Position numbers and translations under genes: made by a program. A stretch of DNA of 38,385 bases from a virus: positions 1 through 38,385 of the IMG/VR virus record IMGVR_UViG_3300032931_000318, one strand, 5' to 3'. A model generated the notes under the pieces. It saw nothing but the letters and a program-made list of their open reading frames with translations, searched no databases and was not told the DNA's origin. Below are positions 1 to 38,385 of this stretch, piece by piece; position 1 is the stretch's first letter; each line of letters opens with the position of its first letter.

Positions 1-385
1 TCATCTTCATCATAAAGAATTTGAAATTAAAATGGTTCAATATTTAGGGGGTATAGCTAACCCTAAAGGTGGTGGTGACAAAGGAATTGATGGAATTATT
101 TCAGAGACGAGTGAACCAATTCAAGTGAAGCAATGGATAGTAAATAGTTCAGAATTTTCAAAATTTTATAGGGAATTAAAAAAGAATACCCAAGGTAGTT
201 ATATTGCTTATGATTTTACTTCTGGTGTAAAAGAAGAAGTTATGCGATTAAAAAACGAAGAAGGAATAGAATGTCGTTTGTATACGGTGGGGGATATTCT
301 CGGAATTCCCAAAAACGAATATAAAGAAAAACTTAAAAAACATCTCGATAAGATACATGATGATAAACTTAAAAAAGCCGCTTAA
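1..385 (+). CDS. Fused DNA methyltransferase/restriction endonuclease, C-terminal (nuclease) part
   Basis: This is the continuation of the gene that runs off the right end: base 1 completes codon 295, and codons then run from base 2 to the TAA at 383-385. An ATG at 32 exists, but the frame is open back to the window edge and the joined frame is exact, so I do not treat 32 as the start. The domain has the PD-(D/E)XK layout of Mrr-like nucleases: a glycine-rich GGIANPKGGGDKG segment, then Asp325, then Gln336-Val-Lys338 as the QxK element. At about 120 residues it is a minimal nuclease domain. Carried on one chain with the methylase, it would form a single-polypeptide restriction-modification enzyme. 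Cleavage is inferred; a modification-only protein is possible if the active site is dead. Confidence 0.75.
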   Translation, partial: HLHHKEFEIKMVQYLGGIANPKGGGDKGIDGIISETSEPIQVKQWIVNSSEFSKFYRELKKNTQGSYIAYDFTSGVKEEVMRLKNEEGIECRLYTVGDILGIPKNEYKEKLKKHLDKIHDDKLKKAA

Positions 386-485
386 ATTAAAATTCATACG
401 TCATCCCGTAATAATCTAAATCAGATTAAGAAACTATAATTTTTCTCATCTTGAATAATAATATTATTAAAGTATTATTAGTTTT
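386..485. other. Spacer with weak hairpin after the restriction-modification gene
   Basis: A 6-bp stem (TAATCT at 412-417 with AGATTA at 423-428) lies 27 bases after the stop codon and could be a weak terminator. The following AT-rich stretch contains the palindrome AATAATATTATT. I see no convincing sigma-70 promoter for the next gene. Confidence 0.3.
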
Positions 486-884
486 ATGGATATAAAATTT
501 AAAGGTTTTATGTATAAAACAGGCAATGTTGAAATAAAAAATGCAGTTGATCCAATCATTCGACTTGGAATTTTTGTTACTTTACCCTCCAGTTTTATTT
601 GTATTGTTGCTGGTATTTGGGCTGAAATATACTCACTCACAATAACAGGAATTATTTCTCCTATAGGATTAATGATATTTTTTTTCTTTAAATATCATTA
701 TTTTTCTATAAATGACCCTGATAGATTACAAACTGAAAAATTTCAACTTGAAAAACAAAAAATGCTTTTAGAGATTACATCAAAAAATCCCATTCCAGAG
801 TCTGGAAAATCTTTCACAGAAGTAATTCCTTATGGAGAATCTTTACTTCCGAATCTGGGGAAAGAAGAGGATGAAAAAAAATGA
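486..884 (+). CDS. Small two-helix membrane protein of the accessory cassette
   Basis: This 132-residue protein has two predicted hydrophobic segments (about residues 24-44 and 50-69). They are followed by a charged tail of about 60 residues that begins NDPDRLQTEKFQLEKQK and is likely helical and cytoplasmic. I do not recognise the family. The stop overlaps the start of the next gene as ATGA (881-884), so the two are probably translated together. Its position, directly behind the methylase-nuclease fusion and inside the same inverted repeats, suggests accessory cargo such as host-interaction or exclusion functions. That role is inferred only from location. Base composition is even more AT-rich than in the structural genes. 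Confidence 0.7.
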   Translation: MDIKFKGFMYKTGNVEIKNAVDPIIRLGIFVTLPSSFICIVAGIWAEIYSLTITGIISPIGLMIFFFFKYHYFSINDPDRLQTEKFQLEKQKMLLEITSKNPIPESGKSFTEVIPYGESLLPNLGKEEDEKK

Positions 885-1171
885 AAAAGTCTATATTTTA
901 TTTATTAAGTATTAATATAATAGAAAATTATAATGAACAATTATTTAAAGAAAAAATAAGTTTAGCAGTAGATTGGATACAGATCATGCCAAACATTTTT
1001 ATTATTGAATCAACATCAGATAAAAGTAAATGGTTGACTAGATTGAAACTTTCATTAAAAGAGAATTCTTTTTTTATAACAGAAATGAATATTGATAACA
1101 ATACAGGATTTTTATCCAAATGGATTTGGGATTGGATGGATAAAAAAAGAAAAGAAAAATTATTAAACTGA
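881..1171 (+). CDS. Hypothetical protein coupled to the membrane protein
   Basis: The 96-residue product starts at an ATG that overlaps the upstream stop (ATGA), so it belongs to the same transcript. It begins MKKSIFYLLSINIIENYN, which is hydrophobic but short and polar-interrupted, so a signal peptide is not convincing. The body alternates strands and helices and ends with a Trp-rich segment (KWIWDWMDKKRK). No known motif is visible. With the preceding gene it forms a two-gene unit whose function I cannot assign. The antisense frame over the same bases is treated as a shadow. Confidence 0.6.
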   Translation: MKKSIFYLLSINIIENYNEQLFKEKISLAVDWIQIMPNIFIIESTSDKSKWLTRLKLSLKENSFFITEMNIDNNTGFLSKWIWDWMDKKRKEKLLN

Positions 1172-1401
1172 ATTATTACTAAAACTTTCTTGAGATGTGA
1201 TGTCGTAATTTAGCGCATACGTGATTTAACTTCCAAAGTTCGTCATACCCTCACAATTAGAAGTGATTTAATATACTATGATTAATGCGTTTAGTCAATA
1301 ACTTTATGTATTAAATACGTAATGATATCAATGCGTTATATGCTATGTTGTTAAGTCTAGGCGCACACTAGTACCTCAGGTAATAAACTTTTGAGGTTGA
1401 A
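1172..1401. other. Intergenic region after the accessory cassette
   Basis: These 230 bases are AT-rich and hold no ORF I would support. They end with the left copy of the inverted repeat (1359-1378) and the GAGG ribosome site (1393-1396) of the small ORF at 1402. Several short imperfect repeats around ATGCGTT occur at 1285-1340, but none forms a convincing operator or promoter. Confidence 0.4.
1359..1378 (+). repeat. Inverted repeat, copy bordering the left side of the accessory cassette
   Basis: The sequence AGGCGCACACTAGTACCTCA matches the reverse complement of 37331-37350 at 19 of 20 positions; the single mismatch is at 1371. On the closed circle the pair brackets about 2.4 kb containing the methylase-nuclease gene and the two small ORFs. 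Confidence 0.75.
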
Positions 1402-1551
1402 ATGTCGACGCCTTGCGAAAAAAACGAAGTAATTAATATCATTCGTGACGACGTTAAAGAAGTCAAAGGTGATATTAAGACCTTGCTAGAATTTAAAATG
1501 TGCTTTTACCTGCTGCCATCTTATCTGTTTGGACTATGTAGTCAGCTATAA
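1402..1551 (+). CDS. Truncated holin-like (XhlA-type) coiled-coil protein
   Basis: A GAGG site lies 5 bases before ATG 1402. The first 32 residues (MSTPCEKNEVINIIRDDVKE and on to LLEFK) resemble the coiled-coil start of XhlA/hemolysin-type small holins, which then continue into one membrane segment. Here the frame enters the antisense of the convergent DUF3307-like ORF at about base 1497. It ends after 49 residues with CFYLLPSYLFGLCSQL, a short hydrophobic tail that is probably accidental. I read it as a gene whose 3' half was lost. It could still make a small membrane protein, so activity is uncertain. Confidence 0.45.
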   Translation: MSTPCEKNEVINIIRDDVKEVKGDIKTLLEFKMCFYLLPSYLFGLCSQL

Positions 1552-1603
1552 AGTGAACGGTTAAGATTGCGATTACGATCCAAGGAATGTTATATGTATT
1601 CAT
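1493..1603 (-). pseudogene. N-terminal fragment of a DUF3307-like membrane protein
   Basis: The minus-strand ORF starts at ATG 1603 behind a run of G (a strong ribosome site) and ends after 36 residues at 1493. Its core, VHFIADYIVQTDKMAAGKS, matches the conserved opening of DUF3307-type integral membrane proteins (histidine, then ADF/Y..QTD.M...KS). Those proteins usually run well beyond 100 residues, so only the first helix is left. Its 3' end collides with that of the forward ORF at 1402, which points to a deletion junction near 1497. It lies directly downstream of the ribbon-helix-helix gene and would share its transcript. Confidence 0.45.
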
Positions 1604-1612
1604 AAAACCCCC

Positions 1613-1753
1613 CTATCTTCTTAAAACCCTCATCAAGTACATTTCTAAAGCTCGTGCAACAAACTCAAACATTGTTATCTTGTTCGCAGCGCAGTAGGTT
1701 TTTATTTGCATCACCAGCTTATCTTCTATTTTAAATGAATGAACTTTTAGCAT
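1613..1753 (-). CDS. Small ribbon-helix-helix (CopG/Arc-type) DNA-binding protein
   Basis: The 46-residue product starts MLKVHSFKIEDKLVMQIKTY and has the beta-strand/helix/turn/helix pattern of ribbon-helix-helix repressors, including an ITMFEFVARALEMYL second helix. I chose ATG 1753 because AGGA sits 8 bases upstream; the ATG at 1762 overlaps that site. These proteins bind DNA as dimers through the beta-ribbon and often repress their own promoter. The upstream region holds a near-consensus minus-strand promoter and repeated ACTACTA/AGTAGTA elements over its -10 box. A toxin-antitoxin antitoxin is unlikely because no toxin partner follows. The gene is too short for routine ORF cut-offs. Confidence 0.65.
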   Translation of the reverse strand: MLKVHSFKIEDKLVMQIKTYCAANKITMFEFVARALEMYLMRVLRR

Positions 1754-1794
1754 ATGCACCATTCCTGTTTGTTTGTTTAGTGCTATGATCTATT

Positions 1795-1808
1795 TATTAG
1801 ATCTAATA
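1795..1808. promoter_or_regulatory. 14-bp perfect palindrome, candidate operator
   Basis: TATTAGATCTAATA is a perfect palindrome just downstream of the minus-strand -10 box and upstream of the forward lipoprotein gene at 1852, so a bound protein could affect both directions. Confidence 0.5.
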
Positions 1809-1810
1809 CT

Positions 1811-1839
1811 ACTATACTACTAGTAACAAAGTAAGTCAA
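1811..1839 (-). promoter_or_regulatory. Sigma-70 promoter of the ribbon-helix-helix gene
   Basis: Read on the minus strand, TTGACT (1834-1839), a 17-base spacer and TATAGT (1811-1816) form a near-consensus promoter pointing at the small repressor gene. ACTACTA is repeated directly over the -10 region, a plausible site for autoregulation. Confidence 0.7.
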
Positions 1840-1851
1840 GGAGTATCTTTA

Positions 1852-2517
1852 ATGCGCAACCCATTGATTTTATTACTCTTGCTATCATTATTTTCCTGCT
1901 CAAACATAAATACCAAACAAGACTTGTCGAAAGTCTATAAAAAAGACCTATACATGTCAGAAGGAAAGCGTGAGGGGACAGGTGTTTTAGTACTGCCTAA
2001 GCAAGATAACTATTCAATATTTGTTGAGTCTGACGGCAAGATAAACCTGCTAACATTCAGGACATGCTCACGTGAGATAATAATTAAAGATCCTCGCCAG
2101 GGATTATCACGCAAAAAATTTACTATTAAGTACGCTCCAAACGAAGTTGAAAAATCAGGTATATGTCAAACAGAGATAAGTGCTCTATCAATTGAGAATG
2201 AAAATTCATACGGGTTTATTGATTACGAGGACGCACAAGCAACTCTCCCTGCTGTAAACGTATGTGGCGGAGTTACCGAATCCACAGGAGGCGTCAGTAT
2301 CTGCCAGGAGCGACAAGGCATGATCGAAAAGATTAAGTTCAATACTGTAGTAGTCGCCGCTCCTACAGGTTGCGAACTTGATAAGAGAGAAGGACTTGAG
2401 TTTATATACTCAGTGAAAAATGGAATTTGCATTGTCGCGTTTTACGAAAAAAAAAGTCCTCACCGTATCCATAGGCTTACAATTTTAGGACATCAAGATC
2501 AACTTTTATCATTATAG
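1852..2517 (+). CDS. Phage-encoded lipoprotein
   Basis: An AAGGAG site lies 8 bases before ATG 1852. The product (221 aa) starts MRNPLILLLLLSLFSCSN: a charged start, a hydrophobic core and a lipobox LFSC with the acylated Cys at residue 16. It would therefore be exported and lipidated in the envelope. The mature part contains five further Cys residues and beta-type alternation, but no family I know. It is followed 9 bases later by a membrane coiled-coil gene and then a transglycosylase, so a lysis or envelope role is possible. It is too long for a typical Rz1 spanin lipoprotein. A superinfection-exclusion role is an alternative. Confidence 0.7.
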   Translation: MRNPLILLLLLSLFSCSNINTKQDLSKVYKKDLYMSEGKREGTGVLVLPKQDNYSIFVESDGKINLLTFRTCSREIIIKDPRQGLSRKKFTIKYAPNEVEKSGICQTEISALSIENENSYGFIDYEDAQATLPAVNVCGGVTESTGGVSICQERQGMIEKIKFNTVVVAAPTGCELDKREGLEFIYSVKNGICIVAFYEKKSPHRIHRLTILGHQDQLLSL

Positions 2518-2526
2518 GGGGAAGTT

Positions 2527-2844
2527 ATGGTAGCAGCGATATTGTCAATGTTGGGTGTTCTACTCCCGACAATTATCAAAATTGTCGGATATCTGATTGA
2601 TAAAAAGAAAAATTCCGACGACCTAAAAGTGGAGTTCCTAAAATTCGTTGCGTCGATCGAAAAGGATATGCCGATCAAATTAAGGAAGGATTATCTTGAT
2701 CAAATTGCACAGGTAAAAGAACAGTTGCAACTTGAGGAGACTAAGAAAACTACCCTAGTTGAAGAGCATGCAAACTATAAAGAGTCATATGAAAAACTTT
2801 TGTTAGAACACGAGGCGCTAAAATGTCAACTCTCCAAAAAATAA
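2527..2844 (+). CDS. Membrane-anchored coiled-coil protein, candidate holin or spanin-like
   Basis: This 105-residue protein begins with one hydrophobic segment (residues 2-26, including ILSMLGVLLPTIIKIVGYLI) followed by KKK and a long charged helix with heptad-like leucines to the end. One membrane segment plus a coiled coil fits an inner-membrane spanin (Rz-like) or a class III-type holin. A GGGGGAAG ribosome site precedes ATG 2527. The gene overlaps the next one, a lytic transglycosylase, by 22 bases, the usual arrangement of lysis cassettes. The exact lysis role is inferred from topology and neighbours. Confidence 0.6.
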   Translation: MVAAILSMLGVLLPTIIKIVGYLIDKKKNSDDLKVEFLKFVASIEKDMPIKLRKDYLDQIAQVKEQLQLEETKKTTLVEEHANYKESYEKLLLEHEALKCQLSKK

Positions 2845-3311
2845 AATCACTCATCACCCTAAAAGCTAAAGAGGCCTCCATTGATCCAAATATCCTACAT
2901 GCGCTTGTTATGACCGAGAGCGGCCATAACCCTTGGGCCATACGCTTTGAAGTTGATTATCGGTGGCTTTATGACGTCCCTGGCATGGCAAAGGCAGCAG
3001 GAGTAGATCCGCTAACTATGAAAATCATGCAACAGACTAGTTGGGGTATATGTCAAATAATGGGAGCTATCGCTTATGAGTATGGATTTAGAGGGTGGGC
3101 ACCGATGCTATGCGACCCTGAGTTAAATCTTAAATATGCGATTCTGCATCTTCAGAAAAAGATTAAGCATGAGCATCTATCTGACCCTTGTGATATATAC
3201 GGAAGTTATAATGCAGGATCAGTCAGGAAAAAGAATGGTGAGTATGTTAATAAGAAATATGTAGATAGATTTAGATTAAATTTGAACAAGATCACATTGC
3301 CAGATAATTGA
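2823..3311 (+). CDS. Lytic transglycosylase (SLT domain), probable endolysin
   Basis: The 162-residue protein has the hallmarks of the Slt/lysozyme-like fold. These are a catalytic Glu32 in MTESGHNPWAIR, the SWGICQIMG segment at residues 73-81 and YNAG near residue 129. Such enzymes cleave the glycan between N-acetylmuramic acid and N-acetylglucosamine, leaving an anhydro end. No signal peptide is present, so release would depend on a holin, and the preceding membrane protein is the candidate. The start lies inside the end of that gene (overlap 2823-2844), suggesting coupled translation. Its 3' end overlaps the convergent lipoprotein gene by 36 bases. Confidence 0.85.
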   Translation: MSTLQKIKSLITLKAKEASIDPNILHALVMTESGHNPWAIRFEVDYRWLYDVPGMAKAAGVDPLTMKIMQQTSWGICQIMGAIAYEYGFRGWAPMLCDPELNLKYAILHLQKKIKHEHLSDPCDIYGSYNAGSVRKKNGEYVNKKYVDRFRLNLNKITLPDN

Positions 3312-3608
3312 TTCGCCTAGAATAGATTTAAAATTAATGATCTCATTATTTTTTATATCGCCTTCATACGTCGCACGAAACGTCTCGCCGTATTTCCTTA
3401 AAACTAATTTCGATTTATCTCTTGAGATATTGGACACTGCAAATTGGTTGGTTCTAGTGCCGACCCAAATTTTCAGATAACCTTTATCGTCATTCAGTCT
3501 CAACTCGATCTTAGTAGGAAGACCAGTATGATCACGAGAGATATAAGTTTTCTCATTGTGCGTACACGACGTACACGATGTTAAAAATAACAAAACTAAT
3601 AAAATCAT
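3276..3608 (-). CDS. Small lipoprotein, last gene of the exported-protein operon
   Basis: I place the start at ATG 3608, which overlaps the stop of the upstream gene as ATGA. The upstream ATG at 3629 would add seven residues in front of the signal. From 3608 the protein begins MILLVLLFLTSCTSCTHNEK, a lipoprotein signal with the lipobox LTSC, giving about 110 residues in total. The mature part is beta-rich (ISRDHTGLPTKIELRLND) with one late Cys (WQCDL). I do not recognise it. It is coupled to two further exported proteins and is convergent with the transglycosylase gene. Confidence 0.7.
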   Translation of the reverse strand: MILLVLLFLTSCTSCTHNEKTYISRDHTGLPTKIELRLNDDKGYLKIWVGTRTNQFAVSNISRDKSKLVLRKYGETFRATYEGDIKNNEIINFKSILGESIIWQCDLVQI

Positions 3609-4354
3609 TTTCTTAATGTGCAAACCCATATCCTATTACCATGTAGAGACAATTCAAAATCAGAGATAGTAAAGTACTTCTCGTCGAATGTACCATGATA
3701 CTCTCCTTTGATTTTTGCATCTCTCTGTACGCAATGTACATCACGCCCAAATTTTTCTGATTGACTGCCGTCTAAATAAAAATCTAATTCACTATTAGAC
3801 GACCGACCGCAACATCTTAGTTGTATACCCGCTCTATAGCAAGTGCTTTCACCACGATATATGCATAGTCGGATATCAGCGCCTAGACCTCCGCTACCTT
3901 TACCAGTATAAACACCTAGAGGACACTTAAATGAAATATCTCTAGTGAATATTTCTGAAAAGACTCGCCAAAACTTGACATCGTTATTACGCTGTTCGTG
4001 CCGTAAATGAATAAAGTCTATCTCTCTTTTTAACAACGCCTTCGATGTTGCAGGAAGTTCTAATGCTAGCGATGATCCAATCCCTTCAAAGCTATCATCT
4101 CCATTGAATTTCCATTGCAAATATGGAGTGATAAATAATTCAAACAATCCCTCAATATCTGCTCCAATCGCAACCAAACCATGTAGTTGAGCGACCGCAG
4201 AGAATATTGTAATTAAGTTTGCATCTCTTATCTTCTCCTCAAGTTCTAATAGATCATCACGTGTCTCTCTGGAGAGTTGGTCAGGGCGTGGAAAGTCTTC
4301 AGCAGAGAATGCATTTATACTTATAAGTAAAATAAAAGTTATGATTAACTTCAT
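3605..4354 (-). CDS. Exported protein of unknown function, middle gene of the minus-strand operon
   Basis: ATG 4354 overlaps the previous stop (ATGA, 4351-4354). It opens a clean Sec signal peptide, MKLIITFILLISINAFSA, with cleavage expected before EDF. The mature protein of about 230 residues has a helical first half and a Cys-containing second half (KCPLG, RLCIYRGESTCY, LRCCGRSS, HCV, WVC). That half looks like a disulfide-bonded beta domain suited to the periplasm. I recognise no family. The motif GGAGAGTTG occurs in it at 4271-4279. A role in the envelope of the infected cell is inferred from the signal peptide. Confidence 0.7.
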   Translation of the reverse strand: MKLIITFILLISINAFSAEDFPRPDQLSRETRDDLLELEEKIRDANLITIFSAVAQLHGLVAIGADIEGLFELFITPYLQWKFNGDDSFEGIGSSLALELPATSKALLKREIDFIHLRHEQRNNDVKFWRVFSEIFTRDISFKCPLGVYTGKGSGGLGADIRLCIYRGESTCYRAGIQLRCCGRSSNSELDFYLDGSQSEKFGRDVHCVQRDAKIKGEYHGTFDEKYFTISDFELSLHGNRIWVCTLRK

Positions 4355-4716
4355 TTCAGATCCGGCCAGCATTTATTAACATCTAAACCATGGCGAGTAC
4401 ACCAGTCTCTCATAGTCAAGTCATTTGAGACTTTAAAACATGCTTGTTCACAGTCGTGACATTCCGCTCTCCAATGTGCTGCTTGTGCAAGACATGAATC
4501 AAGGCCACACTTGTCGCCTCTCTGGCAACAGCTCTCAGCTTTTGCTTTACCCTCTATAAGTTTTGCATTCAGTGCCGTCCCACATTCTCTTAGGCATTTA
4601 ATAGTGAGATCGTTAATCCACTGTGGGGTTGGTTCGTCCGCCCATGTACTTGGATCGTCAGACGCAAACGTAGAAAAAGACAATAAAAGGACGATAGCTA
4701 CTAAAAGTAGTTTCAT
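4351..4716 (-). CDS. Exported cysteine-rich protein, first gene of the minus-strand operon
   Basis: AGGAG lies 6 bases before ATG 4716. The 121-residue product begins with the signal peptide MKLLLVAIVLLLSFSTFA. Its mature part has eleven Cys residues, several in close pairs (KCLREC, ESCCQ, DKCGLDSC, ECHDCEQAC), spread over helical sequence. This suggests a small disulfide-stabilised helical domain in the periplasm; an odd number leaves one Cys free or for a dimer. The family is not recognised. A minus-strand promoter fits at 4767-4795, and the next two genes are coupled by ATGA overlaps. Confidence 0.7.
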   Translation of the reverse strand: MKLLLVAIVLLLSFSTFASDDPSTWADEPTPQWINDLTIKCLRECGTALNAKLIEGKAKAESCCQRGDKCGLDSCLAQAAHWRAECHDCEQACFKVSNDLTMRDWCTRHGLDVNKCWPDLK

Positions 4717-4766
4717 AAAGAACTCCTAAAAAAATGTTGTCTCTGATTTTTCAGAGTGGTGAAGTC

Positions 4767-4795
4767 AACATAAATTAGTTTAGGGATAAAGTAAA
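4767..4795 (-). promoter_or_regulatory. Candidate promoter of the exported-protein operon
   Basis: On the minus strand TTTACT (4790-4795), 17 bases, TATGTT (4767-4772) point at the gene starting at 4716. A 6-bp hairpin (CTCTGA/TCAGAG, 4741-4756) lies in the leader. Confidence 0.5.
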
Positions 4796-4803
4796 TAATA
4801 AAT

Positions 4804-4818
4804 GGATGCGGAGCGTCC
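4804..4818 (-). terminator. Hairpin after the SSB gene
   Basis: GGATGC and GCGTCC (4804-4809, 4813-4818) form a GC-rich stem with one wobble pair, 35 bases beyond the SSB stop on the minus strand. An A/T-rich stretch follows. It may end the replication operon, but there is no clean U tract. Confidence 0.4.
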
Positions 4819-4852
4819 GTGGGTTACCATTTTGCTAGCGTCGGCAATATGG

Positions 4853-5278
4853 TCAAAAAGGCAGCTCGTCGCCGAAGTAACCATCGTTTGATACAGATGA
4901 TGGGGTTTGGAGAGTGGACGACTCCCGGAAGGGGTTTTGCGATGCTAGTGCGGTCTGGACGGCAGCATCTAAAGGCTTAACCTTTGGAGCAGATAAAAAT
5001 GTGATATCTAGGATCGTGTAATTATCTTTTTTAGTATTATCCTCGTTATTTGACATCTCACATTCTGCATATATTACCGATCCCTTCGATAAGTACTGGC
5101 AAATTAGCTCCGCCCGTTTCTCCCATGCAGTTAGGTAGACCCAATCAGTGACCTCCCCCTTAGAAGTTTTTCTTTTCTTATTCGACGCAACTGATATTGA
5201 ACAGAGTTTTTTACCTGTAGCGGTTGTTTTCATTTCTGGATCTTTACCAAGTCTGCCTATGACAGTCAGTTTAAACAT
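4853..5278 (-). CDS. ssb: Single-stranded DNA-binding protein
   Basis: The 141-residue protein has an OB-fold start typical of bacterial SSB (MFKLTVIGRLGKDPEMKTTA), aromatic positions in DWVYLTAWEKRAEL, a linker, and the acidic tip DELPF. That tip is the form of the DDDIPF tail that recruits host repair and replication proteins. It coats single-stranded DNA during replication and recombination. Its start overlaps the end of the initiator gene (5271-5278), so both are made from one minus-strand transcript. Length is slightly short for the family because the linker is short. Confidence 0.92.
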   Translation of the reverse strand: MFKLTVIGRLGKDPEMKTTATGKKLCSISVASNKKRKTSKGEVTDWVYLTAWEKRAELICQYLSKGSVIYAECEMSNNEDNTKKDNYTILDITFLSAPKVKPLDAAVQTALASQNPFRESSTLQTPSSVSNDGYFGDELPF

Positions 5279-6230
5279 TTAGAGTCTCCTGTTTTATTTT
5301 TTTATAAATTTTATGTCTTAACTCTTTAGGATAATTTCTAAAACTATCGCCACCATTTTTTCTGACTAGATCTTTTTCCGATTCGGGTAATTGATTGAAT
5401 AGTAAACCAGTTTCAACCCATTGTTCTATTAAATCATATTTAAATAGTAATCCTTTGGCACGATTCAAATAATAGGAGCAGTCACTTTTAAGTAAATAAG
5501 AAAAAGGATTATGGCATTTGTCTCCAGTATAAGATCCGTTAGACCCTAAATCAATGGCCATTAATAGTAGGTCTTCAGGGGTATGCCCTTGCTTTAAGAG
5601 AGTTTTATATGCAGATGATTCTGAATACATATTCTTTTTGGAGAGTTGGCGGGGGCCGTAGATTTTTATCTTTTCTTCTTCTTTAAGAGTTTTAAAAAAA
5701 CCAACTAACAGTTTTCCCTGTTGGTTAGTTCTTAGCTTATTTCTATAGCTTAGTTCTATGGGGTCCTCCAAACCGACCCCCCCCCGGTCCTCCAAACCGA
5801 CCCCCTCCCAGTCCTCCAAACCGACCCCCCTACAGGAAGGGGCATCTATAAGTATTTGAAATATGGAATATTTATTATTTTTTTCCCCTGTTACTACTTT
5901 TTCAGAGATATATTTTTTAAAAATAAGCGATTTTAATGCTTTAGAAATAGTATCTTTGTGAAAATTAAGTTTATCGGCCAGTTGATATCTAGAGGTTTGA
6001 TGATCAGTTTTAAAATGTCGAACCCCATATAGGTATATCAGTATAATAAATTGATAAATATCAATGATCTTAAACATATAAGCGGCGACTACTTGATTGG
6101 GAATATTGGTATATCCATTTATCCAAGCGGATAAGAATTTATTATTTAATAATTCAGGCGGAAAATCGAAAAAGTGTTTTTTGCACTTAACCATGGAGGG
6201 GTTGACTTCTGATTCAATTATACTTAACAT
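5271..6230 (-). CDS. Replication initiator, lambda O-like organisation
   Basis: The 319-residue protein has a winged-helix DNA-binding region at about residues 58-130, with a recognisable helix-turn-helix (SRYQLADKLNFHKDTISKAL). It is followed by a short linker made of three GVGLED units spaced eight residues apart, and then a helical C-terminal domain. The linker is encoded by three perfect 19-bp direct repeats flanked by an AT-rich stretch. Lambda O has the same plan: an N-terminal iteron-binding domain, origin iterons inside the gene, and a C-terminal domain that recruits the helicase loader. AAGGA lies 7 bases before ATG 6230. SSB follows with an 8-base overlap. No phage helicase loader is recognisable, so host loading is assumed. 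Confidence 0.75.
   Translation of the reverse strand: MLSIIESEVNPSMVKCKKHFFDFPPELLNNKFLSAWINGYTNIPNQVVAAYMFKIIDIYQFIILIYLYGVRHFKTDHQTSRYQLADKLNFHKDTISKALKSLIFKKYISEKVVTGEKNNKYSIFQILIDAPSCRGVGLEDWEGVGLEDRGGVGLEDPIELSYRNKLRTNQQGKLLVGFFKTLKEEEKIKIYGPRQLSKKNMYSESSAYKTLLKQGHTPEDLLLMAIDLGSNGSYTGDKCHNPFSYLLKSDCSYYLNRAKGLLFKYDLIEQWVETGLLFNQLPESEKDLVRKNGGDSFRNYPKELRHKIYKKIKQETLNV
5763..5829. repeat. Three origin-type iterons inside the initiator gene
   Basis: GTCCTCCAAACCGACCCCC occurs three times without a mismatch at 5763-5781, 5787-5805 and 5811-5829, a strict 24-bp period. The conservation is at the base level, and the intervening five bases vary. On the minus strand the repeats encode GVGLED. 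Confidence 0.8.
5836..5935. other. AT-rich stretch beside the iterons, candidate DNA unwinding element
   Basis: Directly next to the GC-rich iterons lie about 100 bases dominated by A and T (for example around 5851-5890 and 5906-5928), within the initiator gene. Iterons plus adjacent AT-rich DNA is the layout of lambdoid origins. Confidence 0.5.
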
Positions 6231-6274
6231 TAACTAATCCTTTTTGTTTATAAGGCACAAGGATGTTCCAGAGT

Positions 6275-6335
6275 AGTTATTGCTAGAACAATAACTATCG
6301 TAGTTCTAAGTAGATAGGGCCTGTTATGCAGGCCC
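6275..6335. promoter_or_regulatory. Two perfect hairpins in the leader of the replication operon
   Basis: AGTTATTG/CAATAACT (6275-6282, 6289-6296) is a perfect 8-bp inverted repeat. GGGCCTG/CAGGCCC (6317-6323, 6329-6335) is a 7-bp stem with a 5-base loop. Neither has a U tract, so they look like an operator or a structured leader rather than terminators. Confidence 0.45.
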
Positions 6336-6369
6336 AAACTCTTAGGCATCAATAAAATTAATTGACAAT

Positions 6370-6397
6370 ATAATATACAATCTCCCTATAAAATCAA
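6370..6397 (-). promoter_or_regulatory. Promoter for the initiator-SSB operon
   Basis: On the minus strand TTGATT (6392-6397), 16 bases, TATTAT (6370-6375). The leader to ATG 6230 would be about 130 bases and contains both hairpins. A forward TTGACA (6362-6367) overlaps it but has only a poorly spaced -10 partner. Confidence 0.5.
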
Positions 6398-6453
6398 GCT
6401 ATTCTATTTACAAATTGCCTATTCCAGTTGGCGCTTTGCATAAATAAAATCAA

Positions 6454-6482
6454 TTGCTTTATGTGTTTTACACCAATATAAT
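6454..6482 (+). promoter_or_regulatory. Promoter for the ERF operon
   Basis: TTGCTT (6454-6459), a 17-base spacer and a perfect TATAAT (6477-6482) point at the gene at 6518. An AGGAG ribosome site is at 6507-6511. With the minus-strand promoter nearby this makes 6231-6517 a divergent control region. Confidence 0.7.
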
Positions 6483-6517
6483 TTAAAAATAATTTAAAAA
6501 TAAATTAGGAGTTAACA

Positions 6518-6739
6518 ATGGTTTTTAAGCAGTTACTTATGCAAGTCAGAGGAGATGGGAGTCTAATTCCTGTTTCAGTGAGGCTATTGCCTGCCCATAA
6601 AGAACTTTTGAGAGGACTAGGCAGCGGGAATATCAACGCAGGAATTGGAATTTTAATGGCGACAGTTGAGAATGATATTAAGAGGCATTTAAAATTGCCT
6701 ATGCGTGCTCCGAAAAAGAAAGTTAGAGGTAGGAAATGA
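6518..6739 (+). CDS. Small hypothetical protein, first gene of the ERF operon
   Basis: AGGAG sits 6 bases before ATG 6518. The 73-residue protein begins MVFKQLLMQVRGDGSLIPVS, has a glycine-rich middle (LRGLGSGNINAGIGIL) and a strongly basic end (RAPKKKVRGRK). The basic tail suggests nucleic-acid contact, but no fold is recognisable. It overlaps the ERF gene by ATGA (6736-6739) and would be co-translated with it, so a recombination accessory role is possible. Confidence 0.65.
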   Translation: MVFKQLLMQVRGDGSLIPVSVRLLPAHKELLRGLGSGNINAGIGILMATVENDIKRHLKLPMRAPKKKVRGRK

Positions 6740-7404
6740 AACACACAGAAACGATTGCAAAGCTATCAGAGGCGTTATCAAAAGCACAGGGGAGCATACA
6801 GGGAGCATTGAGAGATAGAAAAAACCCTTTTTATAATAGTAAATATTCAGACCTAGCATCTATATGGAAATGTGCAAGGGAGCCGCTTGCACAAAATGGG
6901 TTAGCTGTAATCCAGGGGACATTCATTACAGAGGATGGGAAAATAATATTGGAAAGTAAGCTCACTCATTTATCAGGAGAATGGATAAGTAGTTTCTATC
7001 CAGTTGAGCCGATTAAAAAAGATCCACAGGGTCTAGGTAGTGCACTCACATATGCCAGGAGGTATTCTCTCCAATCATTACTAGGGATATGTGCTGACGA
7101 CGACGACGACGGCAATGCTGCGTCCTCTGCTCCTCGTACTCAGGTGGCATCTCCTCCTCCTGTACAAGTTATCAAACCAATGCCGATACCTACACCTGTG
7201 CAGGAAATTAAAAAAGATACTGTAGCAGATGAAGTTATGAAAAAAATATCTATCCTGTCTAATGGATATAAAGACGAGGGAAGACTTAATTTTATTTTAG
7301 AAAATTTGGGGGTTAAAACGTCTAAGGAAATTATGGCGCTAGATGATAATTCATTACTAGATATGATTGCTAAACTAGACGAATTGAAAAACGATTTTAA
7401 ATAA
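6736..7404 (+). CDS. erf: ERF-family single-strand annealing protein
   Basis: The first 125 residues match the ERF recombinase pattern: LSKAQGSIQGALRDRKNPFY, NSKYSDLASIWKCAREPL, then QNGLAVIQG and GSALTYARRYSLQSLLGI. ERF proteins anneal complementary strands and help circularise or recombine phage DNA. A run of five Asp residues (encoded by GACGACGACGACGAC) and a Pro-rich linker (about 127-160) lead to a small helical C-terminal domain. The protein is 222 residues, close to family size. Translation is coupled to the upstream gene. An ERF protein is consistent with circularisation of a permuted genome. Confidence 0.88.
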   Translation: MKHTETIAKLSEALSKAQGSIQGALRDRKNPFYNSKYSDLASIWKCAREPLAQNGLAVIQGTFITEDGKIILESKLTHLSGEWISSFYPVEPIKKDPQGLGSALTYARRYSLQSLLGICADDDDDGNAASSAPRTQVASPPPVQVIKPMPIPTPVQEIKKDTVADEVMKKISILSNGYKDEGRLNFILENLGVKTSKEIMALDDNSLLDMIAKLDELKNDFK

Positions 7405-7414
7405 GAGGTATCAC

Positions 7415-7567
7415 GTGGAAGAAAATTTCGGTAATAAGATAATGATAGCGTTTAGGGATCAAGTATTGACTTCTGAAATAGTTTCGAGAATCCATGAGTT
7501 GCATATGATTGAGTTAGAGAAATTAAAAAAAGAATTATTACAATTAATTAACAAGGTGTTTGAGTGA
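7415..7567 (+). CDS. Small helical protein with a GTG start
   Basis: An AAGAGG site (7403-7408) precedes GTG 7415 by six bases. The frame encodes 50 residues ending in a long amphipathic helix rich in Leu and Lys (ELEKLKKELLQLINKVFE). Its stop overlaps the next ATG (TGATG, 7565-7569), supporting real translation. No function can be assigned. Confidence 0.6.
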   Translation: MEENFGNKIMIAFRDQVLTSEIVSRIHELHMIELEKLKKELLQLINKVFE

Positions 7568-7767
7568 TGAGAAAGTTTTGTCCATTGATTAGAGGGGAGT
7601 GCAACCCTAACTGTGCATTAGTTATTGAAAAGGGCATGGAAAATTCATGCTCTATTTTTATGATCGCACAAGAACTTGACTGGATGGGTAGTGAAATGTC
7701 CAATTTGAGTTATTTATTAGCTAAGGATTCAGAATCTGAAAGTGAGGCAGCGAATGGAAAACGATAA
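7567..7767 (+). CDS. Small Cys-motif protein A
   Basis: I place the start at ATG 7567, which overlaps the upstream stop; the GTG three bases earlier is less likely. The 66-residue protein opens MRKFCPLIRGECNPNCAL with a further Cys in ENSCSIF. The next gene carries the same CPLI..GEC...C pattern, so the two look paralogous. Four close Cys residues could bind zinc or an iron-sulfur cluster. Reminiscent Cys motifs occur in small phage proteins of unknown role; I cannot assign one. Confidence 0.65.
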   Translation: MRKFCPLIRGECNPNCALVIEKGMENSCSIFMIAQELDWMGSEMSNLSYLLAKDSESESEAANGKR

Positions 7768-8161
7768 ACAGTGTGAGGTAAGAGGATGCCCTCTAATTAA
7801 TTTTGGAGAATGCATAGGCGACAAATGCTCATTCTCAAGAGTTATTTCAAGTAATTCATCTGCAAATGAAAACGATGCCAATAAGGTTACACGTTGCGAG
7901 GTCGCTGCATTAGACATATGGAACGAACGATTGTTAATGACTTTTCAAGATATGTTATCAGGTCTATATACAGTTTGCGATAGTATGGGACTTAATCATA
8001 TTAAAAATCGTCTTGACTCAATCGAGAAATGTATTGAAAAGAATGATAATAGATTTTATAAAATGATTCAGAGGAGCAGAACTGAAAATCCTAAAAAAGT
8101 TATTAAAAAATCTATTAAGAAAATTACTAAGAAAGTTAAAAAGAAATTAATTCGAAAATAA
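7754..8161 (+). CDS. Small Cys-motif protein B with basic C-terminal tail
   Basis: GAGG at 7744-7747 favours ATG 7754 over the GTG at 7742. The 135-residue protein starts MENDKQCEVRGCPLINFGEC and repeats the CPLI-x2-GEC-x3-C arrangement of the preceding gene. After a helical middle (about 50-100) it ends in a Lys-rich tail with repeated KKI/KKV units (KKSIKKITKKVKKKLIRK), which probably contacts nucleic acid. The overlap with gene A (7754-7767) implies coupling. A hairpin follows the stop. Confidence 0.7.
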   Translation: MENDKQCEVRGCPLINFGECIGDKCSFSRVISSNSSANENDANKVTRCEVAALDIWNERLLMTFQDMLSGLYTVCDSMGLNHIKNRLDSIEKCIEKNDNRFYKMIQRSRTENPKKVIKKSIKKITKKVKKKLIRK

Positions 8162-8163
8162 AA

Positions 8164-8187
8164 AGGTGGAGTTTTTAAACTCCACCT
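8164..8187 (+). terminator. Strong hairpin after the ERF operon
   Basis: AGGTGGAGTTT and AAACTCCACCT form a perfect 11-bp stem with a 2-base loop (8175-8176), three bases after the stop of the Cys-motif B gene. No U run follows, so it may be a processing or protective hairpin rather than a full terminator. Confidence 0.55.
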
Positions 8188-8227
8188 ACCGCTCTCACTC
8201 GCTGAATATTAAATATAACATAATTAA

Positions 8228-8256
8228 TTTTCAACAATTAAAAAGAATGATAAAAT
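8228..8256 (+). promoter_or_regulatory. Candidate extended -10 promoter for the middle operon
   Basis: TGATAAAAT (TG at 8248-8249, -10 TAAAAT at 8251-8256) is an extended -10 element. A weak TTTTCA lies 17 bases upstream. It sits after the hairpin and before ATG 8293. Confidence 0.45.
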
Positions 8257-8292
8257 AGCTTTTTTAAAACCTAAAGTAGTGACAGGTAACAT

Positions 8293-8580
8293 ATGCGCAA
8301 GCTCCTATGTGATAAGTGTCAGGTTTCAAAATCTATTTCTAAGTATAGAAAACGTCACCATGCGTCAGAAAACCCCACGTGTAAAGTATGCGAGGGATAT
8401 CAAGGTAATAAAACTCTAAACGGTATCAGAATAATTATAAAAAAAAGAACTTGCATCAATTGCAAGCAAGTTTTCAATTCAATAAATGAATCACGCTATT
8501 GCGATTTTTGCAAAAGGTCATGGCATGGTGCCACTGACTTTGGAAGTCCATACACTACAGCGCTGCAATGTAATTTTTAA
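8293..8580 (+). CDS. Small zinc-ribbon-like protein
   Basis: The 95-residue product has four CxxC knuckles, at Cys6/9, Cys30/33, Cys54/57 and Cys70/73. They fit two four-Cys zinc sites in tandem, with a basic stretch between them (RKRHH, IIIKKR). An AGG site lies seven bases before ATG 8293. HNH nucleases share this kind of zinc scaffold, but no HNH catalytic residues are visible, so a nucleic-acid-binding adaptor is the safer reading. It heads the operon running toward the nuclease, ParB-like and methylase genes. Confidence 0.65.
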   Translation: MRKLLCDKCQVSKSISKYRKRHHASENPTCKVCEGYQGNKTLNGIRIIIKKRTCINCKQVFNSINESRYCDFCKRSWHGATDFGSPYTTALQCNF

Positions 8581-8589
8581 AGGAAGTAA

Positions 8590-8964
8590 ATGTCGTCCGA
8601 TCAGAAATTCAAACGTGAAGTTGATACAAATAAACTATCCATGTCAATGACTCAAATATTTATGCAACGTGCTCCGAAGAAAAAGATATGCACTAGCACT
8701 ATGTATGAACACATAAGGACTGCTTGCTTTATAACAATGGCAAATCATCTCATGTCTAATATTGAACAGATAAAGGATGCAATAGAAAAAGGGTACACTC
8801 TTGAGGAGGTGATGGGCATTTTCCATGTTGAGCTAAAAGACACATGGGATATTTTAGTTAAATCAAAACTCGGGAATTCATGCTTTCGACCTATGGATAT
8901 CGAGACGATTATAAAAGCGTCTGGCCCTAAAGAAATAATTTCTAAATCAGTTATTAGGAATTGA
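8590..8964 (+). CDS. Hypothetical helical protein
   Basis: AGGAAG precedes ATG 8590. The 124-residue protein is predicted mostly helical and has a possible helix-turn-helix (GYTLEEVMGIFHVELKDTWD, about residues 70-89). It is preceded by a basic patch (QRAPKKK). The HTH-like segment makes DNA binding possible, but it is not a family I recognise. It lies one base upstream of the VRR-NUC gene. Confidence 0.6.
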   Translation: MSSDQKFKREVDTNKLSMSMTQIFMQRAPKKKICTSTMYEHIRTACFITMANHLMSNIEQIKDAIEKGYTLEEVMGIFHVELKDTWDILVKSKLGNSCFRPMDIETIIKASGPKEIISKSVIRN

Positions 8965-8965
8965 T

Positions 8966-9388
8966 ATGTTCAAAAAAATCAGAAGAGTCAACTCTCCATT
9001 AAAAAAAGTAACTCCTAAAATTCTGGAGAAGGATATTGAACGTGGGATATTGCATTATCTATCAACGCTATCCCATATAAAAGTTTGGAAACAAAATAGT
9101 ATAGGAGTTTTTGACGCTAAGACTGGTAGATATCGTTTACCACATTCTCCATATATCATTAGAGGGGTATCTGACGTCATTGGGATAATCAACTATGGGT
9201 TATGTAACGGTCAAAATTGTGGACGTTTCCTGGCCGTAGAAATTAAAACTCCAAAGCGCAAAGGTAATGTCAGCGATGATCAAAAGCAATTTATTAAAAT
9301 GATTACAAGTAACGGAGGATTAGCATTCGTTGCTACATCTATCGACGATGTTAAAGAAGTATTCAAGAGAGAGGGAATTAGTACATGA
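8966..9388 (+). CDS. VRR-NUC domain nuclease
   Basis: The 140-residue protein shows the conserved VRR-NUC layout. An N-terminal Glu in EKDIERGILHYL is followed by VWKQNSIGVFD and GRYR. The catalytic Asp70 is in GVSDVIGI and the Glu92-x-Lys94 pair in LAVEIKTPKRKG. These small PD-(D/E)XK enzymes are structure-selective nucleases or Holliday-junction-type resolvases, common beside phage replication and packaging genes. AGGAATT lies just before ATG 8966. Likely roles are resolving branched DNA before packaging or processing replication intermediates. Confidence 0.88.
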   Translation: MFKKIRRVNSPLKKVTPKILEKDIERGILHYLSTLSHIKVWKQNSIGVFDAKTGRYRLPHSPYIIRGVSDVIGIINYGLCNGQNCGRFLAVEIKTPKRKGNVSDDQKQFIKMITSNGGLAFVATSIDDVKEVFKREGIST

Positions 9389-9423
9389 CTAGACCAAGAG
9401 CGATATTTGCGGTATAAGTTATC

Positions 9424-9440
9424 TAAACAATTATTGTTTA
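9424..9440. promoter_or_regulatory. Palindrome TAAACAA-TTA-TTGTTTA, candidate operator
   Basis: A perfect 7-3-7 inverted repeat in the 72-base gap before the gene at 9461. It may be an operator or a small hairpin in the leader. Confidence 0.4.
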
Positions 9441-9460
9441 CATAAACCTGTTGGGGAAAT

Positions 9461-9841
9461 ATGAGCTTTAAGAGAAATTTTTTAAATACCGATGAGATAG
9501 ACTGCGACCTTTTCAAACTAGAACAAGCATCTGCAAGAGTTAACCACGGCATTTCTGAGAAGGATGCTTATTGGGTTACTAACGAGCATACTCATTTTTT
9601 TAGGACTCATGATTCAGAGGGAAAAACTCTAAATGAATGCGCTGCAACGTGTGGACATAAGCATGATATTCAGATAATCAGAGATAAAAAAGATCCTGAA
9701 AAAATTATTGATATAAAATGTGTCCCTGCAAAGTGGGCGAATGATCAGCATATCCATGTAATCACCTATAAGTATTCTTCTAAAATTAAAAGGCGTGTTT
9801 GGAATCCAGATGTCCAAGCGTTGATTGCTAGAAATGATTAA
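9461..9841 (+). CDS. Hypothetical protein with His/Cys-rich centre
   Basis: GGGGAA lies just before ATG 9461. The 126-residue protein has a central segment rich in possible metal ligands (NEHTHFFRTHDSEG, ECAATCGHKHD, later DQHIHVITY). It ends with basic beta-like sequence (SSKIKRRVW). A bound zinc or other metal is plausible. I do not recognise the family. The last bases overlap the following gene (ATGATTAA at 9834-9841), so the two are coupled. Confidence 0.6.
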   Translation: MSFKRNFLNTDEIDCDLFKLEQASARVNHGISEKDAYWVTNEHTHFFRTHDSEGKTLNECAATCGHKHDIQIIRDKKDPEKIIDIKCVPAKWANDQHIHVITYKYSSKIKRRVWNPDVQALIARND

Positions 9842-10148
9842 ATTAATTGAGAATACATTCATTGAAGTTATAAGTAAAAAGTTTCAAAACGAATCTGTTA
9901 GAAGTTATTTGCTTACACATCCTATGCGGTTTGTAATGTTTGATAATTTACAAAAAGAAATTAAAGATGCGGGATGTGTTCTTGATGAGATGACTGGAGA
10001 TCTTGAAAAAAAGAGAAGAGCTATTCATAGTTTAGTTGAGAGTTTAACTTTATTATTTGCAAAAATAGCATTGCAGATGAAGGAAAAGGATTTGAAAAAT
10101 GCCAACGAAGAAAGGGACGAGTCAGAAAACAGTTTCTTACAATATTAA
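9834..10148 (+). CDS. Hypothetical helical protein
   Basis: The start at ATG 9834 overlaps the previous stop; a TTG at 9825 is possible but less natural. The 104-residue product is strongly helical with a charged C-terminal half (DLEKKRRAIHSLVESL, KEKDLKNANEERDESEN). No motif is recognisable. Its 3' end contains the start of a small out-of-frame gene at 10099. Confidence 0.6.
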   Translation: MIKLIENTFIEVISKKFQNESVRSYLLTHPMRFVMFDNLQKEIKDAGCVLDEMTGDLEKKRRAIHSLVESLTLLFAKIALQMKEKDLKNANEERDESENSFLQY

Positions 10149-10248
10149 AAAAGAAATTGAGTCGGGGAAATCTAGGGAGCAGTCAATTGCGATTGCGCTT
10201 GAGATAAAAAGAAAATCAGAATCAGATAAAAAAAAGAAAAAGAAATGA
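10099..10248 (+). CDS. Small basic phage protein
   Basis: ATG 10099 opens a 49-residue frame beginning MPTKKGTSQKTVSYNIKKEI, then SGKSREQSIAIALEIKRK, and ending in Lys-rich sequence. The pattern (a basic start, a KEIESGK.REQ turn, an AIAIAL helix) matches a family of very small proteins found near packaging genes in many phages; the function is unknown. Its stop overlaps the ParB-like start as ATGA (10245-10248), which supports real translation. It is too short to appear in most ORF lists. Confidence 0.6.
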   Translation: MPTKKGTSQKTVSYNIKKEIESGKSREQSIAIALEIKRKSESDKKKKKK

Positions 10249-10802
10249 GAATTGAGTGCGCACATACTAGACTGGTAAAACTGTCAGACTTGCGCCCACA
10301 TCCTGATAACCTTAATAAGCATTCTGAGGCACAGATAAGGGCACTGGCGAAGATCATTGCACAGAATGGACAGCGTAGCCCTATTGTAGTTAGTAACCAG
10401 AGTGGGGTTATAACGAAGGGTAATGGGCGATATGAGGCGATTAAGTCACTTGAGTGGGAGAGTTGTGCTGTTGATTTTCAAAACTATGCGGATGAGTTGG
10501 AGGAGTTGAGAGATAGAGTCGCAGATAACGAAATAGCTAAATATGCCGAATTTAATAAAGCTGGATTTATTGATCAATTGAAAGAATTAGACCTAGACAT
10601 TGACGAAATAGATTGCGAGGAGTTTGGTTTATTAGATTTTATAATGCCACCGATTGACCCATTAGAAGATATTGATACCGAAAAAATAAAAGAAGATCTT
10701 AATAAGAAATATATATTAGAAATAACTTTCCCTAATGAAATGGAGCTTGCAGATATTAGAGATGATTTAATTTCTCGTGGTTATATAGTGAGAGAGAAGT
10801 AA
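10245..10802 (+). CDS. ParB-like N-terminal domain protein
   Basis: Residues 10-80 carry the ParB/sulfiredoxin-fold pattern: LVKLSDLRPHPDNLNKHSEAQIRALAKII, NGQRSPIVV and ITKGNGRYEAIKSLEW. The GNGRYEA segment corresponds to the nucleotide-binding box that ParB proteins use for CTP. No ParB-type helix-turn-helix follows. The C-terminal half is acidic and helical. In many phages this domain is fused to or paired with a DNA methylase next to the terminase. Here the stop overlaps the methylase start (TAATG at 10802), so the two are probably partners. A partition role is not implied. Confidence 0.82.
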   Translation: MRIECAHTRLVKLSDLRPHPDNLNKHSEAQIRALAKIIAQNGQRSPIVVSNQSGVITKGNGRYEAIKSLEWESCAVDFQNYADELEELRDRVADNEIAKYAEFNKAGFIDQLKELDLDIDEIDCEEFGLLDFIMPPIDPLEDIDTEKIKEDLNKKYILEITFPNEMELADIRDDLISRGYIVREK

Positions 10803-11761
10803 TGAGCGATTATGGCATTCCGTACATGGGATCAAAAGCAAAAATCTGTTCGGAAATTTGTAAATTTTTCCCGAAAGCAGATAACTTTTATGACTTGTTT
10901 GGTGGCGGATTTAGTATTACCGATTTTATGCTAAGACATAGGTCAAAAGACTATAAGCAATTTCATTTCAATGAATTACGTCCAGGCATTTGCGAGTTAA
11001 TAAAAGATGCAATTGACGGAAAATATAACTATAGCAATTACTTGCCGGAATGGATCTCTAGGGAAGATTTTTTTAAGAGAAAAGATACTGAGGCATTTGT
11101 TAAAATATTTTGGTCATTTGGAAATAATGGAAATAGCTATTTATTTGGAGAAGGTATTGAAGAATATAAAAAATCAATGCACAATGCAGTTGTATTTAAT
11201 ATCTTCGATGATACTGCTAAAAAAATATTTGGCATGGATAAATTTAAAGACGGATATTCGATTGCGGACAAGAGATTGCTACTGCGTAATAGGATTGTTT
11301 TTTTAAATAAAGATAAAAAGAAAGGAGAGATCGGCCAACTCGAACGACTCCAACAACTCGAACAACTCCTACAACTCGAACGACTCCAACGACTCCGACG
11401 ACTCCAACGACTCCGACGACTCCAACAACTCCTACAACTCGAACGACTCCAACAACTCGAATTTTATAATAAAAGTTATGACGAAGTTCCTATAAAACAA
11501 AATTCAATAATTTATTGTGATCCTCCATATAAAGGTACAGCGGGGTATAGTTCGAGTTTTAACACTGAAAAATTTTTAAACTGGGCGAACGAGATTCAGC
11601 ACCCAATTTTTATTTCTGAATACAATATAGATGATAATAGATTCAAATTAATTTTTACTATTAAAAAGAGATCGCGATTAAATATTGGAAATAATGCTTT
11701 AATAAAAGTAGAAAAATTATATATAAATCATTATGGATTTTTAAAGTTTTATAAAAAATAA
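10802..11761 (+). CDS. dam: Dam-like (D12 class) adenine-N6 DNA methyltransferase with tripeptide repeat
   Basis: Motif X is near the start (IPYMGSK), motif I is DLFGGGFSI at residues 32-40, and motif IV is CDPPY at about 239-243, the alpha-class order of Dam/D12 enzymes. Between the recognition region and motif IV lies an unusual insert, residues 179-220, built from fourteen tripeptides with Leu in the middle (QLE, RLQ, QLL, RLR). Methylation of GATC is the usual Dam activity but is not proven here. Length (319 aa) is above typical Dam by about the size of the insert. It is coupled to the ParB-like gene and precedes the terminase. Confidence 0.85.
   Translation: MSDYGIPYMGSKAKICSEICKFFPKADNFYDLFGGGFSITDFMLRHRSKDYKQFHFNELRPGICELIKDAIDGKYNYSNYLPEWISREDFFKRKDTEAFVKIFWSFGNNGNSYLFGEGIEEYKKSMHNAVVFNIFDDTAKKIFGMDKFKDGYSIADKRLLLRNRIVFLNKDKKKGEIGQLERLQQLEQLLQLERLQRLRRLQRLRRLQQLLQLERLQQLEFYNKSYDEVPIKQNSIIYCDPPYKGTAGYSSSFNTEKFLNWANEIQHPIFISEYNIDDNRFKLIFTIKKRSRLNIGNNALIKVEKLYINHYGFLKFYKK
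11336..11461 (+). repeat. Fourteen 9-bp tandem repeats inside the methylase gene
   Basis: The units follow C[A/G]ACTC[C/G][A/G/T]A without interruption for 126 bases and stay in frame, encoding x-Leu-x tripeptides. Sub-patterns repeat at 18 bases. Length changes by whole units would keep the frame. Confidence 0.9.
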
Positions 11762-11775
11762 AACTAAGGAATAAT

Positions 11776-12126
11776 ATGGCACGTCCAATTGCAATGACAG
11801 AAGAGAAGAAAAAACAATTCAAAGCAATTTGCAGATTAAACCCAACGCTAAAAGATTGCGCTGCATTCTTAGAAGTTTCCGAAGATTCTATTGAAAGATA
11901 TTGTAAAAGTTTAGGCCAATCATTCGCGGAGTTTAGGACGGAAAACATGGTACAAACTCGCTTTTCTTTAATTAGAAACGCATTGAAAATGGCGGAGAAA
12001 GGTAACCCCGCATTGATGATTTTTTGTTTGAAAAATTTATGCGGATGGGCAGATAAATTTGAAAGTACAAGTACAAATAGTGGCATGATTAAAATAGAAA
12101 TTTCTAAAGAAGATGCAAATTTATAA
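11776..12126 (+). CDS. terS: Terminase small subunit
   Basis: The 116-residue protein has an N-terminal helix-turn-helix (LNPTLKDCAAFLEVSEDSIE) of the terminase small subunit type, followed by a helical oligomerisation region (SLIRNALKMAEKGNPALMIF) with the family-typical NP.L..F.LKN. It binds the packaging start on phage DNA and hands it to the large subunit. An AAGGAA site precedes ATG 11776. The stop is immediately followed by the large-subunit ATG. Confidence 0.82.
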   Translation: MARPIAMTEEKKKQFKAICRLNPTLKDCAAFLEVSEDSIERYCKSLGQSFAEFRTENMVQTRFSLIRNALKMAEKGNPALMIFCLKNLCGWADKFESTSTNSGMIKIEISKEDANL

Positions 12127-13410
12127 ATGCTAGAAAATGATTTACGTATTCCATTTGCAAAAACTCAACGCCAAAAAGAGGCAATAAATATATTAGCAAG
12201 CGACGCTAAACATTGCATGTTATATGGTGGGAGTAGAAGTGGAAAAACTTTTATCATTGTTTACGCTATTATTATTAGAGCTGCAAAAGAAAAATCAAGA
12301 CATGTAATACTTAGATCTAAATTTAATCACGTGAGGACTTCCATTTTCATGGACACTTTGCCAAAAGTTTTAGACTTAGCATTCCCTAATTTACATGCTT
12401 TAATTAATAAAACAGATTCAACATTAGTTCTACCAAATGGTAGTGAGATATGGCATGCAGGATTAGATGATAAGCAGCGTGTAGAGAAGATTTTAGGGAA
12501 GGAATATAGTTCAATTTATTTTAACGAATCATCTCAAATTGAATACTCCTCTATTTCAATGGCACTCACTAGACTGGCAGAAAAAAACAAACTTAAAAAA
12601 AAAGTTTATTACGACGAAAATCCTCCAACTAAATCACACTGGTCATACTGGCAATTTATAAAAAAACTAGATCCAGTTCAAAATATTCCATTAAAAAATC
12701 CTGACATGTATGCATCAATGTTAATGAATCCGAATGATAATCAAGAGAATATTGATCAAGATTATTTGGCGATGCTACAGGAGTTACCCGAGCGTGATCG
12801 AAATAGATTTTTATTCGGAATGTTTAACGATACTAATGACGGGGTTGCTTATTATTCTTTTGTTAGAGAACGACATGTGGTGAAAAATGTTGAATCCGAT
12901 CATGGAACTACATTCATTGGTTTAGATTTTAACGTGAATCCTATGACAGCAGTTGTATGTAAGATGGTAAACGATAGATTGCATGTGATAGATGAGGCGT
13001 ATCTTGAAAACAGTGATACTTATAAAATGTGCGCTCATTTAAAATCAAAGGGATATGTCGGTACTGTTATCCCTGACAGTACAGGTGCTAATAGAAAAAC
13101 TTCTGGACGTACAGACTTCCAGATATTGGAAGAGGCAGGGTTCCAAATATTATCAACTCGTAACCCATACGTAGTAGACCGGATCAATAATCTAAATCGA
13201 ATCTTCTCTCACGATATGATTAAAATAGATGATAAGTGCAAAAAGTTAATAAACGACCTAGAAAAAGTTGGTTGGAAAAACGGGGATCTTGACGAGGGGA
13301 ATGATAAGATGCTGACGCATATTAGCGATGCACTAGGTTATGCAGCATGGAAACTAATACCAATGGCAAAGCGACTTGATAAGTTACAAATTAATCGGAT
13401 TGGTAGATAA
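12127..13410 (+). CDS. terL: Terminase large subunit
   Basis: The 427-residue packaging motor has a Walker A loop GGSRSGKT at residues 34-41 and a Walker B stretch SSIYFNE at 128-134, with the catalytic Glu last. The C-terminal RNase H-like nuclease has GLDFN (Asp267), an Asp in VIPDSTG, and ISDALGY near the end. It translocates DNA into the prohead through the portal and cuts the concatemer. The start follows the small-subunit stop with no gap. Together with a gp6-type portal this resembles the SPP1/P22-style headful group, consistent with a permuted genome. Confidence 0.93.
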   Translation: MLENDLRIPFAKTQRQKEAINILASDAKHCMLYGGSRSGKTFIIVYAIIIRAAKEKSRHVILRSKFNHVRTSIFMDTLPKVLDLAFPNLHALINKTDSTLVLPNGSEIWHAGLDDKQRVEKILGKEYSSIYFNESSQIEYSSISMALTRLAEKNKLKKKVYYDENPPTKSHWSYWQFIKKLDPVQNIPLKNPDMYASMLMNPNDNQENIDQDYLAMLQELPERDRNRFLFGMFNDTNDGVAYYSFVRERHVVKNVESDHGTTFIGLDFNVNPMTAVVCKMVNDRLHVIDEAYLENSDTYKMCAHLKSKGYVGTVIPDSTGANRKTSGRTDFQILEEAGFQILSTRNPYVVDRINNLNRIFSHDMIKIDDKCKKLINDLEKVGWKNGDLDEGNDKMLTHISDALGYAAWKLIPMAKRLDKLQINRIGR

Positions 13411-13426
13411 TAAGCAAGAGGGCAAT

Positions 13427-15055
13427 ATGAAAATAAAAAATGATAGTGACATACTGAATCAAGATCTTAGAGTTCAATTTATTCAAGATATAAATAACTC
13501 TTCAAATATAGAACGCAAAAAATTTATGAAACGTCGGTATGACGTTTTTAAAGACAATACTAAAAAGTATGTCTTAGAGAATTTTAAAAATGAAACATCC
13601 GCAGGGGAAGAGATACTCCCTGAGATAAAAAGTAGAGCATCGAACCTATCCTTTTGTCGCAAGATCATTGATAAAAAATGCATGGTCTATAAGGACGGTG
13701 CCAAAAGAGAAGTTGCAGGAGATGAGAATCAAGAGTTACAGACTGCAATAGACATATTAAGTAACCTACTTAATATGGATTCTACAATGAAAAAAGCAAA
13801 TAAGTACGAGGAGCTATTTAAGAATAGTCTAGTGAGTGTGCTGCCCTACGAGGCGACAAATGGTTGGAGGCTTAAATTAAGTGTAATTGCTCCATATTTA
13901 TATGACGTAATAGAAGACGCAAACAATCCTGAGCTTGCAAAGGTTATTGTTTTTAGTAACTATGTACCGACTGATAGCAAAACAACGTCAGGATTTACGC
14001 ATGCACAGGCAGCAGGATTTAGAAATAAGACTACTAGTCTAAGTGATTACACCGATCTAAATGACACGATTGAAAGTTTATCAAACTGTCCTACCGATGA
14101 GATCGAATATATATGGTGGTCAGATAATTATCATTTCACTACCAATGCAAAAGGTGAAATTATCCCTGGTAAACAAGAGATCGATTTATCGAATCCGATT
14201 GGAGAGTTGCCGTTTGTAGACTTCTCGCATGAGAAGGACGGAAGTTTCTGGGCAGTCGGTGGCGAGGATATCGTTGAGGGTGCGATTCTTTTAAATATGC
14301 TATTGACCGATCTTTATTTCATAGCAAAATTTCAGGGTATGGGCATCGGATATATGTTTGGCAAAGGCGTGCCAAAAAATATGAAAGTGGGGCCGTCTAG
14401 TTTTGTTACATTAGAAGTAGAGCAGGGCGACCCAACTCCTTCTCTAGGGTTTGCATCGTCTAATCCTCCAATTGATTCACACATTAAAATGATAGAGGGA
14501 TATCTTGCTTATCTTTTGTCTACTAATAATCTTGATGCAGGATCAATTGTTGGGACTTTGAGCGCACAAAATGCAGCGTCAGGTATACAGGAAGTAATTA
14601 AGCGTGCTGATAACCTAGATGATATTGAAGATCAGCAGGAGATATATAAGGATAATGAGCCTCAGATATATAAGTTGGTATTTAAGTGGATCAATTTATA
14701 TTTTGAGCGAGGTCTACTTGCTAGCGAATTTATGGAAGTAGGAAAAATTCCTGAAGATCTAAAGGTTATTACAAAATTTAATAAACCTCACGCATATCTA
14801 TCTGAAAAAGATCGTCTTGATGTCATTGAAAAACGATTAATGCTTGGGCTTGATTCTAAGGTCGACGCAATCATGCAAGATAATCCAAATCTAACAAAAG
14901 AAGAAGCAGAAGAGAAGCTAGAGAGGATTAATCAAGAGGTTACAGATAATCAAAAGTCTAAAATGGATATGTATACTAATGCAAATCCTAAACCTATGGC
15001 AAATGGTGCGATGAATGAAGAAGATAACGTACAAGATGACTCTGCCTCTGAGTGA
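13427..15055 (+). CDS. Portal protein (SPP1 gp6-like)
   Basis: I choose ATG 13427, preceded by AGAGGG, rather than the ATG at 13376 inside the terminase gene. The 542-residue product has portal-type sequence: FCRKIIDKKCMVYKDGAK near the start, GELPFVDFSHEKDGSFWAVGGEDIVEGA, and a stem/crown-like region with NAASGIQEVIKRADNLDDIEDQ. It would form the ring through which DNA enters and to which the tail attaches. The C terminus is acidic. The motif GGAGAGTTG occurs at 14201. The end overlaps the connector gene by about 40 bases. Confidence 0.85.
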   Translation: MKIKNDSDILNQDLRVQFIQDINNSSNIERKKFMKRRYDVFKDNTKKYVLENFKNETSAGEEILPEIKSRASNLSFCRKIIDKKCMVYKDGAKREVAGDENQELQTAIDILSNLLNMDSTMKKANKYEELFKNSLVSVLPYEATNGWRLKLSVIAPYLYDVIEDANNPELAKVIVFSNYVPTDSKTTSGFTHAQAAGFRNKTTSLSDYTDLNDTIESLSNCPTDEIEYIWWSDNYHFTTNAKGEIIPGKQEIDLSNPIGELPFVDFSHEKDGSFWAVGGEDIVEGAILLNMLLTDLYFIAKFQGMGIGYMFGKGVPKNMKVGPSSFVTLEVEQGDPTPSLGFASSNPPIDSHIKMIEGYLAYLLSTNNLDAGSIVGTLSAQNAASGIQEVIKRADNLDDIEDQQEIYKDNEPQIYKLVFKWINLYFERGLLASEFMEVGKIPEDLKVITKFNKPHAYLSEKDRLDVIEKRLMLGLDSKVDAIMQDNPNLTKEEAEEKLERINQEVTDNQKSKMDMYTNANPKPMANGAMNEEDNVQDDSASE

Positions 15056-15464
15056 TGTCCCTAGTGAAGATCGTGATCAGGTCAAGGAAGACGTAGGGAA
15101 TTACTTAGTCGAGGCAATTTTAACAGAAGTATCAAAAGGCAACTCTCCAGTTAAAGGCGGAGCGTGGAAAAAAACACTCTCCCCCTCCTATAAAAAAGTT
15201 AAAAGCAAATACTCTAGCAAACTGATAGCAAACATGGAGCTAACAGGTGACATGCTCGACGCATTAGAATTCAAGGTCACTCGATCAGGTGTTGAGGTAG
15301 GGATATTTGATCCGTCTCAAGTCCCAAAAGCAGACGGCCATAATAACTTTTCTGGAGATTCAAAGTTACCGGAGAGACGTTTCATACCCGATGAGTCGCA
15401 GAAATTTAAATCAGATATAGTAAATGAGGTTGCGTCAATTATAACGAACTACGTTAAAGATTAA
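15015..15464 (+). CDS. HK97 gp10-like head-tail connector, copy 1
   Basis: The 149-residue protein carries the gp10-type pattern GNSPVKGGAWKKTLSPSYKK, then LTGDMLDALEF and VEVGIF. These proteins sit in the neck between portal and tail. The next gene has the same pattern, so the two are paralogous. The start lies within the portal gene; ATG 15036 is an alternative that would shorten the overlap, and neither has a strong ribosome site. Neck placement is inferred from family and position. Confidence 0.68.
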   Translation: MKKITYKMTLPLSDVPSEDRDQVKEDVGNYLVEAILTEVSKGNSPVKGGAWKKTLSPSYKKVKSKYSSKLIANMELTGDMLDALEFKVTRSGVEVGIFDPSQVPKADGHNNFSGDSKLPERRFIPDESQKFKSDIVNEVASIITNYVKD

Positions 15465-15467
15465 GCA

Positions 15468-15507
15468 CTACTTACAGGCAAGTAGACGACTACTCACCTG
15501 CAAGTAG
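15468..15507. repeat. Tandem pair of small hairpins between the two connector genes
   Basis: CTACTT/AAGTAG (15468-15473, 15480-15485) and CTACT/AGTAG (15490-15494, 15503-15507) lie in two similar tandem segments of about 22 bases that share GCAAGTAGA. They could be an RNA structure or a protein site. Confidence 0.5.
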
Positions 15508-15523
15508 AATAAAAGGGTTAGTA

Positions 15524-16009
15524 ATGAATGAAAATCATTTTGAAAATCTAAAAGCAAAAATAGAATCGTCCGTTAAAAATACTATTACCGAACTTAGTAA
15601 TACAAATTTGAAACAACTAGAAAATAAGGTTGTTGAAAATATTCAAGGTGGCATCTCTCCTGTAGAGGGAGCAGGGCGTTTTGTTAATTATTCTGATTCA
15701 TATCGTAATGCTATTAGTAAAAATAGATATTCAAAATTCAATAAGAAGTTACGGCCTGTAAATTTAACTTTGAGTGGTGACATGCTTAAGTCAATTTACA
15801 CGCAGAAAACTTCTGAGGGATTTTTGATTGGGTTCAAGGATGAACTCGCTCATATCCATACAGTGGAAGGTGCTGGAAAATCTAAAACTATTAGAAAACT
15901 TTTACCACAAGGGAGTGAATATTTTTCTAATGCGATTACTTCTTTTTTGCGGAAAACTGTGTCAGACTCGTGGGTGAGTGCATTTAATAAAGCAAAAGAT
16001 AAACTTTAG
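15524..16009 (+). CDS. HK97 gp10-like head-tail connector, copy 2
   Basis: This 161-residue protein shares with the preceding gene the segments GGISPVEGAGRFVNYSDSYR, then YSKFNKKLRPVNLTLSGDML and EGFLIGF. The likeness is weak outside these blocks, so the duplication is old. It also has an added His-containing segment (LAHIHTVEGAG). AAAAGGG precedes ATG 15524. The pair may form two different rings of the neck, or one may have become a stopper or tail-completion protein. Confidence 0.7.
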   Translation: MNENHFENLKAKIESSVKNTITELSNTNLKQLENKVVENIQGGISPVEGAGRFVNYSDSYRNAISKNRYSKFNKKLRPVNLTLSGDMLKSIYTQKTSEGFLIGFKDELAHIHTVEGAGKSKTIRKLLPQGSEYFSNAITSFLRKTVSDSWVSAFNKAKDKL

Positions 16010-16018
16010 GAGTATGAA

Positions 16019-16654
16019 ATGGTAGATGAAGTAAACACTGGTGAAACTATTGGAGAGTCGAGTGATAGTATTCAAACCGATACTGTGGTTGCTAATACAA
16101 ATAGTGCTATTGATAGTGAAATTAAAAAAGGTAATTACTATCAGAAAAAACTAGCAGAGGTAAGTGCAGAGAGAGAGGCGCTTGCAAAAGAGCTAGATAA
16201 TGAAAGGCAAAATAAATTAAAAGAACAAAATAATTATAAAGAGTTATGGGAATTAGAAAAAAATAAACGCACACAAGCAGAAGAAAAAGCGACACGTGTA
16301 ACTCAATCATATTTTAATGGATTGAAAATGTCTGCAATTGAACAAGAGGCAATTAAGGCAGGAATACATGAGAGTGCATTAGAGGATTTATCATTGTTAC
16401 CGAATGATATAGTGCAAATAGAAACTACATCAACTGGTAATGCACATGTGTTAGGCGCTAAAGAATTTGTAGATTATTTAAAAGAAAAAAAAGCACATTG
16501 GTTTAAGAATGGAATGGCGCCAAAATTTAATGGATCTAATCCAACTGAAATTAAATCACGTGATTTAAGTGCAGATGATATTTTAAAACTTCAAAAAAGC
16601 GATCCTGCTGCATATAAAAGTGCAATGCAAAAGTTATTAAATCAAAAAAAATAA
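16019..16654 (+). CDS. Scaffold protein
   Basis: The 211-residue protein has a low-complexity start, a long coiled coil (about residues 35-100, QKKLAEVSAEREALAKEL and EKNKRTQAEEKA) and a basic C terminus with SADDILKLQKSDPAAYKSAM. That is the usual plan of phage scaffold proteins, which guide capsid assembly and then leave. It lies directly before the major capsid gene. The ribosome site and spacing (AGGAGTATGAAATG) nearly match those of the capsid gene, implying strong translation. Confidence 0.8.
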   Translation: MVDEVNTGETIGESSDSIQTDTVVANTNSAIDSEIKKGNYYQKKLAEVSAEREALAKELDNERQNKLKEQNNYKELWELEKNKRTQAEEKATRVTQSYFNGLKMSAIEQEAIKAGIHESALEDLSLLPNDIVQIETTSTGNAHVLGAKEFVDYLKEKKAHWFKNGMAPKFNGSNPTEIKSRDLSADDILKLQKSDPAAYKSAMQKLLNQKK

Positions 16655-16670
16655 TATGTTATGATTGACG

Positions 16671-16688
16671 AGCGACATTATTGTCGCT
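16671..16688 (+). terminator. Hairpin between scaffold and capsid genes
   Basis: AGCGACA/TGTCGCT make a perfect 7-bp stem with loop TTAT, followed by AATTTT. It may partly terminate or stabilise transcripts so that capsid and scaffold levels differ. Confidence 0.5.
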
Positions 16689-16745
16689 AATTTTATAAAT
16701 GTTGCAGGTGTTGGCCTGTTGTTATTAAACTTTTAGGAGTATAAA

Positions 16746-17588
16746 ATGCCTGATGTAATTACAACTGCTGGCACGCAGACTGCCGCTATCATCCCAGAAA
16801 TTTGGAGTCGACGATTTTACGAAGTATTAGTAGATAAACTACCATTCATCGGTATCATGAATAATGATTATGAAGGTGAAATTTCTTCTCTAGGTGACAC
16901 TGTTAACATTTCTTCAATTCCAGAATTCAGTGCTGCTGCTGAATTAGCTGAAGATGCAAGTGGTACTGCTGACGCTGTAACAATTACAGGTCAACAATTA
17001 GTTATCAATCATCGTACATATAAAGATTACCTTGTAACTAAGAATGCACAAATTCAATCACTACCATTTATGGATCAGTTGAGAGATAAGGCGATTTTTG
17101 CAATTCAGAAACGTATGCAAGCATTGATCATTGCAGCGATTGTACCAAGTGCTGCTGCTCCTGATATGCAAATCGCTTATACAGCAGGGACTACTCTAGC
17201 TCTAGCAGATATCCTAGCTGCTAAAGAGCTTTTGGACACTGCAAATGTACCAGAAGATAATAGATTTTGCGTATTAGGCAGCGCACAAATTAATGATTTG
17301 CTAAATATCAGCGGTTTTGTTAGCCGTGATTTTATTCCAGCGGGATCTCCGTTGACAAGCGGACAGATTCAAACGCCAGTCTGTGGCTTTATGCCAAAAA
17401 TGACCAATGTAGTAGGAAATACTTCATATTGGTTCCATCCTTCATTTATGACTATGGCCGTACAAGATCAACTAAACATCGGTACTTTTGATCAACGTGC
17501 TACTGGTCTTAGAGGTACAAGAGTTACTATTGATATCCTTTGGGGTCTAAAGCAACTTGATAATAAGAGAGTTGTTTCTATTGCTTAA
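16746..17588 (+). CDS. Major capsid protein
   Basis: The 280-residue protein begins MPDVITTAGTQTAAIIPEIW and has the HK97-fold features seen in small P22-type coat proteins: WSRRFYEVLVDKLPFIGIM, GDTVNISSIPEFS, an alanine-rich spine helix (ILAAKELLDTANVPEDNRFC) and a C-terminal GTRVTIDILWGLK. AGGAGTATAAAATG is its ribosome site and start. It follows scaffold and is closed by a strong terminator, so its message is probably abundant and short. No delta domain is apparent, as expected with a separate scaffold. Confidence 0.9.
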   Translation: MPDVITTAGTQTAAIIPEIWSRRFYEVLVDKLPFIGIMNNDYEGEISSLGDTVNISSIPEFSAAAELAEDASGTADAVTITGQQLVINHRTYKDYLVTKNAQIQSLPFMDQLRDKAIFAIQKRMQALIIAAIVPSAAAPDMQIAYTAGTTLALADILAAKELLDTANVPEDNRFCVLGSAQINDLLNISGFVSRDFIPAGSPLTSGQIQTPVCGFMPKMTNVVGNTSYWFHPSFMTMAVQDQLNIGTFDQRATGLRGTRVTIDILWGLKQLDNKRVVSIA

Positions 17589-17601
17589 TGTTTATTGAAT
17601 T

Positions 17602-17638
17602 GAGTGGGATAACAAAAAATTATCCCACTCTTTTTTTT
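17602..17638 (+). terminator. Rho-independent terminator after the capsid gene
   Basis: GAGTGGGATAA (17602-17612) pairs perfectly with TTATCCCACTC (17620-17630), and eight T follow. It would separate capsid transcription from the small structural genes downstream. Confidence 0.92.
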
Positions 17639-17651
17639 ACAAGGATATCTT

Positions 17652-18554
17652 ATGTACAATCCGAATCAATTAATGACTAAGCTAAGAACGGATGGCGGAA
17701 AAGTGGAGAGTTGGATCGTGACTGTCCCTGCCGTTGCAGCTATGACTCAAGGTGATTATATAAAGTTACCAAGTGCAGGAAAAACTTTTGCACTTTGGCT
17801 AGATAAAGATACTGCTGGCTAAGGTAGATATGAGACTACAACTGTTTCAATACCTGCGACTGCTGGCGCAACACAGGCCGATTATTTTCATATTCTAAAT
17901 AAAGCAGGAAATAAATTTGCTATTTGGTTAGACATTGATGACGCAGGTACAGCGCCTACTGGTGCTTTATATGTTGCAGCAGATGATCAAATAGAAGTAA
18001 ATATAGCAACGGGTGGTTCTGCAATCGTAAATGCTGCTGCTGTAGTAACTGCAATTGGATCAACATTAGTAAACATTAATGTTGTTGATAATCTTGACGG
18101 TACAATTACATTTACTAATACAGTTGTTGGGGTTTCGACAGATGCACTTCCAAAAAATTCAGATGATACAGGCGTTGGCAGTATTGGCGTTGTAATTGAT
18201 CAACAAGGTGTAAACCCTGTGGTGCCAACTGGTGCAATTTATACTGCATGTGATTTTAAAATTAAAGCAAGTGTTGCTACTGGTGATGTAGCAAGTGTTG
18301 TTGCAACGAAAGTTTATACTGCGTTAACTTCTGACTCTGACTTTGTTCGCTTAATGGACGTAAGCAATACAGGTAGTGGGACACTAACAATTATCCAGAG
18401 ACAAAGTGGAAACGTAGCAGACCCAACGCCTAAGAGTTATGACGATGCAGGAGCAGGAAGTATTATATTTTCTAAGACTGACGGCACTGCAATTATAAAT
18501 ATACAGGCGTCAAGTCCGAGTTCATTTACAAATGACCCTGCGATAATTACATGA
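17652..18554 (+). CDS. Beta-domain structural protein interrupted by one in-frame TAA
   Basis: AAGGAT precedes ATG 17652. The frame runs 56 codons, meets TAA at 17820-17822, then stays open for 243 more codons to the stop at 18554. Between 17823 and 18218 there is no ATG, GTG or TTG in this frame, so the downstream part cannot start on its own by usual rules. The protein parts are related: TVPAVAAMTQGDYIKLPSAG before the stop resembles VSIPATAGATQADYFHILNK after it, and PTGALYVAADDQIEVNIATG resembles the later PTGAIYTACDFKIKASVATG. It is probably a virion decoration or neck protein. Readthrough, a true nonsense mutation or a base error all fit; the first product alone is 56 residues. Confidence 0.6.
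17820..17822 (+). other. In-frame TAA inside the beta-domain gene
   Basis: The context is GGC-TAA-GGT. TAA ends many genes in this window, so it is not reassigned. The frame is otherwise uninterrupted from 17652 to 18554. Confidence 0.85.
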
Positions 18555-18757
18555 GTGAAATAATAAGCACACGGTTACGATTTATTTGTTCAAAGGATGC
18601 GGAAAGGATTGCTTTATATACTAATTCGTTAGGTTATAAAGTAGAGATAAAAGGCAATCCAATTTTAAATTCAAAAGATAAAAAATGGTATCTGTGGTTT
18701 ATTATTCCTGACTCGGTAGAGAGTAGAACAGAAGCAATAAGTGGAGACTTAGATTAG
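18551..18757 (+). CDS. Small hypothetical protein
   Basis: ATG 18551 overlaps the preceding stop (ATGA). The 68-residue product has an alternating beta/alpha pattern (STRLRFICSKDAERIALYTN, then KKWYLWFIIPDS), like a small two-layer fold. Its coupling to the interrupted gene suggests that ribosomes do reach 18554, or else that it is started independently. The function is unknown. Confidence 0.6.
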   Translation: MSEIISTRLRFICSKDAERIALYTNSLGYKVEIKGNPILNSKDKKWYLWFIIPDSVESRTEAISGDLD

Positions 18758-18794
18758 TCTCACGTTCCAATAATATTTTTTAAATGAGGGACGA

Positions 18795-19223
18795 ATGCAG
18801 ATAGACGAAATTGACACGCACGGTTTAGAAGTTTTAAAACGTGCTGCTTACATGCCTGACGATACTAAGAAGTGGCAACTTGGGATTAGAACGAGTGCAA
18901 CGGGTACATTTAGTCAATCTGGATTGCAGAATGGTTTGAAGACCAGATGCTTTTTAGTAACTGACGTCCCTTCTCCAATTCCTGCTGTGGCATTCACTGG
19001 TAGGAATACAATCATGTTTAGAAACCATAGTCCAGTTAACACGGTATTTATCGGTGATTCAAATGTAACTGCAACACGAGTTGTAGGTGATGATACTGGT
19101 GGGTTAGAAGTAGATCCAAATGCTACATTTTCAGTTGATATAAAAGACACTGCATTATCAACTTTATATGCTGTGTGTGAGACTGGAAAAACTGCAATTT
19201 GTAAAACAATGGAGCTAGCATAA
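18795..19223 (+). CDS. Beta-sandwich virion protein, family member 1
   Basis: GAGGGA precedes ATG 18795. The 142-residue protein has an N-terminal linker and a C-terminal beta domain: FTGRNTIMFRNHSPVNTVFI, GDSNVTAT, LEVDPNATFSVDI and LYAVCETGKTAICKTMEL. The same order (R..I...N.....I.IG...VT, then an LE/KG turn, then Y.I...GKT) recurs in the proteins at 19559 and 20303. I infer a decoration or fibre-support role. These genes lie between head and tail modules. Confidence 0.65.
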   Translation: MQIDEIDTHGLEVLKRAAYMPDDTKKWQLGIRTSATGTFSQSGLQNGLKTRCFLVTDVPSPIPAVAFTGRNTIMFRNHSPVNTVFIGDSNVTATRVVGDDTGGLEVDPNATFSVDIKDTALSTLYAVCETGKTAICKTMELA

Positions 19224-19224
19224 C

Positions 19225-19548
19225 ATGCCGATAGGAACGTCAGTATATCCACCAATTACAATATCAAGTGCAAACTCAGAGAAGATAACTCCTTTGTCTT
19301 TGGCACTCGCAAATACAGAATACACACACGTATTACAAGATAATTTAACGCAGCTTAGAATTAAATGTCGAGGAGTTGCGACGATTCAACTTAGTTTTAA
19401 AGTTGGAGAAAGTTCTACAAATTATTGGACGATCAACAAAGGTTGTGTCGATAATATAGACGGTATTAGTTTTTCAGGAAAAACTTTATACATGCAGTCA
19501 GACAAAGCAAATATGACTGTAGAAATTATGGAACTTTATTTAATTTAA
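19225..19548 (+). CDS. Beta-rich small virion protein, family member 2 (divergent)
   Basis: The start is one base after the previous stop. The 107-residue protein is beta-rich (QLRIKCRGVATIQLSFKVGE, then SGKTLYMQSDKANMTVEIME). It has the closing Y...(S)..A....E pattern of its neighbours but less clear similarity. Function is not recognised, and position suggests a virion component. Confidence 0.6.
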   Translation: MPIGTSVYPPITISSANSEKITPLSLALANTEYTHVLQDNLTQLRIKCRGVATIQLSFKVGESSTNYWTINKGCVDNIDGISFSGKTLYMQSDKANMTVEIMELYLI

Positions 19549-19558
19549 TGGGGGTTTT

Positions 19559-20077
19559 ATGTCCGGTTTAACTTTAGAAAGATTGCTATTTGATCCTAGT
19601 GATGTAGCAAGCGGTCCAGTTGTTGGATCATATTTATTAGGTACAGGCGGCGAAGTACTATCAAGTACTAGCAATGCTTTAAATGTTCACATTGAAAATG
19701 CTAGCATTGCAATAAGTGCTACAGATTTAGACATAAGAGATCTTGCTTATGCAACCGATAGTGTAACTGCACATCAAGGTGGCACATGGGCAGTTACTAC
19801 AGATGTAACTCCTAACATTGTTCCACTATCTTCAGCAGTTAGCGTTACCGATACAGAAGTTGCACTTCCTACCGCTCCATTAACAGGTAGAAAAAGATTA
19901 ATGGTTCAAAACATAGGTGCAGACCCAATTTACATTGGTAAAACTGGTGTACTAGTTTCGACTGGTATAAAGGTAGAAAAAGGTGCAACTCTATCACTAG
20001 AGGCAGGCGCATCAGCAGTTTATTTTGGAATAGCTCCAACAGGTAAGACTGTTGCAGTTAGATTGCTAGAAAGTTAA
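19559..20077 (+). CDS. Beta-sandwich virion protein, family member 3
   Basis: The 172-residue protein begins MSGLTLERLLFDPSDVASGP. Its C-terminal domain reads LTGRKRLMVQNIGADPIYIG, KTGVLVSTG, KGATLSLEAG and VYFGIAPTGKTVAVRLLES. It aligns with members 1 and 4 by eye. A GGGGG-rich ribosome site precedes ATG 19559. A strong terminator follows within 25 bases, so this may be the last gene of a transcript starting upstream. A capsid-decoration role is possible. Confidence 0.68.
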   Translation: MSGLTLERLLFDPSDVASGPVVGSYLLGTGGEVLSSTSNALNVHIENASIAISATDLDIRDLAYATDSVTAHQGGTWAVTTDVTPNIVPLSSAVSVTDTEVALPTAPLTGRKRLMVQNIGADPIYIGKTGVLVSTGIKVEKGATLSLEAGASAVYFGIAPTGKTVAVRLLES

Positions 20078-20099
20078 TTTACTTTGAACAAATAAAGGC

Positions 20100-20137
20100 A
20101 TGGAGAGTTGAGGCCAACCATTCAACTCTCCATTTTT
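20100..20137 (+). terminator. Terminator built from two copies of the genome word GGAGAGTTG
   Basis: ATGGAGAGTTG (20100-20110) pairs perfectly with CAACTCTCCAT (20123-20133) around a 12-base loop, followed by T residues. Both arms are complete copies of the 9-mer that recurs across the genome. Confidence 0.85.
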
Positions 20138-20141
20138 AAAC

Positions 20142-20303
20142 ATGACGAAAGAACAACTAGAAACTTGCAAAGAAATAATTAAAGTCCTGAATCGTGCATC
20201 GTTCACTATTACAGGGCCTGAGCTTATAGATTTTTCTAACAAGATAAGAGCATTTGCAAAAGTAATTGTTGAGCTAGAAAACGATTTAAAAAAGGTTGAG
20301 TGA
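20142..20303 (+). CDS. Small helical protein
   Basis: ATG 20142 opens a 53-residue frame (MTKEQLETCKEIIKVLNRAS, then TGPELIDFSNKIRAFAKVIV) with regular amphipathic helices. It starts five bases past the terminator T-run and its stop overlaps the next ATG (TGATG at 20301-20305), which supports translation. No function is recognised. Confidence 0.6.
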   Translation: MTKEQLETCKEIIKVLNRASFTITGPELIDFSNKIRAFAKVIVELENDLKKVE

Positions 20304-20614
20304 TGGGCAACTTAGAAGGTTCAGGGGAATTTGTAGACGTACTTGATAATTCTTGGGTTCAGGGTGTTGTTTCTGTTGGGACTACACAAGTTGAGGCAAA
20401 AGTTGGCGCGTCTAAATCTGATACTCGAGAAATGATTATCATTGAAAATATTTCTAATAAGACAATTTACTATGGTCCGAGTGGAGTCACGTCATCTACA
20501 GGGCATCGTTTAATAAAAGATGCTTGGGTAGAAATAATGGTAGGTAATAATTTGGGCGTGTACTTAATAGCAGATAGCAATGGAAACAATGTAATTATCT
20601 CGGAGCTCGGATGA
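20303..20614 (+). CDS. Beta-sandwich virion protein, family member 4
   Basis: I take ATG 20303 as start, overlapping the upstream stop; a GTG at 20300 is less likely. The 103-residue protein reads TREMIIIENISNKTIYYGPS, GVTSSTGHRL and VYLIADSNGNNVIISELG, the same beta domain as the genes at 18795 and 19559 without the N-terminal linker. It overlaps the next small gene by ATGA (20611-20614). Confidence 0.66.
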   Translation: MGNLEGSGEFVDVLDNSWVQGVVSVGTTQVEAKVGASKSDTREMIIIENISNKTIYYGPSGVTSSTGHRLIKDAWVEIMVGNNLGVYLIADSNGNNVIISELG

Positions 20615-20784
20615 TGACATCGCATTATAGATCACCGATTAATAGAGATAACTTTTCATATTATATTTTAGACGACGATGATTATATTACGATACCGTCG
20701 TATCAGCAGATGTGTGTTAATCACATCTTATACATTATTGGTAATTCAACTTTACAAATATCGGGCGAACTAGTTTTAATATAA
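20611..20784 (+). CDS. Small beta-strand protein
   Basis: ATG 20611 overlaps the previous stop. The frame gives 57 residues, with an acidic patch (LDDDDYITIP) and a C-terminal run HILYIIGNSTLQISGELVLI. That run resembles the short strand-turn-strand units used to knit fibre or adaptor proteins together. It ends eight bases before the fibre-like gene at 20793, with which it may assemble. It is below the usual ORF length cut-off. Confidence 0.55.
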   Translation: MMTSHYRSPINRDNFSYYILDDDDYITIPSYQQMCVNHILYIIGNSTLQISGELVLI

Positions 20785-20792
20785 GGTTAAAG

Positions 20793-22037
20793 ATGAGCAG
20801 AATAGTTTTTGAAAATGAAACAGTTATTCCGGGCACTCAAAGCACTGATCAAGTCGCATTATTTTTTGAATCGAATCAGCTTAAAAGCAAAGGTGATGAC
20901 GGAGTATTGAGACTGTATTCTACAGGAGTTACACCCGAGGAAGTTCAAGACATAGTTGGATCATTTATAGTTCAAGGGACAGGGACAAGCATTGTTTATG
21001 ATGATGTAGCAAATACTTTAACTATATCTAGTACGATTACTCAGTATACCGATGAGCTTGCACAAGATGCAATTGCTTCTTTGATTCAAAACGGGACAGG
21101 GATTACATGGGTTTATAATGATTCGTTAAATACTCTGACTGGTACTGTATCATTATCATCATTTACGACATCTAATTTATCAGAAGGTACTAACTTATAT
21201 TATACCGACGCAAGAGCGAGAGCGTCTATATCAGTTACTGATAGTTCTACTATTGATTTTACTTATTCAACAGGAAATATTACAGCGTCAGTGATCGTAG
21301 GCGCAGTTGACCATAATTCATTATTAAACTATGTAGCAAATAGACATATAGATCACAGTGCTGTTTCAATTATAGCAGGAACGGGCTTAATTGGTGGTGG
21401 AGACCTAACCGCTACAAGAACGATATCAATGCCAAATGTTGGTACTGCTAGTACATACGGTAGTGCGACTCAAGTAGCAGTTGTTACTACAGATGCTCAA
21501 GGGCGTGTTTCTGGAGCATCGTCTACGTCAATAGCAATTCCCTCTACACAAATAACAGACTTCTCTGAATCAGTAGACGATAGAGTAGCATCTTTATTAG
21601 TTGCAGGAGATGGAATAGATTTAACATATAGTGATGTAGGAAATAGTTTAACAATAGCAGTGACACCTAGAACTATAACGAATTTAACATCTTCAACGGC
21701 ACTATCAACAACTAGTGCAACATTTGCAACATTGACGACAATGACTACAACTCCAGCAGCAGGGGCATATTTAGTTTTATTCTCTTGTTCAGCTTCAATT
21801 GATGCTGATTCAAGTGGAGACTTTGGATTATTTATAGCAGGAGTAGAACAGGCAGATACTCGAAGAGCATTTCTTGCAAACACCTCAGGAGCAGGCACAA
21901 CAAATATCTCCGGCTCTGTAGCTATCAATACAATGATTACAGTTAATGGGTCACAGGTAGTAGATATAAGGTATAGAGAAAATGGTGGTGGTACTCTATC
22001 AGTTGCAGCAAGAGAAATGATTCTTATACCTACGTAG
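20793..22037 (+). CDS. Fibre-like protein with repeated beta units
   Basis: The 414-residue protein has internal repeats of the kind found in phage fibres. VGSFIVQGTGTSIVYDDVAN, then ASLIQNGTGITWVYNDSLN and ASLLVAGDGIDLTYSDVGN share one pattern, and LSEGTNLYYTDARARA is a widespread fibre linker. The last 130 residues form a compact beta domain resembling a small head or receptor-binding tip (AGAYLVLFSCSASIDADSSG). Its location between head and tail genes, far from the other fibres, suggests a head or neck fibre. The host receptor is unknown. Confidence 0.75.
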   Translation: MSRIVFENETVIPGTQSTDQVALFFESNQLKSKGDDGVLRLYSTGVTPEEVQDIVGSFIVQGTGTSIVYDDVANTLTISSTITQYTDELAQDAIASLIQNGTGITWVYNDSLNTLTGTVSLSSFTTSNLSEGTNLYYTDARARASISVTDSSTIDFTYSTGNITASVIVGAVDHNSLLNYVANRHIDHSAVSIIAGTGLIGGGDLTATRTISMPNVGTASTYGSATQVAVVTTDAQGRVSGASSTSIAIPSTQITDFSESVDDRVASLLVAGDGIDLTYSDVGNSLTIAVTPRTITNLTSSTALSTTSATFATLTTMTTTPAAGAYLVLFSCSASIDADSSGDFGLFIAGVEQADTRRAFLANTSGAGTTNISGSVAINTMITVNGSQVVDIRYRENGGGTLSVAAREMILIPT

Positions 22038-22045
22038 GGGAAACG

Positions 22046-23017
22046 ATGATTTATTTAGAATGGAATAATCCGAAAATAACAACTAATGATTTAGATATTT
22101 TTTTAAGAAATTATCTAGGTGATATTTATGACGGATTCAATATTGAAGATACAAAATTAATAATCAACACCTTTGAATTAACGACTGAAGAACAGGAAAA
22201 ATATATTAAGGATTGGTTTTATACACTTAATGATATACCTATTGAAGTCACGGCAAAAACGCCTATTAAAACATCTGCAACAACTCCTTTCAACGAGCAC
22301 TGTATGCAACCGTGGGGATGTGACAAAGGATATTTTAAAAGTAAAAATGATTTAACTACTGGAGACTTTGTTTGCGAAGTGACTCTAAGTAATAAATCAT
22401 TAGACGGATTAACTTTTACTTATAACTCAGATATTCCAATTACTCCTGCAATTGGGAATTATATATTCCAAAGGGAATGTTCTAAAAGAAGTTGGATTAC
22501 TTCTTTTGATACTGTAAATCATACATTAACAGTGGAACTACCAAACCTAGATAATGGCGTGGGAATTTATTCTAAGGGTTACTACACTGATTCTCTAGTA
22601 CGTGATTGGGCGCCATTAATGTATTTGTGGGGTTTAACTCTTAATGTAATGGAATGCGAAGACGGAGTTATCGAACAAGACCCATGTTATGACTTAATAG
22701 AATTATCAGTTGTTGATAGAGATGATCTATTTAAAACAGATGCAGTTTGCCAGGCATTATTCGGGGTAGATGCAAGTGAAGCAGCTCCCTATTTAATAGC
22801 AATGGGTTTTGAAGATAATCACGAGTATGGTCACTGGACTAAATACTATGATGAGAGCTGGATTGTAAGCTGTAACGGAATGTATACACCAGCGCCTGAT
22901 GGTTCTCCTGGAGAGTTGTTGCCAGGTTTATATCTCCGACTCTCCTTTTTTACAACCGAAAACGAAGAACATGAGTACCACATATTTGTAGATTATTATC
23001 CTACAAGTAAAACATAG
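22046..23017 (+). CDS. Probable virion protein
   Basis: The 323-residue protein begins MIYLEWNNPKITTNDLDIFL and mixes acidic and aromatic stretches, with Cys residues in HCMQPWGC, RECSKRS and MECEDGV. It lies between the fibre-like protein and a virion-type hydrolase. Two one-gene-scale parts can be seen, the second with YYDESWIVSCNGMYTPAP. No fold is recognised. It contains GGAGAGTTG at 22910 and the variant CGACTCTCC at 22938. Confidence 0.6.
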   Translation: MIYLEWNNPKITTNDLDIFLRNYLGDIYDGFNIEDTKLIINTFELTTEEQEKYIKDWFYTLNDIPIEVTAKTPIKTSATTPFNEHCMQPWGCDKGYFKSKNDLTTGDFVCEVTLSNKSLDGLTFTYNSDIPITPAIGNYIFQRECSKRSWITSFDTVNHTLTVELPNLDNGVGIYSKGYYTDSLVRDWAPLMYLWGLTLNVMECEDGVIEQDPCYDLIELSVVDRDDLFKTDAVCQALFGVDASEAAPYLIAMGFEDNHEYGHWTKYYDESWIVSCNGMYTPAPDGSPGELLPGLYLRLSFFTTENEEHEYHIFVDYYPTSKT

Positions 23018-23035
23018 TTAACTAAGGAGTATAAA

Positions 23036-23083
23036 ATGGCATGTAAAAAGAAATCTAAAGGTTCCAAAGGCAAAGGCAAATAA
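23036..23083 (+). CDS. 15-residue basic microprotein MACKKKSKGSKGKGK
   Basis: AAGGAGTATAAAATG gives this tiny frame the same 14-base ribosome site and start as the major capsid gene (AGGAGTATAAAATG). Eight of its fifteen residues are Lys. The TAA overlaps the start of the next gene (TAATG at 23081-23085). It may be a real nucleic-acid-binding peptide or a leader that delivers ribosomes to the hydrolase gene. Confidence 0.55.
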   Translation: MACKKKSKGSKGKGK

Positions 23084-23619
23084 TGGAATTACAACAAGGC
23101 ATGATTGGATTCAGTGGTGGCAATAAATTTATTCAAAAAGCGATTAAGTTTTTTATTAGCAGTGAGTTCAGTCATTCTTTTGTTGTTATTGATGGGCCTT
23201 ATCGCATTTTATCAGTACTAGAAACGACTGACACACGTGTATGCCCAACTCCAATAGATAGAAAACTAACGGAAGATAATTATGTAAACATATGGGACGT
23301 ACTGGCAAACGAAGAGATTAAAAAAGAAGCTGCCGAATATGTTTATGATAAATTTTCAGGAGAGATGTACGGGTACTTGTCATATTTCTGGTATATGTAC
23401 CGTTGGTTTTTTCGTCTATTTAAAATTGAAAAAAAGAAAATGTGGAAGTGGGCGAGTGGTGGCATTACATGCTCAGAGTTAACGGCAACATATTTAGATT
23501 TTTTATATCATGAATTATTCGAAGGGATTGATCTAAATACGGTTAGCCCTAGAGAGTTATATAAAATTGTAAATGATAATAAAGATAAATTTGTAAATTT
23601 AGGGTGGTATAAAAAGTGA
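23083..23619 (+). CDS. Permuted NlpC/P60 (YiiX-like) cysteine hydrolase
   Basis: The 178-residue protein has a His early (EFSHSFVVIDGP, His at about 31) and the likely nucleophilic Cys late (GGITCSELTATYL, at about 129). That is the order of circularly permuted papain-fold proteins of the YiiX/LRAT type. Such enzymes cleave peptides or acyl groups, often in the cell wall, so a virion enzyme that opens the wall on entry is plausible. The first residues (MELQQGMIGFSGGNKFIQK) match the family opening. Translation is coupled to the microprotein upstream and to the next gene (GTGA). Confidence 0.75.
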   Translation: MELQQGMIGFSGGNKFIQKAIKFFISSEFSHSFVVIDGPYRILSVLETTDTRVCPTPIDRKLTEDNYVNIWDVLANEEIKKEAAEYVYDKFSGEMYGYLSYFWYMYRWFFRLFKIEKKKMWKWASGGITCSELTATYLDFLYHELFEGIDLNTVSPRELYKIVNDNKDKFVNLGWYKK

Positions 23620-24452
23620 ATAGAGTTTTTTATTCAGACAATGGGATACTGATTGATTTTAGCGCATACTTAAATGATTATCATAATGGGTCACACACTA
23701 TCCCTGCATTTGTTGCGTTAGAAGATGCAATCTATATAGGGAATACTGTCCCCTTTAATCATATTTATTTTAAATTAGACACATACAATACAAATAGTTC
23801 ATTAATGAGTGTTGCATATTGGGATAGTAAAACCTGGACTAATGCAGTTGAAGTTATTGATGAGACTATGACCAATGGTAAAAGTTTTTCTCAGTCTGGA
23901 TTCGTCACGTGGACTCCTTCAAAAGATGAATCATGGGTCGATGAAGATACTAATTATAAAAATTCAACTATTACAGGTCTAACATCTATATCGATTTATG
24001 ATCTTTATTGGTTAAAGATAAGTTTTAGTGCAAATTTATCATCGTTTGGTTTGTCATGGGTTGGACAGAAATTTTCAGACGATGATACGTTGGGAGCAGA
24101 GTTCCCTGATCTAGTTAGAAGTGCTGTTATGTCTGCATGGGAGTCAGGCAAGACTACATGGGAAGAGCAGCACGTAATCGCTGCCGATATCATGGCAAAA
24201 GATTTAATGGCAAAGGGTTTGATCCTTGAAAAGGGTCAGATACTAGATCGCTTTGATCTTGATAAGCCTGCCGTCCAAAAAGTAGCAGAGATAATTTATG
24301 GTGGGTTAGGTGCTGATTATACTGATCAGAAGTTAGCTGCAAGAAAAGAATATGATACTCGATTAAATACTGCGTTGCCTAAAGTTGATACAAACTTGAA
24401 TGGGAGAGTTGACACTACTGAAAGAACACAGACAGGGAAATTATACCGATGA
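23616..24452 (+). CDS. Probable head-tail or tail-associated virion protein
   Basis: GTG 23616 overlaps the preceding stop. The 278-residue product has a beta-rich first part (HIYFKLDTYNTNSSLMSVAYWDSKTW), a helical middle (VRSAVMSAWESGKTTWEEQH) and a short polar tail. The last 90 residues resemble helical connector sequence. It is coupled to the tail-terminator gene by ATGA (24449-24452). I assign it to the virion by position only. Confidence 0.6.
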   Translation: MNRVFYSDNGILIDFSAYLNDYHNGSHTIPAFVALEDAIYIGNTVPFNHIYFKLDTYNTNSSLMSVAYWDSKTWTNAVEVIDETMTNGKSFSQSGFVTWTPSKDESWVDEDTNYKNSTITGLTSISIYDLYWLKISFSANLSSFGLSWVGQKFSDDDTLGAEFPDLVRSAVMSAWESGKTTWEEQHVIAADIMAKDLMAKGLILEKGQILDRFDLDKPAVQKVAEIIYGGLGADYTDQKLAARKEYDTRLNTALPKVDTNLNGRVDTTERTQTGKLYR

Positions 24453-24901
24453 CAAAAATTAGCAATATTTACGATGCTTTATTAACTAGGGTTGCAATCT
24501 TATTTCCTACAAAACTAAGAATCCCAAATGCATATTCACTAGCAAGTAATGGCGATCCATTTTTAAGAGACGGTTGGGGTTTGAAAGTAAACTCTTCAAA
24601 CTACTATGAAATGGAATTCAATACGTATGCAAATGATCGTCAATTTTCTGTAGTCCTCACAAGGGAAATAATTAAAACAGATACTCAGACTAGTCAAATT
24701 GATGCAGTTTCAAAATTGCTTTTAGAAGACGTTAACACTTTGCAAAAAGAATTGATCAATCCAAGTCAACTTGGAATTCTGGATTCAATTCAAATAATAA
24801 ATCTAGGATCAACAACTGGCATCAATGAAGTGTTTACGAATAACGAGAAATTTCTTACTATCGAACTAGTATTTAATGTAAAACTTTCGGAAGATATTTA
24901 A
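24449..24901 (+). CDS. Tail terminator-like protein
   Basis: The 150-residue protein lies directly before the tail tube gene. It has the size and alternating fold of tail terminator/completion proteins (IYDALLTRVAILFPTK, YEMEFNTYANDRQFSVVLTR, ILDSIQIINLG, LTIELVFNVKL). Such proteins cap the tail at its final length and join it to the head. The assignment rests on order and general pattern rather than on a diagnostic motif. Confidence 0.6.
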   Translation: MTKISNIYDALLTRVAILFPTKLRIPNAYSLASNGDPFLRDGWGLKVNSSNYYEMEFNTYANDRQFSVVLTREIIKTDTQTSQIDAVSKLLLEDVNTLQKELINPSQLGILDSIQIINLGSTTGINEVFTNNEKFLTIELVFNVKLSEDI

Positions 24902-24915
24902 TTAAGGAGATATAC

Positions 24916-26421
24916 ATGGCCGAATCAACACGTGCATCTGTAATGGCAATAAAAGAAGAGTCGACCGCAGGGACATTGATACAACCTTCTGCTGCGACAA
25001 ATTTTATACCTCTTCGAGCTGGTTTTTCAATGACTCCAGCAGTGGAAGAGTTAAGTAGTGATGAATTACTTGCAGGTTCTTTAGGTTCTGCAAAATCATT
25101 TGCAGGTCGTGAAAATCCTGCTGGATCACATCCGATATATTTTAAACATTCTCAAGTTGAGGGCACTGCTCCAAATTGGGGTTTACTATTGAAGAGTGCA
25201 TTGGGTGCTGAATCCATTGCGTTATCCGAATACCTAACAACCGTTGCATCAACAATATCATTATTGAAACTTGCATCTGGTGGGTCTACATTTTCAAAAG
25301 GTCAGGCAGTCCTAGTTAAGGACGGTACTAATGGATATGCAATCAGAAACGTAACAGGAATTGCAACCAATGATCTTTCGATCAATTATAATTTATCTGG
25401 TGCTCCTGCCACTGGTCTAGGGACAGGCAAAGCAGTTCTTTATAAACCTGCTACAAGTGGACATCCTACATTTTCTGCATGGGTTTACATGGCAAATGGT
25501 GGCGCTATCCAGGCGATCTCAGGTTGTAGAGTTAACAGCGTTACAATGAATCTAAACGCAGGATCAATGGCAGAAGGCACGATTGAATATTCTGGTACTC
25601 AGTTTTATTTCAATCCAATAACAATAAGTGCAGCTAATCATTCATTAGATTTTACCGACGACGGTGGTACAGTTGCAGCGACTCTATCTCATAAAACTTA
25701 TAAATCACCTATGGATTTAGCAGTTGAAATTCAAACTAAAATGAATGCAATTTCAACTGGTGGTGATCCGATTACTTGTACATATTCATCAACTACAGGT
25801 AAATTCACAATCGCTGCTCCTGCTGCTACAGTATTTTCATTACTATGGAACACTGGCGCAAATACTGCAACATCTTGCGGTGCTGCAATAGGATTCAGCT
25901 TGGCAGCAGACGATACACTAGCGTTAACATACGCAAGTGATAGTGCTCTAACATATGCAGCGCCATTTACACCTGACTATGACGATGCAGATAATATAAT
26001 TGTTAAGTCAGCAGAATTATTTATCGGTACTGCTACAGATAACTTTTGCAGAAAAGCATCAAGTGTATCAGTGACAGTTAACACCCCGACTGCCGATGTA
26101 ACTTCAATTTGTGCAGAGACAGGACTATATGAGAGAGTCCCAAGCAAAAGAGAAGTAAGCGTAACCGCTACAATCCTATTAGAAAAACATGAGGTAGGTT
26201 TGTTTGATAAATTTATCAACAACACAGGATCACAACTTATGTGCAATATAGGCCCTAAAGTTAATGGCAATTGGGTCGCTGGCAAATGTATGAATATCTA
26301 TTTCGGAAATGCTAGTATCAGTTCATTAAAAGTAGGTGGTGATGAGTTTGTTACTATGGAAGTAACTGCTAAAGGTTACGTCACTTCATCGTTAGAAGAT
26401 GTTTATATTAATTTCGTTTGA
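24916..26421 (+). CDS. Tail tube protein with inserted domain
   Basis: AAGGAG precedes ATG 24916. The 501-residue protein opens MAESTRASVMAIKEESTAGT, the typical start of siphophage tail tube proteins, and ends with a tube-type segment (ATILLEKHEVGLFDKFINN). Its size is well above a simple tube because of an insert at about residues 235-355 (LDFTDDGG, YKSPMDLAVEIQTKMN, CTYSSTTGKFTIAAPA). A related block occurs in the protein at 29571, so it is probably a movable surface domain on the tail. Confidence 0.75.
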   Translation: MAESTRASVMAIKEESTAGTLIQPSAATNFIPLRAGFSMTPAVEELSSDELLAGSLGSAKSFAGRENPAGSHPIYFKHSQVEGTAPNWGLLLKSALGAESIALSEYLTTVASTISLLKLASGGSTFSKGQAVLVKDGTNGYAIRNVTGIATNDLSINYNLSGAPATGLGTGKAVLYKPATSGHPTFSAWVYMANGGAIQAISGCRVNSVTMNLNAGSMAEGTIEYSGTQFYFNPITISAANHSLDFTDDGGTVAATLSHKTYKSPMDLAVEIQTKMNAISTGGDPITCTYSSTTGKFTIAAPAATVFSLLWNTGANTATSCGAAIGFSLAADDTLALTYASDSALTYAAPFTPDYDDADNIIVKSAELFIGTATDNFCRKASSVSVTVNTPTADVTSICAETGLYERVPSKREVSVTATILLEKHEVGLFDKFINNTGSQLMCNIGPKVNGNWVAGKCMNIYFGNASISSLKVGGDEFVTMEVTAKGYVTSSLEDVYINFV

Positions 26422-26430
26422 GGAGTTTGA

Positions 26431-26754
26431 ATGCGTTGTTTTCCATATGAGTGTGAGAAGTACGGAATAATAAGCTATAGATTGCCGACTATTCCAGAGA
26501 CTACTAAGTTAATGAATTATCTTAAGCAGTTTCAGGATTCAAAAGATGATTTAGGAGCGATCACTTGGTTTGTAGACAATATCGCTCCTTATATCGTCGA
26601 AGTGAAATTGAAATTTGAAGATAGTGAAATAAATTCATATGAAGAGTTGATGGAATATCCTGAATTCCTACAATCATTAATTGCCGTAAGTAATTTGATT
26701 ATGCAAAAGTCTCTTAGCTTTAAAGGGGAGAGTGGGGATAAAAAAAAGCGTTGA
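26431..26754 (+). CDS. Tail assembly chaperone (G-type, short form)
   Basis: GAGGAG precedes ATG 26431. The 107-residue acidic helical protein sits between the tail tube and the tape measure, where lambda has genes G and T. It ends at TGA 26752-26754, six bases after the slippery heptamer A-AAA-AAG at 26742-26748. Ribosomes that slip back one base continue into the following frame to make the longer GT form. The chaperones coat the tape measure and bring tube subunits. Confidence 0.85.
   Translation: MRCFPYECEKYGIISYRLPTIPETTKLMNYLKQFQDSKDDLGAITWFVDNIAPYIVEVKLKFEDSEINSYEELMEYPEFLQSLIAVSNLIMQKSLSFKGESGDKKKR
26742..26748 (+). promoter_or_regulatory. Programmed -1 ribosomal frameshift site A-AAA-AAG
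   Basis: The heptamer is in the correct phase (codons AAA, AAG). A stem (GGAGA at 26757-26761 with TCTCC at 26771-26775, extendable with ATCG/CGAT) starts 5-8 bases downstream, the usual place for a stimulatory structure. Confidence 0.85.
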
Positions 26755-27008
26755 TCGGAGAGTTGGCAGGTCTCCTCGATAATCCATGTCTCCTCGAAGA
26801 TGTAAAAGAAATAAATCCTGCTAGACATAAAGAATATGAGGAGAATATGGAACACTTTACAATGTTTGCCTATGTGTTCAAGTGTAAAGAGCTTGGACTT
26901 TCTTTACATGCTAATGACTTTGATGTAGAGCAGATTGATTCGATGTACGAGATAATGAGAATCAATATCGAAAAAGAAAAAAGGAAGGCAAAAGCACATG
27001 GCAGATAA
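26748..27008 (+). CDS. T-type extension of the tail assembly chaperone, reached by -1 frameshift
   Basis: This frame has no ATG start. It is entered from the chaperone gene by a -1 slip on A-AAA-AAG. The -1 frame is closed by TAA at 26739-26741 just before the slip, and the 0 frame by TGA at 26752-26754 just after it, leaving only about ten bases for the shift. The extension reads ALIGELAGLLDNPCLLEDVK and on for 86 residues, giving a fusion of about 192 residues. A TTG at 26751 could serve as start but is less likely. Confidence 0.83.
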   Translation, partial: ALIGELAGLLDNPCLLEDVKEINPARHKEYEENMEHFTMFAYVFKCKELGLSLHANDFDVEQIDSMYEIMRINIEKEKRKAKAHGR

Positions 27009-29574
27009 ACTAGAGTTTAGGTTTGATCTCTTAAAAGGTCAGACTACAATTATCGAGGCGCTCGACGAGGCATCTAAAAAAGCATCTGGATTTAAGGCAA
27101 CAATAGGTGACGTTAACGATTCAGGTACTTCATTCTTAAAACTATCTAGTGCTGTAGCAGTTGGCACCGCTGCATTTGAATTGGCAAAAGAGGCAGGACA
27201 TAAATTCATTGAAATGCTAACGGAAGGCATTCACGCAGCGATTGAAAAAGAAAATGCGATCAATAAACTTAATAACTCTTTAGCACAAACTGGTAAATAT
27301 ACAGCAGGCGCTAGCGCAGACATACAAGCATTCGCAGAAGAAATGCGTAAGACTACACGCTATACAGATGATCAAATACTTACTAACGCTGCTTATCTTC
27401 AGTCATTAACATATCTCGATACTAAGGGATTGAAACAAGCGACAAAGGCAAGTGCAGACCTTGCAGCAGCTTTAGGAATGGATTTAAACAGTGCTACATC
27501 GTTAGTTGCTAAATCAATTGAAGGCAACACAGGAGCATTAAGTAGATATGGCATTCAAGTTAAAAAAGGCGCTACTGAGACAGAAAATTTTGCAAACACC
27601 TTAAAAGCATTATCACAATTTTCAGGTCGAGCAGAGGCGGACGCAAATACTTTCGGCGGTGCCGTTACTAAAATGGGGAATGCACTAGGTGAAGTCCATA
27701 CTTCAATGGGCATGGTTATCACGCAAAATCCCATATTTATTACTACTATTAATAAATTAAGTGAATCATTCAATAATCTAAGCGAATACATCAATGCAAA
27801 TAAAGGGAACTTAATTGAATTTATCAATGGTTCTTTAAAATTATTCGGGGAAAGCATACTAAAACTTTCACCAGTATTTAATTTTATAATTGAAAGTCTT
27901 GATACAATGCTCGGAGTGATTCGACTCTCCATTCAAGGATGGTCACAATTACTTGATGTAATGTCAGGATTAAATGTAATCACCGAAATAGTCGGACGTT
28001 TTGTAACAGGACTATTAGAAGTCCCAAAAGGTATCACTCAACTTATACAATATCTTGCAGAATTAGCATCTAGCTCAACAATGGTTAAGTCTGCATTTGA
28101 TAAGGCCGGAATAAGTTTAGACAAAGTTAATAAAGATTACCAAAAATTAACTGATCAAATTGAAGATCTACAAGTTGAGGTCGCAAGTGTTGACTTTGAT
28201 AAGTCCACAGTCGCAGCACTTAACAACATGGATAGCTTGTTAGGTAAATCTAAAACATTCCTAAAAGATCAAACTGATTCAGTCAAAAAAATTGGTCAAT
28301 CTATAATTGATACTTCAAATATTACACTTGATAAGCAAAAAGAAGTAATTAGAAATAATACTCAGATATATACATCTGCTGATAACTTTTTTGAGAGAAT
28401 CGGCAAAGCATTTAGTTCATTCAGTACTATTGGAAATAAATTAAACGAAATATTTTCTAAAATAGATCGAAGTACAGGTCTAACTCAATTTGAAACATTC
28501 CTAGATAAGTTAGGCCCTGAAATGTTTAGTGGCATCACTAAAGGAATGGAAGGTGCTCGGTCAATCTTAACGAGTGCAGTGAAGGGTATCGGAAACATGG
28601 TCAGCAGTGGACTAGGCGATGCACTAGCTCCAATATTTGATATGTTTTCACGAGGGCCTGAATATACAAAAAAAATGGTGAAGGAATTTGTTACTTCAAT
28701 TCCTATAATAATTCAAAACATAGTCGATTCAATTCCTGCTCTAATCGAGGCGTTACTTGAGACATTGCCAGAGATCATGGTTAAATTTGGGATCTATTTA
28801 ACTTCTGGTCAATTCGTTATTAATTTAGCTATCGGAATTTTAAAAGCATTTGCAAAAGCTCCAATGCTAATAGTTAACGGAATTTTAGAAGGATTAAAAT
28901 CACTTCCTAAAACTATGATTGGTTCAATCATTCAAGAGCTACCAAAAGTAATTGGAGCACTCTTAGCAGGAGCATTCAAGTTTGTAACTTATATCGCAGA
29001 GGGTGCGGTTAGGTTTATCGGTTATATAGTTGCAGGGGCAGGATCTTTTGTTTGGGAGATAGTGCAGGGAGCAGGATCTTTTGTAGCAGAAATTTTAGAG
29101 GGTGCCGTAAATTTTGTAGGGGATATTGTTGAAGGTGCCGGAAAATTTATTCAGGAGTTAATGGCAAAAATACCAGTTGTTGGAGGTTTATTCGGAGGAG
29201 GAGATAGTGGTGGTGGTATCATCGGTGATATCGGTGGCGCCATATCAGATGTATTCGATTGGAATAAAGGCGGTCATGTAAAACCTGTCTACGCAGAAAA
29301 AGGTCAGAAAATTATTCCATACCAACCTAAAGGGACAGACATTGTACCTTCAATGTTAACTCCTGGTGAATACGTTGTTGATAGATCTACTACTAACAAA
29401 CTAAATGACTTTTTAAATAACCAACAATCATCGCAAGATAAAACAATTTTAACTCAGATATTATTTGAGTTAAGAAAACCACAAACGGTTAACACGGAAA
29501 TTATAATTAATAGAAAAACATTTGCAGATATGATACTAGAACTTAGTAGATCAAACGCAAGGCTAACAGTATGA
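26998..29574 (+). CDS. Tape measure protein
   Basis: At 858 residues this is the largest gene. It follows the frameshifted chaperones, and its length would set tail length. The N terminus is charged and helical with a hydrophobic patch (GTAAFELAKEAGH). A middle region contains long helices (LTDQIEDLQVEVASV). At about residues 661-721 there are hydrophobic repeats (EGAVRFIGYIVAGAGSFVWE, IVQGAGSFVAEILEGAVNFV) that could form channels or enter membranes. A glycine-rich turn (GGGDSGGG) precedes the C-terminal part. It starts inside the end of the chaperone frame. Confidence 0.9.
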   Translation: MADKLEFRFDLLKGQTTIIEALDEASKKASGFKATIGDVNDSGTSFLKLSSAVAVGTAAFELAKEAGHKFIEMLTEGIHAAIEKENAINKLNNSLAQTGKYTAGASADIQAFAEEMRKTTRYTDDQILTNAAYLQSLTYLDTKGLKQATKASADLAAALGMDLNSATSLVAKSIEGNTGALSRYGIQVKKGATETENFANTLKALSQFSGRAEADANTFGGAVTKMGNALGEVHTSMGMVITQNPIFITTINKLSESFNNLSEYINANKGNLIEFINGSLKLFGESILKLSPVFNFIIESLDTMLGVIRLSIQGWSQLLDVMSGLNVITEIVGRFVTGLLEVPKGITQLIQYLAELASSSTMVKSAFDKAGISLDKVNKDYQKLTDQIEDLQVEVASVDFDKSTVAALNNMDSLLGKSKTFLKDQTDSVKKIGQSIIDTSNITLDKQKEVIRNNTQIYTSADNFFERIGKAFSSFSTIGNKLNEIFSKIDRSTGLTQFETFLDKLGPEMFSGITKGMEGARSILTSAVKGIGNMVSSGLGDALAPIFDMFSRGPEYTKKMVKEFVTSIPIIIQNIVDSIPALIEALLETLPEIMVKFGIYLTSGQFVINLAIGILKAFAKAPMLIVNGILEGLKSLPKTMIGSIIQELPKVIGALLAGAFKFVTYIAEGAVRFIGYIVAGAGSFVWEIVQGAGSFVAEILEGAVNFVGDIVEGAGKFIQELMAKIPVVGGLFGGGDSGGGIIGDIGGAISDVFDWNKGGHVKPVYAEKGQKIIPYQPKGTDIVPSMLTPGEYVVDRSTTNKLNDFLNNQQSSQDKTILTQILFELRKPQTVNTEIIINRKTFADMILELSRSNARLTV

Positions 29575-30698
29575 CAATAGTTACAAATAAAAATGTACGG
29601 TTTGCAGAGAATAATTTTGCCGAGTTGATCAGTGCTAGCATTGAATACTCATCTCAACTCTCCGCATTCCCTTTTTCAAATTGCATAAATCGTTTCCGAT
29701 CAAAACTATGGAAACCCTCTGGTAACTTTACAATTACCGATCTAAATAATAAGATTTATATCAATGACGGCGCTAATAAAACAATAACTTTAACTAATGG
29801 AAATTATTCCACTCCTGTATTACTAGCATCCCATATTCAAACTCAATTAAATTCCACATCTAGCAATTGGGTTGTTTCATATGTCACAGGGACTTATAAA
29901 TTTTCAATAACCCATACAGGAAATGCAACTCTCCGATTCTCCCAAACGACTAATTCCACATGGGACACTCTAGGATATCTAGGTACTTCCGACGTAGTTG
30001 GTACTAGCTTTTTAGCTGATGATCAACGTAACCATACGAGTGAATATTGTATTTTCGATATGGGTTACCAGGCAGACATAACGTTTTTTGCAGTTATAGG
30101 GCCATTACAATATATTTTCCCTATCTCCACTACGGCAACGATTACATTAAAAGCAAATAACTTAAATCAATGGGACACTGTGCCATTGAGTATCACTCTT
30201 GATAGATCCGACGCAGGAATTTTTAAATTTTTAGACGATGTAATTGATAGTCGATTTAGATTTTGGAGGTTTGAATATGAAGACCGACGTAATCCTAACG
30301 GCCCTGAAGGCACTAGTATTGGTCATATTTATATTGGCGATTATCTCACGCTAGCGAATAGGAATATTGAAGTTGGTTTTAATAAGCATCTTATAGATCC
30401 ATCTGAAACAAAAGAATCAGAAAATGGAGCGGTCTATTTTGATCGTCGTACTAAGTACGGAACTTTTAGCAATCTGACTTTGCAATATTTAGAACGTGCA
30501 GATAAGGATATGTTGGAGGACTTATTTAATAGGCTAGGAATTTATACACCATTTTATATTTCATTAGATCCAACCTTATCAATATCAGATACATATGGAG
30601 AGTTTACAAAGTATGTAACATTCTCTACGGCACCAGACTTCACACATATCATATTTGATAAGTTCAATATGCAAATGGATTTTAGGGAGCAGGTATGA
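29571..30698 (+). CDS. Distal tail/baseplate protein with inserted domain
   Basis: The start overlaps the tape measure stop (ATGA). The 375-residue protein begins MTIVTNKNVRFAENNFAELI, and its location after the tape measure fits the distal tail position. At about residues 45-140 it carries a block (INDGANKTITLTNGNYSTPV, LASHIQTQLN, WVVSYVTGTYKFSI) related to the insert of the tail tube protein. The remainder is beta-rich (CIFDMGYQADITFFAVIG). It contains two CAACTCTCC sites, at 29655 and 29926. Confidence 0.65.
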   Translation: MTIVTNKNVRFAENNFAELISASIEYSSQLSAFPFSNCINRFRSKLWKPSGNFTITDLNNKIYINDGANKTITLTNGNYSTPVLLASHIQTQLNSTSSNWVVSYVTGTYKFSITHTGNATLRFSQTTNSTWDTLGYLGTSDVVGTSFLADDQRNHTSEYCIFDMGYQADITFFAVIGPLQYIFPISTTATITLKANNLNQWDTVPLSITLDRSDAGIFKFLDDVIDSRFRFWRFEYEDRRNPNGPEGTSIGHIYIGDYLTLANRNIEVGFNKHLIDPSETKESENGAVYFDRRTKYGTFSNLTLQYLERADKDMLEDLFNRLGIYTPFYISLDPTLSISDTYGEFTKYVTFSTAPDFTHIIFDKFNMQMDFREQV

Positions 30699-31171
30699 GT
30701 TTATATAATTTTAGTAATGTGCAATATGTTAAGAGTATAGATACTGGAGAGTTGATTCGGTGCGGAAGTTTTAAAGTATCCCAAAATGCTGAGTTAGCAT
30801 ATGTTAGACCATTGATATATGTGCAAGGTATTTTGGGAGGGAATGAACGATTAAGAGCTAGGTTTTATTCCGATGAGAATCACAGTGCAAGCAAACTTCT
30901 ATTTACATCTAAATGGACTCCTAAACTATCGACTGCATTCTCAGAATGGTGGCTTGGGTTTATTGCAATAGAGTTCGGAGGTGAGAATTTAAATCCAAAT
31001 ATTCCATACTATGTTGAGATCGAACTTGACGGATATACTCGAAACGGAGAAGTTTTTTATATAGGAGTATGTAGAGATTTTCCTTATCCGATTTATAAGA
31101 TTACACCGACTCCACAAAGATTTTATCAACATCCACAGGCATTACAAATATTCAATCGGATTGAAAGATGA
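30695..31171 (+). CDS. Small baseplate/tail-tip protein
   Basis: Coupled by ATGA on both sides (30695-30698, 31168-31171), this 158-residue protein is a single beta-rich domain (LAYVRPLIYVQGILGGNERL, YYVEIELDGYTRNGEVFYIG). It lacks recognised motifs. Tight coupling to its neighbours suggests stoichiometric assembly in the tail tip. It contains GGAGAGTTG at 30746. Confidence 0.62.
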   Translation: MSLYNFSNVQYVKSIDTGELIRCGSFKVSQNAELAYVRPLIYVQGILGGNERLRARFYSDENHSASKLLFTSKWTPKLSTAFSEWWLGFIAIEFGGENLNPNIPYYVEIELDGYTRNGEVFYIGVCRDFPYPIYKITPTPQRFYQHPQALQIFNRIER

Positions 31172-33198
31172 CATTTTCAGATAAAAAAGAGTTACAGGTA
31201 ACTCGGAAATTTGAATTAGTTAGAATAAACCCTGCACGATATATTGTAGATGATCTTGTTTCTATTGGAGGAGGCAAGTATACTTATTCTACCAGCTACT
31301 TTGTAAGTACAGTCGAGGAGAGTGGTGTTGCTTTGAATAAGGTCAGCACCGTCCCCTCGATTGGAGAATATTATTTCGATGAACAGAATTCACTGTTAAC
31401 CATATATCCGACAATAGCGCCCTCTGTTAGTAATCCTATATTGATGTATCATTATTTGTTTTTCACTGGAGAGATCTATCGAACTTGGTATGAAAATCCA
31501 GACGACAATGCCACACCATTGAGAGATTGGTTACCACTTCTTAAAACCTCACCTAGTGTCACTCAGTCAATAGAAGATTTATTAGCAGGGGTGCTATCCA
31601 TATCAGTATCAACAATTGATATATTGAATAATAACTATGAGTTGAATCAATATTTAACAATCAATGATTCATTTTATAATAAAGAAATAAAAATTTGGTT
31701 ATGCCTCGACGACGAAACAAACTCTCAAAAGATTTACGAGGGTAGAGCGTCGAGGTTAACAATAACTAAAGAGTCAATGATTTTAGAGGTCAGTGATTCA
31801 ATGTCATTACTTTCTAACCCTGCTCTAATGGGAGATGATTCAGCAGACGCTTATTACACTCTTGATGATAATCCTAATTTAAATCCATCCTCAACTGGTA
31901 ATCCTCGTCCGTGGATCATTGGTACATGCTCACGTTATCAAACTATAAGCGATTCTACTACCAACCTTGTAGAGGCAAAAAAGCTCGATATAGATACATT
32001 GTATTCTGCAATTTGTATAAATTACAGTACGGCTATCAGTGTTTCAACTAATAGAGAGTGGGGAATTTGTAGGACGACGAGTGCAGGTTTTCAAGACTTC
32101 ACTCATACAGTTTTAGCAGTTGATAATAGTGATATAAATTTTACAAAATTTACTTCTGCAAGTGCCGACGTTGCTAAGATATATATTGGCGACACATTTG
32201 TTATTAATTATTTAAGCACTGACTATTACGGGCGTGTACTTTATGTTGATCGTGTTTCTGATTTTATATACACGACTCCTATGGCAGTGGCAGGGACTCC
32301 AACTATACAAGGGAATAACTGTCCTTCAATTGTAATCAGTCAGAATGCTATTTCATATTATTTAAATTATGGTCAGCATTATACTGCAACGGTTATAACC
32401 ACTAGTGGAGGTAATAAACTTTTAAATATTACTTTCAATAATAATTTTGAATCTTTACTTGGAATGACTGAGTTAAGTCCTACGATTGATATTGTTTATT
32501 ATAGAGTTCGACCAACTAGAATGTTACATGGAGAGTTGGTTAAGGAAATTGTAGAGTCAGCAGGAATAAATGTTAATAGTGCATCAATAGTTGCATCGAA
32601 TTTATTACTTCCTGTATACACTTCATTATCAATTCCTAAATACGATGAGAATGATTTTAGCGATTACCTCAGTTATTTGCAGCATATTTTAGAATCTACA
32701 TTTAGTTATGTTGCATTGAATAATAACTTTGAACTGGTTTATTCATTATTTACAGACCCAACTTCAATAGATGAGATAACTGATACAGAAATTATTCTGG
32801 ATAGTTTTTTTACAACAATTGATTATCAAGATATTGTTTCACAAATTATCGCATACAATCCGCATGCAAACAGTGTCGAATTCGTGTCTAAAACTGGTAC
32901 AAGTCTAAAATCATTCAAGGCGCAGTATCTCCACGGATTTTCTAGGACGGTTAGATTTCAACATTGTTTGGAAGATATCACTAGCAGAATCACACAAATG
33001 CTAGAATATAGAAGTAACCGAGTAGCAAAATATTCAATGGACACAGCGTCTAAAAATTTAGATTCTAAAATTGGAGATGATTTTAAATTGAATAAAAACG
33101 GACTACTAGGAGAGTTGACTAAGCAGGTTAGATTAATCGGTATCGATAAAAAGTCTAATATGACAAGTATAATTTTAACTGATTTAGGAGTGCAATAA
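31168..33198 (+). CDS. Tail-tip hub protein (Tal/gp27-like, tentative)
   Basis: The 676-residue protein follows the small tail-tip protein. Its early part (DILNNNYELNQYLTINDSFY, KIWLCLDDETNSQKIYEGRA) resembles the hub domains of tail-associated proteins. The late part (PTRMLHGELVKEIVESAGIN, YHPH-type and EFVSKTG blocks) could form the trimeric collar. No cell-wall hydrolase motif is visible, so enzymatic activity is not claimed. It carries two GGAGAGTTG sites (32530, 33109). The assignment rests on order and size. Confidence 0.6.
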   Translation: MTFSDKKELQVTRKFELVRINPARYIVDDLVSIGGGKYTYSTSYFVSTVEESGVALNKVSTVPSIGEYYFDEQNSLLTIYPTIAPSVSNPILMYHYLFFTGEIYRTWYENPDDNATPLRDWLPLLKTSPSVTQSIEDLLAGVLSISVSTIDILNNNYELNQYLTINDSFYNKEIKIWLCLDDETNSQKIYEGRASRLTITKESMILEVSDSMSLLSNPALMGDDSADAYYTLDDNPNLNPSSTGNPRPWIIGTCSRYQTISDSTTNLVEAKKLDIDTLYSAICINYSTAISVSTNREWGICRTTSAGFQDFTHTVLAVDNSDINFTKFTSASADVAKIYIGDTFVINYLSTDYYGRVLYVDRVSDFIYTTPMAVAGTPTIQGNNCPSIVISQNAISYYLNYGQHYTATVITTSGGNKLLNITFNNNFESLLGMTELSPTIDIVYYRVRPTRMLHGELVKEIVESAGINVNSASIVASNLLLPVYTSLSIPKYDENDFSDYLSYLQHILESTFSYVALNNNFELVYSLFTDPTSIDEITDTEIILDSFFTTIDYQDIVSQIIAYNPHANSVEFVSKTGTSLKSFKAQYLHGFSRTVRFQHCLEDITSRITQMLEYRSNRVAKYSMDTASKNLDSKIGDDFKLNKNGLLGELTKQVRLIGIDKKSNMTSIILTDLGVQ

Positions 33199-34061
33199 TG
33201 GCAGGTACAACAAGAGTTCTAACATTTGTCGAGGGTACTACGGTAACAGGGCCGTCACAAAATTTTTTAGAAACAACACAGTTTACAATATACGCAGGGA
33301 CTGCTGCATATGTAACTGCTAAGGGTGCTCCTGCATCTTTTGGAGACGCATTTGCAGACTCATTAACTAATAAGATTTTATTTTTTGGAAAAAATAATAC
33401 CTGGCAAACAGTTAATGATATTAAAAATAATTTCAGTGCTACTACTGATCCAACGATTGGCGATGATTCAGCAGATAATTATCAAGTTGGTTCTATTTGG
33501 GTTAACGTGTCACAAGGGACTATCTTTATTGCGCTCGATGTTACATTAATGAATGCAATATGGTTGCAAGTTGGTAGAGCATTGATCGGATATCGTGAAG
33601 ACCATACGAGTGAAGTAAACGGGACTGAAAATCAATTCGATATAAGTTACGTTCCAGTTGATGGAACAATTTTAACATTACGGGACGGTCTAATAGTCCC
33701 AGCAGATAAAATTTCATATGTACATCCGACTGTAACAATGACTGACGCACCGCAATTAGGTCAGAAGTTGGAAATTTTTTATCTCACAAATGGGTCACCT
33801 TCAATTGTACAAATTAGAACTGATCAGATTGTAGAAAATAGAACTATTACTGCTGGCGAGATCACTGCAAAACAACTAACATTAACAAATATTCCGGCAT
33901 ATCCATCTGAGGTTATGGTCGATGTGAGAAGTGGGTCGACACAAATTTACAATGTTGATTTTGCAATTAGTGGATCGACTCTCTCATGGAATGGATATAG
34001 TCTCGATGGACAAATTATTGCAGGAAGTATGGTAAGAATTCAATATTATTCAATCATTTAA
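33198..34061 (+). CDS. Fibre/baseplate upper protein
   Basis: The start overlaps the previous stop (TAATG). The 287-residue protein begins MAGTTRVLTFVEGTTVTGPS and has repeated small beta units in its second half: DGTILTLRDGLIVPADKISY, then EVMVDVRSGSTQIYNVDFAI. These resemble units in the next two proteins (DGLLRNITTDYTISLV), which suggests a shared fibre building block. It probably links the baseplate to the fibres. Confidence 0.65.
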   Translation: MAGTTRVLTFVEGTTVTGPSQNFLETTQFTIYAGTAAYVTAKGAPASFGDAFADSLTNKILFFGKNNTWQTVNDIKNNFSATTDPTIGDDSADNYQVGSIWVNVSQGTIFIALDVTLMNAIWLQVGRALIGYREDHTSEVNGTENQFDISYVPVDGTILTLRDGLIVPADKISYVHPTVTMTDAPQLGQKLEIFYLTNGSPSIVQIRTDQIVENRTITAGEITAKQLTLTNIPAYPSEVMVDVRSGSTQIYNVDFAISGSTLSWNGYSLDGQIIAGSMVRIQYYSII

Positions 34062-34072
34062 GGGGGTTTCTC

Positions 34073-35065
34073 ATGGCCGTTATTGAAAAAGAGTGGTTAG
34101 CTACAGACGCAGTAGACGATAGTAATTTTAAATTGACTAATAACGCTTATCTTAAAGCAAGGAATTTTCTCGATACTGCTGACGTAAATGTAATAAAACT
34201 AAATGCAAGCAATGTAATTGAACTTGCATCTGTACCACAAGTTCCTTCTGATCCGAGTGCTAATAATGATCTAGTTAGAAAATCATGGGCAGACACTCAA
34301 CTCTCCGGTAAACAATCAACAAGTGCAAAAGATCAAGCAAATGGATATGCCGGACTAGATGCAGGCGGAAAAGTTTTAGCATCTCAAATTCCATTAGAGT
34401 TTATGGCATTAAAAGGTAATTGGAATGCTACAACCAATTCACCTGCTTTAGCAGACGGCACAGGTGATCAAGGTGATGTTTGGAGAGTTAGCGTAGCAGG
34501 CACTCAGGACTTAGGATCAGGATCGCAAATTTTCGGCGTTGGCGACTGGTGTATGTATACAACAGATAACGTCTGGAAAAGATCCCCTGCTACAGATGCA
34601 GTCACAAGTGTAAATGGTAAAACTGGCGCCGCTGTATTAGTAACAGATGATATTGCAGAAGATGCATCACCTTTAAATTTATGGTTTACAGATGCACGTG
34701 CAAAAACAGCAGCAGTTTTAAATACAACCGCAGGGACTGAAACCGATCAGGCCGCATCTGTTTCTGCAATGAAGTCATATGTATCAACTGCAATCGGTGC
34801 TATCACAGGAGCTGATTCAGAATTAGAAGTTAAAACTTTAGTAGCTCAAGATATTACAAACCAATATGTTGATCTTGGATTTAAAGCAATGACTGATAGT
34901 TGTGTTGTATGGCCTATTGGAGGCCCGATCCAAACACCAACAACTGATTACACTTTAAGTTATACAGGTGGCACTGGTGGCGTTACACGATTAACTTTTG
35001 CAGGAGACCTTGCAAGCAAATTAGTAGCAACAAGTAAATTAGCAATTAAATATTTGAAAGGATGA
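34073..35065 (+). CDS. Tail fibre protein
   Basis: The 330-residue protein has typical fibre sequences: DPSANNDLVRKSWADTQLSG, GYAGLDAGGKVLASQIP, VTSVNGKTGAAVLVTDDIAE and NLWFTDARA. Its end has the unit TDYTLSYTGGTGGVTRLTFA. GGGGG precedes ATG 34073. It carries CAACTCTCC at 34298. The fibre probably supports the larger receptor-binding protein downstream; a shaft role is inferred from its repeat character. Confidence 0.75.
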   Translation: MAVIEKEWLATDAVDDSNFKLTNNAYLKARNFLDTADVNVIKLNASNVIELASVPQVPSDPSANNDLVRKSWADTQLSGKQSTSAKDQANGYAGLDAGGKVLASQIPLEFMALKGNWNATTNSPALADGTGDQGDVWRVSVAGTQDLGSGSQIFGVGDWCMYTTDNVWKRSPATDAVTSVNGKTGAAVLVTDDIAEDASPLNLWFTDARAKTAAVLNTTAGTETDQAASVSAMKSYVSTAIGAITGADSELEVKTLVAQDITNQYVDLGFKAMTDSCVVWPIGGPIQTPTTDYTLSYTGGTGGVTRLTFAGDLASKLVATSKLAIKYLKG

Positions 35066-35071
35066 TTATAA

Positions 35072-35320
35072 ATGGCAACCCTAAAAAATGATTGGGTTGA
35101 CTTGGAAATGATATCAGACAGTGGTGCAGGAAATGGTACCACTGTCGATTTCGTTACAACAAGTAATATCAAATCATCAAATAGCACACTAGTATTTGTA
35201 GACGGGTTATTAAGAAATATAACAACTGATTATACTATTTCATTGGTAACCGATACCGTTTCATTTGTTATCGCCCCTGCGTATGGTCAGAAAATTAATA
35301 TTCGATATTTTAAAAGATAA
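35072..35320 (+). CDS. Small fibre-associated beta protein
   Basis: This 82-residue protein is essentially one copy of the beta unit seen at the ends of the neighbouring proteins: STLVFVDGLLRNITTDYTIS, VSFVIAPAYGQKINIRYF. The likeness to the C terminus of the 34073 product (TDYTLSY) suggests it caps or extends the fibre. A weak AAGGATG lies upstream. Confidence 0.65.
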   Translation: MATLKNDWVDLEMISDSGAGNGTTVDFVTTSNIKSSNSTLVFVDGLLRNITTDYTISLVTDTVSFVIAPAYGQKINIRYFKR

Positions 35321-35343
35321 AAAGATTAAGGAGAGTTGGGATA

Positions 35344-37320
35344 ATGGGAAGTTTACAGCGAGAAGATTTTAAATCAGAGGCGGAATTGATCGCCGCTGGT
35401 GGTGCAAAGTCTCAATTGTTAAATGATACAGAAATTTATGTCACTGCTAAAGGTATAAACGAAACATTAGACGATGCAATCACTCTAGGGAAAATTGGCG
35501 GAGGTGGTAGTGGTGGCATTAACTACATAACCAATTCAGAGATTGCAAGTAACGTAAATGGTTATCTTGCCTATGCAGACGCCGCAGGGATAATGCCTGT
35601 AGACGGTACAGGTGGCAGTCCTACTGTCACTATTACACGTAATACTACAACTCCTCTACGTGGGACTGGAGATGCTAAGATATCAAAGCCTGCAAGTGAC
35701 TGTCAGGGACAGGGTGTTTCATATGATTTTCCAATTGATCTAGCAGACGCAACCCAACCTGCAAAAGTTTCATTTAGCTATAGAGCGACTGCAAACTTTA
35801 GTTTTGCAAATGAAGATTTAAGAATATGGATATATGACAAGGATGCTCCTGAGCTTATTCCAGTTACACCATATCAAATGGACGGATCAGGAAAATTTGT
35901 AGGTGAATTTCAATTCAACGCAAGTACATCGAATGATTATCGTGTAATTTTTCATATTGCTACTACTAACGCAAATGCTTGGGATTTTTATTTCGATGAT
36001 TTAATGGTAGGCCCAAGTTCAGGTCAAAGTAGTGGAATGGCAGGGACTGATTGGATTGCTTATACTCCTACAGGTTCCTGGACAACTAATTGTACATATT
36101 TAGGATTTTGGAAAAGAGTTGGAGATACTGCACACTATCAAGTTAATGTAGCACTTTCAGGTGCTCCAACATCCACGGATTTAATTGTAAATCTTCCTGC
36201 CGGGCATGTAATTAATACAGCAAAAATGGTCAATTTTACAAAGTATGCGCAATCATTAGGGAATATCGTTGTTAGAGATAATAATACGGGTGGCGACACT
36301 TTAGGATATGTTTATTATAATAGTAACACTAGTGTTGGTGCTACTTGTTTGAGAGTTGATTCTACTTATGCAGGTGAAAATACAGTGACTCAATCGGTTC
36401 CTGTTACTTTTGCATCTGCTGACAGTGTACAAATGGAATTTACAGTACCCATCGTGAATTGGTCATCAAACGTCATAGTTTCAGACGGCTCAGACACTAG
36501 AGTTGTTACTTGTGCTTATAACGGAATTGCTACAGGTACACTTAGCGGATCATTTAATACAATGACATGCCCTACAAAAATTAAAGACACACATGGCATG
36601 TATTCGGGCGGAGTAGCAACTATTAAGATAGCAGGAGACTATGACGTTTCCATGTACACTCAGATCGGAGGTACTTATACCATAGGCTCCTCACTGATTG
36701 GTATAGCGATTTATATAAATGGGACAGGCGCTTACACTAAGTACATAACCGCTAATAGATCAAATTCAAATACTGCTGAATTTGTACAACTTGGTATTCC
36801 GCTAAATGTGAACGATACAGTAGAAATAAAAATTTATTGTGATGCCACAGGCCCGACATATGAAAATACTGCTGACAGACATGCAATAACTATAAAAAGA
36901 TCTCCAGGTCCCGCAACAATGGCAGCGAGTGAATTTGTTGCAGCATCCTACTACATGAGCGGAAATGCTACCGTAAACGCAAATACTGCTTTAAATTTCG
37001 ATGCTAAAGATTACGATACACATGATTACGTTACTACAGGAGCAGGCGTTTGGAAATTTAGTCCACGCATTCCGGGGGTATATTCAGTCAATGGGACATT
37101 GCGGTCGAATGTAGCAGATAATTTGATACTATATAAAAACGGAAGTGCACATAAAAATCTTAATATTATTCCCTCAGGAGCGCCGTCTCCTTTCGGTACA
37201 GATGTCAAGTTAGCTGTCGGGGATTATATCCACATAGTACAAATAGCTACAGCTACTTTCAACGGGGGTTCTCTTGACGGTGCTAATACTGGAATAATAA
37301 ATATAGCTAAATTATCTTAA
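35344..37320 (+). CDS. Large receptor-binding fibre with C1q-like domains
   Basis: The AGGAGAG ribosome site for ATG 35344 is itself part of a GGAGAGTTG word (35330-35338). The 658-residue protein has a helical anchor (residues 1-50), a Gly-rich hinge (GGGGSGGI) and a sugar-binding-like beta domain (about 58-225, with FSYRATANFSFANEDLRIWI). A middle fibre domain follows, then two C1q/TNF-like heads (IGIAIYINGTGAYTKYITAN; VNGTLRSNVADNLILYKNGS). This arrangement is common in receptor-binding proteins of siphophages. It is the last structural gene before the accessory cassette. The receptor is unknown. Confidence 0.78.
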   Translation: MGSLQREDFKSEAELIAAGGAKSQLLNDTEIYVTAKGINETLDDAITLGKIGGGGSGGINYITNSEIASNVNGYLAYADAAGIMPVDGTGGSPTVTITRNTTTPLRGTGDAKISKPASDCQGQGVSYDFPIDLADATQPAKVSFSYRATANFSFANEDLRIWIYDKDAPELIPVTPYQMDGSGKFVGEFQFNASTSNDYRVIFHIATTNANAWDFYFDDLMVGPSSGQSSGMAGTDWIAYTPTGSWTTNCTYLGFWKRVGDTAHYQVNVALSGAPTSTDLIVNLPAGHVINTAKMVNFTKYAQSLGNIVVRDNNTGGDTLGYVYYNSNTSVGATCLRVDSTYAGENTVTQSVPVTFASADSVQMEFTVPIVNWSSNVIVSDGSDTRVVTCAYNGIATGTLSGSFNTMTCPTKIKDTHGMYSGGVATIKIAGDYDVSMYTQIGGTYTIGSSLIGIAIYINGTGAYTKYITANRSNSNTAEFVQLGIPLNVNDTVEIKIYCDATGPTYENTADRHAITIKRSPGPATMAASEFVAASYYMSGNATVNANTALNFDAKDYDTHDYVTTGAGVWKFSPRIPGVYSVNGTLRSNVADNLILYKNGSAHKNLNIIPSGAPSPFGTDVKLAVGDYIHIVQIATATFNGGSLDGANTGIINIAKLS

Positions 37321-37330
37321 ACTTTCCTGA

Positions 37331-37350
37331 TGAGGTATTAGTGTGCGCCT
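37331..37350 (-). repeat. Inverted repeat, copy bordering the right side of the accessory cassette
   Basis: This 20-bp segment, read on the minus strand, matches 1359-1378 with one difference. It begins 10 bases after the stop of the last fibre gene, so the boundary of the structural module and the boundary of the cassette coincide. Confidence 0.75.
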
Positions 37351-37424
37351 GGGATTAAATAAATTAAATTTGAAATATATAAATGTTATAGAATCTCTTG
37401 ATAATACATATTCACATGTCACAC

Positions 37425-37437
37425 AATACATTGTATT
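37425..37437. promoter_or_regulatory. Palindrome AATACA-T-TGTATT, candidate operator
   Basis: A perfect 6-1-6 inverted repeat 64 bases upstream of the methylase-nuclease start. Restriction-modification genes are often controlled at their own promoters, but no controller gene is visible here. Confidence 0.4.
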
Positions 37438-37501
37438 TATTAAATTTTAATAAAGAAAAACTCATGTTATTTCGATCAATAATTCAATGAGGGAAAATAA
37501 C

Positions 37502-38385
37502 ATGGGAAACATTTTAAAATTACGAAATAAAAGAATCATGATTAATACTGTATATTGTGCTGACAATCTTGCTGTAATGAAAACATTGCCAAATGAATGT
37601 ATAGATTTGATATATATTGATCCGCCTTTCAATACACGTTCAGTTAGAAAAGCTAAAGAATGGGATGCTGAAGTACAAGGGATCGAATATTATGATTCAT
37701 ACGGAAATGGGATTCATTCATATATAGCTTTTATGAAGGAACGATTACAACAAATGCATCGATTGTTAAAACCAAATGGTAGTTTGTTTGTCCATGTTGA
37801 TTATCGTGCTGTTCATTATTTAAAAGTAGAATTAGACAAAATTTTTGGAAAAGAAAATCCCGATATTGGCGCAAAACATATGATTAATGAAATCATATGG
37901 CATTATTCGGGTGCAGGAGTTCCTAAAACAGAATTTGCAAAAAGACATGATACTATTCTATGGTATGCGAAAACTCACAAATGGACATTTAATGCCGACG
38001 AAGTAAGAGAAGAATATGCAGAAGCAACTAAAAATAGATTTAAACATAGAGTAAATAATGTCAGAAACGGTAAGGATTTTGGCCCTCAAAAATTGAACCC
38101 AAAAGGTAAGCATCCAGAAGATGTTTTTAGGATTTCAATTATTCCGCCTTCTGGAAAAGAGCGTATTGGATATCCAACACAAAAACCACTAGCTCTTCTT
38201 GAAAAAATCATAAAGGCAGCATCAAACAAAAATGATATAGTAGCGGATTTCTTTTGTGGTTGCGGAACTGCACTGAGTGCTGCTCAAAAATTAGGAAGAC
38301 ATTGGATAGGTGTTGATGCTTCAAAACAAGCAACAAAAGTAATTCGTAAAAGAATGATGGCCGAACACAATTTAGAAATTAATGA
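37502..38385 (+). CDS. Fused DNA methyltransferase/restriction endonuclease, N-terminal (methyltransferase) part
   Basis: This reading frame starts at ATG 37502 after a GAGGG ribosome site and has no stop before the window ends. It encodes residues 1-294 of an amino-methyltransferase that methylates adenine N6 or cytosine N4 using S-adenosylmethionine. Motif IV reads DPPFN at residues 40-44, and motif I reads DFFCGCGT at 249-256, just after a YPTQKP segment. Motif IV before motif I is the beta-class order seen in type III Mod and many type II enzymes. The last two bases, GA, join the first base of the window, T, to make an Asp codon, and the frame then continues to the stop at 385. Joined, the protein is 422 residues. 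The recognition sequence cannot be read from the gene. It sits after the fibre genes, inside an inverted-repeat-bracketed cassette. Confidence 0.85.
   Translation, partial: MGNILKLRNKRIMINTVYCADNLAVMKTLPNECIDLIYIDPPFNTRSVRKAKEWDAEVQGIEYYDSYGNGIHSYIAFMKERLQQMHRLLKPNGSLFVHVDYRAVHYLKVELDKIFGKENPDIGAKHMINEIIWHYSGAGVPKTEFAKRHDTILWYAKTHKWTFNADEVREEYAEATKNRFKHRVNNVRNGKDFGPQKLNPKGKHPEDVFRISIIPPSGKERIGYPTQKPLALLEKIIKAASNKNDIVADFFCGCGTALSAAQKLGRHWIGVDASKQATKVIRKRMMAEHNLEIN

What the first reader, a model, noticed from the sequence alone, without database searches (positions are those of the whole stretch)
2240..35338. The 9-mer GGAGAGTTG occurs 21 times on the two strands
I counted exact copies by eye. 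Plus strand starts: 4271, 5640, 10457, 14201, 17705, 20102, 22910, 24403, 26757, 30746, 32530, 33109, 35330. As CAACTCTCC: 2240, 2827, 8989, 15140, 20123, 29655, 29926, 34298. Uniform chance predicts about 0.3 copies in 38 kb of both strands. The copies fall in different reading frames (Gly-Glu-Leu, Gln-Leu-Ser, Asn-Ser-Pro and others) and in intergenic DNA, so protein conservation does not explain them. One pair forms both arms of a terminator, as uptake words do in Neisseria and Pasteurellaceae. The word is absent from the accessory cassette. Possible roles are an uptake-like word, a Chi-like site, or a binding site for a phage or host protein.
Basis: partly seen in the sequence, partly recalled or inferred. 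Interest (0 to 1): 0.87.

Follow-up and report, generated by a model that had tools for sequence, protein, structure and literature searches.

The report
Phage saturated with one 9-base word
A complete 38 kb bacterial virus of unknown host carries one exact 9-letter DNA word 21 times, about 40 times more often than expected, in the same pattern as the "take me up" words that viruses of Haemophilus share with their hosts, so it may point to a third, undescribed DNA-uptake word in bacteria.

Summary
In detail: all 21 copies of GGAGAGTTG (13 +, 8 -) lie exactly where stated. An order-3 Markov model predicts 0.52 copies, dinucleotide shuffles 0.16, and synonymous-codon shuffles 0.33 inside genes against 18 counted there. 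It is by far the most over-represented scattered word here. One-mismatch variants are not enriched, so the word is sharp. The window is very probably a complete circular tailed-phage genome. In 80 contigs of related phages the word is essentially absent; at the aligned sites checked, relatives differ from the word by 2-8 substitutions, almost always without gaps, so copies arose in place. The closest quantitative match is Haemophilus phage HP1 and its host's uptake signal AAGTGCGGT: 0.53 copies/kb against 0.55 here, with the same sharpness, in-gene location and mixed orientation. One inverted pair forms a strong terminator. Mycobacteriophage stoperators are equally enriched but mostly intergenic and oriented; Chi was not a leading word in two control phages. 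No host was found among about 1,100 sampled genomes or by a word-pair scan of 84,980 species. Best reading: the uptake word of an unsequenced competent host (about 0.5). Chi-like or another binding word remains possible. No function is shown.

The parts
2240..2248 (-). word copy 1, antisense in ORF 1852-2517
   Evidence: exact match
2827..2835 (-). word copy 2, in the overlap of ORFs 2527-2844 and 2823-3311 (lysozyme-like), antisense to both
   Evidence: exact match; SLT domain
4271..4279 (+). word copy 3, antisense in ORF 3605-4372 (-)
   Evidence: exact match
5640..5648 (+). word copy 4, antisense in replication-protein ORF 5271-6230 (-)
   Evidence: exact match; PHROG replication initiation
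8989..8997 (-). word copy 5, antisense in VRR-NUC ORF 8966-9388
   Evidence: exact match; Pfam
10457..10465 (+). word copy 6, sense in ParB-like ORF 10245-10802
   Evidence: exact match; PHROG
14201..14209 (+). word copy 7, sense (Gly-Glu-Leu) in ORF 13376-15055; relatives keep the frame but differ by 3-6 bases
15140..15148 (-). word copy 8, antisense in ORF 15015-15464; relative L130 has the same residues with two base differences
17705..17713 (+). word copy 9, not in a listed ORF
20102..20110 (+). word copy 10, left arm of terminator
20123..20131 (-). word copy 11, right arm of terminator
22910..22918 (+). word copy 12, sense (Gly-Glu-Leu) in ORF 22046-23017
24403..24411 (+). word copy 13, sense in ORF 23616-24452 (Gly-Arg-Val frame)
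26757..26765 (+). word copy 14, sense (Gly-Glu-Leu) in ORF 26751-27008
29655..29663 (-). word copy 15, antisense in ORF 29571-30698
29926..29934 (-). word copy 16, antisense in ORF 29571-30698
30746..30754 (+). word copy 17, sense (Gly-Glu-Leu) in ORF 30695-31171
32530..32538 (+). word copy 18, sense (Gly-Glu-Leu) in ORF 31168-33198
33109..33117 (+). word copy 19, sense (Gly-Glu-Leu) in ORF 31168-33198
34298..34306 (-). word copy 20, antisense in ORF 34073-35065
35330..35338 (+). word copy 21, between ORFs 35072-35320 and 35344-37320; its GGAG sits at ribosome-binding distance from the ATG at 35344 (reading of the sequence, not tested)
   Evidence: sequence
20100..20138 (+). intrinsic terminator whose two arms are inverted word copies (ATGGAGAGTTGA / TCAACTCTCCAT) followed by a T run, 22 bp after the stop of ORF 19559-20077
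   Evidence: 13-bp stem, -19.4 kcal/mol, z -4.5
12127..13410 (+). terminase large subunit, used to find relatives
16746..17588 (+). major head protein
6736..7404 (+). ERF-family recombinase: the phage has its own annealing recombination
   Evidence: Pfam E 2e-21
4853..5278 (-). single-strand DNA-binding protein

Best explanation
GGAGAGTTG most likely behaves in this phage as AAGTGCGGT does in Haemophilus phages: it is the DNA-uptake word of a naturally competent host that has not been sequenced, or is absent from the collections searched. Shown: exact, scattered, over-represented about 40-fold, sharp at all nine positions, mostly inside genes in both orientations, absent from relatives, evolved in place, and one inverted pair used as a terminator. 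Inferred: the host's surface DNA receptor prefers DNA with the word; uptake followed by recombination (molecular drive) enriches it in the host chromosome and in resident or co-infecting phage DNA, until the phage reaches host-like density.
For: (1) HP1 control with identical code: AAGTGCGGT 17 times in 32.4 kb (11 +, 6 -), expected 0.60, 0.53/kb, one-mismatch forms 9 against 10.5 expected, circular gap CV 0.49; window 21, 13/8, 0.52, 0.55/kb, 13 against 9.7, CV 0.64. A blind scan of HP1 puts its uptake word first, and the core or its 1-base extension comes first in Aaphi23. (2) Gene ends: 9/17 in-gene copies lie within 15% of a gene end (P 0.04), 8/15 in HP1; Pasteurellaceae uptake words show such a bias (PMC2346458). 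(3) Inverted copies make a strong terminator; uptake words occur in up to 22% and 37% of terminators in some Pasteurellaceae and Neisseriaceae (PMC13020248). (4) Density 547/Mb; in 2,045 tailed phages a 100/Mb cut-off singled out the Pasteurellaceae phages, with saturation near 750/Mb (PMC6776037). (5) Copies arose by substitution in place, as described for uptake words (PMC1939737).
Against: No host with the word was found: at most 39/Mb in about 1,100 sampled genomes, and no enriched genome in a scan of 84,980 species for facing pairs of the word. No second phage with the word was found by four word-pair scans of IMG/VR. The phage shows no recognised integrase or repressor, whereas known uptake-word-rich phages are mainly temperate and large lytic ones are poor (PMC6776037). 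Unlike the Haemophilus word, no flanking AT-rich extension is seen; the 3' flank is GC-richer than average. Third control PHL101 shows only weak enrichment, so phages of competent hosts vary.
Confidence: 0.5

Rival explanations
1. A Chi-like site: the word stops the host end-resection nuclease (RecBCD, AddAB or AdnAB), and the phage has accumulated it to protect linear DNA ends and recruit recombination.
For: Non-palindromic, scattered in genes on both strands. E. coli phages that do not inhibit RecBCD are enriched for Chi whether or not they have their own recombinase (PMC3784561), and this phage has an ERF recombinase with no recognised inhibitor. It needs no lysogeny.
Against: Chi in E. coli phages reaches about 0.2/kb and observed/expected 2-3 (PMC3784561); here 0.55/kb and about 40. 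Known Chi words were weak or absent in phi11 (5 against 2.1 expected) and TP901-1 (0), and neither led the blind scan. Known Chi words are 5-8 bp (own knowledge). No significant strand skew.
Confidence: 0.2
2. Binding sites for a phage or host DNA-binding protein other than those above, such as a stoperator-like repressor, a nucleoid or partition protein (a ParB-like gene lies at 10245), or a primase with a long recognition site.
For: Stoperators of D29 and Bxb1 give equally strong blind-scan scores, so enrichment alone does not separate the classes. The phage encodes a ParB-like protein.
Against: D29 stoperators are mostly intergenic or at gene junctions and follow the direction of transcription on each arm (PMC9283540). 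Here 17 of 21 copies lie inside genes, 8 sense and 9 antisense. No repressor-like protein was recognised. Variants are not enriched, unlike the degenerate D29 sites.
Confidence: 0.2
3. A by-product: protein motif (Gly-Glu-Leu), codon bias, ribosome-binding sequences or a dispersed repeat.
For: Six copies encode Gly-Glu-Leu and one may sit at a ribosome-binding site.
Against: Synonymous shuffles give 0.33 against 18; copies occur in all six frames relative to genes and in non-coding DNA; flanks share no sequence; at aligned sites relatives differ by substitutions, almost always without gaps.
Confidence: 0.03
4. A motif linked to DNA modification or restriction, given two DNA methyltransferase genes at 10802 and 37487.
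For: Two methyltransferases, one with a nuclease-like C-terminal tail across the contig junction.
Against: Restriction normally depletes sites; no known benefit of accumulating a methylation site (own knowledge).
Confidence: 0.05

Closest known systems
Uptake signal sequence AAGTGCGGT in Haemophilus phage HP1 and Aaphi23 (Pasteurellaceae, Hin-USS)
   Same: 9-mer; 0.53 and 0.40 copies/kb against 0.55; expected about 0.6; no excess of one-mismatch forms in HP1; both orientations; mostly in genes
   Different: Unrelated sequence; host unknown; no integrase or repressor recognised; no AT-rich flanking extension
DNA uptake sequence GCCGTCTGAA and dialects (Neisseriaceae)
   Same: Genome-wide non-palindromic word, often as inverted pairs in terminators (PMC13020248)
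   Different: Unrelated sequence; known dialects are variants around a CTG core (PMC12616744, PMC3630211)
Chi sites
   Same: Short, non-palindromic, scattered in phage genes
   Different: Much higher density and enrichment here; used in a terminator; no significant strand skew
Stoperators of cluster A mycobacteriophages (L5, D29, Bxb1)
   Same: Asymmetric word about 20-30 times in one phage, strong in a blind scan
   Different: Stoperators are 13 bp, degenerate, mostly intergenic and oriented with transcription (PMC9283540)

Membership tests
DNA uptake words (USS/DUS) | Strong genome-wide over-representation of a short non-palindromic word | tested here: met
   21 against 0.52 expected in the phage
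DNA uptake words (USS/DUS) | Scattered in both orientations, mostly in genes | tested here: met
   13/8 by strand; 17 of 21 in genes, 8 sense and 9 antisense
DNA uptake words (USS/DUS) | Inverted pairs used as terminators | tested here: met
   One pair, 20100-20138; a single case
DNA uptake words (USS/DUS) | Enriched in the chromosome of a host | tested here: inconclusive
   Host unknown; no enriched genome found
DNA uptake words (USS/DUS) | Raises DNA uptake by competent cells, recognised by a pilin-type receptor | not testable with these tools
   Needs the host
DNA uptake words (USS/DUS) | Matches a known dialect | tested here: not met
   GGAGAGTTG is unrelated to AAGTGCGGT, ACAAGCGGT and GCCGTCTGAA; hence not filed as a member of either known family
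Chi sites | Attenuates the host end-resection nuclease and stimulates recombination | not testable with these tools
   Needs the host enzyme
Chi sites | Enrichment level seen in phages (about 0.2/kb, observed/expected 2-3) | tested here: not met
   0.55/kb and about 40 (PMC3784561)
Chi sites | Skew to one strand along replication | tested here: inconclusive
   13 against 8; origin unknown
Stoperators | Mostly intergenic | tested here: not met
   17 of 21 in genes, against 10 of 30 in D29
Stoperators | Orientation follows transcription | tested here: not met
   8 sense, 9 antisense
HIP1 of cyanobacteria | Palindrome GCGATCGC | tested here: not met
   0 copies in the window

The most novel reading that the evidence does not exclude
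GGAGAGTTG is the DNA-uptake word of a third, unrelated lineage of competent bacteria, independent of Pasteurellaceae and Neisseriaceae, and it has saturated the genome of a phage that appears not to be a classical lysogen, so phage DNA itself would be an efficient substrate for uptake.
Probability: 0.42. Interest if true: 0.82.

Novelty: new variant of a known kind. Interest (0 to 1): 0.64.

Why it matters
Well-characterised uptake words are known from only two bacterial families, so their origin cannot be compared across many independent cases. A phage that carries such a word at host-like density gives the word's exact sequence before the host is known, so the host can be sought simply by counting the word in genomes. 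A third system would make the question of how uptake specificity arises directly testable. If the word proves Chi-like, it would be an unusually long and dense Chi. Either way, a blind scan of phage genomes for scattered words, which put the known uptake word (or its 1-base extension) first in two of three control phages and the stoperators first in both mycobacteriophages, is a cheap way to find more such systems.

Tried and rejected
Cyanobacterial host, suggested by a Synechococcus-phage terminase match: 98 cyanobacterial genomes show no enrichment and HIP1 is absent. Bacteroidota host, suggested by pair hits in Pinibacter and Daejeonella: those hits are in a degenerate intergenic satellite (GAGTTGAGAATGGAGAGTTGAGA), and 247 genomes show no enrichment. 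Gammaproteobacteria (369 genomes), the phylum of a Berkelbacteria MAG (192) and that of Oceanobacillus (199): none enriched. Prophage relatives of the terminase: none at E 1e-40 in 299 genomes of the Oceanobacillus phylum or 247 Bacteroidota; one partial match (54%) in 266 Gammaproteobacteria, whose genome has only about 6 copies of the word per Mb. Four orientation and spacing variants of word pairs in IMG/VR: only chance hits. Single-protein and broad-alignment terminase searches failed before a two-sequence alignment worked. Literature search for the word itself: the 20 papers listed of 608 that hold the string were all unrelated by title. An extended consensus around the 9-mer: only weak T at -1 (12/21), not significant after counting positions. 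Even spacing: P 0.005 on the linear map falls to 0.026 on the circular map, so it is only weak support.
Full report
WHAT IS THERE. The window is a tailed-phage genome with 36% G+C: terminase small and large subunits, major head protein, tail and tape-measure proteins, a replication protein, single-strand-binding protein, ERF recombinase, VRR-NUC nuclease, ParB-like protein, two DNA methyltransferases and a lysozyme-like protein. The methyltransferase ORF that starts at 37487 runs off the right end and continues in frame from base 2 to 385, giving one uninterrupted protein, so the contig is very probably a complete circular map of 38,385 bp. No integrase or repressor was recognised.

THE COUNT. 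The 21 copies are exact and at the stated positions. Expectations are 0.15-0.5 copies for low-order models and 0.4-0.7 for orders 3-5 once the copies are masked. Synonymous-codon shuffling, which keeps every protein and the codon pool, gives 0.33 copies in genes against 18. The word is sharp: neighbouring one-mismatch forms are at expectation and the two outer bases are fixed. In a blind scan of scattered 7-10-mers over about 100 viral loci, including 80 relatives, the window's word stands alone (log10 P -19; next -6.7).

WHERE THE COPIES ARE. Seventeen lie within predicted genes (8 sense, 9 antisense), four outside. Six of the sense copies read Gly-Glu-Leu, but others use other frames. Copies are mildly concentrated towards gene ends (9 of 17 within 15% of an end, P 0.04, not corrected for the three cut-offs tried). 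Spacing is a little more even than random (circular P 0.026, one-sided and post hoc). Two copies, 20102 + and 20123 -, are the arms of a 13-bp hairpin followed by a T run, 22 bp after a stop codon (-19.4 kcal/mol, z -4.5). This is a terminator by form, but once one arm holds the word the other must too, so it is one event, not two.

RELATIVES. A two-sequence terminase alignment found 80 viral contigs (up to about 62% identity). Whole records of 21 of them hold 0-4 copies each. Where the in-gene sites align with a relative, the relative has 2-8 base differences, almost always without a gap. For example at 15140 relative L130 keeps the same residues with two base changes. The word was therefore built in place by substitutions in this lineage and was not inserted as a repeat.

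CONTROLS. From memory I expected Haemophilus phage HP1 to carry its host's uptake word, and tested it. HP1 has AAGTGCGGT 17 times in 32.4 kb (11 +, 6 -), expected 0.60, one-mismatch forms 9 against 10.5, 15 of 17 in genes; the blind scan ranks it first. Aaphi23 has 17 copies in 43 kb, with AAAGTGCGGT and AAGTGCGGT first and second. Mannheimia phage PHL101 has only 6 copies of its dialect, so not every phage of a competent host is saturated. Stoperator phages D29 and Bxb1 also score very high in the blind scan, so enrichment alone cannot separate uptake words from operators. But D29 sites are mostly intergenic or at gene junctions and oriented with transcription on each arm (PMC9283540), which the window's copies are not. 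Chi words were not enriched in TP901-1 and only weakly in phi11; published Chi density in coliphages is about 0.2/kb with observed/expected 2-3 (PMC3784561). The published profile of uptake words in phages (a 100/Mb cut-off separating Pasteurellaceae phages among 2,045, saturation near 750/Mb, PMC6776037) brackets the window's 547/Mb.

HOST SEARCH. A scan of 84,980 species genomes for TGGAGAGTTG facing CAACTCTCCA within 31 bp gave 95 hits; none of the retrieved stretches is dense in the word, and many lie in local satellites or hairpin repeats. By my estimate a host with about 500 copies/Mb would give roughly 0.6 chance pairs per Mb plus terminators, so a host in that set would probably have shown; this is an estimate, not a proof. 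Direct counts in about 1,100 genomes from five groups plus scattered handles reach at most 39/Mb. Four word-pair scans of IMG/VR found no second enriched phage.

JUDGEMENT. What is shown is a real, sharp, lineage-specific, genome-wide word that evolved in place. What is inferred is its use. The uptake-word reading fits most features and has a close quantitative precedent. Its weak points are the missing host and the apparent lack of a lysogenic lifestyle, which is how phages are thought to accumulate such words. A Chi-like or other binding role is next. The word does not belong to either known uptake family by sequence, so it is reported as working like an uptake word, not as a member of USS or DUS.

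Noticed in passing
window 37487-38385 continuing at 2-385: One methyltransferase ORF crosses the contig junction in frame, ending GGIANPKGGGDKGIDG...PIQVKQ, which resembles an Mrr/PD-(D/E)xK nuclease motif: a likely methyltransferase-nuclease fusion and evidence that the genome is complete and circular.
   Followed up: partly
window 11313-11465: A 9-bp minisatellite (ACTCGAACG/ACTCCAACA type) inside the methyltransferase gene 10802-11761 encodes a run of QLERLQRLRRLQ-like repeats.
   Followed up: partly
window 5762-5833: Three 24-bp G+C-rich repeats in the replication-protein gene encode GVGLEDxx three times.
   Followed up: no
L025, L038, L042, L049 and other Actinoplanes sp. TBRC 11911 loci: A high-copy hairpin repeat (CCTTGGAGAGTTGTGG...GCGCAACTCTCCAAGG) scattered in this genome contains the same 9-mer in both arms; probably an unrelated mobile or palindromic element.
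   Followed up: no
L045, L086, L099, L102 (Pinibacter), L035 (Daejeonella), L043 (Paludibacter): Degenerate satellites of the type GAGTTGAGAATGGAGAGTTGAGA recur in several Bacteroidota.
   Followed up: no
L024, L026, L053, L065, L088, L118 (Terrabacteria ANGP1 MAGs): Similar degenerate repeats GTTGGAGAGTTGGAAAGTTG in G+C-rich genomes.
   Followed up: no
L186:5242-7161 and L191:1393-8958: Related phages have long conserved start-site contexts (ATAAGGAATAGATGATG; AAAGGATAGAxxATG) repeated at many genes.
   Followed up: partly
L004:1277-7434: TAATATTAGGTTGTGC-like element recurs, all in one orientation, about every 0.5-1.7 kb; possibly an operator or promoter element.
   Followed up: no
L160: Weak scattered enrichment of CTCCAGTT (8 against 0.44 expected) in a relative; its flanks share nothing, like the window's word.
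   Followed up: no
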